Shown piece by piece: positions 1 through 64,000 of a DNA stretch of 64,000 bases. Location: the NCBI RefSeq assembly GCF_900091625.1, contig NZ_FMIC01000002.1, forward strand, positions 2,356,001-2,420,000. Reading direction: 5' to 3'. A program made the position numbers and the translations under genes. The DNA comes from Micromonospora peucetia. Its GTDB lineage: Bacteria; Actinomycetota; Actinomycetes; Mycobacteriales; Micromonosporaceae. The notes below the pieces were generated by a model. The model was not told the DNA's origin, did no database searches, and saw only the letters and a list, made by a program, of their open reading frames with translations. Positions within the stretch are counted from its first letter, which is position 1. Each line of letters begins with the position of its first letter.

Positions 1-641
1 CCCCGCCGGATCCACCAGCCGTCCCGCCCGGTGCACGCCGGAGAGATGCCGAAGTGCAGGTGGCAGACGTTGTTGGCGTTCCCCGTCCGGCCCACCTCGC
101 CGAGCTGCTGCCCGCCGCGCACCCGTACCCCGGCGTCGATGCCGTCGGCGATCCGGCGCAGGTGCGAGCCGTAGTAGCGCACCCCGTCGTCGCCGAGCAA
201 CGACACCGACAGCCCTCCGTTGTGCGGCCCCCGCGGCCCGCGCTTGTCGAACCGGTCGACCCGGCTGACCTCTAGGACGACGCCGTCGGTCACCGCCACG
301 ACCGGTTCGCCACAGTCGGCGAAGATGTCCGTGCCCGGGTAGGCCGAGTGGGTCGGGTGGTAGGCGACGTTCGTCGCGCGTACCGGGAAGACGTGCGGCA
401 GCCCGGCGCGCGTCGGCGCGGTCGACGGGCCGGTCGGAGCGGCGCCGGTCGGAGGCGGAACGCTGGTCGGGGTGGCGGCCGGCGACGCCGGCTGCCAGGC
501 CGTCGCCGGCAGGCTCGGGCGAGGGCCGCCGGGCGTCGTCCCGGGCCGGGTCGTCGCGCAGCCGGCGGCCAGCACCGGCACGAGCAAGAGCAGGACCGGA
601 TACGCCGGACGCGCGCGGCGTCCGATCGTCGGCGAGGTCAT
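1..641 (-). CDS. M23-family peptidase-like lipoprotein (C-terminus beyond window)
   Basis: Reading the minus strand from the ATG at 641 gives a lipoprotein signal peptide with lipobox LAAGC at about residues 24-28, a Pro/Thr/Ala-rich linker, and then a domain with the pattern of M23 (LytM/peptidase M23) endopeptidases: HPTHSAYPGTDIFADCG supplies the first metal-ligand motif (H...D), and CHLHFGISP near the window edge supplies the HxH motif. M23 enzymes cut peptidoglycan cross-bridges, and this one would sit on the outer face of the membrane. The frame runs off the left edge, so the last residues are not visible. Some M23-fold proteins are non-catalytic activators, but both ligand motifs look intact here. 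The next gene is divergent. Confidence 0.85.
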   Translation of the reverse strand, partial: MTSPTIGRRARPAYPVLLLLVPVLAAGCATTRPGTTPGGPRPSLPATAWQPASPAATPTSVPPPTGAAPTGPSTAPTRAGLPHVFPVRATNVAYHPTHSAYPGTDIFADCGEPVVAVTDGVVLEVSRVDRFDKRGPRGPHNGGLSVSLLGDDGVRYYGSHLRRIADGIDAGVRVRGGQQLGEVGRTGNANNVCHLHFGISPACTGRDGWWIRR

Positions 642-702
642 CCGGGCATCCTGACAGAGTCGGTACGGTGGGACGAGTTCCACGGCAGAGGGGGAGGGGT
701 CG

Positions 703-1095
703 ATGACGACCGGACGGTACGCCTTCCCGCCCGACCCGGACACCGGGTTCCGGCCGCCGCCACACGCCCCCTCGGGGCTCTTCCCGTCCGGGCCACCCTC
801 GCGGCCCACCTACCGCGAACCGCACCCGGTCACCGGCGCGGGTGTCGCGGCCGGTGCCGCCGTCGCGACCGCCTGGCTGGCGCTCTTCGGCCTGCTCGGC
901 CGCAGTGTGTCCGGGTACGCCTGGTGGACGCTGCTGGCCGGCGGGCTGGCCTGGCTGGCCGCGCTGCTGCTGGTCCGTTCCGGCGACCGTGGGGTGGCCA
1001 CCGGGGTTGCGATCGTCACCGCCGGCGGGTGGAGCATCGCCGCCGCCATCGTGGTGGTGCGCTGGGCGTCGAGCGGGGACTGGCCGCTCTGGTGA
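703..1095 (+). CDS. Small proline-rich membrane protein, function unknown
   Basis: 130 residues starting at ATG 703, with a purine-rich GAGGGGGAGGGG stretch just upstream as ribosome binding site. The first 45 residues are rich in Pro and Gly and look cytosolic. Three hydrophobic segments follow (about 48-68, 75-92 and 98-116), suggesting three membrane passes with a short C-terminus. I do not recognise a family. It is transcribed divergently from the M23 lipoprotein and lies upstream of a tiny basic ORF. Confidence 0.75.
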   Translation: MTTGRYAFPPDPDTGFRPPPHAPSGLFPSGPPSRPTYREPHPVTGAGVAAGAAVATAWLALFGLLGRSVSGYAWWTLLAGGLAWLAALLLVRSGDRGVATGVAIVTAGGWSIAAAIVVVRWASSGDWPLW

Positions 1096-1195
1096 GTGCC
1101 GCGCGGGCCCGGGCCGTGGCTGCGCTGCGTCGCGGGCCGGCTGCGCAGCGAATCCCGTCTTGACGTGGCCGTCTGAACTCGGCACGCTCGCTGGT

Positions 1196-1363
1196 ATGGC
1201 CTGGACCACTCCGCGGCTCGATCCCGAGCGCAGCCGCCGTCGCCAGCAGCTCCTCGCCGAGTTGGCGGGTGCCCGGGCGGTACGCCAGCGCGAACGGCCA
1301 CAACGGGCGCGCAGCGAGCGGCTGCGGGAGCTGATCGCCACCCGCCGCCGGGTCGCCGGCTGA
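1196..1363 (+). CDS. Very small Arg-rich protein (55 aa), uncertain
   Basis: An ATG-started frame of 55 codons encoding a strongly basic, helical-looking protein with many Arg, Gln and Glu and no Cys. The composition is that of a single amphipathic helix. No clear ribosome binding site is visible, and no family is recognised. Support comes mainly from the continuous frame and its position between two real genes on the same strand. It could be spurious. Confidence 0.45.
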   Translation: MAWTTPRLDPERSRRRQQLLAELAGARAVRQRERPQRARSERLRELIATRRRVAG

Positions 1364-1485
1364 CCACCGGCAGACTTTCCCCAGGATTGACCGGCCCTTC
1401 GGGGCGTTGACCGGTCGCCTGCCGACCCGACCGGCTAACGTGCACGCGTAACGGGTCGGCCTACCGAGGCTTTTTTGGGGGAACC

Positions 1486-2013
1486 GTGTCGTACTTCGCT
1501 GCGGCCGTCGTGCGTGACGACAGCGGTTGGACGGCCGCAGAGGTGAACCTGCGGGGCGCCACCGACATCGAGGACGTCGCCGACCGGCTGCGCGACGTCG
1601 ACCAGGACGCCGACCTGTCGCTACTCTTCGTCGAGGCGGACGACGCGTACCTGGTCATCATGCGTTTGGACGAGGGGGAGGACCTGCGGGTCTTCGGCTC
1701 CGACTCGGCCTACGCGGAGGAGTCCCGGCTGGGCGCACTGCTGGTCGGGGACCTGAAGACCTCGGTGACCGGGCTGGACGACCCCGAGGAGCCGCGCCCG
1801 TCCGGCCGTGGCGACGAGGACACCGAGCAGCCCGCCGTCGACCCGGAGGCCGACCCGGTCGGTGAGGCCGACCTCTTGGCCGACCTGGGTATCTCCGCGC
1901 AGAAGCTGCTCAACCTCAGCGCGCGGGAGGGCATGATGCCGGCCGACGTCACCGCCGAGTTGTGTCAGGTGCTCGGCTGCGTTGACGAGGTCGAGGAGTT
2001 GCGTGAGGTCTGA
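1486..2013 (+). CDS. tRNA adenosine deaminase-associated protein
   Basis: 175 residues from GTG 1486, preceded by a GGGGG-type ribosome binding site. It begins SYFAAAVVRDDSGWTAAEV and is acidic throughout, with a Glu/Asp/Pro-rich central linker (about 95-125) and a C-terminal helical part containing DLLADLGISAQKLL. This matches the actinobacterial family annotated as tRNA adenosine deaminase-associated, which is named for its constant position before tadA. Its own biochemical role is not established. The 3' end overlaps the proposed tadA start, so the two are probably translationally coupled. Confidence 0.85.
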   Translation: MSYFAAAVVRDDSGWTAAEVNLRGATDIEDVADRLRDVDQDADLSLLFVEADDAYLVIMRLDEGEDLRVFGSDSAYAEESRLGALLVGDLKTSVTGLDDPEEPRPSGRGDEDTEQPAVDPEADPVGEADLLADLGISAQKLLNLSAREGMMPADVTAELCQVLGCVDEVEELREV

Positions 2014-2692
2014 GCCGTCCGGGCCGGGCCGGGCGGGGGCGGGCGGCGTCGAGCCGGCCGACGCCACCGATCCGGCCCTCGGCACCGTACGCCCCGGGCA
2101 GCCGACCCCGGGTTCGGCCGGCCGGGTCGGGCCCGGCGCCGACGAGGGGCTGGCCGACCCGGCCGGGGCCGGCCGGCGGCAGCGGCACGAACTGTGGATG
2201 CGCCGGGCCCTGACGGTCGCCGTCACCGGCCCGGACCTCCCCGGCGACGCGGACCGTCCCCGTCCTTCCGGCGCGGACCTCCGACCCGGCGGCGCGGGCC
2301 CCGACGCCTCCGACGACGTCCCGGTCGGCGCCGTGCTCTACGGGCCGGACGGCGCCGAGGTGGCGATCGGACGCAACGAGCGGGAGCTGACCGGCGACCC
2401 GACCGCGCACGCCGAGGTGCTGGCGTTGCGCCGGGCCGCCGGACGGCTGGGCCGCTGGCGGCTCGACGGCTGCACGCTGGTGGTCACCCTGGAACCCTGC
2501 ACGATGTGCGCGGGCGCGCTGGTGCTGGCCCGCGTCTCCACCGTGGTCTTCGGCGCCTGGGAGCCCAAGACCGGGGCGGCCGGCTCGCTGTGGGACGTGC
2601 TGCGCGACCGCCGCCTCAACCACCGGCCGGAGGTGTACGGCGGCGTCCTGGAGCCGGAGAGCGCCGCACTGCTACGCGCCTTCTTCCGCTGA
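2003..2692 (+). CDS. tadA: tRNA-specific adenosine deaminase TadA
   Basis: Converts adenosine 34 to inosine in the anticodon of tRNA-Arg(ACG), allowing wobble decoding. The zinc-deaminase signature is present: HAEV (about residue 136; zinc His and catalytic Glu) and PCTMC (about 166-170; two zinc Cys). The helix HELWMRRAL matches the N-terminal HExWM helix of bacterial TadA, so the ATG inside it (2197) is too late and the start must lie upstream. GTG 2003, overlapping the previous gene by 11 nt, is the best choice. Two low-complexity insertions are unusual: about 60 residues before the first helix and about 30 residues between helix 1 and the VPVGAVL strand. Their Pro/Gly/Asp composition suggests disordered spacers. 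Confidence 0.92.
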   Translation: MRSEPSGPGRAGAGGVEPADATDPALGTVRPGQPTPGSAGRVGPGADEGLADPAGAGRRQRHELWMRRALTVAVTGPDLPGDADRPRPSGADLRPGGAGPDASDDVPVGAVLYGPDGAEVAIGRNERELTGDPTAHAEVLALRRAAGRLGRWRLDGCTLVVTLEPCTMCAGALVLARVSTVVFGAWEPKTGAAGSLWDVLRDRRLNHRPEVYGGVLEPESAALLRAFFR

Positions 2693-2774
2693 CCGCAGCC
2701 GCCAGCCCGCCGCCCGGCCCGGCAGCCCGGCGTCCTCCCACAGCCGGCCCGCTGGCGGCCGACGGTGCCCGCGC

Positions 2775-3242
2775 TCAGGCGTTGGTCGGGGCAGGTCGGA
2801 GCAGGGTCGCGGCCACCGCGCGGGCGGTGTCGGTCCACGGGGCGGGGCGCAGGGTCGCCGGGTCGACCCGGACGATCGCCCGTTCACCCGTCGCGTGCAC
2901 CGTGCCGCCGTCCACCGACTGGAACCGGTACGCGTACCGGGCGCTGCTGGTGCCGAAGTGGTCGAGCCAGAAGTGCACCGCCACGGGCCCGGTGCCGGTG
3001 ATCGGGGCCTGGTAGGTGATGGTGAACTCGCGTACGGCGTGGAACACGTCCGGTGCGCTGTGTCGCCCGCCCTGGAAGGAGACGCCGTGGTCGGCCCAGT
3101 AGCCCGTCAGGGCTCGTTCGAGCAGCACCGCGTACCGGGAGTTGTGCAGGAGGCCGAACGCGTCGAGGTCGTCGAAGTGCACCGCGACGTGTGCGACGTG
3201 ACCGAACTCGACGGTGGGCTGGTCGACGATGGCGTGGCTCAT
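2775..3242 (-). CDS. Acyl-CoA thioesterase-like (hot-dog fold) protein
   Basis: 155 residues from ATG 3242. The pattern HVAVHFDDLDAFGLLHNSRY is the 4-hydroxybenzoyl-CoA-thioesterase/YbgC-type active-site segment (an acidic residue followed by G(L/H)xxN and a conserved Tyr), and FTITYQAPITGTGPVAVHF is the central hot-dog strand pair. It probably hydrolyses an acyl-CoA of unknown chain length in the cytosol. Its start overlaps the stop of the upstream TetR gene by 4 nt (ATGA), so the two are one coupled operon and the regulator probably controls it. The convergent neighbour is tadA. Confidence 0.85.
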   Translation of the reverse strand: MSHAIVDQPTVEFGHVAHVAVHFDDLDAFGLLHNSRYAVLLERALTGYWADHGVSFQGGRHSAPDVFHAVREFTITYQAPITGTGPVAVHFWLDHFGTSSARYAYRFQSVDGGTVHATGERAIVRVDPATLRPAPWTDTARAVAATLLRPAPTNA

Positions 3243-3877
3243 GAGATGCCTTCCGGTAGCAGGGTCGGATCGGGGCACAGCGCCCGAAGGCGGTTCAGCA
3301 GGCCCTGGCGGGCGTGCCGGTAGGCGGTGTCGGGGTCCAGCAGCCGGGAACGCATCGCGGCGGCGATCCCGAGCGCGTCGATCTCGTACGCCAACTGCGC
3401 GACGTCCACGTCGGCGGGCAGTTCGCCGGCGGCGACCGCCTCCCGGACGAGGCGTTCGATGAACGCGGTCCACTGGCCGAACACCTCGGCGAGCCGGTCC
3501 CGGACCGGGCCGGGCCGCGCGTTGTACTCGAAGTCGGCGCTGGCGAAGAAGCAGCCGCCGGGAAGCACCCGGGCGGCGAAGAAGTCGATCCGGGCCTGGT
3601 GCAGCGCCCAGAGCCGCCGGACGCCCCGGGGGGCGTGCAGGGCCGGTTGGATGATCAGCTCCTGTTGCTGCTGCACCGCCCGGTCGACCGTGGCGAGTTG
3701 GAGCGCCTCCTTGGACCCCCAGTGCGCGAAGAGGCCGGACTTGCTGACCCCGAGCGCGTCGGCGAGCTGGGCGAGGGAGAGCCCGTGCAGGCCCACCTCG
3801 GTGGCGAGGACCACGGCGGCGTCCAGCGCCGCGGTGCGGGTCCGGTCGCCCCGCGCGACCCGTCCGTCGACTGTCAT
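3239..3877 (-). CDS. TetR-family transcriptional regulator
   Basis: 212 residues from ATG 3877. The N-terminal TetR helix-turn-helix is clear: AALDAAVVLATEVGLHGLSL, then LADALGVSKSGLFAHWGSKE at about 38-57. The C-terminal ligand domain contains PGGCFFASADFEYNARPGPVRD, a segment common in TetR proteins with a C-terminal TetR_C_6-like domain. It lies first in a two-gene operon with a thioesterase (ATGA overlap), which suggests it represses its own operon and responds to an acyl-CoA or a lipophilic compound (inference). A candidate operator lies directly upstream. Confidence 0.9.
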   Translation of the reverse strand: MTVDGRVARGDRTRTAALDAAVVLATEVGLHGLSLAQLADALGVSKSGLFAHWGSKEALQLATVDRAVQQQQELIIQPALHAPRGVRRLWALHQARIDFFAARVLPGGCFFASADFEYNARPGPVRDRLAEVFGQWTAFIERLVREAVAAGELPADVDVAQLAYEIDALGIAAAMRSRLLDPDTAYRHARQGLLNRLRALCPDPTLLPEGIS

Positions 3878-3896
3878 GGGGCCAGGCTAGTCAAAA

Positions 3897-3914
3897 AGCA
3901 CGACCGTTCGTATT
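3897..3914. promoter_or_regulatory. Candidate operator for the TetR/thioesterase operon
   Basis: ACGACCGTTCGT at 3900-3911 is an imperfect palindrome (ACGA and TCGT arms around CCGT) 20-35 bp upstream of the TetR start, in AT-richer DNA than its surroundings. On the minus strand it reads ACGAACGGTCGT, which resembles operators of TetR-family autoregulators. The assignment rests on position and symmetry only. Confidence 0.45.
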
Positions 3915-3945
3915 GATTTGTGGAGTGACGGTGGTCACCGAAACG

Positions 3946-3983
3946 CGACGCCGCCCGCCATCGTGGGATGACGGGCGGCGTCG
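3946..3983 (-). terminator. Hairpin downstream of deoD
   Basis: CGACGCCGCCCG (3946-3957) pairs perfectly with CGGGCGGCGTCG (3972-3983) around a 14-nt loop. It lies 13 nt beyond the deoD stop. On the minus strand it is followed by only a short T run (CGTTTCGG), as is usual for actinobacterial terminators. Confidence 0.65.
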
Positions 3984-3996
3984 AAGCCGACGAGGG

Positions 3997-4704
3997 TCAG
4001 GCGATGATCGTGTCCAGGGCGATCTCGACCATCTGGCCGAAGGTCTGCTCACGCTCCTCGGAGGTGGTCTTCTCGCCGGTCTTGATGTGGTCGCTCACGG
4101 TCAGCACGGTCAGGGCGCGGGCCTTGAACCGGGCGGCGATCGTGTAGAGCGCCGCCGACTCCATCTCCACCGCCAGCACGCCGTAGTCGGCGAGGCTGTC
4201 GTAGAGGTCCGGGCGGTCGGTGTAGAAGGCGTCCGCCGCCAGGACCGGCCCGACCCGCATCGTGATGCCGCGCCGCTCGGCCACCTCCACCGACGTACGC
4301 AGCAGCCCGAAGTCGGCCACCGGGGCGTAGTCGATCAGCCCGTCGAACCGCATCCGGTTCATGTTCGAGTCGGTGGACGAGCCGATCGCGGCGATCACGT
4401 CGCGCAGCCGGAGATCCTCGGACAGGGCCCCGCAGGAGCCGACCCGGATCAGCGACTTAACGCCGTACTCGTTGATCAGCTCGTGGGCGTAGATGGAGGC
4501 GGAGGGCATGCCCATGCCGGAACCCTGGACGGAGACCTCGACACCGTTCCAGCGGCCGGTGAAGCCCAGCATGCCCCGGACCGTCGAGTAGCACTGAGCG
4601 CCCTCGAGGTAGGTCTCCGCGATCCACTTGGCCCGCAGCGGGTCGCCCGGCATCAGGACCCGTTCGGCGATCTCTCCCGGCTTCGCGCCGATGTGCGTAC
4701 TCAT
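3997..4704 (-). CDS. deoD: Purine-nucleoside phosphorylase DeoD
   Basis: 235 residues from ATG 4704, the usual length of the hexameric bacterial PNP. It cleaves purine (deoxy)ribonucleosides with phosphate in purine salvage. Visible family motifs are [12 protein letters not shown] (phosphate-binding Arg), [19 protein letters not shown] (phosphate site), [12 protein letters not shown] (ribose-binding Met-Glu-Ser) and [10 protein letters not shown] (base-protonating Asp). All key residues are present. It is monocistronic, with its own downstream hairpin. Confidence 0.96.
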
Positions 4705-4779
4705 GGCAAGGATCCTGCCAGGCCGACCCCGGCGATACCGGTTCGGCGTCCCAACCCGGGGTCATGTACCCTTCTCGGC

Positions 4780-4866
4780 GGTGGCGTGTCCGAGTGGCCT
4801 AAGGAGCACGCCTCGAAAGCGTGTGAGGGTTAACGCCCTCCGAGGGTTCAAATCCCTCCGCCACCG
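4780..4866 (+). tRNA. tRNA-Ser (anticodon CGA)
   Basis: 87-nt class II tRNA. The acceptor arm GGTGGCG (4780-4786) pairs with CGCCACC (4859-4865), with discriminator G. The anticodon loop is CTCGAAA with anticodon CGA. There is a long variable arm, and the T-arm is GAGGGTTCAAATCCCTC. No CCA is encoded. Confidence 0.96.
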
Positions 4867-4881
4867 CTCGTGAACAGCGAA

Positions 4882-4917
4882 AACGCCCGGTCGATCCGCG
4901 AGGATCGACCGGGCGTT
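4882..4917. terminator. Perfect 16-bp hairpin after tRNA-Ser, shared by the convergent gene
   Basis: AACGCCCGGTCGATCC (4882-4897) and its exact complement (4902-4917) enclose the loop GCGA, followed by TCCGTTTG. It can end the tRNA-Ser transcript on the plus strand and the 5000-5551 gene on the minus strand. A near-identical hairpin occurs at 5621-5656. Confidence 0.85.
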
Positions 4918-4999
4918 CCGTTTGTGGACGGATGGTCAGGCCCGCCCGATCCCGATCCGCGCAGGCCGGGCTGTGCGAATCCGTCCGCTCGGACGTTGG

Positions 5000-5551
5000 T
5001 CAGCGTCGGTCGAGTTCCGACTCCAGACGCTGGATGAGCGTCTTGCGGGCCTTGCCGTCGCGCTCGCGGCGCAGTGCCGTCTTCAGTTGGCCCGTGTCGA
5101 GGTCGCGGACAAGCTTGGCCGCCTCGGCGACCGGCAACTCCGACAGCCGTTCGGCTGCCGTGGCGTTGCGGCGTGCGCGGCTGGCCGGCCCGGTGTTGGC
5201 GACGTACTGCTTGCCGGACCTCGACTCCTTCCGTTTCTTGGCGTCGGTCGCGCGCCGCTGCTCGGGGGAGAGCTGCTCCCAGGCCTGTTCGGGCAGGTAG
5301 CGGCTCGTCTCGTCACCGTGACGCGCCCGGGTGTCGCCCTCCCTGGTCTGCCAGTGCTCGCCGCCCCAGCGTTGCAGGGACTTCTGCCGTTCGTCCTTCG
5401 GGCCCTGGTAGCCGCCGCCGCGCCTGGCGTACTCCTGGGTGAGCAGCTGCGACTTGCGCGCCGACCACTGCCCCGGTCTGCCGCCCTTGTCGGAGGCCTT
5501 GATCTCTTCCTTGACCTGCTCCCTGAGTTCGGGCTTGGTGTACCGCGCCAT
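5000..5551 (-). CDS. Small basic DUF5872-like protein
   Basis: 183 residues from ATG 5551. It is highly charged, with many Lys, Arg, Glu and Gln, no signal peptide and no membrane segment. The N-terminus MARYTKPELREQVKEEIKAS, followed by GGRPGQWSARKSQLLTQEYA and GGGY, resembles a family of small proteins I know from Streptomyces as DUF5872 (from memory, not verified). The C-terminal half (LSELPVAEAAKLVRDLD ... LIQRLESELDRR) looks helical. The function is unknown. Similar proteins are sometimes compared with plasmid-stabilisation or DNA-binding small proteins on composition alone. It is bounded on both sides by the duplicated hairpin terminators. Confidence 0.75.
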   Translation of the reverse strand: MARYTKPELREQVKEEIKASDKGGRPGQWSARKSQLLTQEYARRGGGYQGPKDERQKSLQRWGGEHWQTREGDTRARHGDETSRYLPEQAWEQLSPEQRRATDAKKRKESRSGKQYVANTGPASRARRNATAAERLSELPVAEAAKLVRDLDTGQLKTALRRERDGKARKTLIQRLESELDRR

Positions 5552-5620
5552 GCCCGGCGGTTACCCGGCACTTCAGGGCCCATGCGTAGGATCCGGCGGC
5601 CCGAACGGGCGCCCGACGGA

Positions 5621-5656
5621 AACGCCCGGTCCATCCTGGCGGATCGACCGGGCGTT
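5621..5656 (-). terminator. Hairpin after the seven-repeat secreted protein gene
   Basis: AACGCCCGGTCCATCC (5621-5636) pairs with GGATCGACCGGGCGTT (5641-5656) with one mismatch and loop TGGC. It is a near-copy of the hairpin at 4882-4917 and lies 54 nt beyond the stop of the 5710-8370 gene. Confidence 0.8.
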
Positions 5657-5709
5657 CTGTGCTGGCCTGAAGCTGACGGGCCGCCCACCTGGCCGGCCCG
5701 TCAGCCGCA

Positions 5710-8370
5710 TCACGTGGCCGGCGTGGTCCCGTCGCGGTGGGTGAGCCGGTACGTGGCGTCGACCCCGTCCGCCTCCAACAGCACCGTCACCGGGCCCGCC
5801 GGCAGGGTGCAGGTGATCGTCCGGTCGACGGAGTAGCCGGTCGGGCCGCAGTACCGCACGCCGGTGGCGTCGAGGACCGACAGCCGGGCGTCACCGGTGC
5901 CCGAGGTCCGGGTCCAGGTGAAGGACTCCCGGGCCGCGTGCTGGTCGGCGGGGATGGAGAAGCAGGCCGCGAACGAGCTAGCTCCCGTCGTCACCTCGAC
6001 CCCCGTGGCGTCCCGGGGCAGCACCGGGCAGGCTGGCGGGCCGTCGACCCGCGCGAAGCCCACCGCGTACGCGCCGGTAGGGGCCTCGCTGGGGGCGTTG
6101 AGCACGGCCGAGAACGGCGCGGTGCCGGTCAGCTCGCAGCTGTACTGGCGCAGGCTGTAGATGTCGCAGACGTACGCGCCGGTGGCGTCGACCACGGTGA
6201 TCTCCGGGTTGGCCGCGCCGGTCGCGTCACCGGCCTGCACCCGCACCACCCGGGCACCGGCCGGGCTGGGCAGTTGCAGGCAGTCGTACTGCCCGGCGGC
6301 GGCGAACGTGCCCTGGTGCGGGGCCTGTCCGTGGGCGGCGTCGGAAACCGGCGTGCAGCCCGAGGGTGCCTTGGGCAGCAGGGCAACGGCGTACTCGACG
6401 TCGTTGTCGATCACCTTGGTGGTGACGTTGCCGGCCAACACCATCGTGTAGCGGCCGGGCGCGGGGAACACGCAGTGGACGTCCCCGCAGACCCGCAGCC
6501 CGGCGGCGTCGTACACCTTGGCGTACTCGGGCTGGTTGTCCGCGTAGACCGCCTGGACGAGGTAAGCGCCCGCCGCCGGGATATCCAGCGTCCGGCAGCG
6601 GATGCCGCCGAGGGCGCCGGCCGGCGCCGCGCCGTAGCTGCCCGGCGTGACCGTCGGGCAGCCGACCGCCGCCGACAGCCGGCGGACCTGGAGCTTGTAC
6701 GTCAGGTCCGTGCTGTCGGTTTCCCAGTACCGCAGAAAGCTCACCATGCGGTACGTGCCGGTGGCGGGCAGCACGCAGCCGTCCTCCTCCGACCACTCGG
6801 TGCACAGCGGAGTGCCCGCCTGGTCGACCAGCCACATCGACAGCTCGTTGTAGACGGTCGGTGCCCCGTATGCGGTGACCCGGTCGCCCGCCTCGCCCTG
6901 GAACGGCTGGCAGTTGGTCTGCACGCCCGAGGTCTGGTGCACCAGGAGAGCCGGCTGGTCCCAGGTCGTCGCGGTCGCCCCGGCGCACCCGGCGTTACTG
7001 TGCAGCGCCGTCACCGCCACCTGGTAGGTGATCGCCTCGCCCATGGTGTGGCGGTTGTGCACCAGCAGGGTGTAGGAACCCGGCCCGGGCAGGGAGCAGT
7101 GCCGGGAGTTCGTGTACTCGTCGCAGATCCGCTGGCCCGCGGCGTCGTACATCGTCCAGTCGAGGTGCTGGTTTTGGTGCTGGTTGAAGCGGACCACGAC
7201 CGCGCCTGCGGTGGCGGTCGTCAGTGCGTGGCAGGTGATTTCGTCGTACTGGACGGTCGCGGACCCGACGGCGGCACCCGGGTTACCGAAGCCGGCCAGC
7301 GGCACGGCCGGGCAGCCGACCGGGTTCGAGATTCGGGGCATCTTGAGCGTGTAACTGCTCTCCGCCCCGTAGAACTCCCCAAGGAGGAGCCGGTACGGTC
7401 CCGGCTGGCTCAGCGTGCACTGGCGGGTGTCGCCCACCGGGCAGACCGGCTGGTGGGCGCCGTCCAGGATTCGCCCTCGGACGTCACCGTTGCCCCCGGG
7501 GTCCGCGACGTGCAGCACGGTGCCGGTGGGCTGGGTGAACGAGAAGCAGCGCGCCGCCAGGCCTGCCGGCAGGGTGCCGGTGTGGCCGGTCGAGGTGAAG
7601 GAGAAGAAGGTCGCCGGGAGCCTGACGCACATCGACGGCCGCCGGGTCGACTCGATCGAGAGTCGGTAGCTGCCGACGCCCGAGCCGTGGTACAGCGACG
7701 CGGTGATCGTGTAGGTGCCGGCGGCACCGAGTTGGCACTCGCTGGCGTAGGTGGAGAGGTAGCAGACGTATGCGCCGTCCGGGCCGTGCACCTGGGCGCT
7801 GACGTTCTCGCCGGACACCTGGGTCAGCCGGCCGATCAGCACGTCCGAGTCCAGTTTGGAGACGACACTCCAAACGTTTTCCTCCTCGTCGGAGACCGAT
7901 GGACAGGTCACGATCCGGCCGAAGGCCAGGCTGCCGCCGCAGTCGCCGGCCCCGGTGGCCGACGGTCCGGGGCGGCCCCCCGGCCGCGCGGACTTGCTCG
8001 CGGTAGGTGGAGTGGACGCCTTCCGGGCCGGTGTCTTCGGAGATGCCTCCGGGCCTGGGGCCTTCGGCGGGGCAGGCGACTCGGCGACGGCTGGCGTCCC
8101 GCCGGCCGTGGGCGGCGTGGCGGCTGACGGGCTCGGCGTGGTCGCGGACGGGCTCGCGGCCGGCGCTGGCGCCGCCGAGGCCGCGCCCGGTCCGATCAGG
8201 ACGGTGGCGGCCATGGCGGCGACCGTCGCGGCGATCAGGGAGAAGCGTCTTCCGGTAGGACTTTCTGGGCGTACGGGCAGGGCTGCTCTCACATCGACTC
8301 CCCCGTGTGGCGCCGCGCGATCTGCGCGGCGCGCTGATAATTTCACGGTGGTCGATCGCCGGACAGTCAT
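5710..8370 (-). CDS. Large secreted protein with seven PPC-like repeats
   Basis: 886 residues from ATG 8370. An extended N-terminal region (about 40 residues) precedes a hydrophobic signal segment ending GPGAASAAPAP at about residue 68, followed by a Pro/Ala/Ser-rich linker to about 150. The rest is seven repeats of about 100-110 residues. Each has a central (V/L)xDAxGxxxC strand, then C.L...GxYT, a Y-x-(V/L) strand and a closing C. This is the layout of bacterial pre-peptidase C-terminal (PPC/P_proprotein-like) beta-sandwich domains, with two conserved Cys pairs per repeat that probably form disulfides outside the cell. No enzyme domain is visible, so a binding or scaffold role at the surface is more likely than catalysis. 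The next gene in the same direction ends 14 nt upstream of this start. Confidence 0.8.
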   Translation of the reverse strand: MTVRRSTTVKLSARRADRAAPHGGVDVRAALPVRPESPTGRRFSLIAATVAAMAATVLIGPGAASAAPAPAASPSATTPSPSAATPPTAGGTPAVAESPAPPKAPGPEASPKTPARKASTPPTASKSARPGGRPGPSATGAGDCGGSLAFGRIVTCPSVSDEEENVWSVVSKLDSDVLIGRLTQVSGENVSAQVHGPDGAYVCYLSTYASECQLGAAGTYTITASLYHGSGVGSYRLSIESTRRPSMCVRLPATFFSFTSTGHTGTLPAGLAARCFSFTQPTGTVLHVADPGGNGDVRGRILDGAHQPVCPVGDTRQCTLSQPGPYRLLLGEFYGAESSYTLKMPRISNPVGCPAVPLAGFGNPGAAVGSATVQYDEITCHALTTATAGAVVVRFNQHQNQHLDWTMYDAAGQRICDEYTNSRHCSLPGPGSYTLLVHNRHTMGEAITYQVAVTALHSNAGCAGATATTWDQPALLVHQTSGVQTNCQPFQGEAGDRVTAYGAPTVYNELSMWLVDQAGTPLCTEWSEEDGCVLPATGTYRMVSFLRYWETDSTDLTYKLQVRRLSAAVGCPTVTPGSYGAAPAGALGGIRCRTLDIPAAGAYLVQAVYADNQPEYAKVYDAAGLRVCGDVHCVFPAPGRYTMVLAGNVTTKVIDNDVEYAVALLPKAPSGCTPVSDAAHGQAPHQGTFAAAGQYDCLQLPSPAGARVVRVQAGDATGAANPEITVVDATGAYVCDIYSLRQYSCELTGTAPFSAVLNAPSEAPTGAYAVGFARVDGPPACPVLPRDATGVEVTTGASSFAACFSIPADQHAARESFTWTRTSGTGDARLSVLDATGVRYCGPTGYSVDRTITCTLPAGPVTVLLEADGVDATYRLTHRDGTTPAT

Positions 8371-8383
8371 TTTGTAGACCGTT

Positions 8384-8914
8384 TCAGCAGGGGCTGTGGC
8401 CCTCGTGGAAGAGGCGCTGGGCCCAGTCGGCGTACCCGGCGATGATCTTCTTCACGGCCCGCCCGTCGTGCAGGAAGAGGTACGCCCGGTCGCCCTGCCG
8501 GGCGAGCAGCCCATCGAGCCGGTACGTCCCCTGCGGAGCGTCCAGCTCGCGGAGGGCCGGGTAGCGGGCACGGACCTCCTCGACCGGCATGCCGGCGGTG
8601 ACGCCCTGCGGGGTGCGCGTCGCCTCGCCGAGCCAGAGCAGCACCAACCGGTCGTCGACGAAGATCGGGCTGGTCGTGTCGTATCCGGCGAGCGTCGGGC
8701 CGCAGGCGTCGACGTCGGAGCGCAGGATGCCCCGCCGGGTCAGCTCGTCCTCGGTGTCGCCGAACTCGACGTCGCGCAGGCCGTTGAGATCGACCACCTG
8801 AACGACCCCGACGGGCCGGTCGCCCAGTTCGGGCGACGGCGGGTGCGCGCCGCTGCCCGAAACCCAGGCAGCCGTCATCAGCGCCGCGATAAAAGCAAAT
8901 TGTCGTAATTTCAT
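8384..8914 (-). CDS. Secreted protein of unknown function (176 aa)
   Basis: 176 residues from ATG 8914 with a Sec signal peptide (MKLRQFAFIAALMTAAWVSGSGA, cleavage near SGA). The mature part resembles a repeated GDTEDELxxRGIL / GMPVEEVRARYPAL pattern, in which two halves each carry a G(D/M)...E(D/E)(L/V)..R(G/Y) helix. That is common in small secreted proteins of unknown function from Streptomyces and Micromonospora. Two Cys are present, one of them at the extreme C-terminus (HSPC). Its start overlaps the stop of the 8911-9525 gene by 4 nt, and the repeat protein follows 13 nt downstream, so the three may be co-transcribed. Confidence 0.72.
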   Translation of the reverse strand: MKLRQFAFIAALMTAAWVSGSGAHPPSPELGDRPVGVVQVVDLNGLRDVEFGDTEDELTRRGILRSDVDACGPTLAGYDTTSPIFVDDRLVLLWLGEATRTPQGVTAGMPVEEVRARYPALRELDAPQGTYRLDGLLARQGDRAYLFLHDGRAVKKIIAGYADWAQRLFHEGHSPC

Positions 8915-9525
8915 GGAATCCCCCAGTCCCCAACGGGACTGGGGCGTTCAGGTTGCTGCCCGCCGGCAGATTGCCGGTTTTCCCATTCCTCGGCCAGCTC
9001 GTCCCAGTAGTCGGCGCTCAGTCGACGGCGTCCGTGCGTCAACCATCCCTCGGTGCTCCGCTCGACGTGCAGGCCCAGCTCGGCGAAGAGGTCGATCCAC
9101 GCGCCGGACTCCGCGCCGAGCCGGGTGAGCGCCGCGTTGACCGGCCACTGGGCACGCGGCCCTTCGAAGAGGCGGTCGAACCCCGGCCCCCAGCTCACCC
9201 CGCCGCCGAGCCACACCAGCGCCGACTGGTAGCCGGCCCCGCCGAAGAACTCCGCCTCCAGGTACGCCACCGGACCCGACCGCGACCAGCGCGCGAGGAC
9301 GTCGGTGAGTGCCGCCGAGAGCACCAGGTGGAACGGCTCCTCCCGGGACCGTTCCGCCACGGAGAAGTCAGGCGGCGTGCCGGTCAGTTCCTCTACCAGT
9401 TGCGGGGTGACCGGCAGCAGCCCGAAGTCCTGACGCAACTCGCCGAGGACCGCGTGGTCGAGGTCGGCGGTCTGCTCGCGAAGCAGCTCGGCGTCCGCGA
9501 CGACCGCGCTGAGCTGGTAACCCAT
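8911..9525 (-). CDS. Cytosolic protein of unknown function (204 aa)
   Basis: 204 residues from ATG 9525 with no signal peptide or membrane span. It starts MGYQLSAVVADAELLREQTA and contains VAYLEAEFFGGAGYQSALVW, a pattern I have seen in small uncharacterised actinobacterial proteins that accompany secreted or immunity-like genes. No function can be assigned. The stop overlaps the next gene (ATGA), indicating translational coupling. A palindrome (9538-9558) lies 13 bp upstream of the start. Confidence 0.7.
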   Translation of the reverse strand: MGYQLSAVVADAELLREQTADLDHAVLGELRQDFGLLPVTPQLVEELTGTPPDFSVAERSREEPFHLVLSAALTDVLARWSRSGPVAYLEAEFFGGAGYQSALVWLGGGVSWGPGFDRLFEGPRAQWPVNAALTRLGAESGAWIDLFAELGLHVERSTEGWLTHGRRRLSADYWDELAEEWENRQSAGGQQPERPSPVGDWGIP

Positions 9526-9537
9526 CCAATCCCCCCG

Positions 9538-9574
9538 CTATCCACACCCTGTGGATAGAACATGTGTACGACGG
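9538..9574 (+). promoter_or_regulatory. 37-bp composite palindrome / SOS-box-like element, copy 1
   Basis: CTATCCACA (9538-9546), CCC, TGTGGATAG (9550-9558) is a perfect 9-bp inverted repeat whose arms resemble DnaA boxes. It is followed directly by AACATGTGTACGA, similar to the actinobacterial LexA box (CGAAC-N4-GTTCG, two mismatches). A copy with 33 of 37 identical bases lies at 36316-36352 on the other strand. This copy is 13 bp upstream of the minus-strand gene starting at 9525. Confidence 0.55.
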
Positions 9575-9600
9575 TGACCCTCGCCCTGCCCTGCCCCCGC

Positions 9601-9649
9601 CCGTCCCCGTCCCCGTCCCCGTCCCCGTCCCCGTCCCCGTCCCCGTCCC
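9601..9649. repeat. (CCGTCC)n hexanucleotide repeat
   Basis: About eight tandem copies of CCGTCC on the plus strand in the non-coding region between divergent genes. It forms the C-rich wing to the left of the palindromic element at 9684-9760. Confidence 0.95.
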
Positions 9650-9683
9650 CCGCACCGTACCCGCCCTCCTCCGCCGTTTCTGC

Positions 9684-9760
9684 CCCGCGATCTTGCACTT
9701 TCAGCCCTCTTTTTGGGCGCAATGCGGTTTTTGCCTGGGCGCAAACTGCAAGATCGCGGG
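9684..9760. repeat. Dispersed palindromic element, copy A
   Basis: 77-bp imperfect palindrome: CCCGCGATCTTGCA (9684-9697) is the exact complement of TGCAAGATCGCGGG (9747-9760). The interior contains GCCC...GGGC sub-stems. The same ends occur at 34464-34535 and 57723-57802. It is intergenic and encodes no protein. Confidence 0.9.
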
Positions 9761-9813
9761 CGCGGGCGCGGGCGCGGGCGCGAGGGAGAGGGCGGGGGTG
9801 GGGGTGGGGGTGG
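9756..9813. repeat. G-rich tandem repeats right of palindrome A
   Basis: (GCGGGC)n at about 9756-9782 is followed by GGGGGT repeats at 9793-9813, giving at least four G-runs on the plus strand. This is the G-rich wing opposite the (CCGTCC)n wing. The 9526-9824 interval holds only these repeats and the 37-bp element; no gene is seen in it. Confidence 0.85.
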
Positions 9814-9824
9814 GGCTTGCCTGG

Positions 9825-10016
9825 TCAGGGGCGTTTGGCGACCTCGTTGACGAACGCGCGCCACGCCGCCGGTGCGAAGGCGAGCGCCGGGCCGGCCGGG
9901 TCCTTCGAGTCCCGCACCGCGACGAAGCCGGGCAGGTTGTCGGCGACCTCGACGCAGTTGCCGCCGTTGCCGCTGCTGCGGGTGCTCTTGCGCCACCGCG
10001 CGCCATTCAGCTCCAT
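9825..10016 (-). CDS. DUF397 (BldB-like) small protein
   Basis: 63 residues from ATG 10016. It has the DUF397 signature WRKSTRSSGNGGNCVEVAD...VRDSKDP.GPALAF...WRAFV. DUF397 proteins are small actinobacterial partners of XRE/DUF5753 regulators, and BldB of Streptomyces is the known example, acting in development and antibiotic production. The start overlaps the stop of the upstream XRE gene by 10 nt, so the two form a coupled pair. No third anti-sigma-like gene of the kind sometimes found in WhiJ/AbaA clusters is present. Confidence 0.92.
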   Translation of the reverse strand: MELNGARWRKSTRSSGNGGNCVEVADNLPGFVAVRDSKDPAGPALAFAPAAWRAFVNEVAKRP

Positions 10017-10774
10017 GACTCCGCCATTTCCGTGATGAGATCGACAGACTGCCAGTGCGACAGCGCCTCGCCGCGCACGTTTTCCCACGCAGCCATCATG
10101 GCGGCGATGTCGCCCGGGTCGCTAACCACTTGTCCCTGGAGTTGGTTGTCGAGATAGCCGGCGACCCGGTGGTCGCGGCTGCCGGCGAGCACGAACGGCC
10201 CGTTCAGGCCGGCGTACGCCCCGACCGTCGACGGCACGACGTGCACCCGGACGTGCGGCTCGGCGCACGCCGCGACCAGGGCCCGGAGCTGCTCGGACAT
10301 GGTGTCCCGGCCGCCGACCGGCCGGCGCAGCACCGCCTCGTCGATGACCGCCGTGAACTGCGGCGGCTCGTCCTGCCGGAGGATGCCCTGACGGGCCAGC
10401 CGGGACGCCAGGTGCCGCTCGACATCACCCCGGGGGAACAGGCCGCCACCGGTCAGCACGGCCCGCCCGTACGCCTCGGTCTGGAGCAGAACGGGCAACA
10501 CCACCGACTCATACGACCGCAGCGACACCGCCTCGCGCTCGATCTCCTGCCAGGGACGGAACCAGATCGGGTCACGACGTCTCGAAGTGTCCGGCCAGAT
10601 GTCCGACACGTCCCGGCGGAGGGCTTCCGCCGCCGCCAGCCGGTGCCGGGCGTGCGGTATGCGGTCCTCGGTCAACCAGCGCCCGACCGTCTTGGGGTCG
10701 ACGCTGACGGTCTCGGCGAGGGATTCGATCGTGTACCCGGTGTCGCTGAGCGCCACCCGAAGCGCGTCGTTCAC
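10007..10774 (-). CDS. XRE-family regulator with DUF5753 domain (WhiJ-like)
   Basis: 255 residues from GTG 10774. The helix-turn-helix lies at about residues 5-55 (ALSDTGYTIESLAETVSVDP, then KTVGRWLTEDRIP), and the rest is the DUF5753 ligand/regulatory domain, with LPVLLQTEAYGRAV and FTAVIDEAVLRRPVGG. GTG 10774 is preferred to the in-frame ATG at 10786 because GGGAGG lies about 5 nt before the GTG. The WhiJ-type regulators of Streptomyces pair with DUF397 proteins, and this gene overlaps one. The target genes cannot be seen from the sequence. Confidence 0.9.
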   Translation of the reverse strand: MNDALRVALSDTGYTIESLAETVSVDPKTVGRWLTEDRIPHARHRLAAAEALRRDVSDIWPDTSRRRDPIWFRPWQEIEREAVSLRSYESVVLPVLLQTEAYGRAVLTGGGLFPRGDVERHLASRLARQGILRQDEPPQFTAVIDEAVLRRPVGGRDTMSEQLRALVAACAEPHVRVHVVPSTVGAYAGLNGPFVLAGSRDHRVAGYLDNQLQGQVVSDPGDIAAMMAAWENVRGEALSHWQSVDLITEMAESWS

Positions 10775-11010
10775 GGGCCCTCCCATCGGACGTCCCAAAT
10801 ATCTGGGCACCATAGCCCTACGGGCTGTATCTGTCTGCTCACTACCGGCATGTTGGGGTGACGAAGACGGCGCGGCCGGTGGAGGCGAAGGAGCCCGGCG
10901 GTCGGCGTCAGTCGTGGGGCCGCCCCGGCGGGGAGGGCGGGGCGGCCCCCTCCAACCCTTTTCGTCCTCGCCAGGACGAGTCCTGCCGAGCCGCCAAGGA
11001 GGTACCGCCC

Positions 11011-11496
11011 ATGCGAACCCGCCGCGACCCAGCCCCGAGCAGCGAGCCGTCCCCCGCCCCTCCGGACGACCACGACGATCCGCCCGCCGAGCCCGCCGAG
11101 CCCGCCGAGCCCGCCGAGCCCGCCGAGCCCGCCGAGCCCGCCGAGCCCGCCCGGCGGCGGCCGATGACCTGGGCCGTCGGTACGACCATCCGCGTCCCCG
11201 ACGACTCCTACCGCTTCGGCGAGGGCCCACTGACGCTGCGGATCACCGAGGTGCTGGGCGTCGGCCCGTTCGAGGGTCGACTGTGGGCCGAGGTGCGCGG
11301 CCACCAGGTGAACGCCGACGGCACCCTCCGCCCGCGCGAGCGCTTCGCCTCGATCCGCGTCGACCGGGCCCGGGTGGTCCCCACCGTTGCGGGCCAGGTC
11401 GGTGGGGTCTCCACCGGTGCGGGGCAGGTCGCGGCGGTCTCCACCGGCGCAGGCCAGGTCGGTGCGGCGGGGTCGGTCGGGCCGGGGGCGCGGTGA
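11011..11496 (+). CDS. Protein with EPA-repeat linker and conserved core, unknown function
   Basis: 161 residues from ATG 11011, chosen because AAGGAGG sits about 8 nt upstream; the frame is open further upstream without such a signal. Residues about 1-50 contain an (Glu-Pro-Ala)n tandem repeat encoded by GAGCCCGCC units (11089-11150). The core, WAVGTTIRVPDDSYRFGEGP, then LTLRITEVLGV...GRLWAEVRGHQVNADGTL, is a beta-rich domain I have seen in Micromonosporaceae but cannot name. The tail has three GAGQV-type repeats. It is coupled to the next gene by a GTGA overlap. Confidence 0.72.
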   Translation: MRTRRDPAPSSEPSPAPPDDHDDPPAEPAEPAEPAEPAEPAEPAEPARRRPMTWAVGTTIRVPDDSYRFGEGPLTLRITEVLGVGPFEGRLWAEVRGHQVNADGTLRPRERFASIRVDRARVVPTVAGQVGGVSTGAGQVAAVSTGAGQVGAAGSVGPGAR

Positions 11497-11741
11497 GTCG
11501 CCGACGTGAGCATGTCCCGACCCGACCCACGTGGCGCTGCCGGGCGTGCGGCATCGCCTGGCCCTGCTCAGCGGCGAAGCTGCGGCTGCTCGGTGAGTAC
11601 CGCCACGACCGGGCCGCACTCACCGTCTACCTGGCGACCCTCCAGACCGAGGCCGCCGAACAACTCGTCGCGCTCGACTCCGGTGTGAGCCTGACCCACC
11701 TGGCCGACCGGTTCCTCTCCTGGGCCCGCCCGCGCGGCTGA
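11493..11741 (+). CDS. Small Cys-containing protein (82 aa), often misnamed flavin reductase
   Basis: 82 residues from GTG 11493, whose GTGA overlaps the previous stop. The pattern WRCRACGIAWPCSAAKLRLL (C-x2-C-x6-C), then a helix YLATLQTEAAEQL and DRFLSWA, marks a small actinobacterial family that databases sometimes label flavin reductase, which its size makes implausible. A metal or redox role for the three Cys is possible but unproven. The 3' end lies inside a 30-bp tandem duplication. Confidence 0.72.
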   Translation: MSRRREHVPTRPTWRCRACGIAWPCSAAKLRLLGEYRHDRAALTVYLATLQTEAAEQLVALDSGVSLTHLADRFLSWARPRG

Positions 11742-11780
11742 CGACGCGCCGTGGCCCGCCCGCGCGGCTGACGACGCGCC
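11723..11780. repeat. 30-bp tandem duplication spanning a stop codon
   Basis: A 28-base identical segment (GGCCCGCCCGCGCGGCTGAC...) occurs at 11723-11750 and 11753-11780. The first copy encodes the last residues and stop of the small Cys protein, and the second repeats the same end as non-coding DNA. This indicates recent slippage or unequal recombination. Confidence 0.92.
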
Positions 11781-11827
11781 ACGGGCCGGTGGTCCCTCCG
11801 TGCCCGTGCCGCCGCCCGTCGTAGCGC

Positions 11828-12628
11828 TCAGAGCAGCAGGTTGACCAGGGCGGCAAGCCCGACGACCACGATCGTGGCGCGTAGGACCACCGGAGGCAGC
11901 CGGCGTCCCCACCGGCCGCCGATCAGGCCGCCCACCACGGAACCCGCCGCGATCAGCAGCGCCGGCTGCCACGCCACCGTTCCCACGGCGACGAACAGGG
12001 CCGCCGCGACCCCGTTCACCAGGCCGGCGAGCACGTTCTTCACCCCGTTGACCCAGCGCAGGTCGGTGGAGAGCAACACGCCGAGCAGCCCCAGCAGCAG
12101 CACTCCCTGTGCGGCGCCGAAGTACCCGCCGTACACCCCGGTGCCGAACACGCCGAGCAGCAGCAGCGGCCCGACGTGCCGGACCGCCCCGCCACCGGCG
12201 GACGGCGGGCCCGCGCCGTCCGGGACCGGCCGGCGGCGGGCCAACGCCCGCGCCAGTCGCGGCTGCACCACCACGAGCACCAGCGCGAGGACGATCAGCA
12301 CCGGCACGATGGCCCGGAACGCGCCGGGGGGCAGGAGCAGCAGCAGTACGCCGCCGGTGACCCCGCCAAGCACGGCGGCCACGCCCAGACGTGCCAGCAG
12401 GCCGCCGTGCCCGGCCAGATCCCTGCGATAGGCGTACGCCGCGGAAAATGATCCCGGCACCAGCCCGACGGTGTTGGACACGTTCGCCACCACCGGTGGG
12501 AAGCCGAGGGAGAGCAGGACCGGGAAGGTCACCAGCGTGCCCGAACCCACCACCGCGTTGATGGCGCCCGCCGCGACCCCGGCGGCCAGCACGGCCAGCG
12601 CTTCAGGGGCATTCAGCATTACGTTCAC
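11828..12628 (-). CDS. TSUP-family sulfite/anion exporter (TauE/SafE)
   Basis: 266 residues from ATG 12628 with about eight hydrophobic segments. The TSUP signature GAINAVVGSGTLVTFPVLLS lies near the N-terminus, and its second half-repeat GVYGGYFGAAQGVLLLGLLG lies about residue 165. Family members export sulfite, sulfoacetate or related organosulfur anions, or take part in metal homeostasis. No sulfur-metabolism genes are adjacent, so the substrate is unknown. Confidence 0.9.
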   Translation of the reverse strand: MNVMLNAPEALAVLAAGVAAGAINAVVGSGTLVTFPVLLSLGFPPVVANVSNTVGLVPGSFSAAYAYRRDLAGHGGLLARLGVAAVLGGVTGGVLLLLLPPGAFRAIVPVLIVLALVLVVVQPRLARALARRRPVPDGAGPPSAGGGAVRHVGPLLLLGVFGTGVYGGYFGAAQGVLLLGLLGVLLSTDLRWVNGVKNVLAGLVNGVAAALFVAVGTVAWQPALLIAAGSVVGGLIGGRWGRRLPPVVLRATIVVVGLAALVNLLL

Positions 12629-12726
12629 TTTGTCTGCGCTCTCCCCGGGCAGGTCGTCGCCCGCAGGTCGCCGCCGCCCGGTTGTCTCGCTGTCGGATGC
12701 GGCTGTCAGCGTAGGGCGTGGGTCCT

Positions 12727-12802
12727 GCCGGTTGATCGACGTGCGGCAGGGATCACGCCGCGCCCAGCCGCTTGATCGACGCGGTGGGGATCACGCCGCG
12801 CC
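12727..12802. repeat. Two direct repeats of about 36 bp downstream of the HEAT-like gene
   Basis: GCCGGTTGATCGACGTGCGG... (12727-12764) and GCCGCTTGATCGACGCGGTG... (12767-12802) share the TTGATCGACG and GGATCACGCCGCGCC blocks with a 40-bp period. They lie in the interval between the TSUP gene and the HEAT-like gene stop. The function is unknown. Confidence 0.8.
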
Positions 12803-13222
12803 TCACCTCCGCAGTGGGCGCGGTCGCCAGGGCCCGGCGTGGCGGCGGCGTAACCAACGGGGCAGCCGGTGCCGAGGAACGAATGAGCCGATGTCGCCCG
12901 CCGCGTTGTCGGCGTAACCGCGTAGTTGATAGCCACCGAGCACGGTGCGATCGTGCAGCGCAATCCGGAGCAGAGCCAGCGACTCGTCGTCGATCTCCCG
13001 GTGCAGGCGTCCGAAGTGGCCCAGCGACTGCAACGCGTTCGCCCTGGTCTGGGGGTCCCGCGACCGGAGCCCGCGTTTGATCCGGGGAAGGACGACGGCA
13101 GCCGGGTGGGACTCGTCCAGCACCAGCCAGAGGAGTGCCGGCCCAGCGCCCGGCTCCGCACGGTCCAGGGATGCGTCGACGTTTTCCGGGCAGTCGCATT
13201 CGTCGAACTCCGGGCCGGTCAC
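12803..13222 (-). CDS. Small HEAT-like repeat protein
   Basis: 139 residues from GTG 13222. The core ALLWLVLDESHPAAVVLPRIKRGLRSRDPQTRANALQSLGHFGRLH resembles HEAT/ARM-type helical repeats of the kind found in small immunity or scaffold proteins. It ends in an Arg-rich tail. The GTG overlaps by 4 nt the stop of a 19-codon TTG-started frame (13219-13278) that has a better ribosome binding site (GGAAGGAG), so either coupling through a micro-ORF or a frameshifted N-terminus is possible. The function is unknown. Confidence 0.6.
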   Translation of the reverse strand: MTGPEFDECDCPENVDASLDRAEPGAGPALLWLVLDESHPAAVVLPRIKRGLRSRDPQTRANALQSLGHFGRLHREIDDESLALLRIALHDRTVLGGYQLRGYADNAAGDIGSFVPRHRLPRWLRRRHAGPWRPRPLRR

Positions 13223-13278
13223 GTGCCGGACATCGCGATCGGCTGTGTCCAGAGCAGCCAGCGGGGGATCTTGTCCAA
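13219..13278 (-). CDS. Possible 19-codon leader/micro-ORF coupled to the HEAT-like gene
   Basis: TTG 13278 is preceded by GGAAGGAG at good spacing. The frame encodes MDKIPRWLLWTQPIAMSGT and ends with TGA, which overlaps the GTG start at 13222. It could be a real upstream micro-ORF or the true N-terminus of the downstream gene after a one-base frameshift. The evidence is limited to spacing and overlap. Confidence 0.35.
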   Translation of the reverse strand: MDKIPRWLLWTQPIAMSGT

Positions 13279-13491
13279 GCGGACCACTCCTTCCAGCCTT
13301 GCCCGTTGAGAGCGATGTCGGCCACCGGTGGTTCGTCGATGAGACATTGGCATGTGCCGGGCAGCACAACCGCGGCCCGTCGTGGCGCCTGGTGCGGAGC
13401 TGACGCCAGGACGCAGCCCTCATGGGACATTGGCGAGCGGCCATGGCTGACCGGTCTCTGATTGTTGCTCGGCACCCTGTCTAATACGAAT

Positions 13492-14748
13492 ATGCCGACG
13501 GTTCGTGATCGATTCGCTGCTGCACGTGCGGGTTGGATGTCGGGCAGGTCTGTTCGAGTACCCGGCGCTGCGCCACGTTGGCGGACTTCCGCCCTGCGGG
13601 CGCGTGGTTCCCGCGCCGGTGGCCCGGTGCCGGTGGTGCAGCCGGAGCGGCAGTCCCGTGTGCAGGTCGTGTTCCAGGGGGTCACCGCGCTGACGGCGGT
13701 CGCCGCGTTGTTGTTCACCGCCCAGTCCCTGGTCTACACGGCTGACGCGACCCGGGCGACCCGTGCCCAGATCGATCTCGCCGCCCGGGGCCAGATCGCC
13801 GACCGATTCAACCGGGCCATCGACCAGCTCGGTCAGACCGGTCTGGACAAGCTCAGCGTCCGACTCGGCGGCATCTACTCCCTCGAACGCATCATGCGCG
13901 ACTCGCCCGAGGACGAACCCACCGTCATCGCGGTCCTGAGCGCCTTCCTCCGTACCAACGCACGCAGGAAGGCCGAGCCGGTCAGGTCAGCCGACCCGCT
14001 CAAGTCACCGAAACCCCCACCGGCAGCGCCGGAAGACGTGCGCGCGGCCTTTGCCGTGCTCGCCCGACGGCCACACCCCGAACACGAGCAGAACCGTCGC
14101 CTCGACCTCGCCGGTACCCAACTGTCCCTACCCGAGATCTCCCTACCCCACGCGAGCCTGCGCGATGCGAACCTGCGCGACGCGGACCTCAGTTTTTCGG
14201 ACCTGACCAATGCGGACCTGAGCAGCGCAGATCTGGTCGGCATCTATCTGAACGGGGCGAACCTGAGCGGGGCGAATCTGGCCGGCTCGTACATGTCGTA
14301 CGCGAAGTTGAGTGTCGCGATCCTGGATGGCGCAAACCTGACCAACACGACCCTGGGCTTCGCGTACCTGGGCGGCGCGGATCTGGGCGGCGCGGACCTG
14401 AGGGACGCGGATCTGAGCGGTGCGGACCTGGGCGACGCGGACCTCAGCAACGCGAACCTGACCGGCGCGGATCTGAGGGGCGCAGACCTGAACGAGGCGA
14501 ACCTGACCGCCGCGAACCTGACCGGCGCCCGCTTGGACGACGCGGACCTGATCAACACGAATCTGACCGGTACGCACCTGACCGGCGCGGATCTGAGTGG
14601 CGCGGATCTCGACGGCGCGGATCTGAGCGGCGTGACGGGGCTGACCAGTGAGGCTGTTCGGTGCAGCCGGGTGGGTGAGCGGACCCGGTTGCCAACCGGC
14701 GTGACGCGGCCTTCGGATGTGCCGGTGAGCAAGAGGCCGTTCTGCTGA
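13492..14748 (+). CDS. Membrane-anchored pentapeptide-repeat protein
   Basis: 418 residues from ATG 13492 (a TTG at 13462 is an alternative start). There is one hydrophobic helix at about residues 58-82, then a conserved segment RGQIADRFNRAIDQLGQTG and LGGIYSLERIMRDSPEDEP, which is typical of actinobacterial membrane pentapeptide proteins. Residues about 203-383 are some 36 A(D/N)LxX pentapeptides, expected to form a right-handed quadrilateral beta-helix. Some members of the superfamily mimic DNA and protect gyrase, but members with this transmembrane N-domain have no known function. The repeat makes the minus strand falsely open. Confidence 0.88.
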   Translation: MPTVRDRFAAARAGWMSGRSVRVPGAAPRWRTSALRARGSRAGGPVPVVQPERQSRVQVVFQGVTALTAVAALLFTAQSLVYTADATRATRAQIDLAARGQIADRFNRAIDQLGQTGLDKLSVRLGGIYSLERIMRDSPEDEPTVIAVLSAFLRTNARRKAEPVRSADPLKSPKPPPAAPEDVRAAFAVLARRPHPEHEQNRRLDLAGTQLSLPEISLPHASLRDANLRDADLSFSDLTNADLSSADLVGIYLNGANLSGANLAGSYMSYAKLSVAILDGANLTNTTLGFAYLGGADLGGADLRDADLSGADLGDADLSNANLTGADLRGADLNEANLTAANLTGARLDDADLINTNLTGTHLTGADLSGADLDGADLSGVTGLTSEAVRCSRVGERTRLPTGVTRPSDVPVSKRPFC

Positions 14749-14846
14749 CAGGAGCGCGCCGTGGTCCAGCGGGGAGAGTGACCGCAGAGACGACTCAGGG
14801 CCGGTCCCCGGTGGGCCGACCCTGTCGTTCGTGCTGCTCAAGCGAG

Positions 14847-14931
14847 CGGAGGATACGAGATTCGAACTCGTGAGGGTGTAAACCCAACACGCTTTCCAAG
14901 CGTGCGCCCTAGGCCTCTAGGCGAATCCTCC
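14847..14931 (-). tRNA. tRNA-Ser (anticodon GGA)
   Basis: 85-nt class II tRNA on the minus strand. The acceptor GGAGGAT (complement of 14925-14931) pairs with ATCCTCC (complement of 14848-14854), discriminator G. The anticodon stem-loop CACGC-TTGGAAA-GCGTG gives anticodon GGA. There is a long variable arm, the T-loop is GAGTTCGAATCTC, and no CCA is encoded. Confidence 0.96.
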
Positions 14932-15008
14932 GCAGACGAGGATACAGGTCCCCGGCGGGTGGGCCACCCCACCACCCCCTGAAGATCGACGCGGCGTCGG
15001 GTAGGGTT

Positions 15009-15106
15009 GGCGGTACCTCCCGTGCGGCGGTATCTCGTGAACCTCCCCAGGGCCGGAAGGCAGCAAGGATAAGCGAGCTCTGCCGGGTGCACGGGAGGCC
15101 TTTTTG
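15009..15106 (+). ncRNA. ffs: Signal recognition particle RNA (small 4.5S type)
   Basis: It contains the SRP domain IV hallmark CAGGGCCGGAAGGCAGCAAGG (about 15049-15067), with the GGAA tetraloop and the asymmetric internal loop bound by Ffh. The closing helix pairs CCTCCCGTGC (15017-15025 region) with GCACGGGAGG (about 15089-15098), followed by CCTTTTTG as terminator. The position between tRNA-Ser and dnaX matches other actinobacteria. The exact ends are approximate. Confidence 0.93.
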
Positions 15107-15210
15107 TCTCCGGGTCCCGGTAACGTCCCTGCGGGTCAGGTCACGGGGTGGTGGGTGGTCACCCGCGCCTGACCGGCGCAGAATGGCTCGGTCGAGAGGA
15201 GGCGGGACGA

Positions 15211-17904
15211 GTGGCACTGGCGCTCTACCGCAAGTACCGGCCGCGTACCTTCGCCGAGGTCATCGGGCAGGAGCACGTCACCGAGCCGTTGTCGCAGGCG
15301 CTGCGCAGTGGGCGGCTCAACCACGCCTACCTCTTCTCCGGCCCACGTGGCTGCGGCAAGACCTCCAGCGCCCGGATTCTGGCTCGCTCGCTCAACTGTG
15401 AGCAGGGCCCCACCCCGGAGCCGTGCGGGCAGTGCTCGTCGTGCCGCGAGCTGGCCACTGACGGCGGCTCGATCGACGTGCTGGAGATCGACGCGGCCAG
15501 CCACGGCGGCGTCGACGACGCCCGGGAGCTGCGCGAGAAGGCGATCTTCGCGCCGGCCAAGAGCCGTTTCAAGATCTACGTCATCGACGAGGCGCACATG
15601 GTCTCGTCGGCCGGCTTCAACGCCCTGCTCAAGCTGGTCGAGGAGCCGCCGGAGTACGTCAAGTTCATCTTCGCGACCACCGAGCCGGAGAAGGTCCTCG
15701 GCACGATCAAGTCGCGGACCCACCACTACCCGTTCCGGCTGATCCCGCCGAAGGTGCTCCGGCCCTACCTGGAGCAGCTCTGCGAGGCCGAGGGCGTCGC
15801 CGTCGAGCAGGCGGTCTTCCCGCTGGTGGTGCGCGCCGGCGGCGGCAGCGCCCGGGACAGCCTCTCCGTGCTCGACCAGCTCATCGCCGGGGCCGGCCCG
15901 GAGGGGGTCACCTACTCCCGGGCCGCCGCCCTGCTCGGCGTCACCGACGCCGCCCTGATCGACGAGATGTGCGACGCGCTGGCCGCCGGGGACGGTGCGT
16001 CGGCGTACGCGACCGTCGACCGGGTCGCCGAGGCCGGGCACGACGCGCGCCGGTTCGCCTCCGACCTGCTGGAGCGGCTGCGCGACCTGATCGTCCTCCA
16101 GCAGGTGCCGGACGCCGCCGCCAAGGGCCTGATCGACGGTCCCACCGACCAGATCGAGCGGATGGCCGCCCAGGCCCAGCGGCTCGGCCCGGCGACGCTG
16201 TCCCGCTGCGCCGACATCGTGCACAACGGCCTGGTGGAGATGCGCGGCACCACCGCGCCCCGGCTGCTGCTGGAGCTGATCTGCGCCCGGATGCTGCTGC
16301 CCGGTGCCGACGACACCACCGGCGGCCTGCTCCAGCGCCTCGAACGCATGGAACGCCGGCTCACTCTCGCCGGCACCGACGCGCCGCCGGCCGCCGCCGG
16401 CCCCGCGCCGGTCACCTCCCGTTCTCCGGTACGCCCCGACCCCACCCCCGCCACCCCCCAGGCGTACGCCTCCGGCGTCCCAGCCGCCTCACCCGAGGTC
16501 GCGAACGCGGGTGCGTCGGGCGGTACGTCGCAGGGCGCTGGCGCGGCTGCCCCGACGGGACCCTCGGGTGCCGCCCCGGGCGGCCCGACGCCGACTGCTT
16601 CGGTGTCTCCGGTCGGGTCTGGTGACGCCCCGGTGTCTCCGGCTGGGCCGGGCAACGCCCCGGTGTCTCCGGCCGCGTCCGAGCCGGCTGCGGGTGCGCC
16701 CCGCCGGGTGGTGCCGCCGTCGGCGGTGATGCCCGACCCGGCCACCCCGGCCCCGCCTCGCCCCGGCGCGGCGGCCACCGGTGCGCTGGACGCGGTCGCG
16801 GTGCGCCGGGTCTGGCCCGAGGTGGTCGGCAAGGTCAACCGGAGCAACAAGCGGATCGCGGCGCTGATGCGCGACGCGGTGGTCCGCGACCTCGACGGCG
16901 ACACGCTCGTGGTGACGGTGAAGTCGTCAGTGCTGGCCAAGATGATGTCCGACCACGCCCAGGTGCTCACCGACGCGCTCTACGAGGAGCTTGGCGGGCG
17001 CTGGCAGATCCGCTGCGAGGTGGCCGGCGAACGGGGTGGCGCGTCGCTCGGTGGCTCCTCCCGGTCCGCCGCCCCGGCCCGTCCGACATCCCCGCCGCCC
17101 GGGGCTCCCGTCCCTCAGCCGCCGGTCGGCCCGACCGGTGACGTCCCGACCGGTGACAGCCATGGCGGTGGCGTCCCGAGCGGTGGGCAGCCCAGCGGTG
17201 GTTCGAGTAACGGCGGGGTAGCTGGCGGGGCCGGTGCTGCTGCCGCGCGTGCCGGTACTGAGAGCTGGCCTGAGCCGGCCCGGCCCGGTGCCGCCGCCGA
17301 CAATGACGAGGGCTGGCCCGAGCCCGCCCGCCCGGGTGGTGCCGCGACCGGTGCCGGCGGCGAAGACGACTGGCCGGAACCGGCCCGACCGGGCGGCGTG
17401 TCGACCACCGGGGCATCAGACAGCGGCACGTTGACCACCGTTACGCCAACCGCTGCCGGGTCGACCGCCAGGTCGGCGGGCGCCGCCACGGCGTCGGCAA
17501 CGGCCGCGCCTGCCGTACCGAAGCCGGCCGGTCCCTCGGCGGTGCCGCAGCAGGCCGCGCCCGCCGGCCCTCCGGTGAGCAGCGCCATCGCGGCGGCACG
17601 GGCGGCTGCGGCGGGACGTGGTCCGCGTACCGGCCAGGCGGCCCGGAAGACCGCGGACGCCGACTGGGCGGGTGAGCCGCCGTACGACCCGGACTTCGAC
17701 GGCCCGGTGCGCGGCGGTGGGGGACGCCCGGGGGAGGCCCGGCCGGCGGCGGCCCCGAACCTGGAGGGCTTCGACCCCGGCGACGAGCCGCTGGACGAGG
17801 TGCTCGACGAGCGGACCGCGCGGGAATCCAGCGAGGAACAGGCGGTACGGCTGCTCCGCGAGGTGTTCGGCGCCGAGAAGATCGACGAGGTGGACGCCCG
17901 GTAG
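15211..17904 (+). CDS. dnaX: DNA polymerase III subunit gamma/tau
   Basis: 897 residues from GTG 15211 with a GAGGAGG ribosome binding site. It is the clamp-loader ATPase of the replisome. Visible motifs are Walker A GPRGCGKTSS (about 44-53), a four-Cys zinc module (about 63-80), Walker B VIDEAH (about 125) and sensor IKSRTHHYPF. Domain III reaches about residue 390. A Pro/Ala/Gly-rich linker follows, then the tau domain (VWPEVVGKVNRSNKRIAALM) at about 535-610, another low-complexity stretch with EPARPG repeats, and a conserved acidic C-terminus EEQAVRLLREVFGAEKID. The length is high because of the linkers, as is usual in actinobacteria. Confidence 0.96.
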   Translation: MALALYRKYRPRTFAEVIGQEHVTEPLSQALRSGRLNHAYLFSGPRGCGKTSSARILARSLNCEQGPTPEPCGQCSSCRELATDGGSIDVLEIDAASHGGVDDARELREKAIFAPAKSRFKIYVIDEAHMVSSAGFNALLKLVEEPPEYVKFIFATTEPEKVLGTIKSRTHHYPFRLIPPKVLRPYLEQLCEAEGVAVEQAVFPLVVRAGGGSARDSLSVLDQLIAGAGPEGVTYSRAAALLGVTDAALIDEMCDALAAGDGASAYATVDRVAEAGHDARRFASDLLERLRDLIVLQQVPDAAAKGLIDGPTDQIERMAAQAQRLGPATLSRCADIVHNGLVEMRGTTAPRLLLELICARMLLPGADDTTGGLLQRLERMERRLTLAGTDAPPAAAGPAPVTSRSPVRPDPTPATPQAYASGVPAASPEVANAGASGGTSQGAGAAAPTGPSGAAPGGPTPTASVSPVGSGDAPVSPAGPGNAPVSPAASEPAAGAPRRVVPPSAVMPDPATPAPPRPGAAATGALDAVAVRRVWPEVVGKVNRSNKRIAALMRDAVVRDLDGDTLVVTVKSSVLAKMMSDHAQVLTDALYEELGGRWQIRCEVAGERGGASLGGSSRSAAPARPTSPPPGAPVPQPPVGPTGDVPTGDSHGGGVPSGGQPSGGSSNGGVAGGAGAAAARAGTESWPEPARPGAAADNDEGWPEPARPGGAATGAGGEDDWPEPARPGGVSTTGASDSGTLTTVTPTAAGSTARSAGAATASATAAPAVPKPAGPSAVPQQAAPAGPPVSSAIAAARAAAAGRGPRTGQAARKTADADWAGEPPYDPDFDGPVRGGGGRPGEARPAAAPNLEGFDPGDEPLDEVLDERTARESSEEQAVRLLREVFGAEKIDEVDAR

Positions 17905-17965
17905 GGCGTCGACCGATCGGCGGGCCGCAGCCGGTGTGCCGCTGACCGGGCGTGGTGAGCGCGGC

Positions 17966-18015
17966 AGATCTTGGCGGGAAACGGCCCCTCCAGGGGCCCT
18001 TCCGTCCCAAGATCT
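17966..18015 (+). terminator. Long hairpin downstream of dnaX
   Basis: AGATCTTGG (17966-17974) pairs with CCAAGATCT (18007-18015), and an inner stem is formed by CCCCT/AGGGG. There is no T-run, but the position 60 nt beyond the dnaX stop supports a terminator. The outer arm resembles, but does not match, the GATCTTGCA palindrome family. Confidence 0.6.
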
Positions 18016-18055
18016 CCGGCGGGCTTCCCTGGCGCGGCGCGGGGACACATGGTCG

Positions 18056-18073
18056 TGTGATTTGACGGTCACA
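18056..18073. promoter_or_regulatory. TGTGA-N8-TCACA dyad upstream of ybaB-recR
   Basis: Perfect 5-bp arms TGTGA (18056-18060) and TCACA (18069-18073) with an 8-bp spacer, about 160 bp before ybaB. The arms match the CRP/FNR half-site, but the usual spacer is 6, so a CRP-type site is only a possibility. Confidence 0.3.
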
Positions 18074-18232
18074 TGATCGCCGCGGCCTGTTCCGGGAACC
18101 ACCACCTCCGTCCGGACGACTTCGTGAGGGGCCGCCCGGACCGCCGCGTGGGAAGCACCGGGCGGGGCGAGGCTGCTCACAGCGGATAGGCTGAGCGGCG
18201 GTTGAGCAGACGAGTGCGAGAAGGAGCCATCC

Positions 18233-18565
18233 GTGCGCCCAGGTGGACAGCCGAACATGCAGCAGATGCTGAAGCAGGCGCAGAAGATGCAGCAGCAGAT
18301 GGCCAAGGCGCAGACCGAGCTCGCCGAGGCGGAGCTGACCGGCACCGCCGGCGGTGGTCTGGTCACCGCGACCGTCGCCGGCACCGGCGAGCTGAAGTCG
18401 ATCAAGATCGACCCGAAGGCGGTCGACCCGGAGGACATCGAGACTCTGGAGGATCTGGTCGTCGCGGCCATGCACAACGCCGCCGAGGCGGTGCGGGAGC
18501 TGACCGAGAAGAAGATGGGTCCGGTCACCGGCGGCATGGGCGGCCTCGGCCTGCCCGGTTTCTGA
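18233..18565 (+). CDS. YbaB/EbfC nucleoid-associated protein
   Basis: 110 residues from GTG 18233 with AAGGAG upstream. The core [19 protein letters not shown], then [20 protein letters not shown] and [19 protein letters not shown], is diagnostic of the YbaB/EbfC family. These form tweezer-like dimers that bind DNA and are almost always linked to recR, as here (7-bp gap). It probably helps RecR-linked recombination or nucleoid organisation. Confidence 0.95.
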
Positions 18566-18572
18566 GCGGCAG

Positions 18573-19166
18573 ATGTACGAAGGTGCCATCCAGGACCTGA
18601 TCGACGAGCTGGGCCGGCTGCCGGGTGTGGGCCCGAAGAGCGCCCAGCGGATCGCCTTCCACGTCCTGTCCGCCGACCCGGCCGACATCAACCGGCTGGC
18701 CGGCGCGTTGCGTAAGGTCAAGGAGTTGGTGCGGTTCTGCACCAGTTGCTACAACGTGGCCGAGTCCGAACAGTGCCGGATCTGCCGCGACCCGCGCCGC
18801 ACCGACGAGGTGCTCTGCGTGGTCGAGGAGCCGAAGGACGTGGTCGCGGTTGAGCGGACCGGTGAGTTCCGGGGCCGCTACCACGTGCTCGGCGGGGCGA
18901 TCAATCCGCTGGAGGGGATCGGGCCGGACAATCTGCGCATCCGCGAGCTGATGACCCGGCTCAGCGGCGGCACGGTGCGGGAGCTGATCCTGGCGACGGA
19001 CCCGAACACCGAGGGCGAGGCGACCGCGACGTACCTGGCGCTGATGGTCAAGCCGATGGGCATCGCGGTGACCCGGTTGGCGAGCGGCCTGCCGGTTGGC
19101 GGGGACCTGGAGTACGCCGACGAGATCACCCTCGGCCGGGCCTTCGAGGGCCGCCGCGCCGTCTGA
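18573..19166 (+). CDS. recR: Recombination mediator RecR
   Basis: 197 residues from ATG 18573, a normal RecR length. The N-terminal helix-hairpin-helix ([20 protein letters not shown]), the C4 zinc finger ([16 protein letters not shown] at about 56-71), the Toprim domain ([14 protein letters not shown]...) and the C-terminal Walker-B-like segment ([18 protein letters not shown]) are all present. With RecO it loads RecA on SSB-coated gaps. It forms an operon with ybaB and ends in a strong hairpin. Confidence 0.97.
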
Positions 19167-19486
19167 GTCACCGCCATGGCCGGCACCGGAATCCGGTGCC
19201 GGCCATTGTCGTACGGGGCGTCTGCGCGTCCACTGTGGGTTCTGACATGTGGTCGATTCTCGCGACGATCGATGTAACAGATTCGCATCGACCAAACCGG
19301 GGCATAGTGCCCCTTTGGCGGCGGTCTGGAACGGCCTCCGAGGCGGGGCGCATCGGTTAAGACACGATCCGGTACCAACCGGTTCCTCGATGGTTTCCCG
19401 CCGGTCCGAACGAGGGCTAAGGTCACGGCGATCGGTGACCCCTGTCACCACGATTGTCCGTACCCCCAAGGACGAGGTGAAGCACC
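19167..19486. other. Intergenic region between recR and the peptide-importer operon
   Basis: 320 bp without a gene. It contains the recR terminator hairpin, an AT-richer stretch with an inverted TGGTCGAT/ATCGACCA pair (19250-19257 and 19287-19294), and presumably the promoter of the ABC transporter operon. A purine-rich AAGGACGAGG lies before the ATG at 19487. Confidence 0.7.
19176..19206 (+). terminator. recR terminator hairpin
   Basis: ATGGCCGGCACCGGA (19176-19190) and TCCGGTGCCGGCCAT (19192-19206) are perfect complements with a one-base centre, followed by TGTCG. They lie 10 nt beyond the recR stop. Confidence 0.8.
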
Positions 19487-21151
19487 ATGCGTGCAACCAG
19501 GCCGAAGGTCGCCATCGCGGCCGTCGCGGTCGCGGCCCTCGCGGTAGCAGGCTGCGCCGAGAGCAACCGCGACGACAGTTCCAGCGGTAGCAAGAAGGAC
19601 ACCCTCGTCTTCGGCGTAGCCGGAGACCCGAAGGTGCTCGACCCGAGCTTCGCCAGCGACGGTGAGTCGCTGCGCGTGGCGCGTCAGGTCTTCGAGACGC
19701 TGGTCCGTCCGGAGGAGGGTGGCACCAAGGTCACCCCCGGCCTGGCCGAGTCCTGGACCCCGGACGCCGCGGGCACCACGTGGACCTTCAAGCTCCGCTC
19801 CGGCGTGAAGTTCCACGACGGCACCGAGTTCAACGCCGAGGCGGTCTGCAAGAACTTCGACCGCTGGTACAACGCCAAGGGCCTCATGCAGAGCCCGGAC
19901 GTGACCCCGTACTGGCAGGACGTCATGGGCGGCTTCGCCAAGAACGAGAGCGCGGACCTGCCGCCGAGCCTCTTCAAGTCCTGCACCGCCAAGGACGCCA
20001 CGACCGTCGACCTGGCCTTCACCCGGGTCTCCAGCAAGGTCCCGGCCGCGCTGATGCTGCCGTCGTTCTCCATGCACAGCCCCACGGCGCTCGAGAAGTA
20101 CGACGCGAGCAACGTCGGCGGCACCGCCGAGGACATCAAGTACCCGGCCTACGCCACGGCGCACCCGACCGGCACCGGCCCGTTCAAGTTCAAGTCCTGG
20201 GACGTTGCCAACAAGACGCTCACCATCGAGCGCAACGAGGACTACGCCGGCAACAAGGCCAAGCTGAAGACCCTCATCTACAAGACCATCTCGGACGAGA
20301 ACGCGCGCAAGCAGGCGCTGCGCTCCGGCGACATCCAGGGGTACGACCTGGTCGGCCCGGCCGACGTCGAGCCGCTGAAGGGCGAGGGCTTCAACGTCCT
20401 GACCCGTCCGGCGTTCAACATCCTCTACCTGGCCATGAACCAGAAGGGGAACCCGAAGCTCGCCGACGTGAAGGTCCGCCAGGCCATCGCGCACGCGCTG
20501 AACCGGCAGGCCCTGGTCGACTCGAAGCTGCCCCCGGGCGCCAAGGTCGCCGAGAACTTCATGCCGGACACCGTCGAGGGCTGGAACGGCGACGTCACCA
20601 AGTACGGCTACGACGTGGCGAAGGCCAAGTCGCTGCTGGCCGAGGCCGGCGCGACGAACCTGACCCTGCGGTTCCACTACCCGACCGAGGTCACCCGGCC
20701 GTACATGCCGAACCCGAAGGACATCTTCGAGCTGCTCTCGGCGGACCTCAAGGCGGTCGGCATCACCGTCCAGGCCATCCCGCTCAAGTGGAGCCCGGAC
20801 TACCTGAACGCCACCACCTCCGGCAACAAGCACGACCTGCACTTCCTCGGCTGGACCGGTGACTACGGCGACGGCTACAACTTCATCGGCACCATGTTCG
20901 ACCGGCCGAAGGACGAGTGGGGCTTCACCAACCCGGCCCTGTTCGACCAGTTCAAGGACGCGGACAGCACCGCCGACGTGGCGGCCCGGACCGAGAAGTA
21001 CAAGGCCCTGAACAAGGCCATCATGGACTTCCTGCCCGGTGTCCCGGTGTCGCACTCGCCGCCGGCGATCGTGTTCGGCAAGGACGTGACCGGGGTCAAG
21101 GCGAGCCCGCTCACCGACGAGCGGTTCTCCACCGCCGAGTTCAAGTCCTGA
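19487..21151 (+). CDS. Peptide ABC transporter substrate-binding lipoprotein (SBP family 5)
   Basis: 554 residues from ATG 19487. The lipoprotein signal peptide has lipobox LAVAGC (Cys at about 23). The family 5 (DppA/OppA) fold is recognised from VTPGLAESWTPDAAGTTWTF, LRSGVKFHDGTEFNAEAV, DLKAVGITVQAIPLKWSPDY and WTGDYGDGYNF. It captures peptides, or another ligand of the OppA/DppA class, outside the membrane and passes them to the permeases. It is the first gene of a five-gene operon, and a UUCG-capped hairpin follows, which may raise its level relative to the membrane genes. Confidence 0.93.
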   Translation: MRATRPKVAIAAVAVAALAVAGCAESNRDDSSSGSKKDTLVFGVAGDPKVLDPSFASDGESLRVARQVFETLVRPEEGGTKVTPGLAESWTPDAAGTTWTFKLRSGVKFHDGTEFNAEAVCKNFDRWYNAKGLMQSPDVTPYWQDVMGGFAKNESADLPPSLFKSCTAKDATTVDLAFTRVSSKVPAALMLPSFSMHSPTALEKYDASNVGGTAEDIKYPAYATAHPTGTGPFKFKSWDVANKTLTIERNEDYAGNKAKLKTLIYKTISDENARKQALRSGDIQGYDLVGPADVEPLKGEGFNVLTRPAFNILYLAMNQKGNPKLADVKVRQAIAHALNRQALVDSKLPPGAKVAENFMPDTVEGWNGDVTKYGYDVAKAKSLLAEAGATNLTLRFHYPTEVTRPYMPNPKDIFELLSADLKAVGITVQAIPLKWSPDYLNATTSGNKHDLHFLGWTGDYGDGYNFIGTMFDRPKDEWGFTNPALFDQFKDADSTADVAARTEKYKALNKAIMDFLPGVPVSHSPPAIVFGKDVTGVKASPLTDERFSTAEFKS

Positions 21152-21165
21152 TCTGACGCAAGGAC

Positions 21166-21201
21166 CGCGGGCGGGCGCTGTTTCGACAGCGTCCGCCCGC
21201 G
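21166..21201 (+). terminator. Intercistronic UUCG hairpin between binding protein and permease
   Basis: CGCGGGCGGGCGCTGT (21166-21181) pairs with ACAGCGTCCGCCCGCG (21186-21201), with one G-T wobble, around loop TTCG. Such stem-loops inside ABC operons act as partial terminators or RNA stabilisers. No T-run follows, so partial read-through is expected. Confidence 0.6.
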
Positions 21202-21228
21202 ACCCTCCGTACCCCTTTCGAGGCCGCC

Positions 21229-22233
21229 GTGTTCCGGTTCATCGTCAGACGCCTGCTTCAGCTGATACCAACGCTGTTCGGGCTCTCCCTCCTGCTCTTC
21301 ATCTGGCTCCGCCGACTGCCGGGCGGTCCCGAGACCGCCATCCTCGGTGAGCGTGGGACGCCCGAGATGCGCGCCGCGATCCGGCGCAACATGGGCCTCG
21401 ACGAGCCGATCCTGGTGCAGTACGGCCGGTTCGTGCGGCGGCTGATCCGCCTCGACCTCGGCACGTCGACCTCCACCAAGCGCACCGTCGTCACCGAGTT
21501 CGTCGAACGGTTCCCCGGCACGGTGGAGCTCTCCATCACGGCGATGCTGATCGCGGTCGGCGTCGGCATCCCGCTGGGCTACCTGGCGGCCCGGCGTCGC
21601 GGCCGGATGTTCGACCATCTCTCGGTCGGCGGCTCACTGATCGGCATCTGCATCCCGGTCTTCTTCCTCGCGTACGTGCTCAAGGCGATCTTCGCTGAGA
21701 ATCTCGGCTGGTTCCCGGCGAGCGGCCGGCAGGACCCGACGCTCGGGGCAACGCGGGTCACCAACTTCTTCGTGCTGGACGGCCTGATGACCCGGGAGTG
21801 GGACGCCGCCGCCGACGCGTTCTGGCACCTGGTGCTGCCGGGCGTGGCACTGGCCAGCATCCCGCTGGCGATCATCGTCCGGATCACCCGGGCCAGCGTG
21901 CTGGAGGTCCTCAACGAGGACTTCGTACGCACCGCCGAGGCGAAGGGCCTGACCGAGCGCACGGTCCGGGGCCGGCACGTGCTGCGCAACTCCATGCTGC
22001 CGGTCGTCACCTCGATCGGCCTGCTCACCGGCGGCCTGCTCTCCGGCGCGGTGCTGACCGAGACCGTCTTCGCCTTCGGCGGAATCGGAGCCTTCATCTA
22101 CGAGGCGATCAGCCAGCGTGACTATCCGGTCCTGATGGGCTTCATCCTGATCATCGCGGTGGTGTACGTGCTGGTGAACCTCCTGGTCGACCTCTCCTAC
22201 AGCCTGATCGACCCGAGGGTGAGGGTCCGATGA
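21229..22233 (+). CDS. Peptide ABC transporter permease (DppB type)
   Basis: 334 residues from GTG 21229. It starts MFRFIVRRLLQLIPTLFGLSLLLF, the standard first helix of DppB/OppB proteins. The binding-protein-dependent transport signature EFVRTAEAKGLTERTVRGRH (EAA loop, which contacts the ATPase) is at about 225-245. Six membrane segments are visible. It pairs with the next gene, overlapping by 4 nt, as one half of the inner-membrane channel. Confidence 0.94.
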   Translation: MFRFIVRRLLQLIPTLFGLSLLLFIWLRRLPGGPETAILGERGTPEMRAAIRRNMGLDEPILVQYGRFVRRLIRLDLGTSTSTKRTVVTEFVERFPGTVELSITAMLIAVGVGIPLGYLAARRRGRMFDHLSVGGSLIGICIPVFFLAYVLKAIFAENLGWFPASGRQDPTLGATRVTNFFVLDGLMTREWDAAADAFWHLVLPGVALASIPLAIIVRITRASVLEVLNEDFVRTAEAKGLTERTVRGRHVLRNSMLPVVTSIGLLTGGLLSGAVLTETVFAFGGIGAFIYEAISQRDYPVLMGFILIIAVVYVLVNLLVDLSYSLIDPRVRVR

Positions 22234-23186
22234 CGATCACCACCGGCAAGAAGAAGGAAAAGATCGACCGGCTCGCCGAACTGGCGGCCCGGGAGGACGA
22301 GCGCGGCGTCAGCCTCTGGAAGGAGGCGTTCCGCCGGCTGCGGCGTAACCCGGCGGCGATCGTCGGCGCGGTGATCCTGAGCCTGTTCCTGCTGGTCGCC
22401 ATCCTCGGGCCGTTCTTCGTCCCGCACGCCCCGGACGCCCAGCTCTGGAAGGGCGAGATCCGCCTCGGCGACTTCCCCGGCTTCCGGGCGGAGAACTGGT
22501 TCGGCGTCGACCACATCGGGCGCGACGAGTTCAGTCGCATGATCGTCGGTGCCCGACAGACCCTGCTGGTCGGCGTGGTCTCCACGCTGATCGGTCTTGC
22601 TGTCGGCTCGCTGATCGGCGGGGTCGCGGGAGCCGCTGCCGGCCTCGGCGGCCGGTGGGGCCGGGCGGTCGACAACGTGCTGATGCGTTTCGTCGACATG
22701 CTGCTGGCCATGCCGAGCCTGCTGCTGGCGATCAGCATCGCCGCCCTGCTCGGTGCCGGCCTGACCACCGTCATGATCGCCGTCGGCGTGGTGTCGGTGC
22801 CGGTCTTCGCCCGGCTGCTGCGCGGCTCGATGATCTCCCAGGCCAACAGCGACTATGTCCTGGCCGCCGTCTCGCTGGGCGTGAAGAAGCCGAAGATCGC
22901 GTTGACCCACGTGGTGCCGAACTCGCTGGCCCCGGTCATCGTGCAGGCCACCCTCACCCTGGCCACCGCGATCATCGAGGCCGCGGCGCTCTCCTTCCTC
23001 GGCCTCGGCAACAACGACGCCTCCATCCCCGAGTGGGGTGTGATGCTCGCCGACGCGCAGCAGTACCTGGACTCCGCGCCCCGGCTGGCGATCCTGCCCG
23101 CCCTCGCCATCATCGTCACCGCGCTGGGCTTCACCCTGCTCGGCGAGGCGATGCGCGAGGCACTCGACCCGAAGCTGCGGAAGTAG
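22230..23186 (+). CDS. Peptide ABC transporter permease (DppC type)
   Basis: 318 residues from ATG 22230 (ATGA overlap with the previous gene). A cytosolic N-terminus of about 45 residues is followed by LRRNPAAIVGAVILSLFLLV and WFGVDHIGRDEFSRMIVGAR, typical of DppC/OppC. The EAA loop DYVLAAVSLGVKKPKIALTH is at about 210-230. It is the second channel half of the importer. Confidence 0.94.
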   Translation: MTITTGKKKEKIDRLAELAAREDERGVSLWKEAFRRLRRNPAAIVGAVILSLFLLVAILGPFFVPHAPDAQLWKGEIRLGDFPGFRAENWFGVDHIGRDEFSRMIVGARQTLLVGVVSTLIGLAVGSLIGGVAGAAAGLGGRWGRAVDNVLMRFVDMLLAMPSLLLAISIAALLGAGLTTVMIAVGVVSVPVFARLLRGSMISQANSDYVLAAVSLGVKKPKIALTHVVPNSLAPVIVQATLTLATAIIEAAALSFLGLGNNDASIPEWGVMLADAQQYLDSAPRLAILPALAIIVTALGFTLLGEAMREALDPKLRK

Positions 23187-23251
23187 GCCGGCATGTGTGC
23201 AGCGCGAGTAGTGAGCGTGCGAGCCCCGCAGTCGCGAAGGGAAGGTCGGTA

Positions 23252-24397
23252 ATGGCACTGCTCGATGTGGACGACCTCTCCGTCACGTTCGCCCGGCGCG
23301 GTCAGCGCACCGTGCACGCCGTCGACGGGGTTTCCTTTTCCGTCGACGCGGGCGAGGTCGTCGGCCTGGTCGGTGAGTCCGGCTGCGGCAAGAGCGTCAC
23401 CTCGCTGGCGATCATGGGCCTGCTGCCGAAGCAGCCGGGCCTGCGTGTCGGTGGCAAGGCGGTCTTCGACGGCACGGACCTGCTCCAGCTCGACGACCGG
23501 TCCCGGCGGGACATCCGCGGCCGGGACGTCGCGATGATCTTCCAGGATCCGCTCTCCTCGCTGAACCCGGTGATCCCGATCGGGTTGCAGGTCACCGAGG
23601 TGCTCACCCGGCACCGGGGGATGAAGGGCGCGGCGGCGGAGAAGGAGGCGGCGGCGCTGCTCGACCGGGTCGGCATCCCCGACCCGAAGCGACGGCTGAA
23701 GGAGTACCCGCACCAGCTCTCCGGCGGCATGCGCCAGCGCGCCCTGATCGCGATGGCGGTGGCCTGCAAGCCCCGGCTGCTGATCGCCGACGAGCCGACC
23801 ACGGCGCTGGACGTCACCATCCAGGCGCAGATCCTGGAACTGCTCAAGGAACTGGTCCGGGACTCCGGCACGGCCCTGGTGATGATCACCCACGACCTGG
23901 GCGTGGTCGCCGGCCTCTGCGACACCATCAACGTGCTCTACGGCGGCCGGGTGGTGGAGACGGCCCGCCGTCGCCCGCTGTTCCGCGAGCCCCGGCACCC
24001 GTACACCGTGGGGCTGCTCGGCTCGGTGCCGCGCCTGGACGCCGTGCGTGGCGAACGGCTGAAGCCGATTCCCGGCTCGGTCCGCGACCTGCTGCCCTGG
24101 TCGGACGGCTGCGCCTTCGCGCCGCGCTGCACCCGGCGGGTCGACGAGTGCGTGGGAGAGCCACCCGCGCTGGTGCTCGCCCACGACGGTCGCAGCTACC
24201 GTTGCGTCAACCCGGCGCCGCTGCCTGGCGCCGTGCCCCCGCAGGCCGTCGACCCCACCGCCCCGGCGGCGGAGGTCCCGGCCGTAACCGCCCAGGCCAG
24301 CACCGCTCAGGCCAGCACCGCCGAGGCGGCGGACGCCCCGGCGGCGGAGGCAGCCGCGGGTCCGGTGCCCGCCCCGCGCGAGGAGGAGAAGCCGTGA
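23252..24397 (+). CDS. Peptide ABC transporter ATP-binding protein (DppD type)
   Basis: 381 residues from ATG 23252. It has Walker [12 protein letters not shown]-loop [12 protein letters not shown], signature [12 protein letters not shown], Walker [13 protein letters not shown] and the H-loop THD, plus the C-terminal oligopeptide-ABC extension with conserved Cys ([10 protein letters not shown]). That extension binds an Fe-S cluster in some homologues. The last 60 residues are a low-complexity Ala/Glu/Pro tail with AQAST repeats, which is unusual for DppD. Its stop overlaps the next start (GTGA). Confidence 0.94.
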
Positions 24398-25497
24398 CCG
24401 AGAGCGACATCCTCGTCGAGGTCCGCGACCTGAAGGTGCACTTCCCGATCCGGCGGGGGCTGATCCTCGACCGGACGATCGGCCATGTGAAGGCCGTCGA
24501 CGGCGTGGACCTGAACATCGTCCGCGGCAAGACGTACGGCCTGGTCGGCGAGTCCGGTTGTGGCAAGTCGACGCTGGGCCGGGCGCTGCTCCAGCTCACT
24601 CCGCCCACCGGCGGAGAGGTCAGGTTCGACGGCGTCGAGCTGACGAAGCTGTCGGCGGGCAAGCTGCGGGCGACGCGCCGCCGGATGCAGATGATCTTCC
24701 AGGATCCGATGTCGAGCCTGGACCCCCGGCAGAACGTCGAATCGATCCTCACCGAGGGGTTGCAGGCCCACGGCATCGGTGGCAACCGGGACGAGCGGCG
24801 GCGGATCATCGGCGAGACCCTGGACAAGGTCGGCCTGCCCCGCTGGGCGCTCTCCCGCTACCCGCACGAGTTCTCCGGCGGCCAGCGGCAGCGCATCGGC
24901 ATCGCCCGGGCGCTGGTGCTCGGGCCCGACCTGATCGTCGCCGACGAACCGGTCTCGGCGCTCGACGTGTCGATCCAGGCCCAGGTGGTGAACCTGCTCG
25001 ACGATCTCCAGGACACCCTCGGCCTGACCTACCTGGTGATCGCGCACGACCTCGCGGTGGTGCGGCACATCGCCGACACCGTCGGCGTGATGTACCTGGG
25101 CGCGCTGGTCGAGGAGGCGCCAGGCGACCAGCTCTACACCGAGCCGCTGCACCCGTACACCCGGGCGTTGATGTCGGCGGTGCCGGTGCCGGACCCGGAC
25201 GTGGAGGACCGCCGGGAGCGCATCCTGCTCGCCGGTGACCTGCCCTCGCCAGCCAACCCGCCGTCGGGCTGCCGGTTCCACACCCGCTGCCCGTGGGCGC
25301 AGCCGACCCGCTGCGCCGACGAGCGTCCCGCGCTGCGGGAGATCGGCGGCAGCCGGGTCGCCTGCCACTTCGCCGAGCGGATCGCCAGCGGGGAACTGCG
25401 CCCGCACAAGGTCGACGTGCAGCTCACCCGCCCACTCGGCGAGGGCGACGAGCCGCACACCGTCTCCGCCCCCAGCGAGCCCGGCTCGTACGTCTGA
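24394..25497 (+). CDS. Peptide ABC transporter ATP-binding protein (DppF type)
   Basis: 367 residues from GTG 24394. It has Walker [13 protein letters not shown]-loop [13 protein letters not shown], signature [12 protein letters not shown], Walker [13 protein letters not shown] and H-loop AHD, and the C-terminal domain with [15 protein letters not shown]. It partners the preceding ATPase as the energising heterodimer. It is the last gene of the operon. Confidence 0.95.
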
Positions 25498-25507
25498 TCC
25501 GCGTCGC

Positions 25508-25539
25508 GGACGCGGCCCTCGTCGACGGGGGCCGCGTCC
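25508..25539 (+). terminator. Hairpin at the end of the importer operon
   Basis: GGACGCGGCCC (25508-25518) pairs with GGGCCGCGTCC (25529-25539) around a 10-nt loop, 11 nt after the stop of the last ATPase gene. No T-run follows. Confidence 0.55.
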
Positions 25540-25570
25540 GGGCGGCCGGCGCGCGGCAGATGAGGGCGCC

Positions 25571-25616
25571 GGCCTTCGCGGCGGTGCGGGCCGGCGGCCT
25601 TCGCGGCGGTGCGGGC
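25571..25616. repeat. 25-bp tandem repeat between convergent genes
   Basis: GGCCTTCGCGGCGGTGCGGG, followed by C, occurs at 25571-25591 and again at 25596-25616. It is non-coding, directly beyond the stop of the 25618-26073 gene. Confidence 0.85.
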
Positions 25617-25617
25617 G

Positions 25618-26073
25618 TCAGCCCTCGGGGCGGTGCAGCAGGGCGACGGCGATGCCGTGCACCGCGTCCAACCCGGCCGCGTCGGCCAGCGCGACCCTGC
25701 CGCCGGTGACCGTGTACCACTCGTCGGCGTCCTTGTACTGCACCGTCAGCGTCAGCTGGCCGTCGGCGAAGCCGGTGCGCAGGGTCAGCTCGCCGGTGAC
25801 CACACCGACCTCGTCGGTCATCACCCCGCCCGGGCCGGGCACGATGTCGGCCCTGCGCTCCCGCGCGGCGGTCGACGTGCCCCCGGCGTCGGCGGCCATG
25901 CCCGCCCCCGGCACCCCGGTGGTCGTGCCGGCCGCGCCGTCCGCCGTCATACCGGCCGTGGTCGGTCCGGTCGGCGCGCTGCCGGTGGCCGCCGCCTCGT
26001 CCTGCCCGGTGGCATCCGGTGTCTGCTCCGGGGCGGGGGTCGCCCCGGCCCCGGTCACGGCTTGCTCGCTCAT
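25618..26073 (-). CDS. Ala/Thr/Pro-rich protein with small C-terminal domain
   Basis: 151 residues from ATG 26073 with GGAGGG 6 nt upstream. Residues 1-75 are low-complexity (Ala, Thr, Gly, Pro). The C-terminal 75 residues form a compact beta/alpha unit, VGVVTGELTLRTGFADGQLTLTVQYKDADEWYTVTG and GLDAVHGIAVALLHRPEG. No family is recognised. Its start overlaps the stop of the HNH-family lipoprotein gene by 4 nt, so the two are coupled and may work together. Confidence 0.7.
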   Translation of the reverse strand: MSEQAVTGAGATPAPEQTPDATGQDEAAATGSAPTGPTTAGMTADGAAGTTTGVPGAGMAADAGGTSTAARERRADIVPGPGGVMTDEVGVVTGELTLRTGFADGQLTLTVQYKDADEWYTVTGGRVALADAAGLDAVHGIAVALLHRPEG

Positions 26074-26717
26074 CTGCAACCCTCCAGCATGTCGGTCAGG
26101 GCGGCCTTCTCGGCGGTGGTCACCGTGAGCCGCCAGTGGTGCTTGACCGTCACCCAGTTCTCGGCGTACTGGCACCAGTACGACCGGTTCGCCGGCTTCC
26201 ACTGGGACGGATCCTGGTCACCCTTTGCCCGGTTGGAGGACGCGGAAACCGCGAAGAGCTGCGGCCGGTCCAGGTCGTTGGCGAACTCGCCGCGCTTCGC
26301 GTCGTCCCACTCGTCGGCACCCGAGCGCCAGGCGTTCGCCAGCGGCACCATGTGGTCGATGTCCACGTCGGAGGGGTCGGTGAGGGCCCGGCCGTCGTAG
26401 ACGCTCTCCCAGCGGCCGTCGACCACGTTGCAACCGGAGAGGCGGATGTCCTCCCCGTCGCGTTTCAGCACGGTGTCACGTACGTCGCAGTTCTTGCCGG
26501 TGTCCCGCCAGTGCGGGAAGTGATTCCGGCTGTAGCCCTTCATCGACCCGGCGGTGGCCACGGTCAGCTGGGTCAGCTTCTGCCCGGCGCTGCCGCCACC
26601 ACCGCTGCTCGGCGGGGTCTCCGGCTCGTCGGCGGCGACGCAACCGGCCGCGCCGAACGCCAGCGCCGCGGCGAGCGCGGCCGTCATCGCGGCGAGCGGT
26701 CCTGATCTGGTACGCAC
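26070..26717 (-). CDS. HNH endonuclease-family lipoprotein (DUF1524/GmrSD-like)
   Basis: 215 residues from GTG 26717. This GTG is preferred because GGAGAGG lies about 8 nt upstream, whereas the earlier GTG overlaps that site. A lipobox (FGAAGC) follows a hydrophobic helix. The domain matches secreted HNH family nucleases: DIDHMVPLANAWRSGADEW (HNH His/Asp), RPQLFAVSASSNRAKGDQDPSQW (second motif with Asn) and CQYAENWVTVKHHWRLTV. It is anchored outside the membrane and may cut extracellular DNA for nutrition. It is coupled to the gene that follows. Confidence 0.88.
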   Translation of the reverse strand: MRTRSGPLAAMTAALAAALAFGAAGCVAADEPETPPSSGGGGSAGQKLTQLTVATAGSMKGYSRNHFPHWRDTGKNCDVRDTVLKRDGEDIRLSGCNVVDGRWESVYDGRALTDPSDVDIDHMVPLANAWRSGADEWDDAKRGEFANDLDRPQLFAVSASSNRAKGDQDPSQWKPANRSYWCQYAENWVTVKHHWRLTVTTAEKAALTDMLEGCR

Positions 26718-26826
26718 AGACGACACCTCTCCAGCTTGCGGGCTCCCGGCGATCCCGCACAGTACCCGGGCGTGGTTTCGGCGTTTCGTGGCATCTCTCA
26801 TATCGTGCGGGGGCAGATTGGACGCC

Positions 26827-28281
26827 ATGACCGAAACCACGCCCGCGCTCCGGCTCGGCACCGCCCACGGGCGGGGCACCCTGCTAGCGGCCGTCCTCGC
26901 TTCCGGCATGGTCTTCCTGGACACCACCGTGGTCAACGTGGCGCTGCCCCGCCTCGGTGCGGAGCTCGACGCCACCGTCGCCGGTCTTCAGTGGACGATC
27001 AACGGCTACCTGCTGATGCTCGCCGCCTTCGTCCTGCTCGGCGGCGCGCTCGGCGACCGCTTCGGGCGGCGACGGGTGTTCCTGATCGGGGTGGTCTGGT
27101 TCACCGTCGCGTCGCTGCTCTGCGGCCTGGCCCAGAGCACCGAGTGGCTGATCGCGGCCCGCTTCCTCCAGGGCGCCGGGGGCGCGCTGCTCACCCCGGG
27201 CTCGCTGTCGGTGCTCCAGGCCAGCTTCCATCCGGACGACCGGGGCCGTGCCATCGGCGCGTGGGCGGGGCTGTCCGGCGTCTCCACCGCGCTCGGCCCG
27301 TTCCTCGGCGGCTGGCTGATCGACGCGCTCTCCTGGCGGTGGATCTTCTTCCTCAACCTGCCGCTGGCCGTGCTGGTGGTACTGGCGGCACTGCGCTGGG
27401 TGCCGGAGAGCCGGGACGAGGCCGCGTCCCGCACCGGGGGGCCGGGGCATCGTCGCCGCCGGTTCGACGTGGCCGGCGCGCTGCTCGGCGCGCTTGCCCT
27501 GGCCGGCGTCACGTACGCGCTGATCGACGCCCCCGTCCGGGGCTTCGACTCGGTGCCGGTGCTCGCCGCCGTGCTGGCGGGCGTGGCCGGCGCGGTCGCC
27601 TTCGTGCTGGTCGAGCGGCGCCGCGGGGACACCGCGATGCTGCCCACCGGCCTGTTCCGCAGCCGGCTCTTCTCCGTGTTGAACCTCTTCACCGTGCTCG
27701 TCTACGCGGCGCTCGGCGGGTTCACCTTCTTCTTCGCCGTCTACCTGCAGAACGTGGTCGGCTGGTCGGCGCTGCTCACCGGGGTCGCGCTGCTGCCGAT
27801 GACGGTGCTGCTGCTGGTCGGCTCGGCCCGGGCCGGCGCGCTGTCGGCGCGGATCGGGCCGCGGCTGCCGCTGACCGTCGGGCCGGTGGTCGCCGCCGCC
27901 GGGCTGGTGCTGCTACGGGGCGTCGGCACCGACGCGTCGTACTGGCGGGACGTGCTGCCGGGGGTGACGCTGTTCGGGATCGGGCTGACGTTGCTGGTGG
28001 CGCCGCTGACCGCGTCCGTGCTGGCCGCCGTCGACGACCGGTTCGCCGGCGTGGCGAGCGGCTTCAACAACGCCGCGTCCCGGGCGGGCGGCCTGCTGGC
28101 GGTGGCCGCGCTCCCGCTGCTCGTCGGGCTCTCCGGCGCCGGCTACGCGCAGCCGGCGGAGCTGACCGGCGCGTACCGGGGCGCGATGCTCTGGTGCGCC
28201 GGCCTGCTGCTGGCCGGGGCGGCGATGGCTGCCCTGCTCATCCACCGCCCCCCGAAGCGTCAGGAAGGGCACCCTGGCTGA
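26827..28281 (+). CDS. MFS drug-resistance transporter, DHA2 family (14 TM)
   Basis: 484 residues from ATG 26827. DHA2 hallmarks are VFLDTTVVNVALPRLGAELD in TM1 (motif D1), GGALGDRFGRRRVFLIGV (motif A), RFLQGAGGALLTPGSLSVL, and ALGPFLGGWLIDALSWRW (motif C, drug/H+ antiport). About 14 hydrophobic segments are visible. It exports a hydrophobic compound using the proton gradient, with the substrate unknown. It is divergent from the HNH lipoprotein and ends in a strong hairpin that contains its stop codon. Confidence 0.93.
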   Translation: MTETTPALRLGTAHGRGTLLAAVLASGMVFLDTTVVNVALPRLGAELDATVAGLQWTINGYLLMLAAFVLLGGALGDRFGRRRVFLIGVVWFTVASLLCGLAQSTEWLIAARFLQGAGGALLTPGSLSVLQASFHPDDRGRAIGAWAGLSGVSTALGPFLGGWLIDALSWRWIFFLNLPLAVLVVLAALRWVPESRDEAASRTGGPGHRRRRFDVAGALLGALALAGVTYALIDAPVRGFDSVPVLAAVLAGVAGAVAFVLVERRRGDTAMLPTGLFRSRLFSVLNLFTVLVYAALGGFTFFFAVYLQNVVGWSALLTGVALLPMTVLLLVGSARAGALSARIGPRLPLTVGPVVAAAGLVLLRGVGTDASYWRDVLPGVTLFGIGLTLLVAPLTASVLAAVDDRFAGVASGFNNAASRAGGLLAVAALPLLVGLSGAGYAQPAELTGAYRGAMLWCAGLLLAGAAMAALLIHRPPKRQEGHPG

Positions 28282-28294
28282 GCAGGGTGCCCTT
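28265..28294. terminator. Terminator between the MFS gene and leuA (convergent)
   Basis: AAGGGCACCCTG (28265-28276) pairs with CAGGGTGCCCTT (28283-28294), loop GCTGAG. The MFS stop TGA lies in the loop. Flanking T/A bases give a usable tail on both strands, so it may also serve leuA, whose stop is at 28305. Confidence 0.85.
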
Positions 28295-28304
28295 TACCTG
28301 TCAG

Positions 28305-30846
<2,542 letters not shown>

Positions 30847-30931
30847 AGGAGGAGTGTCCCGTAAGGGCGATTAGGCTCTTAAGGGCAGGATGTCCGAATG
30901 TGGCGAACGGCACCCGTAACGTCACCCATGG

Positions 30932-31768
30932 TCAGAGCGTTCCCGCGCTCGGGCTCGTGGCCGGCTCCGCGGTCGGCTCCGGCGACGCCGTGCCGAGCGG
31001 CTCGGCGTCGACCACCGGCCCCGCCAACTGCACGGTGGCCGGGGCCGGCGCGGGCGTCCCGGCGATGATCAGCGTGCCGAAGGCGGTACGCACCGCCGTG
31101 GGCGTGCCGTCCGGGCCGTAGCAGTAGATCCCCACGTCCAGGGGCGCGTTGATGGACGCCGAGGTGGTCTCGACCGAGTAGCAGGCGCCGGAGGCGCCCG
31201 GTGGCGGCTGGGCGGGCGACACGGCGAGCGGGGCCCGCCGGTCGGTCAGCACGCCGAGCCAGTCGGTGAACGGGTGCTGCACCCGGGGGTCGAGCCGGCG
31301 GGGCACGGCCTCGTCGGGGTCGCCGAGGCGTACGCAGGTCGCCGGCTCGGGCCGGGCGGCGGACGGCAGGGCGCACTGGAACAGCCCGTCGGCGGTGACG
31401 GCGAACGAGACGTCGACCGTGCCGCCGAGCGCGCCGCCCGGCACGTCGACCCGCCAGCTGCCGTCGTTCGCGCTGGTCACCAGGATCGTCCGGTCCGGGG
31501 ACCCGGGGGTGCGCAGCGTGTAGCTGGCGACCAGGTGCCGGTCCTGCGCGGCGGCGGCCAGCGCGGCCAGCTCGTCGCGCGCCGCGTCCATCCCCGCCGG
31601 TGCCGGTGTCGCGGTCGGCGTGGGTCGGGTGGCCGGCTGGTCGGCGGTGCAGGCGGCGAGGAGCGCCGGCAGGGCGAACGCGAGCGGACCGGCGAGGCGG
31701 CGGACCGGACGCACCGGAGTGCGCTCGGGATTCGCGGCGGGGCCGGCCGGGTGTGGATGGGCGTGCAC
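30932..31768 (-). CDS. Lipoprotein of unknown function (278 aa)
   Basis: 278 residues from ATG 31768. An N-terminal extension of about 24 residues precedes the hydrophobic segment LAGPLAFALPALLAAC (lipobox LLAAC, Cys at about 40). A Thr/Pro-rich linker is followed by a beta-rich domain containing TLRTPGSPDRTILVTSANDGSWRVDVPGGALGG, similar in style to LppX/LprG-like or outer-layer lipoproteins. The C-terminus is Pro/Glu/Thr-rich. No enzymatic motif is seen. It is transcribed divergently from ask. Confidence 0.72.
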   Translation of the reverse strand: MHAHPHPAGPAANPERTPVRPVRRLAGPLAFALPALLAACTADQPATRPTPTATPAPAGMDAARDELAALAAAAQDRHLVASYTLRTPGSPDRTILVTSANDGSWRVDVPGGALGGTVDVSFAVTADGLFQCALPSAARPEPATCVRLGDPDEAVPRRLDPRVQHPFTDWLGVLTDRRAPLAVSPAQPPPGASGACYSVETTSASINAPLDVGIYCYGPDGTPTAVRTAFGTLIIAGTPAPAPATVQLAGPVVDAEPLGTASPEPTAEPATSPSAGTL

Positions 31769-31990
31769 CGGGCCATTCTGCGGCCCGGAGACGACGCGCG
31801 GGGGCCCCGCCGCGCGCGGCGTCCCGGCGTGTCGCGCACCACCCTGGCCGGGCGGCCGGGCCGGATCGTGGGATCACCCGACCCGGCCGGACCGGCCGAC
31901 CGATACCCTGGATGCGTCTGACACGCGCCGCCGGCCCCGATCCGGCGGCGTCGGCACGCTCAGGGTCGTCGCTGGAGGGAGCGCACCGTC

Positions 31991-33256
31991 GTGGCACTCG
32001 TGGTGCAGAAGTACGGCGGATCCTCCGTCGCCAACGCGGAGCGGATCAAGCGGGTGGCCGAGCGCATCGTCGCCGCCCGCAAGGCCGGCGACGACGTCGT
32101 CGTGGTGGTCTCCGCCATGGGGGACTCGACCGACGAACTGCTCGACCTGGCCAACCAGGTCAGCCCGCTGCCGCCGGGCCGCGAGCTGGACATGCTGCTC
32201 ACCGCGGGGGAGCGGATCTCCATGGCGCTGCTCGCCATGGCCATCCACAACCTGGGGTACGAGGCCCGCTCGTTCACCGGCTCGCAGGCCGGTGTGATCA
32301 CCACGTCGGTGCACGGCCGGGCGCGGATCATCGACGTCACGCCGGGCCGGCTCAAGGGCGCGCTCGACGAGGGCGCGGTGGTCATCGTCGCCGGTTTCCA
32401 GGGTGTCTCGCAGGACACCAAGGACGTCACGACGCTGGGGCGGGGCGGCTCCGACACCACTGCCGTGGCGCTCGCCGCAGCGCTGCACGCCGACGTCTGC
32501 GAGATCTACACCGATGTCGACGGCGTCTTCACCGCCGACCCGCGTATCGTTCCGAACGCACGGCACATCACCCAGATCACCTACGAGGAGATGCTGGAGC
32601 TGGCCGCCTGCGGCGCCAAGATCCTGCACCTGCGCAGCGTGGAGTACGCCCGCCGGGCGGGCTTGCCGATCCACGTCCGTTCGTCATACTCGACCAACAC
32701 CGGCACGATGGTCACCGGATCGATGGAGGACCTTCCTGTGGAGCAAGCACTGATCACCGGGGTCGCCCACGACCGCAGCGAAGCCAAGATCACGATCGTC
32801 GGGGTGCCCGACGAGCCGGGCGCCGCCGCGCGGATCTTCGACACCGTGGCCGGCGCCGAGATCAACCTCGACATGATCGTGCAGAACGTCTCCACCGAGG
32901 GCACCGGACGCACGGACATCTCCTTCACGCTGCCCAAGGCCGACGGACCCACGGCCATGACCGCCCTCAGCAAGATCCAGGAGTCGGTCAAGTTCAAGGG
33001 CCTGCTCTACGACGACCACGTCGGCAAGGTTTCGCTGATCGGGGCCGGCATGCGCTCGCACCCCGGCGTCGCGGCCGGCTTCTTCGCCGCCCTCGGCGCG
33101 GCCGGGGTGAACATCGAGATGATCTCCACCTCGGAGATCCGGGTCTCCGTGGTCTGCCGCGACACCGACCTGGACGCCGCCGTGCGCGCCATCCACGAGG
33201 CCTTCGACCTCGGCGGCGACACCGAGGCCGTCGTCTACGGCGGGACGGGACGGTAG
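31991..33256 (+). CDS. ask: Aspartate kinase (alpha subunit reading frame)
   Basis: 421 residues from GTG 31991. It phosphorylates L-aspartate, the entry to lysine, threonine, methionine and diaminopimelate synthesis. The kinase domain has [19 protein letters not shown] (nucleotide-binding KYGGSS, about 6-12), [29 protein letters not shown], and [18 protein letters not shown]. Two C-terminal ACT domains (about 250-421) bind lysine/threonine for feedback control. An internal GTG at 32738 with GGAGGA 7 nt upstream would start a separate beta subunit, as in other actinobacteria. It is followed by asd after 5 nt. Confidence 0.96.
32738..33256 (+). CDS. Aspartate kinase beta subunit (internal in-frame start)
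   Basis: Starts at GTG 32738 with GGAGGA at 32725-32730 (7-nt spacing), giving 172 residues, [20 protein letters not shown]..., i.e. the two ACT domains only. In Corynebacterium, lysC encodes overlapping alpha and beta chains, and the same arrangement is expected here. The protein product is inferred from the site, not seen directly. Confidence 0.65.
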
Positions 33257-33261
33257 CGACC

Positions 33262-34323
33262 GTGGCGCCGCTGCCCACCCTGGCCGTGGTCGGCGCGACC
33301 GGTGCCGTCGGCACGGTGATGTGCGAGCTGCTCAGCGGCCGGAAGAACGTCTGGGGCGAGATCCGGCTGCTCGCCTCCGAACGCTCGGTCGGGCGGCGGC
33401 TGCGCTGCCGGGGCGAGGAGTTGACCGTCCAGGCGCTGACCCCGGAGGCGTTCGACGGCGTCGACGTGGCGATGTTCGACGTCCCGGACGAGGTCTCCGC
33501 GCGGTGGGCGCCGATCGCGGTCGGTCGCGGGGCCGTCGCGGTGGACAACTCCGGTGCCTTCCGGATGGACCGCGACGTCCCGCTGGTGGTGCCGGAGATC
33601 AACCCCGAGCAGGTACGCAACCGCCCGAAGGGCATCATCGCCAACGCCAACTGCACCACCCTCGCGATGATCATCGCCATCGCCCCGCTGCACCGCGAGT
33701 ACGGGCTGCGCGAACTGGTGCTCGCCTCCTACCAGGCAGCCTCCGGTGCCGGCCAGAACGGCGTGGACACCCTGCACGCCCAGCTCACCAAGATCGCGGG
33801 GGACCGGGTGCTCGGCACCCGCCCCGGCGACGTACGCCAGGCGGTCGGCGACGAGGTGGGCCCGTTCCCCGCGCCGCTGGCGCTCAACGTGGTGCCCTGG
33901 GCCGGCTCCCTGGTCGACGCGGGATGGTCGTCCGAGGAGATGAAGCTGCGCAACGAGTCGCGCAAGATCCTCGGGCTGCCCGACCTGAAGGTCTCCGCCA
34001 CCTGCGTACGGGTGCCGGTGGTGACCGGCCACTCCGTCGCGGTGCACGCGGTCTTCGCCACCGAGGTGGACGCCGAGGGCGCCCGCGAGGTGCTGCGGAA
34101 CGCGCCCGGGGTGATCCTGGTCGACGATCCCGCCGCCGGCGAGTTCCCGATGCCCATCGACGCGGTCGGCACCGACCCCTCCTGGGTGGGCCGGATCCGC
34201 CGCGCCGTCGACGACCCCCGCGCCCTGGACTTCTTCGTCACCGGCGACAACCTTCGCAAGGGCGCCGCCCTCAACACGGCCCAGATAGCCGAACTCCTCG
34301 CCAAGGAACAAACCCCCCGCTAA
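33262..34323 (+). CDS. asd: Aspartate-semialdehyde dehydrogenase
   Basis: 353 residues from GTG 33262, 5 nt after the ask stop. It reduces aspartyl phosphate to aspartate semialdehyde with NADPH. LAVVGATGAVGTVM is the Rossmann loop, VDNSGAFRMDRDVPLVVPEI follows, ANANCTTLAMI carries the active-site Cys (about 134), and RVPVVTGHSVAVHAVF carries the catalytic His. All expected residues are present. It works directly after ask in the same operon. Confidence 0.96.
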   Translation: MAPLPTLAVVGATGAVGTVMCELLSGRKNVWGEIRLLASERSVGRRLRCRGEELTVQALTPEAFDGVDVAMFDVPDEVSARWAPIAVGRGAVAVDNSGAFRMDRDVPLVVPEINPEQVRNRPKGIIANANCTTLAMIIAIAPLHREYGLRELVLASYQAASGAGQNGVDTLHAQLTKIAGDRVLGTRPGDVRQAVGDEVGPFPAPLALNVVPWAGSLVDAGWSSEEMKLRNESRKILGLPDLKVSATCVRVPVVTGHSVAVHAVFATEVDAEGAREVLRNAPGVILVDDPAAGEFPMPIDAVGTDPSWVGRIRRAVDDPRALDFFVTGDNLRKGAALNTAQIAELLAKEQTPR

Positions 34324-34360
34324 ACCCTCCCCACCCTCGCTCCTCCCCCTCTCGCTGCGC

Positions 34361-34450
34361 GCCTGTGCTGCGTGCCCTGCGCCCGTGCTGCGTGCCCTGC
34401 GCCCGTTCCCGTGCCCTGCGCCCGTTCCCGTGCCCCCGTGCCCCGTGCCC
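34361..34450. repeat. C-rich tandem repeat (20-bp units)
   Basis: Units GCCCGTGCTGCGTGCCCTGC (34361-34380 with one change, 34381-34400) and GCCCGTTCCCGTGCCCTGC (34401-34419) follow one another, decaying into CCGTGCCCC runs. It is the C-rich wing left of palindrome B. Confidence 0.88.
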
Positions 34451-34463
34451 CGCACGTGCGCCT

Positions 34464-34535
34464 GCGATCTTGCACTTTCTGCCCCGTCAAAGCGGGGCAA
34501 AGTGCGCATATCAGGGGCCGAAACTGCAAGATCGC
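34464..34535. repeat. Dispersed palindromic element, copy B
   Basis: GCGATCTTGCA (34464-34474) is the exact complement of TGCAAGATCGC (34525-34535). The interior has CCCCGT...AGCGGGG as a second stem and the shared 3' block GAAACTGCAAGATCGC. It belongs to the same family as 9684-9760 and 57723-57802. Confidence 0.9.
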
Positions 34536-34540
34536 GGGGC

Positions 34541-34705
34541 GCGGTGCGGGCAGGGCAGGGTGCGGGGCGGGCAGGGCAGGGTGCGGTGCGGGCAGGGCAG
34601 GGCGGGGCGCGGTGCGGGCAGGGCAGGGTGCGGGGCGGGCAGGGCAGGGCAGGGCGCGGTGCGGGCAGGGCAGGGCGGGGCGCGGTGCGGGCAGGGCAGG
34701 GTGCG
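34541..34705. repeat. G-rich tandem repeat, about seven units of 20-27 bp
   Basis: Repeats of GCGGTGCGGGCAGGGCAGGG with variants, all on the plus strand. Each unit supplies GGG runs spaced by 1-3 bases, so several intramolecular G-quadruplexes are possible. It is the G-rich wing right of palindrome B and is roughly complementary to the C-rich wing. Confidence 0.9.
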
Positions 34706-34790
34706 GGAGGCGAGTGTGGGGCGCGGGGTGTGGGGTGCAGGGGCGCGGGTGCGGGTGCGGGGTGGGGGCCGGGGTGGCGTGGGTGGGGTG

Positions 34791-36314
34791 TCAGGCGGGG
34801 GCTAGGCGGACGCCGTCGCGGCCGTGTTGTTTTACCGCGTAGAGCGCCTGGTCGGCGCGGCGTAGCGTGGCCTCGGGGGACTCGCTGGGGCGGGGGAGGG
34901 CCACCCCGACGCTGATCGTGCGGCCGATCTGCCTTGCCGCCTCGGCCAGGCGCTCGGCGATCCGGACCGCCTCTTCGGGGCGGCTCACCTCGATCACCGC
35001 CACGAACTCGTCGCCGCCGACCCGGTAGAGCTCGTCGCCGTGGCGCAGCGCCGCCTCCAGGGCTCGGGCCAGCCGGACCAGCACGCGGTCGCCGGCCTGG
35101 TGGCCGTACGTGTCGTTGACGGTCTTGAAGCCGTCCACGTCGACCGCCAGCAGGGCGGTACGCCCCGGGGTGGCTGCCGCGATCCGTTGACCGAACGGTC
35201 CCGTGTGCCGTAGGCCGGTCAGCGGGTCCGAGTTGGCCTGCTCGCGGAGCCGGGCCAGGGTGCGCAGCCGGTCCAGGCAGCTCCAGGCCTGGCCGGCGAG
35301 CAACTCCAGCAGGTTGACGGTGGTCGGGTCGGGGCGCAGCAGTCGTTCGTCGGCGACCAGCAGCACCCCGCCATTGTCGGGCGGGCCGACCGGCACTGCG
35401 ACGAGGGTGCGTACCCCGGCCCGGGTCAGCGGTCGGTGGTCGGGGATCGGCGGGTGTCCCGCCTCGCCGAGTGTGTAGCCCACGCCGTGACGGTGGGCCC
35501 GGTTGACCAGGCGGTCCAGCGCGGCCGGGCCCGCCTCGGTCAGTTCCGCCCGGACGCGGGCCTCCAGTTCGTCCGGGGTGGCCGGCGGTGTGCCCAGGCG
35601 GGGCCCGTCCGGACCGGTGAGCACCAGCACCGCCGCGGAGAGGGTGGAAACGTCCCGGGCCGCGGCGATCGCGGCGGCGAACAGGTCCCACTCCGTCGAC
35701 GCGGAGCTCAGCGCGGCGGCGTGCCGGAGGAGTTTCTCGCTGCGGCTCTCCTCCGGTGGTCCGCCGAGCGCCACGATCCGGGCGCCGAGCCGGGCTGCCA
35801 GCCGCTCGGCGGTGTCGCGCCACGGGGCCAGGTCGGTCGGGCCGCACCACTGGAGGTCCAGCACGCCGATGGGTCGACCCGCCGGGTCCAGCACCGGTAC
35901 GCACACCTCGGTGGTGACGTCGGGGCGTACCGGGATGTAGTCGGGGTCGTCGGCGACGTCGGGTACGACGGCGGTCTCGCCGGAGGCGTACACCCGGCCA
36001 ACGATCCCGGTCTTCGGCGGCACGGTGGAGAAGACCTGCCAGGAGCCGGTGGCGGCGACGCAGCGGAGCCGGTCGTGGACCTGGAGCAGGACGGAGATGG
36101 TGGCCGGCGCGTGCCGGGCGAGCGTGGCGACGGTCCACTGGCAGGCCTCGACGACAGTCGACGCCATGGGGAGGCGGACCGTGACGTCACGGATGACTCG
36201 CTCGTGATCCACTCGGCACGTCGTTCCAGGTAGGGAGGGCTGCGACCGGCGGGCGGGCCCGCGATCAAGAGTACTCAGCGGGGCGTCGGAGTGCCTGTGC
36301 GCAAGATCATCCAT
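34791..36314 (-). CDS. GAF-GAF-GGDEF protein (probable diguanylate cyclase)
   Basis: 507 residues from ATG 36314 (start uncertain; ATGs further in are possible). Two GAF-type sensory domains are visible (about 90-200: TGIVGRVYASGETAVVPDVA...VCVPVLDPAGRPIGVLDLQW; about 215-370). The GGDEF domain (about 385-505) has DPLTGLRHTGPFGQRI, VDVDGFKTVNDTYGHQAGD and the intact active site VGGDEF (about 435). No RxxD I-site is evident before the active site, so product inhibition may be weak. It probably makes c-di-GMP in response to a small ligand or redox signal. The 37-bp composite motif lies directly before the start. Confidence 0.9.
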   Translation of the reverse strand: MDDLAHRHSDAPLSTLDRGPARRSQPSLPGTTCRVDHERVIRDVTVRLPMASTVVEACQWTVATLARHAPATISVLLQVHDRLRCVAATGSWQVFSTVPPKTGIVGRVYASGETAVVPDVADDPDYIPVRPDVTTEVCVPVLDPAGRPIGVLDLQWCGPTDLAPWRDTAERLAARLGARIVALGGPPEESRSEKLLRHAAALSSASTEWDLFAAAIAAARDVSTLSAAVLVLTGPDGPRLGTPPATPDELEARVRAELTEAGPAALDRLVNRAHRHGVGYTLGEAGHPPIPDHRPLTRAGVRTLVAVPVGPPDNGGVLLVADERLLRPDPTTVNLLELLAGQAWSCLDRLRTLARLREQANSDPLTGLRHTGPFGQRIAAATPGRTALLAVDVDGFKTVNDTYGHQAGDRVLVRLARALEAALRHGDELYRVGGDEFVAVIEVSRPEEAVRIAERLAEAARQIGRTISVGVALPRPSESPEATLRRADQALYAVKQHGRDGVRLAPA

Positions 36315-36315
36315 T

Positions 36316-36352
36316 CCTTCGTACACATGTGCTATCCACAGGCTGTGGACAG
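36316..36352 (-). promoter_or_regulatory. 37-bp composite palindrome / SOS-box-like element, copy 2
   Basis: On the minus strand: CTGTCCACA, GCC, TGTGGATAG, then CACATGTGTACGA. It matches the element at 9538-9574 at 33 of 37 positions. It lies 2-38 bp before the GGDEF protein start and 76 bp before the divergent metallophosphoesterase gene. Confidence 0.55.
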
Positions 36353-36427
36353 GGCCTGTGGGTTCGGCGGGCCGCACGCCGGGGCTCGCGGCGATAGCGT
36401 GGGGGTCCCGGTCGAGTGGAGGCACCG

Positions 36428-37207
36428 ATGCTCATCGCCCAGCTCAGTGATCCGCATCTGACCACCGGCGTGCTCGCCGCCGAGCCGGCCGCCGGCCTGC
36501 ACCGCGCCCTCGGTCGGGTGCTGGCGCTGAACCCCCGGCCCGACTGCGTGGTCATCACCGGCGACTTGGTCGACCGTGGCCGCCCCGACGAGTACGCGAC
36601 GCTGCGCGAGATCATCGGTCGGTTCCCGCTGCCGGTGCACCTGGTCGCCGGCAACCACGACGACCGGGAGTCGCTGCTGGACGCGTTCGGCGGCACGCTG
36701 TGGCTCGGCGGCGGTTTCTCGGCGTTTTACCACGTGGACCATCCGGAGGCGACGGTCGTGGTGCTGGATTCCCTGATGCCGGGCAGCAGCGCCGGCTGTC
36801 TCGGCGAGGACCAGCTCGGCTGGCTGGACGGGGTGCTGGCCGGCCGGCCCGAGGTCCCGGCGGTGGTCTGCCTGCACCACCCGCCGGCACCGGTCGGCAT
36901 TCCGGCCGTCGACGACCTTCGGCTCACCGACGGCGACCAGCTCGCCGAGGTGGTCGCCCGGCATCCGCACGTCGTCCGGGTGATCGCCGGGCACGTCCAC
37001 CGCGCGGTCACGGTGACCTTCGCCGGCACGGTGCTCACCACCGCGCCGAGCACCTGGCGGCAGAGTTCGCTCACCACCAGCGCAGACGAGCAGATCGGCT
37101 GGGTCGCCGAGCCGACCGGCTTCCTGCTGCACCAGGTCGCCGGGAACGGCTGTGCCACGCACCTGGTGCAGGTCAGCCACGCCGCCGGCATGACCTGCGG
37201 ATTCTGA
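36428..37207 (+). CDS. Calcineurin-like metallophosphoesterase (CpdA-like)
   Basis: 259 residues from ATG 36428, selected because GGAGG lies 5 nt upstream. The full metallophosphoesterase motif set is present: QLSDPHL, GDLVDRG, GNHD, and GHVH near 190. The overall layout matches the CpdA/Icc class III cyclic nucleotide phosphodiesterases, which hydrolyse cAMP, though some members act on other phosphodiesters. It is divergent from a diguanylate cyclase gene. A link to cyclic-nucleotide signalling is possible but not shown. Confidence 0.88.
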   Translation: MLIAQLSDPHLTTGVLAAEPAAGLHRALGRVLALNPRPDCVVITGDLVDRGRPDEYATLREIIGRFPLPVHLVAGNHDDRESLLDAFGGTLWLGGGFSAFYHVDHPEATVVVLDSLMPGSSAGCLGEDQLGWLDGVLAGRPEVPAVVCLHHPPAPVGIPAVDDLRLTDGDQLAEVVARHPHVVRVIAGHVHRAVTVTFAGTVLTTAPSTWRQSSLTTSADEQIGWVAEPTGFLLHQVAGNGCATHLVQVSHAAGMTCGF

Positions 37208-37230
37208 CCGCGCACGGGGACCCGCCGGCC

Positions 37231-37863
37231 GTGCCGGGCGAGGTCTGGTATGTCGCGTACGGGTCGAACATGCACGCCGCCAGGCTCGGCTTCTACCTGG
37301 CCGGGGGCTGCCCGCCCGGCGGACTGCGGACGTACCCGGGCTGCCGCGATCCGCGACCCCCGAGGCGTACGGTGCCGGTGTCGCTGCCCGGCGGCGTCTA
37401 CTTCGCCGGCGAGTCCCGGGCGTGGACCGGCGGGATGGCGTTCTACGACCCGGCCCTTCCCGGCGAGGCGGCGGCCCGGGCCTACCTGCTCGACGTCGGG
37501 CAGTTCGCCGACGTGGCCGCCCAGGAGATGTACCGGGAGCCCGGCGCCGATCTCGGCCTGATCGCCGAGGCAGTCGACACCGGGAGGGCCACCCTCGGCC
37601 CCGGCCGGTACGAGACCCTCCTCTGCCCCGGCCGGCTCGACGGGCTCCCGCTGCTGACCTTCACCGCTCCGTGGGCGGCGTCCGAGGTGCGGTGGCGCGC
37701 TCCTGCCCCGGCCTACCTCCGCATGATCGCCCGTGGCCTGCGCGAGTCGCACGGCTGGGACACCGGCCGGATCGCCGCCTATCTGGGCGACCGGCCGGGG
37801 GTGGCCGGCGGATGGGAACGGCACGCGCTGGAGCCGCTGGTGCGTCAGGCCGTTGCGGGCTGA
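37231..37863 (+). CDS. Gamma-glutamylcyclotransferase-like (AIG2/GGCT fold) protein
   Basis: 210 residues from GTG 37231. WYVAYGSNMHAARLGFYLAGG is the glycine-rich YGSN loop of the gamma-glutamylcyclotransferase fold, and GGMAFYDPALPGEAAARAYLL with EMYREPGAD includes a candidate catalytic Glu. Similar proteins in actinobacteria are sometimes labelled histone deacetylase, which the sequence does not support. The substrate is unknown. It follows the phosphoesterase by 23 nt and may share its transcript. Confidence 0.75.
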   Translation: MPGEVWYVAYGSNMHAARLGFYLAGGCPPGGLRTYPGCRDPRPPRRTVPVSLPGGVYFAGESRAWTGGMAFYDPALPGEAAARAYLLDVGQFADVAAQEMYREPGADLGLIAEAVDTGRATLGPGRYETLLCPGRLDGLPLLTFTAPWAASEVRWRAPAPAYLRMIARGLRESHGWDTGRIAAYLGDRPGVAGGWERHALEPLVRQAVAG

Positions 37864-37900
37864 GCCACGCCGCGACCGCGTCCGCGCTGCCGGACCGTGG

Positions 37901-38527
37901 TCAGATCACCGTCGGCGTCCGGGACCCGCCGCCGTCGGGCCGGGCCGGCTCGTCCGTCCTGCGGCGGGCCGAGCCGCGGAATCGTGCCCAGCGGGCGCGG
38001 ACCATCTCACCGAGACGGTTCGACCAGGCGCCGAGCAGGATCAGGAGCATGACCGCGCCGACGGCCCAGGCCAGCTTGTCGCCGGTCCCCCGGATGCCGG
38101 GGAGCGTGACCGCCAGGGCGAGGGCGGAGATCCCCGGGAAGATCACCCCCATGGCGAGCGCCTGGGCCACGTGGCCGTCATGCTTGCGCTGCCAGTAGAA
38201 GGCCTCCCAGCCGAAGAGGTCGGGCTCGTCGGTGTAGCGGGCGATGGTGGGCCGCAACACCTGATCGAGGTACTGCCCGGCGATGCGGATGTCACGGTAC
38301 TGGGAGACGACGCTCAGCCCCAGGGCGGTGCTGAGCACCGGCAGGAGCAGGAACATCCGGATGTCCGCCTTCTCCGAGAGGACGAAACCGGCGACCGCCG
38401 CCACCGCGGTCAGGTTCACCCCGACGAGGGCCTGGTTGTGGTTGGCCTTCCGTTCGATCGTTGCCCGGATCGCCGCCGCGTCCGCCAGGGCTGCCTCCAG
38501 GGCCCGCCCCTTCTGCTCCTCAGACAA
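37901..38527 (-). CDS. Membrane protein of unknown function (208 aa)
   Basis: 208 residues from TTG 38527, supported by GGAGGAGG about 7 nt upstream. A charged helical N-terminus (SEEQKGRALEAALADAAAIR) is followed by hydrophobic segments at about 36-53, 60-78, 122-142 and 150-168. It ends in an Arg-rich tail. The loop YTDEPDLFGWEAFYWQRKHDGH between the second and third segments is distinctive. No family is recognised. Confidence 0.7.
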   Translation of the reverse strand: MSEEQKGRALEAALADAAAIRATIERKANHNQALVGVNLTAVAAVAGFVLSEKADIRMFLLLPVLSTALGLSVVSQYRDIRIAGQYLDQVLRPTIARYTDEPDLFGWEAFYWQRKHDGHVAQALAMGVIFPGISALALAVTLPGIRGTGDKLAWAVGAVMLLILLGAWSNRLGEMVRARWARFRGSARRRTDEPARPDGGGSRTPTVI

Positions 38528-38635
38528 CCTGCCTCCTCCGGCGCGTCACTCACTCCGGTCTATCAGTGGCCGTCAACAGCGTCATCGGTCGCCGAGGCGC
38601 CAGCCCACCGACAGAGCCGCCGCTGCCGCGACAGC

Positions 38636-39919
38636 TCAGGCTTTGGCGGGGGCCGGTTCGGCGGCCGGCGGGATGGCCGGCTCGCGGCCGTCCTGAGCCG
38701 GGGTGAGCAGCCGGCGCAGGGAGAGCCCGACGAGCGAGGCCACCAGGCAACCGCTGACGACCGTCACGACCCAGATCTGGCCGTTGGCCGCCCCCATCAG
38801 CGGACCCGCCGTGACCGGGCCGATCACCCCGCTGATGCCGAAGATCATCGAGCTCATGGCGTTGTACCGGCCGCGCAGCGCGTCCGTGGCGAGCGCGTTC
38901 GTCAGCGCCGGCATCACCGGAGACAGCAGCGTCTCGCCGAAGCCGAAGATCGCCGAGCAGGCCACCACACAGAGGGCGGCGACCAGCGCGTTGCCCGGGC
39001 CGACCACGCCCCCGGCGCCCAGGACCAGCCAGGCGAGGGCGAACACCCCGCCGACGACCGCCAGCCCTCCCGTGCGGCTGCGCCCCTCCATCCGCCGCAG
39101 GACCAGCAGTTGCGACAGCACGATCATCACCGTGTTGCCGGCCAGCGCCCAGGCGACCACGCGCGGCGTCACCTCGGCCACCCGGATGGCGTACGCCGTG
39201 AAGCCCACCTCGATCTGCGCGTAACCGCAGGTGGTCAGGACCAGGCCGAAGATGACCAGCCGCCGGAACGGGCGGTCCCGCAGCACGGTGAGGTAGCCGC
39301 CGGCCGACGTCCGTTCCCCGGCCGGCCCGGCAGTGAGCCGGTGGCCCACGTGCGGCAGGGTCAGCAGGATCAGCGCGGGCATCAGATAGCTGATCGCGTC
39401 GAGCACGTAGATCGTCTGGAAGGTGACCGCGCGGGCGGTGTCGACGATCGCGCCGGAGGTCAGGCCGCCGACGCCGATGCCGAGGTTGAGCAGGGCGAAG
39501 TTCAGCCCGAAGACCCGCTGCCGCTCGTCGGCGTCGGTGAGCGAGGCGAGGATCGTGTTCTGCCCGGGCCAGATGACGGAGCTGCCCATCGCGACCAGCG
39601 TCATCACCCCGAACGCCGAGGCGGTCGAGTCGACCAGCGCCAGCGACCCGGTGCCGACCGCCTCGATCAGCAGGCCCGACAGCAGGATCCGGCGCGCGCC
39701 GAACCGGTCGATGAGCGCGCCGCCGATCGGCGACAGCGCCAGGGTGACCACGCCGTACCAGCCGATCACCAGGCCGGCGCGGGCGTCGGTGAGGCCCCGG
39801 ACGTCGGTCAGGTAGATGAACAGGAACGGCAGGGTGAGACCGCGCCCGATCGCCGACAGCAGCGTGCCGATGAGCATCCGCCGGGCTTCCGGACGGCGGG
39901 GCAGGGCGCGACTGAGCAT
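38636..39919 (-). CDS. MFS transporter (12 TM, DHA1-like)
   Basis: 427 residues from ATG 39919. The first helix LIGTLLSAIGRGLTLPFLFIYL is followed by GALIDRFGARRILLSGLLIE (motif A variant with D-RFG-R), about 12 membrane segments and a short charged C-terminus. It belongs to the general multidrug/sugar efflux branch, with the substrate unknown. It is divergent from a small gene of unknown function. Confidence 0.9.
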   Translation of the reverse strand: MLSRALPRRPEARRMLIGTLLSAIGRGLTLPFLFIYLTDVRGLTDARAGLVIGWYGVVTLALSPIGGALIDRFGARRILLSGLLIEAVGTGSLALVDSTASAFGVMTLVAMGSSVIWPGQNTILASLTDADERQRVFGLNFALLNLGIGVGGLTSGAIVDTARAVTFQTIYVLDAISYLMPALILLTLPHVGHRLTAGPAGERTSAGGYLTVLRDRPFRRLVIFGLVLTTCGYAQIEVGFTAYAIRVAEVTPRVVAWALAGNTVMIVLSQLLVLRRMEGRSRTGGLAVVGGVFALAWLVLGAGGVVGPGNALVAALCVVACSAIFGFGETLLSPVMPALTNALATDALRGRYNAMSSMIFGISGVIGPVTAGPLMGAANGQIWVVTVVSGCLVASLVGLSLRRLLTPAQDGREPAIPPAAEPAPAKA

Positions 39920-40052
39920 CCCCCGATTCTGTGCTCTGGGTGTGACACAGCGCGAGGGTTTTTCGTCCCCGAGTTTCACACCTGCCCCGTGTCCGGGGTC
40001 ACACCCGGAGCGCGTCGGCGAGGCGTCGTACTCCTCTGCGATCCTGGTCGGG

Positions 40053-40526
40053 ATGACCACCACCTGGCGACACCTGCCCGCACCGGCCCGCGAGATCGCC
40101 ACCGCCGCCACCGACGCGGTCGCCGCCGCGCGCGAGCACGCACCCGAGGCGTACGACGGCGCGGTTGCCCGGCTCGCCGCGGCCGAACGGTCCGGCCTGG
40201 TGCTCGGTGCGGTGGTCCGCCTGCTGCTGGAGGAGACCCACCCGGACGGCCTGGACGGCGACGACGTCCGTCAGGTGCTCGAAGGCTGCGTCCGCGGCGC
40301 CGCGCCGTGGCGGCCCGACGTCGACCCGCACGTGGTGCTCGTCCTGCTGGCGGGCGCCCTCGGCGTCTACGACCCGGACGGCGACGAGTCGCCACCCGAC
40401 CCGCCCGCCGTGGCGCGGCACGCACCACTGCTCGTCGCCGACCTGCTCGCCGCCACCGGCCGACCTCTCGACGGCTACCTGACCGCCGCGTTCACCGAGA
40501 TCGCGCGCACCGAGCGACAGGACTGA
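40053..40526 (+). CDS. Soluble protein of unknown function (157 aa)
   Basis: 157 residues from ATG 40053. It is mostly helical and acidic, starting MTTTWRHLPAPAREIATAATDAVAAAREHA with a second half VVLVLLAGALGVYDPDGDESP. There is no signal peptide. The pattern is common in actinobacteria without a function. It is preceded by a divergent MFS gene and followed by 290 bp of non-coding DNA before the P450 gene. Confidence 0.72.
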   Translation: MTTTWRHLPAPAREIATAATDAVAAAREHAPEAYDGAVARLAAAERSGLVLGAVVRLLLEETHPDGLDGDDVRQVLEGCVRGAAPWRPDVDPHVVLVLLAGALGVYDPDGDESPPDPPAVARHAPLLVADLLAATGRPLDGYLTAAFTEIARTERQD

Positions 40527-40819
40527 CCGGCGAACTGAGCGGATCTTCCGCCGACGGGAACGATAAGAATTAGTGATTGGCCGAATTCAGAGAGTGTTTC
40601 CTAGGCTTCTCTGCGTAAGCCCGGGCAGTTGGAGTCGACACGGCCGGTGACCCGGCGCGGCGCGGGTCGCCGGCTCTTCGCTCTCGGGAGATCGTGGTGA
40701 TCGTCAGGAGACGGGCCGGATGCCGCGGCACGTCTGTCCACTATGGAGTCGAAGCCCGGGGTTCGACGAGTTCCACGCCGGCATGACCCCGCTTGAGACG
40801 CGAGTGAAGGGACCCTCTC

Positions 40820-42088
40820 ATGACCGCCGAACAGACCGCACCCGACCCGGTGTTCGACACCTTCTTCGACGACCCGCACGGCAAGTACCGCGAACTGCAC
40901 GCCAGCGGATGCCCGGTCCGCAAGGTGGTCACCCCGCAGGGCATTCCGGCGTGGTTCGTCACCGAGCACGACGCGGTACGCCAGGGCCTGCGCGACCCCC
41001 GACTCTCCCGGAAGCTGGACAACGCCGGCCCGGGCTACCAGCGCGCGGCTGGCCCGACGCAGTTCCTCGCCAAGTCGGTCGTCACGGAGGACCCGCCGGA
41101 GCACACCCGGCTGCGCCGGGCCCTCAACCAGGCCTTCGCGCCGCGGTCCATCAAACGGCTGGAGCCCCGGATCGTCGCGCTCACCGACGAACTGATCGAC
41201 CACGTCGCCAAGAAGCTCGCCGAGACGGGCCAGGCCGACCTGATGGCCGACCTGGCCCTGCCCCTGCCGCTCATCGTCATCGCGGAAATGCTCGGGGTGC
41301 CGGTGGAGCGGCGGGCGGACTTCCAGCGCTGGGGCGACGGCATGCTCGCCCTCGACCCGAAGGTGCAGAAGGAATCGGGCGCGGCAATGATCGGCTTCCT
41401 CGGCGAGCTGGTCGAGGCCAAGACCAGCAACCCGGGCGACGACATGCTGTCGTACTGGGTGACGGCCCGCGACCAGGAGGGGAAGCCGTACGACGCGCAG
41501 GAGATCCTGAGCCTGACCACGGTGATGCTGGTCGGTGGGTACGACACCTCGGTCGGCATGATCGCCGGCACGCTGCTCGCCCTGCTCGCCGACCGGGAGC
41601 GCTTCGCCGACGTCTTCGAGGACCCGGACCGGCTGCCCAGCGTGATGGAGGAGTTCCTTCGCCTGTACGGCACGGTGCACACCGGCGTGCGTCGGTTCGC
41701 GACCGAGGACTTCGAACTGGCCGGGCAGGACATCGCCAAGGGCGACGCGGTCCTGCTCTCCATCGGTGCGGCCAACCGGGACCCGAACCGCTACCCGAAC
41801 CCCGACGAGGTGGCCGAGGAGCGGCTCGGCAACCGCAACCACCTGGCGTTCGGGTTGGGGCCGCACATCTGCCCCGGCAACGAACTGGCCCGCCTCGAGA
41901 TCGAGATCGCGGTCCGGGCGGTGCTGACCCGACTGCCCCGCCTGCGACTGGCGGTGTCCCCGTCCGACGGGGAGAAGACTCCGCACTCGCTGCGGCACGC
42001 GGTCCCGTACCGGCGGGCGTACTTCATCCGGGTGCCGCTGGCGGTGCCCGTGGAACTGGACACCGAGCCGGAGCCGACCGCCTCCTGA
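40820..42088 (+). CDS. Cytochrome P450 (CYP105/107-like)
   Basis: 422 residues from ATG 40820. It has the heme loop FGLGPHICPG with Cys351, I-helix motif GGYDTS (acid and Thr/Ser for O2 activation, about 240-248), ExxR as EEFLR (about 278-282) and the C-helix HTRLRR. The length and style match the soluble bacterial class I P450s (CYP105/CYP107 group), which hydroxylate natural products or xenobiotics. No ferredoxin, reductase or biosynthetic genes are adjacent, so it must use redox partners encoded elsewhere. It is convergent with a LysR fragment. Confidence 0.94.
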   Translation: MTAEQTAPDPVFDTFFDDPHGKYRELHASGCPVRKVVTPQGIPAWFVTEHDAVRQGLRDPRLSRKLDNAGPGYQRAAGPTQFLAKSVVTEDPPEHTRLRRALNQAFAPRSIKRLEPRIVALTDELIDHVAKKLAETGQADLMADLALPLPLIVIAEMLGVPVERRADFQRWGDGMLALDPKVQKESGAAMIGFLGELVEAKTSNPGDDMLSYWVTARDQEGKPYDAQEILSLTTVMLVGGYDTSVGMIAGTLLALLADRERFADVFEDPDRLPSVMEEFLRLYGTVHTGVRRFATEDFELAGQDIAKGDAVLLSIGAANRDPNRYPNPDEVAEERLGNRNHLAFGLGPHICPGNELARLEIEIAVRAVLTRLPRLRLAVSPSDGEKTPHSLRHAVPYRRAYFIRVPLAVPVELDTEPEPTAS

Positions 42089-42121
42089 CGACCGTCCGCC
42101 CTGGCGCCGGCCACGCCGGCG

Positions 42122-42466
42122 TCACGGGCGGGACGTCAGCGGCAGCAGCAGGTCGTACGGCTCGTCCGGCCGGGGCCCACACGTGGTGCACAGTCGGCGG
42201 CTCTCCGCCCGCGAGGCGCGCTGCCGTGCGGCGAGAGTCGTCTCGTCCATCAGTTGCAGGGCGGCGCGGGCTCCCCGCAGGAAGACCCGCCCGGCGGGGG
42301 TGAGGGAGACGCCCCGGTTGCCCCGGAGCAGCAGTACGGTGTCCACGTCCTTTTCCAACCGGGCGATCTGCTGACTCAGGGCCGGCTGGGTGATGTGCAG
42401 GAGTTTGGCGGCCCGGCCGAAATGCAGCTCTTCGGCAAGGCGCACGAACGACCGTAATCGAGTCAT
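42122..42466 (-). pseudogene. LysR-family regulator reduced to DNA-binding half
   Basis: 114 residues from ATG 42466. The N-terminal LysR winged helix is complete (LRSFVRLAEELHFGRAAKLL, HITQPALSQQIARLEKDVDT, LLRGNRGVSLTPAGRVFL), and the linker helix follows (ALQLMDETTLAARQRASRAE). The ~200-residue effector-binding domain is missing: the frame ends after RPDEPYDLLLPLTSRP. It is most simply a 3'-deleted gene, though a free-standing DNA-binding protein cannot be excluded. The flanking P450 gene is intact. Confidence 0.75.
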
Positions 42467-42708
42467 GCCCAGATCGGCCGTCGAGGTGGCGCACCCGCAT
42501 GGCGGCATCGTTCCTCGCCTCCGCTTTCGCTTCTTCGAGAGGTCGTCGGACAGGGCGGCAGCTGGCACCTGTTCGTCCTATCGCGACGGGGTCAGCGCGG
42601 GAGGAATGAGCCCCCCATGTGCCGGGAACTGCTGGCACTCGACGTCGCCCGACCGCTCCGGGACGTGGCGGTCCCGGATCCTGGTGGACATGTCGTACGG
42701 TCTATGGA

Positions 42709-42915
42709 ATGACGGCTGTGGTGGTGTCGATCGCAGTGCTCGTGGTGCTGTTGATCGCGGCGTTCCTCCTCGTCGGCTGGCGAGACCGGAAGCGGCTCTC
42801 CTCGCACGAGGATTCGGCTGCGGCGCGCGGTGCGGCGTCTGCCCGGGAGCGATACGCGGCCGAGCGCCATGGTGCGCAGGGTGAGGTGTGGCGGAGCGGT
42901 CAAATCCCTCAATAG
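42709..42915 (+). CDS. Small single-pass membrane protein (68 aa)
   Basis: 68 residues from ATG 42709. The hydrophobic helix TAVVVSIAVLVVLLIAAFLLVGW (about 2-24) is followed by a charged soluble tail rich in Arg, Ala, Glu and Ser. It resembles many short actinobacterial membrane proteins of unknown function. Confidence 0.6.
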   Translation: MTAVVVSIAVLVVLLIAAFLLVGWRDRKRLSSHEDSAAARGAASARERYAAERHGAQGEVWRSGQIPQ

Positions 42916-43120
42916 CACGAGAGCCCGGGGCCGCCCTCTCGACGACGGGGCTCCTTGACTCGGTTGGAGACCTCGGCCCTTCGCTTGTCAATTCCAGCGG
43001 CTTCGTTTGGCGAGGGCCGTCCGCGTCCGCGATCTCGGACGGTTGTCCGTGCCCGGTGGCTTTCCTGTCGTGGCCAGTTGCTGTCACCGCTGCCAGCCAC
43101 CCGGGTGAGAGAGTGAGCGC

Positions 43121-43399
43121 GTGGGGCTGGACAAGGAGACCGCCGCGCGGCTCGCCGAGGCACGCCTGACGGAATGGCGACGCAGCGGCTATGACGAGTG
43201 GCGCGCGATGCTCGACGACAAGGAGGTTCGCCTGGTCGTCGGCGAGGACGGCAAGCGATACAGCGTGGTCAGCTACGCCGTTGATGACGGCGAGGGTCGG
43301 ATCCGCCTGTGGGTCGCCGTGGACGACGGCGGCTTGTCGGCGTCAACACCGCTGGTTCGAGACGAAATCATGGGTCCGGACGGCACCTTCGTCACGTGA
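43121..43399 (+). CDS. Small acidic protein of unknown function (92 aa)
   Basis: 92 residues from GTG 43121. Starts MGLDKETAARLAEARLTEWR and continues as a beta-rich domain (VRLVVGEDGKRYSVVSYAVD, RIRLWVAVDDGG). I recognise this as a recurring Micromonospora small protein without a function. The 3' end overlaps the convergent truncated XRE gene by 8 nt. Confidence 0.72.
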   Translation: MGLDKETAARLAEARLTEWRRSGYDEWRAMLDDKEVRLVVGEDGKRYSVVSYAVDDGEGRIRLWVAVDDGGLSASTPLVRDEIMGPDGTFVT

Positions 43400-43592
43400 C
43401 CTCTTCCCGAACTGCCGGCGAGGCGGTTGGCTCGGGTGTCGTCCTTTCCAGGGACCGGACGCCGCGCTCGACCTTGTCGACCCAGCTCTTGGACTTGCCG
43501 ATCCGGTCGGCGAACACCTGCTGCGACAACTTGCGCCGCCGCCGCCAGTACGCCACCCGCCGGCCGACCGGCAACAGGTCACTGCTGTCCAT
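43392..43592 (-). pseudogene. Truncated XRE-family regulator
   Basis: 66 residues from ATG 43592. VGRRVAYWRRRRKLSQQVFADRIGKSKSWVDKVERGVRSLER is the N-terminal HTH of an XRE protein that normally continues for about 300-400 residues with tetratricopeptide repeats. Here the frame leaves the family after VERGVRSLER and ends in an unrelated tail (TTPEPTASPAVREEVT). A deletion near 43440 is likely. The start overlaps the stop of the upstream 54-codon gene by 14 nt. Confidence 0.72.
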
Positions 43593-43743
43593 GACGCCAC
43601 CGCCGGTCGGTCACGGCCCGGGTGGTCTCCTCGGCGGGTATCCGTTCCTCCTCGGCCAGCGCCAGGATCCGTCGTTTGGCGGCTTCCCGTTCCGCCTGCT
43701 GGATCTGCTCGCCTCTGCCCTCGACCGGACCGGTGTCGCCCAT
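43579..43743 (-). CDS. 54-residue helical protein upstream of the XRE remnant
   Basis: ATG 43743 to TGA 43579, preceded by GGAGGCGGAG. It encodes MGDTGPVEGRGEQIQQAERE...RRWRHGQQ, a charged helix with many Gln, Glu and Arg. Its stop overlaps the XRE start. Short proteins of this kind regularly precede such XRE genes in Micromonospora (recalled, not verified). Confidence 0.6.
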   Translation of the reverse strand: MGDTGPVEGRGEQIQQAEREAAKRRILALAEEERIPAEETTRAVTDRRWRHGQQ

Positions 43744-43935
43744 CTCCGCCTCCGCTGGTAGGGGCGCGACGGTGTGCTCGTGGAAGGACCGACATTTGCC
43801 GCGCCCGGCTCCGAGCGGGTCGCGGCTCCGTTACTGGGTCTGTTCGCGCCGATCCCGCTCTCGATCACAGCATTGAGCGATCGGCCGGTTACACAAAGGG
43901 ATTGGGTGTTCGCTGGCCGGGTCGGCTGTCCGCTG

Positions 43936-45102
43936 TCAGCCGACGGGCCGGTACGCCCTGTACACCTCGCGCAGCACCGACGCCTCTCCCGCGTCGGTCT
44001 GCTCGACCCGCCGGACCACCTCACGCGCTCGCCACCAGTTCGACGACGCCACCCGCCCGGAACGGATCGCCTCAGCGGCGACCGTGCTGGCCTCGTCAGG
44101 CTGGCCGGCGGCCACCAACGCCAAGGCCAGGTCAAGGCGGGCAGAAGCGGACCGTCGTGGCCGGTCACCCCCGTCACCGCGCGGGTCCAACTCCGCCAAC
44201 GCAACCCGGGCCACCTGCCCGGCAGCCGGGTCACCCGCCCACGACAGCGTCGTCGCCGTGTATGCCAGCGCCTTCGTCGGGTCGTACCGGTAATGATGCT
44301 CGGCCCGCTCCGGCACGGGCAGGTTCGCGGTCAGCCGTTCCAGGCGGTCCAGCGCGTCACGGGTCCGCCGCACGTCACCCACCCGCGCCCACCCCCGCGC
44401 CTCCTGGGCCGTCGCCTGGATGTGCGCAGAGCTTCCCCGAGGTGCCACCCGCTGGGCCTGCTGAGACAGGTCGATCGCCTGTCGGTGCTCACCCTGGGTG
44501 AGTCGGTCCCACGCATGGGTCTCCAGGCACCACGCCTGAATCTCCGTATGCTCCGCATGTTCGGCAAGCTTGGCAGCGGCGACCAGGTGCGCGCCGGCGG
44601 CGGAACGCTGCTGAAGGTCGATGTGCACCGTCGCACGCAGCACGGTCAACCAGCCACCGGCAACGATCAGACGCCGCCGCTGTGCCAGAGTCCCCCGACC
44701 GTCCAGCAGGCGGCCCACATACGCCAAGTGCTTCCACACCATCGGAAGCAGGTCCACCGGCCGGGTGGTCGCGTACGCGCTGGCGAGGTCGTCAACGCTC
44801 GCCTCGATTCGGGTGAGCGTCTCGGCGCTCACGTCGCTGGCACGCACCCGAGCAAGCAGATCGTCGGCTTCATCGTCATGGTCGACACGCTGACCAACGA
44901 GCCGCGCGAGTGCACCGCCAGCCTGAAGAACGTCATCAAGATGCCGGGCCGTCTCGGGCGTCGGAGCCTTGGCACAGGTCTCCAGATCATGCAGGTGACT
45001 CTTTCCCCGGTGCGCGAGCTGCCCGAGCGCCCGCAGAGACAGACCCCGGTCGGCACGCAGAGCCCGTAACCGAGCCCCGAAACGCGGATCGACGTACGAC
45101 AC
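43936..45102 (-). CDS. XRE-family regulator with tetratricopeptide repeats
   Basis: 388 residues from GTG 45102 with GGGAG 7 nt before it. The N-terminal HTH (RFGARLRALRADRGLSLRALGQLAHRGKSHLHDLE, about 6-42) is followed by a helical TPR-like region (ATVHIDLQQRSAAGAHLVAA, AWCLETHAWDRLTQGEHRQA, DVRRTRDALDRLERLTANLP) and a C-terminal ARLDLALALVAAGQPDEAST repeat. Such proteins bind a partner or small molecule with the TPR part. It may have been part of the same ancestral cluster as the truncated XRE gene 3' to it. Confidence 0.82.
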   Translation of the reverse strand: MSYVDPRFGARLRALRADRGLSLRALGQLAHRGKSHLHDLETCAKAPTPETARHLDDVLQAGGALARLVGQRVDHDDEADDLLARVRASDVSAETLTRIEASVDDLASAYATTRPVDLLPMVWKHLAYVGRLLDGRGTLAQRRRLIVAGGWLTVLRATVHIDLQQRSAAGAHLVAAAKLAEHAEHTEIQAWCLETHAWDRLTQGEHRQAIDLSQQAQRVAPRGSSAHIQATAQEARGWARVGDVRRTRDALDRLERLTANLPVPERAEHHYRYDPTKALAYTATTLSWAGDPAAGQVARVALAELDPRGDGGDRPRRSASARLDLALALVAAGQPDEASTVAAEAIRSGRVASSNWWRAREVVRRVEQTDAGEASVLREVYRAYRPVG

Positions 45103-45310
45103 AACGACGCTCCCAGGGCAGGAAGGAGGAGGCCAGCTCTCGTCAGCGGCAACCACTACCGACGGTACAACTCGGGTCGATAGAACGTAATGGCTGCCAC
45201 TGCGGACTTAGCAGGGCACATCCTCCGGCGAGGACTGGAATCCAGCAGGGAGAATGCGGACTCACGTTGTCGACCGGTGCTGAACCGCACCGGCCAGCAT
45301 CCTCGTTTAG

Positions 45311-45327
45311 TACTCCAGCAGGAGATC
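45311..45327 (+). repeat. Left terminal inverted repeat of the IS
   Basis: TACTCCAGCAGGAGATC, exact complement of 46442-46458. The TTAG duplication lies immediately to its left. Confidence 0.88.
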
Positions 45328-45376
45328 GCTCGGTGGTCTGGTTGCAGGCGCCGTGGTCTCGCGGTTTCAAGCGAGA

Positions 45377-45625
45377 TTAGTGCGGGTCGTGGGGTTGATC
45401 GGGTAGTGGCCAGAGGACGTGGTACGCGTCTTCGGTGCCTGGAGCGCATCGTCGGCTGATGTCGATGAACACCGGGCCATACGGCGATTCGACACACCAA
45501 TGCTCGAACTGGTCCAACTCTTGGGCCGCGTAGCGTGTGAGCAGCCTGGCGAGTTGGTGAATCTCCGCGTCGGTCAGGCGATCTGGGGTGGCGTCCTCGG
45601 CGGCCATCTCTTCATCATGCTGCAT
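45377..45625 (-). CDS. Passenger gene inside the IS (82 aa), function unknown
   Basis: 82 residues from ATG 45625, with a second ATG (45607) preceded by GAAGAG. It encodes RLTDAEIHQLARLLTRYAAQ and ELDQFEHWCVESPYGPVFID, with a C-terminal PGTEDAYHVLWPLPD. It lies in the same direction as the transposase, 18 nt beyond its stop, and within the terminal repeats. It resembles small proteins of unknown function found as stand-alone genes in Micromonosporaceae. A role in element control, or a captured host gene, are both possible. Confidence 0.62.
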   Translation of the reverse strand: MQHDEEMAAEDATPDRLTDAEIHQLARLLTRYAAQELDQFEHWCVESPYGPVFIDISRRCAPGTEDAYHVLWPLPDQPHDPH

Positions 45626-45643
45626 CAGATGATGGTGGGCCCG

Positions 45644-46373
45644 TCAGGGTTCGGCGAGGGCCTGCCGGGCGTAGTGACTGCTTCTGGCGCTTGCTTGATG
45701 CCGTCGTCGGTAGATGGACCAGGTGATGACGTCGGCGACGCGTCGGACAGGATCGATGACCAGGGCGTGGAACAGGCGGCGGAGTTCGTTGACGGTGATC
45801 GCGATCAGGTCGTCGGGGCTTACGCTGCTGGCCGCGGTGGCTGCGGCGAGGAATGCGTGAGCGGCGATGACCAGGGTGGTCCAGCGGTGACAGGCTTTCC
45901 AGCGGCGGTGTTGATGCTGATCCAGGCCGAGACCGGTCTTGGCGGCCTGGAACGATTCTTCAATGCTCCAGCGCCCGGGCGGTCGCGGAGTACTGCCGCT
46001 GCACGCCGACGGTGTGGGTGCCTTTCTTCAGATCGCCCGTCTCGTCGACCAGCAACACCCCGTCCGGGTGCCCGAGATGGACCGCCACGAAGTCCCGCAC
46101 GTCGGCACGGACAAGCGCGTCGTCCCAGCTGGCTCGGCCGATTAGATCCTGCATCCCACCGGGGCCGTCATCGCCGGCGTGCGCAGCGATCGTCCAGCAG
46201 TTCTTGACCGGCAACGGAGCAAGGAGACCAGCGACGAAATTGCGGACCCGGCGTCGTGGTTCGGGCCGGGCGAAGCGTGCCTCGATCGTTTCCATCAGCT
46301 CGTTGAACAGCTCAGACACGCTGAGCGTCTGCTCTGTAGGCGGCAGCCACCGCCGCATCTTGGGTCCACACAA
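45644..46373 (-). pseudogene. IS701-family transposase, internal deletion and frameshift
   Basis: The N-terminal frame (46373 to 45960) reads MRRWLPPTEQTLSVSELFNE ... LLVDETGDLKKGTHTVGVQR (first catalytic Asp), then stops after ATARALEH. In another frame, from about 45970 to 45644, the C-terminal part continues RWSIEESFQAAKTGLGLDQH (probable catalytic Glu), then AFLAAATAASSVSPDDLIAI and HALVIDPVRRVADVITWSIY. About 240 of the usual ~400 residues remain, so roughly 160 central residues, including the second Asp, are lost. Confidence 0.85.
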
Positions 46374-46441
46374 CCACGAGACTCAGCGGTGGCTGCTTGC
46401 TGACCACGGACAAAACCACACCGTCATAGCAGGCCAGAACG

Positions 46442-46458
46442 GATCTCCTGCTGGAGTA
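46442..46458 (-). repeat. Right terminal inverted repeat of the IS
   Basis: GATCTCCTGCTGGAGTA, followed directly by TTAG (46459-46462). Confidence 0.88.
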
Positions 46459-46462
46459 TTAG

Positions 46463-47402
46463 GAGTATCCCTCGTTCCTTAGCATCAAAGACCAACCTCA
46501 ACCGAAGGTTGCGCTGCCTTCTCGCTGCCTCATCGGCCTGGTGCCAAGGCGAAAAAAGCGGCTGGCCTCGGCACTGACGGGGCGGTAGGGCGATCGTGCT
46601 TGTGGCAGCAGAGCTGTCCTGGAATCCCGATTGGGTCAGAACGATACTCGGACTAGAAGATAGGCGACCACTCTTCGCCTGCTGTCGGGCGCGACCACAA
46701 AGTAGCCAGAACGCGTCCTTTAGGGGCAATCTCCGCAGCGTTTCATCGGAGAAAGCTATTGAGGCTACTAGGGTCAATCGTCGACCTTCGCTGAAGCTAT
46801 CCACTGGCACCCTCCCTGCATGTGGGTCGGCGCTTCCGCTGTTTGGATGCCGGTGCCGGTGCAAGTCGTTGTTCACTCGTCGAACTATGTTGGCAACAGC
46901 TCCCGAGCTGCGCCATCTCGATGCTCCTATGGATGTCAGGCCGCTGCCTGGCGGGGCCTGACTCCTTCGTCTCGAAAGAACCGATGTATTTTGCCAACTG
47001 TGGCAGCAGCCCTCTCGATCAGCGGTAGTCGTCCACAGCGGTGCACGCCCGTCCATCGCCTGACCGCAGCGGTCGTTGCTAGCCGGGCTGCTGTCGACGG
47101 TTGAGTGCAAGAGTGGCTGTTGGCTGGCCGTAATGCATAGACGAAGGGACTCGTTGCCGACGTCGGTTGACGCATGCTCGCCTGCTCGCCCCGGCGGCCA
47201 GCACAGGCTGTACTCGCCTCCGCTGGCCAGCCTGCTGCCAGGATGCAGTGGCTGCACGATAGCCCCCCGTGACGTCCAAAGCGGCGGCAATGTCAATAGA
47301 TTGTGATCAAAGCCTCTCTAGTGTTTACGCCTTTACTGGCTGATTTCCTTTGATTACCTTGGGTAGGTCAGCAGCTTCCATAGGAAGGGGTACGCCGAGA
47401 TT
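46463..47402. other. AT-richer region without recognisable genes
   Basis: 940 bp of visibly lower G+C than its surroundings. Several 60-290 codon frames exist on both strands (e.g. minus 46424-47296), but they have random composition with many Ser, Arg, Cys and Gln and no family pattern. It looks like decayed or foreign DNA. Confidence 0.6.
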
Positions 47403-47807
47403 ATGGGCGCGAAGAGGTTTCTCGTCGTCGGATTGACCGCTGCTTTTGCAGCCCTGTCAGCAATCAGTACCAGTTCACCGGCGATTGCAACTGACGTCGG
47501 ACCCGCCGGCACTGCCTACGGTTGCGGATATCCGCAAGTCTGCTTCTACAAGACTCAGGCTAATTGGAACGCAAGGGACTGGACTGCCGCGTATCAGGAC
47601 ATCACCAGCGGCTACCAGAACCTAAGCTCCGGCGCTTACGGTGCCTACTACGTATACAATTCTCGGAACGACGATGGGGCGCTGCTGCATTTTAGTAATG
47701 GCTACACTTACTGCCTTGCCCCCAGCACGTACGTCAACAACTCGGCAACTCCCACAGGCTTCTGGACGGTAGACAAAATTCGAATTATGGATTCGCCCAC
47801 CTGCTAG
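47403..47807 (+). CDS. Small secreted protein, I36-inhibitor-like
   Basis: 134 residues from ATG 47403 with GGAAGGGG about 13 nt upstream. It has a Sec signal peptide (MGAKRFLVVGLTAAFAALSA, cleavage near PAIA/T). The mature protein has four Cys and many Tyr, Asn and Ser (GYPQVCFYKTQANWNARDW, GAYYVYNSRNDDGALLHFSN). That pattern resembles the peptidase inhibitor I36 / beta-gamma-crystallin-like small secreted proteins of Streptomyces. Codon usage is clearly less GC-biased than that of the neighbours, suggesting transfer. Confidence 0.72.
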   Translation: MGAKRFLVVGLTAAFAALSAISTSSPAIATDVGPAGTAYGCGYPQVCFYKTQANWNARDWTAAYQDITSGYQNLSSGAYGAYYVYNSRNDDGALLHFSNGYTYCLAPSTYVNNSATPTGFWTVDKIRIMDSPTC

Positions 47808-48456
47808 CAGCCTTCAAAACGCACGCAATCATGGTGTTAGTTTCCGTACGATCCTGCTTGCTTTTGTCCTCCCGTCTGCCGGCCCGGACATCGTGGAGCG
47901 GGGCAGGACCAGGGTGACCGCCCTACTGGCCGAGTTTCAATGGCCGTTGTCAAGGGCGGGCCTGTTGGGCTTGATTCGACTGCCAGCCCTGGGCATGGGG
48001 CGGGGCCGGTGGGTGCGTCTGGTGGCTACGTCAGTGGTGCTGCACCCGTTCCGCTCGCGGAGGCGGCGCCACTACTCGTGCCAGCGAAGATGTGGTTCAG
48101 GCCGCCGTGCTCGTCGCGTAGTTCCGGTTGGCCGTTCAGCTGTCTCGCAGCAGTGCCCGCAGCGCGTCGAGCGCGGCGGCAGGCGAGGGCTATCAACGCC
48201 TGCTGGTGCGCTTGCCGGAGTTACGGACGACTGGCGCCAGACCTGAGTCGCCGTCGCCGCTGGCACTGGCCTGAGGGGGCGAGTCGCCGGGCTCCGAGGG
48301 AATGCGCGTGGCGGAGAAAGTGTTCGGGCACGTGACGACTGCGAGGCGGGTGCCGGAGATCTAATCTTCGTGGACCGCTACACGCATTCGACTCGTGACC
48401 GGGATCGCAACGCGCTCGCGTCCTTTGCCGCCTCCGGGCGAGCATGGATCACCTGA
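47808..48456. other. Gene-poor stretch before tRNA-Pro
   Basis: 649 bp. Frames of 60-130 codons on both strands are Arg/Pro/Gly-rich and match no family. Fragments such as EGYQRLLVRLPELR (around 48180) may be debris of an old gene, but nothing can be assigned. Confidence 0.55.
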
Positions 48457-48496
48457 AACGAGTCAAGGCCCCTCCGTGGAGGGGCCTTGACTCGTT
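48457..48496 (-). terminator. Strong hairpin downstream of tRNA-Pro
   Basis: AACGAGTCAAGGCCCCTCC (48457-48475) pairs perfectly with GGAGGGGCCTTGACTCGTT (48478-48496) around a 2-base loop. On the minus strand it is followed by TTTC. It lies 9 nt beyond the tRNA-Pro 3' end. Confidence 0.8.
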
Positions 48497-48504
48497 CTTA
48501 CCTC

Positions 48505-48581
<77 letters not shown>

Positions 48582-48741
48582 AGGCGTGCCGACAAATAGT
48601 AGCCCACCCTGCGCGGGGGTCCAACTCGGTACCCCCACCGCCGTAGCGGCCCTCCTGGGTCCTTCCCCCGACCTGGCCCGGAGCCGTCGCCGGGGCCGCC
48701 AGGCCGTGCGCTGGCGGCCCCGGCGGATCCAGGCGTACGGG

Positions 48742-49635
48742 TCAGCGGGGGATCAGGGTGAGCACGCTCGCCTCCGGCGGGCAGGCGAACCGGACCGGCG
48801 CGGTCGGGTGGGTGCCGAGCCCGGCGGAGACGTGCAGCCAGGAGTCGGACCCGGGCCAACGGTGCAGGCCGCGCGCCATGGAGCGGGGCAGGCCGCAGTT
48901 GGTGACCAGCGCGCCGACCCCCGGTACGCAGACCTGACCGCCGTGGGTGTGCCCGGCGAGCAGCAGCCCGAAGCCGTCGGCGGCCATCCGGTCGAGGATG
49001 GCCGGCTCGGGGGAGTGGGTGAGCGCGATCGACAGGTCGGCGGAGGGCGACACCGGCCCGGCCACGGAGTCGTAGTCGTCCCGTTCGACGTGCGGGTCGT
49101 CCACCCCGAGCAGCTCGACGACCCGGCCGCCGGCCTTGACGGTGGTGCGGGCGTTGTTCAGATCCGTCCAGCCGGCGCTGACGAGGACGTCGCGCAGCTC
49201 CTCGTGCGGCAGTTCGACGCCCTCGGTGTACTCCCGGTCGGGCAGGAAGTAGCTGAACGGGTTCTTCAGGACCGGCCCGGTGTAGTCGTTGGAGCCGAAG
49301 ACGAAGGCCCCGGGGAGGTCGAGCAGCGGCTGGAGAGCGCGCAGCACGCCGGGCACGGCGTCTGGGTGCGCCATGTTGTCCCCGGTGACCACGACCAGGT
49401 CGGGGTCGAGCGCGGCCAGCGACGCCACCCAGCGCTGCTTGCGCCCCTGGTCGGGCATCATGTGCAGGTCCGACAGGTGCAGGATCCGCAGCGGCTCGGC
49501 GTCGGCCGGCAGCACCGGCACGTCGTACCGCCGCAGGGTGAACATGTTGCGCTCGACGAGTGACGCGTACGCCAGAGTCGCCGCGCCGAGGGCGGCGGTT
49601 CCGGCCGCGAGCCGGAATAGTGTGCGCTTTCGCAT
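48742..49635 (-). CDS. Membrane-anchored metallophosphoesterase
   Basis: 297 residues from ATG 49635. An N-terminal hydrophobic segment ([18 protein letters not shown]) is followed by the metallophosphoesterase motif set: HLSDLHM, TGDN, GSNDYTG (a GNHD variant with Ser for Asn) and AGHTHGGQ. The layout resembles the YkuE/LpxH-like membrane phosphoesterases of actinobacteria. It probably cleaves a phosphodiester at the outer or inner face of the membrane, with the substrate unknown. The next gene (yqeY-like) is divergent, 25 bp away. Confidence 0.88.
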
Positions 49636-49660
49636 GGCGTTCAGGGTAGTTTCACCGTCC

Positions 49661-50116
49661 ATGAGCACGCTGAAGGACCGTCTGACCGCCGACATGCGCG
49701 CCGCACTCAAGGGCCGCGACGAGCTGACCACCTCCACGCTGCGGATGGCGCTCGCCGCCGTCGGCACCGCCGAGGTCGCCGGCAAGGCCAAGCGCGAGCT
49801 CACCGACGACGAGGTGCTCGCGGTGCTGACCCGGGAGGCGAAGAAGCGCCGGGAGGCCGCCACCGCGTTCGGTGACGCCGGCCGCACCGAGCAGGCCGCC
49901 AAGGAGGTCGCCGAGGGTGAGGTGTTGGAGCGCTACCTGCCGAAGCAGCTCCCCGACGCCGAGCTGACCGAGCTGGTCGCGGGGGCGCTCGCCGCGGGCG
50001 GCTTCACCGGCAAGGCGCAGATGGGCCCGGCCATGAAGGCGGCCCAGGCGGCGGTGGCCGGCCGGGCCGAGGGTGGCCGGGTCGCCGCCGAGGTACGCCG
50101 GCAGCTCGGCCTCTGA
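49661..50116 (+). CDS. GatB/YqeY-domain protein
   Basis: 151 residues from ATG 49661. The start MSTLKDRLTADMRAALKGRDELTTSTLRMA and the C-terminal AQMGPAMKAAQAAVAGRAEG are the YqeY/GatB_Yqey helical domain, related to the tail of the GatB amidotransferase subunit and thought to bind tRNA. Free-standing YqeY proteins have no proven function. It ends in a strong hairpin. Confidence 0.92.
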   Translation: MSTLKDRLTADMRAALKGRDELTTSTLRMALAAVGTAEVAGKAKRELTDDEVLAVLTREAKKRREAATAFGDAGRTEQAAKEVAEGEVLERYLPKQLPDAELTELVAGALAAGGFTGKAQMGPAMKAAQAAVAGRAEGGRVAAEVRRQLGL

Positions 50117-50144
50117 CCGAACCGCACCGACCCACGTACGCGAA

Positions 50145-50179
50145 ACGGGCGGGCACCCCACGAGGGGGTGCCCGCCCGT
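50145..50179. terminator. Bidirectional terminator between yqeY and ponA
   Basis: ACGGGCGGGCACCCC (50145-50159) and GGGGTGCCCGCCCGT (50165-50179) are perfect complements with loop ACGAG. The penicillin-binding protein gene on the other strand ends 17 nt beyond it, so it may serve both. Confidence 0.8.
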
Positions 50180-50196
50180 CCGGTTGTCCGGCTGGC

Positions 50197-52620
50197 TCAG
50201 CCGCCGGGGCGGCTGGGTGGTCGGCCGGGGTTGGTCGGCGGACTACCCGGGCCACCCGGTTCGCCGCCGCCGGCGCTGATCTGGATGGTCACCACGCCGC
50301 CCTTGATGGTCCGGCCGTCGGGGCTGGTGCCGGCGGCCTTACCGGCAGGGCAGCTCGACGGGACCTGGACGTCGGAGATGATCGCGTCGAAGCCCTCCGC
50401 CTTGATCCGCGACTTCGCCTGCTGCGGGTCCAGGCACTTCACGACGGGGATCCGGCGCTGGTCGCCCTCGGAGATCTTCTGGCCCGGGGGCGTGAAGTTG
50501 ATCCTCGGCTTGCCCTTCATGGCGTCGCGCAGCGTCTCGTAGACCGGCGGGTTGATGCCGTCGCGCTCCTTGTGCTTCATCTTGACGTTGGTCTGCGGCC
50601 AGTCCGGGTCGGCCATGATGCCGGCCACCGCGTACTGCTTGGTCATCGCGACCAGGGAGGCGGTCTTCTCCGAGTCGGTGGTGCCGGACTTGCCGGCCAC
50701 CGGCGCGTCGACGATGCCCCGGACGTTCCCGGCCGTACGGCTGCCGCCGCACTTGCTGGTGGAGGAGTTGTCACCGACCGGGCAGCGGGCGGCGTCGACG
50801 GCGGCGCGGGCCACCTCGGTGCTGACCCGCTTCTCGCAGCGCGGGTTGGCGATGTCGAGCTTCTTGCCCTCCGGGTCCTTGATCGACTGCACCGGGATGG
50901 GCTCGCAGTACTTGCCGTCCGCCGCCAGGGTGGCGTAGGCGTTGGCCAGGTCCAGCGGGGTGGTCTGCGAGACGCCGAGGGTGAAGGCGCCCCAGTCGTG
51001 TGCGGCGTCCTTGGTGCCGCTCAGCCGGAGGTCCTCGCTGGTGCGGAACTGGATGCCGAGCCGCTTGGCCGCGTCGACCACGTTCTCCGCGCCGACCTGC
51101 TGCTGGAGCGGCACGAAGTACGTGTTGACCGACTGCGCGAAGGCGCTCCACATGTTCTGTACGCCGCCGGCCTTCATGTTGGAGTTGGTCGGGCAGTACA
51201 GGTTGGTGCCCGGGCAGGCGGCCTTCCCGGGCTGGATCCTGTACTCCGACTTGAACTGCTGCGGTGCGTTGATCGTGTAGCCGAGCGGGATGCCCTTCTC
51301 CAGCGCGGCCACGATGGTGAAGATCTTGAAGACCGAGCCGGCCTGGTAGCCGGTGAGGCCGTCGCCGCCGGTGAGCAGCGGGTTCACGGTGTTCGGATAG
51401 TTGCCGAGCCGCTTCTTCTTCTTCAGCTTCGGGTCGCTGTGTGGCTTGTTGACCGGCTTCTTCGGGTCGTCGAGCTTGAAGGTGCGGTTCACCGCCAGCG
51501 CCCGCACGTAGCCGGTGCCCGGCTCGACCACCGCCACCATGGCGGCTTCCTTGGCGGACTCCTTCTTGGCCTTGCGGACGGCCTTGTCGGCGCCCCGCTG
51601 GGCCTGCGGGTCGAGCGTGGTGACCACGCTGTAGCCGCCGCTCTTCAGCCGCCGCTCCCGGTCGTACGAGGTCGAGCCGAACGCCTCCTGCTGCATCCAC
51701 CAGCGGTAGAAGTAGTCGCAGAAGAAGCCCCAGCCCTTCTCGTTGGCCGAGACGCAGCCGTTGGGGGCCCGCTTGCCGGTGACCGTGAGCTTGACGGCCT
51801 TCGCCGCGTCCGCCTCCTGGCGGGTGATGGCGCCGGTCTCGACCATGTTCTCGATGACGTAGTCGCGCCGGTCGACCGCCGCCTTGTAGCCGCTCGGTCG
51901 GGTCGGGTCGTTGCTGCTCGGCGCCTTCACCATGCCGGCGAGCATGGCCGCTTCCTCGATCTTGAGCTTGCTCGGCGGCTTGTTGAAGTAGACCTGGCTG
52001 GCGGCGTAGATGCCGTACGCGCCGTTGCCGAACGCGGCGATGTTCAGGTAGCGCTCCAGGATCTCGTCCTTGGAGAGCTCCTTGTCGATCTGGATGGCGT
52101 AGCGCATCTCGCGTAGCTTGCGGGCGCTGGTGTCCTCGGTGGCCGCGACCACGTCCGCCGGGTGGCTCGCCGAGTAGGCGATGGCGAGCCGGACGTACTG
52201 CATGGTCAGCGTCGAGGCGCCCTGCTGGCTGGCCGCGTTCGACTGGTTGTTGACGAAGGCCCGGGCGATGCCGTTCAGGTCCACGCCGTTGTGCTTGTAG
52301 AAGTCGTGGTCCTCGGCGGCGACGATCGCCTTCTGCATGATCGGCGCGATGTCCTTGAGCTTCACGTCGCGACGGTTCTCGTCGTACATGGTCGCCAGCG
52401 GGGTCTTGCCGTCGGAGGCGTACAGGTAGCTGATCTGCGGCGCGCGGGCCACGGTCAGCTCCTTGGGCAGTGCGCCGAAGGTCTCAGCACCGGCCTTCGC
52501 GGCCAGCCCGGACATCGCCACCGCGGGGAAGGCCGCCGCCGCGACCACCACACCGGCCAGTAGGCCACAGATGAGTAGCGATGCGGCGTTGGTAAAGACA
52601 TTGTGGTCACGTTTCCGCAT
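50197..52620 (-). CDS. Class A penicillin-binding protein (PonA2-type, PASTA domain)
   Basis: 807 residues from ATG 52620, with GAGGTG 5 nt upstream. It is the bifunctional peptidoglycan transglycosylase/transpeptidase. One N-terminal membrane helix is followed by the GT51 domain (AAEDHDFYKHNGVD about 103-116, GGxSTLTMQY-like QGASTLTMQYVRL) and the transpeptidase with SVFK (about 428), SVN (about 497) and KSGTT (about 643), then one PASTA domain (PVVKCLDPQQAKSRIKAEGF, about 735-795). Inserts rich in Lys are seen near 470. Next to a WhiB4-like gene and two GET3-like ATPases, it matches M. tuberculosis PonA2 (Rv3682). Confidence 0.95.
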   Translation of the reverse strand: MRKRDHNVFTNAASLLICGLLAGVVVAAAAFPAVAMSGLAAKAGAETFGALPKELTVARAPQISYLYASDGKTPLATMYDENRRDVKLKDIAPIMQKAIVAAEDHDFYKHNGVDLNGIARAFVNNQSNAASQQGASTLTMQYVRLAIAYSASHPADVVAATEDTSARKLREMRYAIQIDKELSKDEILERYLNIAAFGNGAYGIYAASQVYFNKPPSKLKIEEAAMLAGMVKAPSSNDPTRPSGYKAAVDRRDYVIENMVETGAITRQEADAAKAVKLTVTGKRAPNGCVSANEKGWGFFCDYFYRWWMQQEAFGSTSYDRERRLKSGGYSVVTTLDPQAQRGADKAVRKAKKESAKEAAMVAVVEPGTGYVRALAVNRTFKLDDPKKPVNKPHSDPKLKKKKRLGNYPNTVNPLLTGGDGLTGYQAGSVFKIFTIVAALEKGIPLGYTINAPQQFKSEYRIQPGKAACPGTNLYCPTNSNMKAGGVQNMWSAFAQSVNTYFVPLQQQVGAENVVDAAKRLGIQFRTSEDLRLSGTKDAAHDWGAFTLGVSQTTPLDLANAYATLAADGKYCEPIPVQSIKDPEGKKLDIANPRCEKRVSTEVARAAVDAARCPVGDNSSTSKCGGSRTAGNVRGIVDAPVAGKSGTTDSEKTASLVAMTKQYAVAGIMADPDWPQTNVKMKHKERDGINPPVYETLRDAMKGKPRINFTPPGQKISEGDQRRIPVVKCLDPQQAKSRIKAEGFDAIISDVQVPSSCPAGKAAGTSPDGRTIKGGVVTIQISAGGGEPGGPGSPPTNPGRPPSRPGG

Positions 52621-53025
52621 CCAGGTCACCTCGACAGGGTACGCGAGTAGGGAACGAGGGGCGCTGGGGCGTTCTTTCCCCATTTCCTGCGCGCGCCGAC
52701 CTCGTTGTGCTAAACGCACGACCCCCGGTGCGTGGTTGCGTGAATCCGCCGCCGAGTCTCCCTCCTGCAAGAGGGGGCCCGCAGCGTTTTCGCGGACTTC
52801 GACGGGGTAACCGGCGGTCGCAAAGCCCGGGAAGCCGGGAGTGTCCGGAATGATGGATTTCGCCGACAACGTTGCGTAATCAGTCGACTACAGAGCATGA
52901 TGGTGGCGGCGACAGCGCCACATGTCGTCCGTGCCGCCTTGGGGAAGGCAGGCCGGGCGATCGGGGGGAATTGCCGGCTGGTCCGCGACGGGGTCGGTAG
53001 GTACTGCAAGGGGGGACGTGTACAG
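52621..53025. other. Divergent control region between ponA and whiB
   Basis: 405 bp without a gene. It contains several GC-rich hairpins (CCCTCCTGCAAGAGGGGG near 52760, CCCGGGAAGCCGGG near 52830) and must hold the promoters of both genes. I looked for a known riboswitch and found none I could support. Confidence 0.6.
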
Positions 53026-53346
53026 ATGGGCATGATCACTGACTGGCCGTCGCTGGCGGCGTGTCAGAACGGGGACCCGGACGCGTTGTTCGTACAGGGT
53101 GCCGAACAGAACGTGGCGAAGCGGATCTGCCGGAGCTGCCCAGTTCGGTACGAGTGCCTGGCCGACGCGCTGGACAACCGGATCGAGTTCGGCGTGTGGG
53201 GCGGCATGACCGAACGCGAACGCCGCGCGCTGTTGCGCCGTCACCCGCAGGTGGCGAGCTGGCGCAAGATGTTCGAGGCCGCGATGAAGAAGAACGCCAA
53301 GGACAAGGCCGGCAAGGACAAGATCCTCGTCACCACGGCCGGCTGA
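53026..53346 (+). CDS. WhiB-family Fe-S transcription factor (WhiB4/WblA type)
   Basis: 106 residues from ATG 53026, preceded by AAGGGGGGA. Four cluster-binding Cys are in place (C13, C35, C38, C44; C-x2-C-x5-C), then the GVWGGMTERERRAL turn motif and a basic tail. WhiB proteins bind a 4Fe-4S cluster, interact with sigma factors, and WhiB4/WblA controls redox homeostasis (Mycobacterium) or development and antibiotic synthesis (Streptomyces). The neighbours, PBP and GET3-like ATPases, identify it as the WhiB4/WblA orthologue by synteny. Confidence 0.93.
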   Translation: MGMITDWPSLAACQNGDPDALFVQGAEQNVAKRICRSCPVRYECLADALDNRIEFGVWGGMTERERRALLRRHPQVASWRKMFEAAMKKNAKDKAGKDKILVTTAG

Positions 53347-53352
53347 GCGCCG

Positions 53353-54504
53353 TCATGGCCGGCTGAGTGCCGTGCCGATCGTCCGCAGCCCGTCGACGTC
53401 GTGCACGTCGGCGGGCTGCGCGGTCACCGGCACCGCCGGCACCGCCGGGAACGCCTCGGTGAACCGGGCCGCCACCTGCTGCTCGCGTACCGCCTGCTGG
53501 GCCAGCGCGGCGTGGGCCCGCAGCACGTCGACGGTGCCCTGGTGCCCACCGAGGCCGGTCAGCCGCTCCGCGGCGGCCAGGCTCTTCGCCGCGTCGAGGC
53601 CGGGCACCGCCGGGCGGTGCACCCGGTTGAGCACCAGGCCCGCCAGCGGCATCTTCTCCTCGCGCAGCCGGCCCGCGAAGTAGGCGGCCTCCCGGACCGC
53701 GTCCGGCTCCGGCGCCGCGACCAGCAGGAACGCCGTCTCCCGGGCCTGGAGGATGCGGTACGTCTGCTCGGCGCGCTGCCGGAAGCCGCCGAACATCGAA
53801 TCCAGCGCGGCGACGAAACCGGACAGATCCGTCAGCAACTGGGCCCCGAGCACCTTCTGCACGATCTTGGAGAACATCCCGAACGAGGCCGTGACCAGGC
53901 TGAACATGCTCCGCCCGCCGGTACGCGCCGGCGCCAGCAGCAGCCGCAGCATCCGCCCGTCGAGGAAACGGGACAGCCGGGCCGGGGCATCCAGGAAGTC
54001 CAGCGCCGAGCGGGACGGTGGGGTGTCCACCACGATCAGGTCCCACTCGCCCCGGGCGTGCAACTGGCCCAGCTTCTCCATCGCCATGTATTCCTGCGTG
54101 CCGGCGAAGGTCGAACTCATGGCCTGGTAGAAGGGGTTGGCGAAGATCTCCGCCGCCTTCGCCGGATCGGTGTGCTGGAGCACCACGTCGTCGAAGGTGC
54201 GCTTCATGTCGAGCATCATGGCGTGCAGCTCGCCGCCGCTGGCCTCGACGTCGATCCCCTTCACCTGGCGGGGGGTGTTGTCCAGCTCGGTCAGCCCGAG
54301 CGACTGGGCCAGCCGGCGGGCCGGGTCGATGGTGAGCACCACCGTGCGTCGGCCGTGCTGTTCGGCGGCCCGCAGCGCGAGCGCGGCGGCCGTGGTCGTC
54401 TTTCCCACCCCGCCCGCCCCGCAGCACACCACGATCCGGACGCCCGGATCGGCGAGGATCTGATCGACGTCCAACTGCGGCGCCGCGTCTTCGGAAGGCA
54501 CCAA
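53353..54504 (-). CDS. GET3/ArsA-like ATPase (Rv3680 type)
   Basis: 383 residues from TTG 54504 (a GTG follows 3 nt later). P-loop CGAGGVGKTTTAA (about 28-40), switch I DPARRLAQSLGL, switch II VVDTPPS and an ANPFY helix are typical of ArsA/GET3 ATPases. Mycobacterial Rv3679/Rv3680 form a heteromeric Get3-like complex with a reported role in glycerol and hydroxyacetone tolerance, and their mechanism remains unclear. The partner gene follows 54 nt upstream. The stop is 6 nt from the convergent whiB stop. Confidence 0.92.
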   Translation of the reverse strand: MVPSEDAAPQLDVDQILADPGVRIVVCCGAGGVGKTTTAAALALRAAEQHGRRTVVLTIDPARRLAQSLGLTELDNTPRQVKGIDVEASGGELHAMMLDMKRTFDDVVLQHTDPAKAAEIFANPFYQAMSSTFAGTQEYMAMEKLGQLHARGEWDLIVVDTPPSRSALDFLDAPARLSRFLDGRMLRLLLAPARTGGRSMFSLVTASFGMFSKIVQKVLGAQLLTDLSGFVAALDSMFGGFRQRAEQTYRILQARETAFLLVAAPEPDAVREAAYFAGRLREEKMPLAGLVLNRVHRPAVPGLDAAKSLAAAERLTGLGGHQGTVDVLRAHAALAQQAVREQQVAARFTEAFPAVPAVPVTAQPADVHDVDGLRTIGTALSRP

Positions 54505-54558
54505 TCGAGCGTATCGGGCCGAGTCGGTCCGCGCGCCCGTGCCGGGTCCAGGTGTGAG

Positions 54559-55536
54559 TCAATCCGCCCGCAGGAGAGTCGCGGCGAGCCGGTCCAGGCC
54601 GGCCCGGTCCACCCCGTCGGGCAGCAGCGGCAGCTCGATCATCGGCAGCCCCAGCTCCACCAGGTCGGTCCGGAGCGAATCTTCCAGCTCGCGGCGGATG
54701 GCCTGGTCGCGTGCCTCGGCGGCCAGCCCGGCGACGGTGTTCCGGTCGGTCGGCAGCCCGGCGGCGCGCAGCCCCCGCTCCAGCTCGGCGGCGGTCACCA
54801 CCCGGCCCGCGGGCACCGGCGGCCGGGCGCTGTTGACGATCACCCGCCCGACGGGGAAGCCGAGCTGGGCCAGTTCGGTGATCGCGTCGACGGTCTCCTG
54901 GACCGGCATCTCCTCGAGCAGGGTGACGACGTGCACGGCGGTGATCGGGGAGCGCAGCAGCGCGGCGACCCCCTCGCTCTGGGTCTTGATCGGGCCGACC
55001 TTGGCCAGCCGGGCCGTCTCGGCGGTGACGTTCAGGAACCGGCCGATCCGCCCGGTGGGCGGCGCGTCCAGCACCACCGCGTCGTACGCGCGCCGCTGCC
55101 CGCTGGTGCGGGTGGTCGCCTCCTTCACCTTGCCGGTGAGCAGGACGTCCCGCAGGCCGGGGGCGATGGTGGTGGCGAAGTCGATCGCCCCGAGCTTGCG
55201 CAGCGCCCGGCCGGCCGCGCCGAGCTTGTAGAACATGTCGAGGTATTCCAGCAGGGCCTCCTCGGCGTCCACCGCCAGGGCCCGCACCTCCCCGCCGCCC
55301 GGCGCGTCGGTCAGGTGCCGCTCCTCGTACGGCAGCGGATCGGTGTCGAAGAGCTGGGCGATGCCCTGTCGCCCCTCGACCTCGACCAGCAGCGTGCGCC
55401 GGCCGCCGGCGGCCAGCGCGAGGGCCAGCGCCGCCGCGACGCTGGTCTTGCCGGTGCCGCCCTTGCCGGTCACGACGTGGAGGCGGGCCGGCCACTCCGT
55501 AGCGGCCGGGTCGGCCGGCGACTCTGCTGCTCGCAC
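54559..55536 (-). CDS. GET3/ArsA-like ATPase (Rv3679 type)
   Basis: 325 residues. P-loop TGKGGTGKTSVAAA (about 23-36), EGRQGIAQLF in place of the usual DPA switch I, and VLDAPPTGRIGRFL as switch II. It is the second chain of the paired ATPase, consistent with Rv3679 (about 340 residues). The two genes lie in the same direction, with this one first. There is no C-terminal membrane-interacting extension like yeast Get3. Confidence 0.92.
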   Translation of the reverse strand: MRAAESPADPAATEWPARLHVVTGKGGTGKTSVAAALALALAAGGRRTLLVEVEGRQGIAQLFDTDPLPYEERHLTDAPGGGEVRALAVDAEEALLEYLDMFYKLGAAGRALRKLGAIDFATTIAPGLRDVLLTGKVKEATTRTSGQRRAYDAVVLDAPPTGRIGRFLNVTAETARLAKVGPIKTQSEGVAALLRSPITAVHVVTLLEEMPVQETVDAITELAQLGFPVGRVIVNSARPPVPAGRVVTAAELERGLRAAGLPTDRNTVAGLAAEARDQAIRRELEDSLRTDLVELGLPMIELPLLPDGVDRAGLDRLAATLLRAD

Positions 55537-55562
55537 CCGTCGAGCCTATCCAGGCCGTGGAG

Positions 55563-56171
55563 TCAGCCGACCTCGCAGACCCACCAACCCGTCTGCTTCA
55601 CCACGGTGAACCGCAGGTCCTGGTCGGCCACCTTCTCGTCGGCGGTGGTCATGGTCACCTTGGTGATGACCGTGGCGCGGTCGGCGGTCTGGTTGTCCAC
55701 CTGTGGGCTGCTCCATCTGAACCGGGGGTTCTGGTGGGCCGCAACGTGCTTCTCGACCTCGGCCACCTTGGCGGCGACCTTCTTCTCGTCGCGGGACGAG
55801 GAGCAGACCAGCCCGGCCGCCCGGTCCGCGTCGCGGTCCTGGTAGACGGCCTTGAGGAACTCGTCCACCGCGACCGCCGGCTCCTTGGCGCCCTCGCCAC
55901 TCTCGGCGTCGCGCAGCGTCAGGAACGCGACGACGCCGCCGACGGCGCAGAGCAGCAGGATCACGGCCAGGGCGATGGAGGCGATGAGCACGCCGCGCTT
56001 CTTCCTGGGTGCGGCGGGCGGCTGGTACGCCGGGTCCCCGGCCGGGGGCGGCGGGCTCGACGGGTCCGGGGCGGCCGTCGGCGCGGGCGGGGCGGCGGCG
56101 TCGGGAACCGTGGGGGTGTCCGGCTGCTCGGCCGGCGATCCGACGGGACCACCACTGGGCGGTTGGGTCAT
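55563..56171 (-). CDS. Single-pass membrane protein of unknown function (202 aa)
   Basis: 202 residues from ATG 56171. A Pro/Ala/Asp-rich cytosolic part of about 55 residues precedes one membrane helix (GVLIASIALAVILLLCAVGGVVAFL) and an extracytoplasmic domain with a VDEFLKAVYQDRDADRAAGLVC pattern and a final Cys, which together resemble the DUF4878 / lumazine-like snoaL-type small domains in actinobacterial membrane proteins. It is separated from the ATPase gene by 26 bp and could be in the same transcription unit. Confidence 0.72.
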   Translation of the reverse strand: MTQPPSGGPVGSPAEQPDTPTVPDAAAPPAPTAAPDPSSPPPPAGDPAYQPPAAPRKKRGVLIASIALAVILLLCAVGGVVAFLTLRDAESGEGAKEPAVAVDEFLKAVYQDRDADRAAGLVCSSSRDEKKVAAKVAEVEKHVAAHQNPRFRWSSPQVDNQTADRATVITKVTMTTADEKVADQDLRFTVVKQTGWWVCEVG

Positions 56172-56483
56172 CTCATTCCCCCGGGGTTGCGACGTCGTCG
56201 CCTGCCCCGGCGACGCGCGTGATCGAGCTGGCGGCGAGCCGGCGAGCGCCCGTCCGACCGGAAGGGTAGCGGTCGGTTCCCCGCTCCGGGGGGGCGGCGA
56301 GTGCCGTCGGGTTCCTTACCAAGACTGTGTCGCATATGTGACTTCACGTGATCGAACGTGCGCGTCCTGTTTGCGGGTCTGTCGCCACGGACCTACGTTC
56401 TCAGCGGTGTGGGGGACGGGGCGGACGGACGGTCCGGGCCCGTGAGCGTTGACGTGACCAGGCACGACGTCCGGAGGCAAGGC
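56172..56483. other. Divergent promoter region
   Basis: 312 bp without a clear gene. The stretch around 56325-56355 is AT-richer and contains GTGACTTCAC and CACGTGATCG, possible regulatory palindromes. The downstream gene start is at 56484 (GGAGG 7 nt before it). Confidence 0.55.
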
Positions 56484-56969
56484 ATGCGCGACGTGGACAA
56501 CATCCATCGAGCCCAGTTCCCGGCGGGGGACCGGGCGCGGCGGCCCGGGTCCGGCTTCTCGGGCGAACCCGAGGGTAGCGCCGGCCTGCCCGTCAACGAA
56601 CGGTCGTACCGGCGGCTCGCCGAGCCCGTCGAGGCGGTGCGCCCGGCCGGCCGGCCGGGCCCGGGCGGCCGGGACGAGGAGGAGCCCGGGTACGTCATCC
56701 ACCTGCCGATCCGGGTCGCCGACCTGAGGGCGGCCACCGCGCTGGCCGGCACCGTCGCCACCTCGCTGAGCTTCCTGACCGAACTGGACGCCGGCGAGAC
56801 CACCGTGTCCAGCACGGACGACCAGAACAACCGGCACCGGGTCTTCTGCGACCTGCTGCTGGCGGACCGCTCCCGCTGCCCCCAGCCGTACGAGCACGGT
56901 GGGCCCTGCGGGGAGGTGCCGATGCCTCCGGAGCAGCGTCCCGCGTCCCGCCCGTCCGCCGGACCGTAG
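56484..56969 (+). CDS. Cytosolic protein of unknown function (161 aa)
   Basis: 161 residues from ATG 56484 with GGAGG upstream. A charged, Arg/Pro/Gly-rich N-terminus (about 70 residues) precedes a compact domain, GYVIHLPIRVADLRAATALAGTV and LSFLTELDAGETTVSSTDDQ with CDLLLADRSRC near the end. It lies 47 nt before the DUF4177 gene, in the position occupied by a short gene in other actinobacteria. The family is not recognised. Confidence 0.68.
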   Translation: MRDVDNIHRAQFPAGDRARRPGSGFSGEPEGSAGLPVNERSYRRLAEPVEAVRPAGRPGPGGRDEEEPGYVIHLPIRVADLRAATALAGTVATSLSFLTELDAGETTVSSTDDQNNRHRVFCDLLLADRSRCPQPYEHGGPCGEVPMPPEQRPASRPSAGP

Positions 56970-57015
56970 GCTGTGCGTCGAGAAGTCGAACTCCATCCGA
57001 GGGAGCCCTCCACCA

Positions 57016-57171
57016 ATGCAGAAGTGGGAATATTCCACGGTCCCGCTGCTGGTCCACGCGACCAAGCAGATCCTCGACAACTGGGGTGAGGACGGGTGGG
57101 AACTCGTCTCCGTGGTTCCCGGTCCCAACCCGGAGCAGCTCGTCGCCTACCTGAAGCGGCCGAAGGCATGA
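57016..57171 (+). CDS. DUF4177 protein
   Basis: 51 residues from ATG 57016. MQKWEYSTVPLLVHATKQIL, then DNWGEDGWELVSVVPG, is the DUF4177 signature (small W-rich protein of unknown function). In M. tuberculosis the corresponding gene (Rv3678A) sits in the same place, between RidA and the GET3-like ATPases. It lies in the same direction as ridA. Confidence 0.92.
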   Translation: MQKWEYSTVPLLVHATKQILDNWGEDGWELVSVVPGPNPEQLVAYLKRPKA

Positions 57172-57247
57172 GCGAGCGGAGCGAGCGAGTCATTCTGTTC
57201 AGGGCGTCGGTGTCTCCTGACACCGCCGAGCGCAGCGAGGTGGCGGC

Positions 57248-57709
57248 ATGAGTAACGGTCCGCACGCGAAGCTCGCCGAGCTCGGGCACACGCTGCCCGA
57301 GGTCGTCCCGCCGGTGGCCAGCTACGTGCCGGCCGTCCAGTCCGGGCAACTCGTCTACGTCTCCGGGCAGTTGCCGAGTGTCGAGGGCAAGCTGCTCGCC
57401 ACCGGCAAGGTCGGCGCCGGCGTCTCCGCCGAACAGGCCAAGGACCTGGCCCAGCGGTGCGCCCTCAACGCGCTGGCCGCGATCGACTCGCTGGTCGGCC
57501 TGGAGAACGTCGTCAAGATCGTCAAGGTGGGCGGCTTCGTCGCCGCCGCCCCCGGCTTCACCGCCGTGCCCGGCGTGATCAACGGCGCCTCCGACCTGTT
57601 CACCGCGGTCTTCGGTGAGGCCGGCCGGCACGCCCGCAGTGCCGTGGGCGTAGCCGAACTCCCCCTCGACGCCCCCGTAGAGGTAGAGGTCATAGTCGAG
57701 GTCTCCTGA
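57248..57709 (+). CDS. RidA/YjgF-family protein
   Basis: 153 residues from ATG 57248. VASYVPAVQSGQLVYVSGQL, then LPSVEGKLLATGKVGAGVSA, with AFAQRCALNALAAIDSL-like helix and SAVGVAELPLDAPVEVEVI at the end, marks the RidA/YjgF/UK114 family. Typical RidA proteins hydrolyse reactive enamines/imines from PLP enzymes. The canonical catalytic Arg is at the SAVGVAELP position in many members as R-x-x-x-x-x-L-P, and here the R is R in HARSAVGVAELP. It corresponds to Rv3678c. Confidence 0.9.
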   Translation: MSNGPHAKLAELGHTLPEVVPPVASYVPAVQSGQLVYVSGQLPSVEGKLLATGKVGAGVSAEQAKDLAQRCALNALAAIDSLVGLENVVKIVKVGGFVAAAPGFTAVPGVINGASDLFTAVFGEAGRHARSAVGVAELPLDAPVEVEVIVEVS

Positions 57710-57722
57710 CCCACGCCGCCTC

Positions 57723-57802
57723 CCCCGCGATCTTGCACTTTATGCCCCGGCAAAAGCCGTGAAGTGGGACGTATCAAGGGCTGAAACTGCAAGATCGCGG
57801 GG
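57723..57802. repeat. Dispersed palindromic element, copy C
   Basis: CCCCGCGATCTTGCA (57723-57737) is the exact complement of TGCAAGATCGCGGGG (57788-57802). The 3' block CTGAAACTGCAAGATCGC is shared with copy B. It begins 13 nt beyond the ridA stop and ends 30 nt before the next start, so it could act as a transcription terminator. It has no repeat wings. Confidence 0.9.
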
Positions 57803-57832
57803 AGTGGCCGGCGGGGCCGTACGATCGCAGCC

Positions 57833-58660
57833 ATGACCGGGCACTTCACCGCGCCGGCGGCGGCGCTTGCCGGCGAGTTGCCGGGTTGGGTTGCGTTGCT
57901 GCTTGCTCCTAATCCGGGGCCTATGACGCTTGATGGGACCAACACCTGGGTTCTGCGTGCTCCGGGGCAGGAGCACGCCGTTGTCGTGGATCCGGGGCCG
58001 GCCGACGAGGGGCACCTGGCGGCGATCGTCGCGCGGGGGCCGATCGGGCTGGTGCTGATCACCCACGGCCACCCCGACCACACCGACGGCTCGCGCCGCC
58101 TGCACGACCTGCTCGACGGGGTGCCCGTACGCGCCGCCGACCCGGCACACACCCTCGCCGGGCAGCCGCTGGCCACGCCCGGCGAGGAACTGGGCGGTCA
58201 CGGCCTGAGCGTCCGGCTCGTGCCGACCCCCGGGCACACCGGCGACTCGGTCTGCTTCCTGGTCGAGCACGGCGACGAGCGGGTCATCCTCACCGGCGAC
58301 ACCATCCTGGGCCGGGGGACCACCGTGGTCGCCCACCCGGACGGGGACCTCGGGGACTATCTGGCCAGCCTGGAGCTGCTCTCCGCGTACCGGGGGATCC
58401 CGGCGCTGCCGGGGCACGGCCCGGCGCTGGCCGACTGCGCCGCCGCCGCCGACTTCTACCTGGCCCACCGCCGCGCCCGGCTCGACCAGGTCCGGGCGGC
58501 GGTCGCCGAGGGCGCCAGCACCGCCGCGGAGGTGGTCGCGACGGTCTACGTGGACGTCGACCGGTCGCTGTGGTGGGCCGCCGAGTGGTCCGTCCGGGCC
58601 CAGTTGGAGTACCTGGGCCGGGAATCCGGCGGAGGTACCGCGAGGTTGGAGCAAGCGTGA
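57833..58660 (+). CDS. MBL-fold metallo-hydrolase
   Basis: 275 residues from ATG 57833. It has the metallo-beta-lactamase motif THGHPDHTDG (HxHxDH, about 80-88), a downstream HTGDS and GDTILGRGTT, and a final GHG. It belongs to the lactonase/endoribonuclease-like MBL branch (LACTB2-type in style). It corresponds to Rv3677c. The stop overlaps the next start (GTGA), so the cyclase gene is translationally coupled. Confidence 0.92.
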   Translation: MTGHFTAPAAALAGELPGWVALLLAPNPGPMTLDGTNTWVLRAPGQEHAVVVDPGPADEGHLAAIVARGPIGLVLITHGHPDHTDGSRRLHDLLDGVPVRAADPAHTLAGQPLATPGEELGGHGLSVRLVPTPGHTGDSVCFLVEHGDERVILTGDTILGRGTTVVAHPDGDLGDYLASLELLSAYRGIPALPGHGPALADCAAAADFYLAHRRARLDQVRAAVAEGASTAAEVVATVYVDVDRSLWWAAEWSVRAQLEYLGRESGGGTARLEQA

Positions 58661-61600
58661 CCTGCCCGGTGTGTGGAACCGTCGCCGTGCCCGGCGCGCG
58701 GTTCTGCCACAACTGCGGCGCCGCGCTGCCGGCCGCCGCGACGCTGCCCGCGGCCGAGCGCCGGGTGGTGACGGTGCTCTTCGGCGACCTGTCCGACTTC
58801 ACCTCCTGGTCGGAGGACCTCGACCCGGAACGCGTCGGCGCGGTCACCGACCGGGTGCTCGCCGCCCTGGCCGGCGCGGTGAAGACGTTCGGCGGTCACG
58901 TCGACAAGCTCACCGGCGACGGGATCATGGCGGTCTTCGGCGCGCCCGTGGCGCACGAGGACGACGCCGAGCGGGCCGTCCGCGCGGCGCTGTCGATGCA
59001 GCGTGCGGTCCGCCGGGTACTCGACGACGAACGGGGCGGCGGCGCGCCGCTCGGCCTGCGGGTCGGGCTGAACACCGGCGACGTGATCGCCGGCATCCAG
59101 GCCGCGATCGAGTACACGGTCATCGGCGACACCGTGAACACCGCCGCCCGGCTGGCCGACGCCGCCGCCGTGGGAGCGATCTACGCGGGGTCGCGGACCT
59201 CCGCCGCCACCCGGCACGTCGCCTCCTGGCGGGCGCTGCGTCCGCTGCGGCTCAAGGGCAAGCGCGAGCCGGTCGAGGCGTACGAGCTGCTCGGTCTCCT
59301 GGACGCCCCGGGCACCCGGTCCGGCCTCGGCGACGAGGCCCCCTTCGTGGGCCGGGAGACCGAGATCGGTCGGGTCGCCGGCCGGCTGGCCGAGGTGATC
59401 GACCGCGCCGAGCCCCGGGTGCTGCTGATGACCGCCGAGGCCGGGATCGGCAAGTCCCGCTTCGCGGCCGAGGTGGAACGCCTCGCCGCCGGCTACGACG
59501 TCGGCGCCGGCCGGTACGCCGCGCACACCGGCGCCCGGGTGCTCTCGGTGCGCTGTGCCGCGTTCGGCGAGCGGCGCCGGCTCGCACCCCTGGCCGACCT
59601 GGTCCGGGCGGCGGTCGGCCTGCCCAGCGACGCCGCCACCGCGCTGACCCGCCCGGCCGTCGAGGAGCGCCTGCGCCGGCTCGGCCAGCGACTCAGCCGC
59701 TCCGGCGCTCCGGCGCCGGTCGCCACCGACCAGTTGCTGGCCCTGCTCGGGTACGCCGAGCTGCCCGGCGGCGGCCCGGCCGAGCAGGGCGAGTGGGGCA
59801 CCGCCCAGCCGGCCGACGCCGACGCGGTGCCGAACGCGGTCGCGGACCTGCTCACGGCGCTCGCCGGGGAGGCGCCCCTGGTGGTCGTCGTCGACGACCT
59901 GCACGACGCCACTCCCGAGACCACCCAGGCGCTCGGGGTCACCCTGTCCCGGCTCGCCGGCCCGGTGCTGGTGCTGCTGCTCGGCCGGCCCGAGCTGGTG
60001 CGTACCGCCGGGGCGCTGACCCGGGTCGCGGACGCCGAGGTGCACGGGCTGCCGCCGCTGCGTGGCGCCGACGCGGCCCGGCTGCTCACCACCTACCTCA
60101 ACGGCGGCAGGCTGCCGCAGGCCGACGCCGACCGGCTGCTCGCCACCGCCCAGGGAAACCCGTTCTACCTGGCCGAGCTGGTCACCCTGCTGATGGAGCG
60201 GGGTGCGCTGACCGCCGTCGCCGAACGGAACTCCCCGACCTCGGGGAGTTGGCGACTGGTGCCCGGCTCGCTCGGCAGCCGCCTGCTCTCCCGCGACCTG
60301 GCCGCGGTGCTCGCCGCGCGCATCGACGCGCTGCCGGCCGAGGCCCGCTCCGTGCTGCGGGACGCGGCGGTCGTCGGCGACACGGTGCCGGACGGGGCGC
60401 TGGAGGCGCTGCGCGAGCAGCGGGCCGGCCGTGACGGCCGACCGGCGGCGGTGGTCGCCGTCGAGCTGGAGCGGGCCGTCGAGGAGCTGCTGCAACGCCG
60501 GATGCTGCACCGCACCCGCACCGGGTACGCCTTCGCGACCCCGCTGATGCGGGAGGCCGCGTACGCCGGGGTGAGCAAGGCCGAGCTGGCCGAGCGGCAC
60601 GCGGCGCTGGCCCGGTGGGCCGCGCCCGACCCGCTGTCGGGGGCGGGCACACCGGGCGGCTTCGCCGAGGCGGCCCGGGACGTCTTCGTGGCCCAGCACG
60701 TGGAGCGGGCCGCCGCGCTGGCCGACGCGGTCGGGCTGCGGCCGGACGCGCCCGCGCGGGCCGTCGTCCCGCTGGGCGTCGTCGCGCTCGGCGGGGCCGC
60801 CCGCCGGTCGCTACAGGCGGGCGAGCCCGCGTTGGCCGTGGAGTACGCCGAACGCGCCGCCGAACTGGCCCGCGACGGCGTGCCGGCGGCCGACCGCGTG
60901 GTGCACGCCCGGGCGCTGCTCCAGATCGGCCGCTCCGCCGACGCCCTCGCCTCCGCCGAGAAGATCGCCGCCAACGCCGGCGACGAGTCCGCCGTCCGGA
61001 CCAGCGCGCTGCTGCTCGCCGGGCAGGCCCACCAGACCATGGGCGACCAGGTGCGTGCGACGGACAACTGGCAGGAGGCGTTGCAGGTGGCCACGGCCGG
61101 GGGACTGCCGACGATGCGTGCCTCGGCGATGCGCCGCCTCGGGATGGCCGACTTCATCGCCGGGCGGTTGGGGCAGGCCAGCAGCCGGCTCGCCGCGTCG
61201 TACCAGGTGAGCCTCCAGGCGCAGGACCGCCGGGGGCAGGCCTGGTCGTTGCAGAACCTGGCCTGGGTGACCACCACCCGGGGCGACTTCGCCGGCACCG
61301 ATGCCGTGCTCGGCCGGGCCGCCCGGCTCTTCGCCGAGCTGAAGGACCCGTACGGGCGGGCCTGGCTGCGTGGCACCACCGCCTTCGCCCGGCTGCTGGC
61401 CGGCCGGCTGCGGGAGGCGTGCCGGCTGGCGCAGGTGTTCCTGCCGTTCGGCGAGCGGGTCGGCGAGGCATGGGCGGTGGGCACGCTGCGCGCGGTCGAG
61501 GCGTTCGCCACCGCCGAGCTGGGCGAGCTGGCCGAGGCGGACCGGGGGGCCCGCCGCGCGTACCGGGAGTTCGCCGCCGCCTCCGACGACTGGGGGCGCG

Positions 61601-62241
61601 GGTTCGCGCTGGTCGTCCGGGGGGTCGTGGCACGCGGGCTGGGCGAGCCGGGGCACGCCGCCGACCTGCTCACCGACGCGCTGTCGTACGCGGAGCGGAC
61701 GTCACACCCGTTGCTCACCGGGATGGCCGGCACACTGCGCGGATTCGTGGCGCTGGACCTGGGCGACTACGACACGGCCGAGCGGGCCGCCCGGTCGGTG
61801 CTGACCGCAGTGGAGCCGCACAACCCGCAGGCGCCCGCCCAGGTGGGACCTCGGGTGCTGCTGGCCACCGCCCGGCTGGCGGCCGGCGACTCCGCGACCG
61901 CCGTCGGGCTGCTCGCCCCGGTGGCCACCGCCGCCGCCAACGTGCCCTCGCTGCTCTTCTCCCGCCGCCAGACCATGGCCCGGTACGCTTCCGCGCTGCT
62001 CGCCCACGGCCAGTGCGAGCAGGCGCTGGACTGGGCCCGGCGGGCCGTCACCGCCCCGGCGGAGGACGTGCGCAGCCAGGTGATCGCCGCGAGCGTGCTC
62101 GCCGAGGCGCTCGCGGCCTGCGGCCGGTCGGAGGAGGCGCTGGCCAGTGCCGAGGAGGCGGTCCGCCTGGCGTACGCGACCGAGCAGCGCAGCGAGCGTG
62201 CCGCCGCCGACGCGCTGCGCGCCCGCCTCGCCACCCCCTAG
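58657..62241 (+). CDS. Zinc-ribbon / class III cyclase / AAA-type ATPase / TPR signalling protein
   Basis: 1194 residues from GTG 58657. Residues 2-24 form a zinc ribbon (CPVCG...FCHNCG). Residues about 35-215 are a class III nucleotide cyclase: FGDLSDFT supplies the first metal Asp, KLTGDG the second Asp and substrate-specifying Lys, GDTVNTAARLADAA the catalytic Asn/Arg and the adenine-specifying Asp, so it should be able to make cAMP. Then come an ATPase with Walker A EAGIGKSRF (about 260) and LVVVVDDLHDA, and a C-terminal run of tetratricopeptide-like helices (about 720-1190) as in MalT/AfsR-like STAND proteins. It is coupled to the MBL gene, in the place where M. tuberculosis has crp. Confidence 0.9.
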   Translation: MTCPVCGTVAVPGARFCHNCGAALPAAATLPAAERRVVTVLFGDLSDFTSWSEDLDPERVGAVTDRVLAALAGAVKTFGGHVDKLTGDGIMAVFGAPVAHEDDAERAVRAALSMQRAVRRVLDDERGGGAPLGLRVGLNTGDVIAGIQAAIEYTVIGDTVNTAARLADAAAVGAIYAGSRTSAATRHVASWRALRPLRLKGKREPVEAYELLGLLDAPGTRSGLGDEAPFVGRETEIGRVAGRLAEVIDRAEPRVLLMTAEAGIGKSRFAAEVERLAAGYDVGAGRYAAHTGARVLSVRCAAFGERRRLAPLADLVRAAVGLPSDAATALTRPAVEERLRRLGQRLSRSGAPAPVATDQLLALLGYAELPGGGPAEQGEWGTAQPADADAVPNAVADLLTALAGEAPLVVVVDDLHDATPETTQALGVTLSRLAGPVLVLLLGRPELVRTAGALTRVADAEVHGLPPLRGADAARLLTTYLNGGRLPQADADRLLATAQGNPFYLAELVTLLMERGALTAVAERNSPTSGSWRLVPGSLGSRLLSRDLAAVLAARIDALPAEARSVLRDAAVVGDTVPDGALEALREQRAGRDGRPAAVVAVELERAVEELLQRRMLHRTRTGYAFATPLMREAAYAGVSKAELAERHAALARWAAPDPLSGAGTPGGFAEAARDVFVAQHVERAAALADAVGLRPDAPARAVVPLGVVALGGAARRSLQAGEPALAVEYAERAAELARDGVPAADRVVHARALLQIGRSADALASAEKIAANAGDESAVRTSALLLAGQAHQTMGDQVRATDNWQEALQVATAGGLPTMRASAMRRLGMADFIAGRLGQASSRLAASYQVSLQAQDRRGQAWSLQNLAWVTTTRGDFAGTDAVLGRAARLFAELKDPYGRAWLRGTTAFARLLAGRLREACRLAQVFLPFGERVGEAWAVGTLRAVEAFATAELGELAEADRGARRAYREFAAASDDWGRGFALVVRGVVARGLGEPGHAADLLTDALSYAERTSHPLLTGMAGTLRGFVALDLGDYDTAERAARSVLTAVEPHNPQAPAQVGPRVLLATARLAAGDSATAVGLLAPVATAAANVPSLLFSRRQTMARYASALLAHGQCEQALDWARRAVTAPAEDVRSQVIAASVLAEALAACGRSEEALASAEEAVRLAYATEQRSERAAADALRARLATP

Positions 62242-62372
62242 TCCCGCCGCGAATCCGGGCACGGGGAAGGTCTGCCGATTCCGGGGATGCGGTGTGTCGG
62301 GGGTGGCCGATAGCGTGTCAGGTCCGAGGGGCGGTCGGTCGTGCGACCGCGTCGGATGTGGGGAGGGCCGTG

Positions 62373-62843
62373 ATGAGGTTGCCGCGTTCGGCCGCCGGAT
62401 GGACGATCGCGGTCTTCGGCGTGCTGGCCCTGGTCATGGGCGCGGTCGGGCTGGTCTGGCCGGAGGCGTTGCTGCGCCTGCTCGGCTTCGAGGTGCCGGC
62501 GACCCGCGCGGTCGGCGACCACACCGGCACCTTCCTGACGGCCTCCTCGATGGCCTCGTTCAACATGGGGGTCTACTACCTGCTCGCCACCGCCACCGAG
62601 TGGCGCCCGTTCTTCCGGTTCACAGTGGTGTTCCGGCTGGTCACGTTCACGGTGTTCAGCATCGCGGTGCTGGCCGACATCGCGCCCGGGCGGTTCTTCG
62701 GGGTGGCGCTCTGGGAGGGCCTGGGCGCGGTGGCGACCGCCGCCGGGCTCTGGTGGGACGACCGTCGCGCGGGTCCGGCAGCGGCGGGCGGTGGAGGCGT
62801 CTCCGCCGCCGGTGCCGTACCGGCCGCTGATGCGGTTCACTGA
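62373..62843 (+). CDS. Small membrane protein (four TM), unknown function
   Basis: 156 residues from ATG 62373 with GGGAGGG upstream. Four hydrophobic segments (SAAGWTIAVFGVLALVMGAVGLVW; MASFNMGVYYLLATA; FTVVFRLVTFTVFSIAVLAD; FFGVALWEGLGAVATAAGLW) match a small family of actinobacterial membrane proteins without known function. The C-terminus is Gly/Ala-rich. It lies 31 bp before the kinase gene. Confidence 0.75.
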   Translation: MRLPRSAAGWTIAVFGVLALVMGAVGLVWPEALLRLLGFEVPATRAVGDHTGTFLTASSMASFNMGVYYLLATATEWRPFFRFTVVFRLVTFTVFSIAVLADIAPGRFFGVALWEGLGAVATAAGLWWDDRRAGPAAAGGGGVSAAGAVPAADAVH

Positions 62844-62874
62844 GTCGTCAGTCCGATTGGGTATTTTCAGAGCT

Positions 62875-64000
62875 GTGACCGAGACCCCGCCCGGCGCCCT
62901 GCCGTTGCCCATTGTGCCCGGTCTGACCGATCTGCACGTGTTTGCCAGGGGAGGCTACGCGACGATCTACAAGGCGACCCAGATCTCGGTGGGGCGCGAG
63001 GTTGCGGTCAAGGTGGAGAATCGCACGCTCGACAGCGAGCATGACCAGGCCCGCTTCCTGCGCGAGGCGCGGGCCGCCGGGCGGATGTCGTCGCACCCGC
63101 ACGTGGTCGACCTCTTCGACGTTGGGGTCACGATCGACCAGCACCCCTACCTGATCATGGAGCTCTGCGACGGCTCGTACGCCGAGCGGATGCGGACCTC
63201 GCCGCTCGGGCCGGCCGAGACGCGTGACCTCGGGGTCAAGATCGCCGACGCGATAGCCCACTCGCACGCGGCCGGCGTGCTGCACCGCGACGTGAAGCCG
63301 GCGAACATCCTCCACTCGCACTTCAACCCGGCGGTACTGGCCGACTTCGGGCTGGCCGTGGTGGGCGAGATGCGTGACGCCTCGGTCGCCCTGGAGGTGC
63401 TCACCCCGGCCTACGCGCCGCCGGAGATGTTCAACCACAGCCCGCCGTCGCCCGCCGTCGACGTCTACGCCCTCTGCGCCACCCTCTACGCGGTGATGCA
63501 CGGCCGCCCGCCGCGCTGGCAGTCCGAGCGCAACCCCAGCCTGGTCACCGTGCTGGAGATGTTCCACCAGCCGGTTCCCGGCCTGCCCGGTGTGCCGGCC
63601 AGGATGATCGACGTGCTCCGGGTCGGGATGTCCAACGATCCCGGCGAACGTCCCTCGGCCGTCGAGCTACGCGACCTGCTGGCCGGCCTGCCGCTCGACC
63701 CGGCGGGTGGCGCGGGCGGCCCGGGGGCCCCGGTCATCGGCGGCTCCGGCCCCGTCGGCCCGTACGCCGTCGACCGGGTTTCCCGGCCCGCCCCGCGACC
63801 GCCGGTAGAGGATCCGCACCCCACGGTGCCCACCGTCGGCCAGCGGCGTCGGCGGCGCTGGTTCCTCGGCGGTGCCGGGATGGTCGCGCTGGTCGCCTCG
63901 GCCGGCGCCGGTGCCTGGCTGGCCGGCACGGTGTCCACCCCGGGCCCGTCACTGACGGCCGACGCGGCGGCGACGAGCGTGGCGGCGACGAGCGCCGTGC
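62875..64000 (+). CDS. Ser/Thr protein kinase (C-terminus beyond window)
   Basis: 375 codons are visible from GTG 62875, open at the window end. Hanks-type kinase: glycine loop ARGGYATIY, VAVKVENR (ATP Lys, about 44), HRDVKPANIL (catalytic loop, about 139), LADFGLAV (metal Asp), APPEMF (APE-like motif, about 185). A membrane helix (RRWFLGGAGMVALVASAGAG, about 325-347) anchors it, with the start of an extracellular Thr/Ala-rich part. It lacks the PASTA repeats of PknB within the visible sequence. It probably phosphorylates cytosolic targets in response to an external signal. Confidence 0.92.
   Translation, partial: MTETPPGALPLPIVPGLTDLHVFARGGYATIYKATQISVGREVAVKVENRTLDSEHDQARFLREARAAGRMSSHPHVVDLFDVGVTIDQHPYLIMELCDGSYAERMRTSPLGPAETRDLGVKIADAIAHSHAAGVLHRDVKPANILHSHFNPAVLADFGLAVVGEMRDASVALEVLTPAYAPPEMFNHSPPSPAVDVYALCATLYAVMHGRPPRWQSERNPSLVTVLEMFHQPVPGLPGVPARMIDVLRVGMSNDPGERPSAVELRDLLAGLPLDPAGGAGGPGAPVIGGSGPVGPYAVDRVSRPAPRPPVEDPHPTVPTVGQRRRRRWFLGGAGMVALVASAGAGAWLAGTVSTPGPSLTADAAATSVAATSAV

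Follow-up and report, generated by a model that had tools for sequence, protein, structure and literature searches.

The window analysed here, a stretch of 64,000 nucleotides from Micromonospora peucetia, contains three palindromes whose limits hold exactly as a preliminary description of this DNA had placed them (Table 1). Each carries an exact match to GATCTTGCA, beginning at 9689, 34466 and 57729, and another to TGCAAGATC, beginning at 9747, 34525 and 57788; the window holds no further match to either. Copy 2 is placed between the convergent asd and GAF/GGDEF genes. Genes were called with a simple codon-usage script, so that starts and small genes are uncertain; the script began the metallo-beta-lactamase-fold gene at 57986, and we infer a start in the same frame at 57833. 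The -10-like hexamer preceding this ATG is the probable promoter of the downstream gene, which would then be leaderless.

Table 1 Features around the three palindromes, in positions of the window
Feature	Position	Strand	Remarks
Copy 1 left flank	9624..9683	.	C-rich; CCCGTC repeats
Copy 1 unit	9689..9755	+	67 bp, GATC to GATC; full palindrome 9684-9760 including its CG-rich edge; on the + strand the core is WWWTG
Copy 1 core	9708..9736	+	TG step present three times at 9 bp spacing: TTTTTG, AATG, TTTTTG
Copy 1 right flank	9761..9820	.	G-rich
DUF5753 gene	10007..10774	-	PF19054; 3' end toward copy 1 at ~250 bp; start uncertain
asd (aspartate-semialdehyde dehydrogenase)	33262..34323	+	PF01118/PF02774; upstream of copy 2
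Copy 2 left flank	34324..34463	.	C-rich; from asd stop codon to copy 2
Copy 2 unit	34466..34533	-	68 bp, GATC to GATC; palindrome 34464-34535; core sequence CAAA, with TG on the - strand
Copy 2 right flank	34536..34790	.	G-rich tandem repeats; reaches stop of convergent gene
GAF-GGDEF gene	34791..36167	-	PF00990/PF13185; convergent with asd
ridA-like gene	57248..57709	+	PF01042/PF14588; upstream of copy 3
Copy 3 left flank	57710..57722	.	C-rich; begins at ridA stop codon
Copy 3 unit	57729..57796	-	68 bp, GATC to GATC; palindrome 57723-57802; between ridA and metallo-beta-lactamase-fold gene
Copy 3 right flank	57803..57819	.	G-rich; kept across 30 loci read
TACGAT, -10-like hexamer	57820..57825	+	Just 5' of ATG at 57833; identical in 29/30 loci
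Metallo-beta-lactamase-fold gene	57833..58660	+	PF00753/PF17778 on 57986-58657; downstream of copy 3

Searching the whole genome with the pattern GATCTTGCASTT-N-AASTGCAAGATC identified 84 copies, referred to as class A, and none with the reversed pattern used as a control; a looser arm form, GATCNTGNASTT, gave 93. Assuming independent bases, chance would place about 1.5e-4 9-mer pairs of the kind seen in the window in the whole genome. Among the genomes sampled, the family was found in Micromonosporaceae only, and its copy number varied: by the looser pattern, G306 holds 7 copies against 93 here, with an asd gene that matches at 96%. The arms (GATCTTGCASTT) are near invariant and the unit is 67-68 bp long in 143 of 147 copies, its GATC ends being fixed by the search pattern. 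The pattern also fixed C/G at position 10, and pairing at that position was therefore left unused. Relatives contain sister classes with different arms, some at the same locus, and the arm class varies between related species; classes A to E are defined by GATCTTGCA, GATCATGGA, GATCATGAA, GATCATGCA and GATCTTGGA, respectively. No Rfam family was assigned to palindrome copies at the gathering cut-off, and one pattern scan of viral contigs, from which near records may have been omitted, returned no class A match. Among the papers listed in literature searches by topic and by sequence, none was recognised as describing the palindromes, which apparently form a previously undescribed family.

The preliminary description held that the ends are conserved whilst the interiors differ. 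The interiors do vary, but the middle is ordered, directional and of near-fixed length, with direct repeats of 9-10 bp. The core spans 29-30 bp and comprises three CA/TG repeats spaced 9-10 bp apart. Across 155 class A copies, CA/TG pairs at lag 9 were counted 93 times against 26.5 expected from base-shuffled cores (z 13.1), and lags 18 and 19 were enriched too (z 6.6 and 5.1). The core is also anti-palindromic, the proportion of standard pairs at positions 21, 23, 26 and 27 being 0.08-0.14 versus 0.34-0.36 after shuffling. A/T blocks recur every ~9.5 bp in the core and every 12-13 bp toward the arms, and are thus roughly helical in spacing on average. These features are reminiscent of the head-to-tail sites of BldC, which binds 9 bp repeats, AATTXXXX(C), directionally (PMC5859096, in the part consulted): the palindrome core likewise consists of directional 9 bp repeats of an AT-rich block plus a C. 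Two BldC-type genes per genome scored above the cut-off in 11/11 genomes searched. The BldC sites in that part of the paper are promoter sites without inverted arms, unlike the palindrome cores, which we regard as candidate BldC sites only. Two observations count against a BldC-type reading: lags 5, 10, 14 and 23 are likewise enriched, and class C (55 bp) shows no evident AT-rich direct repeat on visual inspection. Core direction in tandem gene pairs showed no significant link to transcription (31 versus 19, p = 0.12), and its use as a transcription signal was dropped.

Analysis of the genomic context indicated that the palindromes lie near the 3' ends of genes. Leaving out 5 of 150 copies that overlapped ORF calls and 22 at locus edges, 123 could be classified; 67 lay between convergent, 52 between tandem and 4 between divergent genes, at a median of 35 bp from the facing stop codon. 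Control gaps of 90 bp or more from these loci, among which palindrome-bearing gaps were still included, numbered 106, 249 and 135, respectively (Fisher 9e-11 for the divergent deficit). The 45 copies of our own genome gave a similar picture, with 26 convergent, 17 tandem and 2 divergent and a median of 85 bp from the stop, compared with 6, 36 and 29 for palindrome-free gaps. It had been proposed that a dispersed family would gain support from dozens of copies located in convergent or tandem gene gaps, and this is what the counts show. One of the five overlapping copies (L131), sitting deep within a high-scoring 3.3 kb open frame, speaks against the explanation we favour below.

A terminator role, suggested earlier for these elements, agrees with the gene-end context and with the stable hairpins predicted past stop codons. 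As RNA, the three window copies fold into hairpins of the intrinsic-terminator type, with energies of -24.7 (z -2.6, 200 shuffles), -32.8 (z -5.2) and -26.1 kcal/mol (z -3.7) for copies 1, 2 and 3, the z values being relative to shuffled sequences. An intrinsic terminator does not agree with the region after the hairpin, where a U-rich tract is absent and the right flank is G-rich. High-GC actinomycetes often lack U-tract terminators. Plain intrinsic hairpins, acting without a protein and repeatedly amplified owing to their activity in either direction, would explain the 3'-end location and, at a length of 67-68 nt, folding energies (-25 to -33 kcal/mol) lower than in shuffles, and stem-loops devoid of a U-tract make up one of three 3'-end classes in the consulted part of a study of Streptomyces clavuligerus (PMC8269248). 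Hairpins alone would need neither invariant arms nor a length of 67/68 bp, neither an anti-palindromic core nor a directional 9 bp repeat, and we find this explanation improbable. The Streptomyces data include bidirectional ends, where transcripts of both strands stop at one place as is proposed here; the same excerpt does not present these ends as a single family sharing invariant arm sequences (PMC8269248).

The palindrome limits, previously taken as the whole feature, proved too narrow, since ~150 bp of skewed DNA on each side also belong to it. The left side of copies is C-rich and the right side G-rich, giving an outward G-skew of ~0.5 that decays over ~150 bp and is near zero by 200 bp; palindrome-free gaps have values of -0.02 to +0.01. 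The skew reaches the last codons of adjacent genes (-0.30 versus -0.04) and could mislead gene callers and bias codon statistics close to gene ends. In Rho-dependent terminators the RNA preceding the stop point is rich in C and poor in G, and the incoming transcript strand has a composition of this type (C 0.60, G 0.23; 116 flanks). The skew at the 64 sides facing a gene 5' end nearly matches that at the 204 sides facing a 3' end, so that stopping incoming mRNA alone is not a full explanation. Tandem repeats are enriched in the flanks (35/142 versus 4/416), and flanks are largely rebuilt between orthologous loci that are mostly 93-97% alike. These orthologue groups were found by pattern, which biases arm identity in them, and only core and flank turnover was taken from them.

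Evidence that the family may have been copied to new sites does exist, in the form of similar cores in unrelated flanks and of presence or absence at asd. In eight pairs of copies with the most similar cores in our own genome, likeness covered the unit plus a few bp and the flanks were unrelated. The palindromes could be a miniature mobile element, selfish or neutral, moved by a putative arm-recognising recombinase, with the 3'-end location reflecting tolerance or target choice and the flanks being scars of cleavage and repair. This is a serious possibility, although we would not favour it: besides the similar-core pairs, the swings in copy number, the variable presence at asd, the rebuilt, repeat-rich flanks and a skew that is near-symmetric regardless of gene direction fit it well. 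Set against these are the ordered length and core, arms conserved among class A-positive genomes at one orthologous locus (see below), and the lack of a clear excess of target-site duplications in 45 own copies (offsets 0-8; lengths 2-6, 8 and 9). No transposase-encoding element between such arms was met among the loci read. Skew was also not significantly lower in apparently younger copies (Spearman -0.15, p = 0.32, 45 copies), which leaves the idea that it is gained with age unsupported. Near-identical class E copies in G106 were rejected as proof of mobility because most of the 18 sit in a larger repeat of ~170 bp that has ends of its own (GAGCCTGTTGCG...), often framed by outer flanks in inverted orientation; of the 20 stretches fetched, two (L195 and L196) were diverged copies.

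The suggestion of a REP or MITE family stands as far as REP-like is concerned. REP elements are 20-40 bp long, and one of their ends carries GTAG or CGTC as an unpaired motif (PMC3733652). Judged by the portion of that work considered, the palindromes resemble them as high-copy, dispersed extragenic palindromes located mostly in convergent or tandem gaps near stops, and differ in their 67-68 bp, symmetric GATC arms, directional core, skewed flanks and missing RAYT link. MITEs are similarly short, non-coding and dispersed, with terminal inverted repeats; this part of the suggestion is unsupported, with no target duplications seen, no partner transposase among the loci read, and arms that persist at an old locus wherever the genome is mostly class A-positive. 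Mobilisation in trans, by a RAYT as in REPINs, was also envisaged, but Y1_Tnp (PF01797) does not track the copies: it was present in 20 of 80 genomes and did not correlate with copy number (Spearman -0.05, p = 0.69). G264 has 174 copies and no Y1_Tnp, and G150 has 0 copies by pattern and 7 Y1_Tnp. The single Y1_Tnp of our own genome is IS200/IS605-like and lies beside a tnpB-like gene, in a 3.35 kb locus without a palindrome. On this distribution of PF01797, a RAYT/IS200 transposase is rejected as partner. REPINs (PMC3116915, PMC8049555) share two inverted conserved ends, a variable spacer and long persistence with the family; the family differs in having no Y1_Tnp link and in arm classes that change between related species. 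Classical REPINs would suit dispersed extragenic units in which a variable middle separates two conserved arms, but given the Y1_Tnp distribution and the absence of a GTAG/CGTC tag, this reading is refuted as tested with PF01797 and hardly credible.

The arms were compared at the ridA locus. Among the loci of 61 genomes, the 30 best all align over the orthologous stretch, whether it is intact or decayed. Arms with at most one mismatch were found in 9/11 class A-positive and in 0/9 class A-negative genomes (the Fisher test left out 10 of the 30 loci, which had no class A count). Mostly intact arms in one group and decayed arms in the other point to a trans-acting factor that would bind the arms. 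On a tree of 20 genomes the association comprises few independent contrasts: G279 versus its sister clade and G231 versus G257 agree, G259/G273 disagree and G141 versus G150/G289 is a near tie. Our own genome versus G306 also agrees, but this pair falls outside the tree, since class A was not counted for G306 (7 copies by the looser pattern). The exception is G259, which has 69 copies yet 7 mismatches at ridA; in L217, L227 and L228 the core is altered as well, which counts against an arm factor. This orthologue across the genus sample, like the directional core, the skewed flanks and the sister arm classes, had been overlooked in the preliminary description.

We tentatively propose, with a probability of about 0.4, that the palindromes are protein-bound DNA sites at gene 3' ends that act as bidirectional transcription boundaries. 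The two identical outer arms (GATCTTGCASTT) would be recognised by a lineage-specific, trans-acting DNA-binding protein, and the core, with its three head-to-tail CA/TG repeats, would bind a winged-helix filament of the BldC/MerR type that bends it and so draws the arms together. Whichever side RNA polymerase comes from, it would first transcribe C-rich, G-poor RNA of the Rho-loading type, then meet a hairpin-forming roadblock and be released. The sites may have spread as a REP-like dispersed unit of ~70-80 bp, with copies also kept by selection. A nucleoid or topology site used by gyrase or an architectural protein at convergent transcription, in a role like that of BIME-type REPs, would match the convergent bias and the helical spacing of the core A/T blocks; tandem and promoter-proximal copies exist, and class-specific arms would be unexpected for gyrase, making such a site very improbable. 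If the boundary reading is true, the family would be REP-like yet do without RAYT machinery. Its anatomy would be an ordered arm-core-arm one, the state of the arms would follow the class of the genome, and its compositional footprint would extend into coding sequence. It would provide a concrete route for separating convergent genes in high-GC actinomycetes, and a natural co-evolution experiment between arm class and arm-binding factor. A bolder version, which we consider unlikely, is a chromosome-marking system of Micromonosporaceae that combines a fast-switching arm protein, with specificity classes A to E, and a conserved core filament into boundary complexes at the ends of genes; sites would decay when the protein is lost or switched, and the scar of ~150 bp per side would be strand-asymmetric and strong enough to bend codon use.

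Copy 3, being close to a probable promoter, counts against the boundary reading, as does the variable presence of palindromes at asd. From 33 asd loci tried, 30 were found by their flank (one per genome, best of 61, our own included); 15 of these contained a palindrome and none was recognised in the other 15. Adding L031 and L138, found by the class A pattern, gave 17/32, and L114 was dropped for its low match. In favour of the boundary reading, palindromes of further classes, most of them flanked by DNA skewed in the same way, occupy the asd gap of relatives. The end of asd (last 60) is more C-skewed beside a palindrome than without one (-0.43 versus -0.33, p = 0.011, not tree-corrected).

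All three palindromes of the preliminary description were borne out at the window positions it had named, and the exact 9 bp arm occurred in the window in these copies only. The window occupies C2:2356001-2420000 of the Micromonospora peucetia genome. Across this 7.37 Mb genome, the main arm class, class A (GATCTTGCASTT-N-AASTGCAAGATC), had 84 copies and the looser GATCNTGNASTT form 93; a reversed control pattern of the class A arms gave 0 matches in this genome, and the chance expectation for arm pairs was about 1.5e-4. Class A was present in 83 of the 300 genomes and 9 of the 44 genera of a family sample, with up to 139 copies per genome, and the looser form in 2 of the 396 genomes of a phylum sample, both of the same genus as M. 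peucetia. The 80 named loci among the matches listed for one scan all belonged to Micromonospora or Verrucosispora. The spread along C2, the contig holding the window, appeared uneven: of 153 matches, the first 100, listed in coordinate order, reached only 3.3 of 7.27 Mb, and the 96 kb contig C1 of the same genome had no match among those listed.

Features of the window, with the RNA folding of each palindrome unit
Feature	Window positions	RNA hairpin (kcal/mol)	z vs dinucleotide shuffles	Basis
tRNA gene	4780-4866			Rfam
Palindrome copy 1	9684-9760	-24.7	-2.6	
Small SRP RNA gene	15014-15103			Rfam
Palindrome copy 2 (asd gap)	34464-34535	-32.8	-5.2	
tRNA gene	48508-48581			Rfam
Palindrome copy 3 (ridA locus)	57723-57802	-26.1	-3.7	
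Probable leaderless promoter, metallo-beta-lactamase-fold gene	57820-57835			TACGAT, ATG 8 bp on

We favour the reading that the palindromes are a putative nucleoprotein boundary, spread in a REP-like manner, which stops transcription from both sides: proteins would bind the unit, and transcription would be halted from either direction. This reading draws on where the copies lie, on the C-rich run-up from either side, on the hairpin and on the replacement of one palindrome by another at the same gap. A plain hairpin is less favoured than bound proteins in view of the narrow length, the directional core and the link between arms and class.

Of 150 copies, 123 could be classed by gene context, as 67 convergent, 52 tandem and 4 divergent, against 106, 249 and 135 for control gaps of 90 bp or more from the same loci, palindrome-bearing gaps still included; the median distance to the facing stop codon was 35 bp. 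In M. peucetia itself, 45 copies comprised 26 convergent, 17 tandem and 2 divergent ones, with a median stop-codon distance of 85 bp, and its palindrome-free gaps 6, 36 and 29. Five of the 150 copies overlapped gene calls, four of them at the edge of the called frame or close to it. The fifth, a class A copy at L131:4438, lay deep within an opposite-strand open frame of 3.3 kb with a high score, so that the gene is miscalled or the copy genuinely intragenic. Copy 3 sits between the same-strand ridA and metallo-beta-lactamase-fold genes, with a conserved TACGAT 23 bp on and an ATG nearby; the called start of the latter gene is probably 153 bp too late.

The flanks were C-rich to the left of the unit and G-rich to the right, a skew of about 0.5 adjoining the unit that had dropped to 0.3 over 40-60 bp and to 0.13-0.15 over 100-150 bp and was gone by 200-300 bp; palindrome-free gaps had no such skew. 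In the non-coding part, the 64 gene-start-facing sides were almost as skewed as the 204 gene-end-facing ones (at 4-20 bp 0.58 for starts and 0.57 for ends, at 40-60 bp 0.32 and 0.44, at 60-100 bp 0.36 and 0.33), which speaks against selection on mRNA ends as its sole cause. It extended into codons: where a gene ended no more than 60 bp from a copy (n=122), its final 30 coding bases had a skew of -0.30, vs -0.04 in 508 other genes. Exact tandem repeats occurred in 35 of 142 non-coding flanks vs 4 of 416 control gaps. Between orthologous loci found by pattern and mostly 93-97% alike, the flanks were largely rebuilt and the unit retained, most clearly in the pairs L063/L026 and L064/L067. The main rival to a boundary is an element, mobile or neutral, that would scar its flanks through cleavage and repair, and both the near-symmetric skew and the tandem repeats suit it well.

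From GATC to GATC, 143 of 147 distinct copies from fetched loci measured 67 or 68 bp. The outer 12 bp per side were near invariant except for C/G at position 10, an invariance partly set by the search patterns. Positions 16-19 form a GCCC/GGGC box that varied at 17-19 yet kept its pairing above the level of shuffles (z 3.7-8.3), an excess to which between-species difference may contribute. The interior was anti-palindromic (standard pairs 0.08-0.14 vs 0.34-0.36 in shuffles at positions 21, 23, 26 and 27) because the core is directional. In oriented 67-mers, positions 27, 36 and 45 were mostly G, preceded by an AT-rich block, and CA/TG steps recurred at lag 9 (93 observed vs 26.5 expected from base-shuffled cores, z 13) and at lags 18-19, with lags 5, 10, 14 and 23 likewise raised (z 3-5). 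By eye, the core carries TG on the + strand in copy 1 and on the - strand in copies 2 and 3.

Excerpts of PMC5859096 describe the MerR-like regulator BldC as binding head-to-tail to 9 bp direct repeats that follow the rule AATTXXXX(C), and the palindrome core fits this rule. BldC is a candidate for binding the core, a lead and not proof. Each of the 11 genomes searched had two genes of BldC type that passed the curated cut-off, and 7 of these genomes were without any copy by the looser pattern. The corresponding open frames were about 70 and 118 aa in most of the 11.

The copy at the ridA locus is an old one. Matches to this locus came from 61 genomes, and the analysis covered the best 30 loci. 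The orthologous palindrome stretch aligned in all 30, in some strongly decayed, with 68 bp between outer arm ends in 24. For the 20 loci from genomes with a class A count, arms with at most one mismatch were found in 9 of 11 class A-positive vs 0 of 9 class A-negative genomes (Fisher 3e-4), and perfect arms in 7 of 11 vs 0 of 9 (Fisher 0.005). The core was retained despite decayed arms in several loci (L224, L230) and altered in others (L217, L227, L228). On a tree built from the flanking genes, two contrasts clearly fitted the link between arms and class, one was a near tie and one went against it (G259, 69 copies yet 7 mismatches); off the tree, M. peucetia vs G306 fitted. This pattern supports, and does not prove, a putative trans-acting arm factor.

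The eight M. peucetia pairs with the most similar cores were alike over the unit plus a few bases, indicating that units have been copied; no clear target duplications were seen in 45 copies of this genome. REPs are the nearest known kind; in the excerpted text of PMC3733652 they are 20-40 bp long, carry a one-sided GTAG or CGTC motif and lie at convergent and tandem gene pairs. The palindromes share their location and copy number but fail the GTAG/CGTC tag and the RAYT link. Y1_Tnp (RAYT family) transposases were found in 20 of 80 genomes independently of copy number (Spearman -0.05, p = 0.69), and a RAYT partner was rejected; the one in M. peucetia is an IS200/IS605-like gene adjoining a tnpB-like gene. 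We recognised no published description of the family among the literature matches listed. In G106, most of the near-identical copies read ride in another repeat, of ~170 bp with ends GAGCCTGTTGCGYAATTCG, which encloses a class E palindrome in most of the loci L177-L194; many of these repeats are flanked by inverted outer sequence, as if inserted into hairpins.

At the asd gap, 15 of 30 loci found by their flanks held a palindrome and the other 15 had none (17 of 32 when two loci from the class A pattern are included); G306, the closest relative at asd (96%), lacked a palindrome at this gap. Non-class-A types (GATCATGGA, GATCATGAA and CAGAGAAAGAG) occupied this position too, in most cases flanked by the same skew. 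Class A was missing from 40 of the 106 genomes of the genus in the family sample, and 35 of these 40 carried other GATCNTGNASTT classes. Outward skew was 0.42-0.55 in the small samples of sister classes B (n=4), C (n=8) and D (n=1), and all 8 sampled class C copies were 55 bp. In relatives (loci L149 and L153), a different palindrome type, based on CAGTTTCAGAGAAAGAG / CACTTTCAGAGAAAGAG, occupies the asd gap at the position that the GATC classes have in other species.
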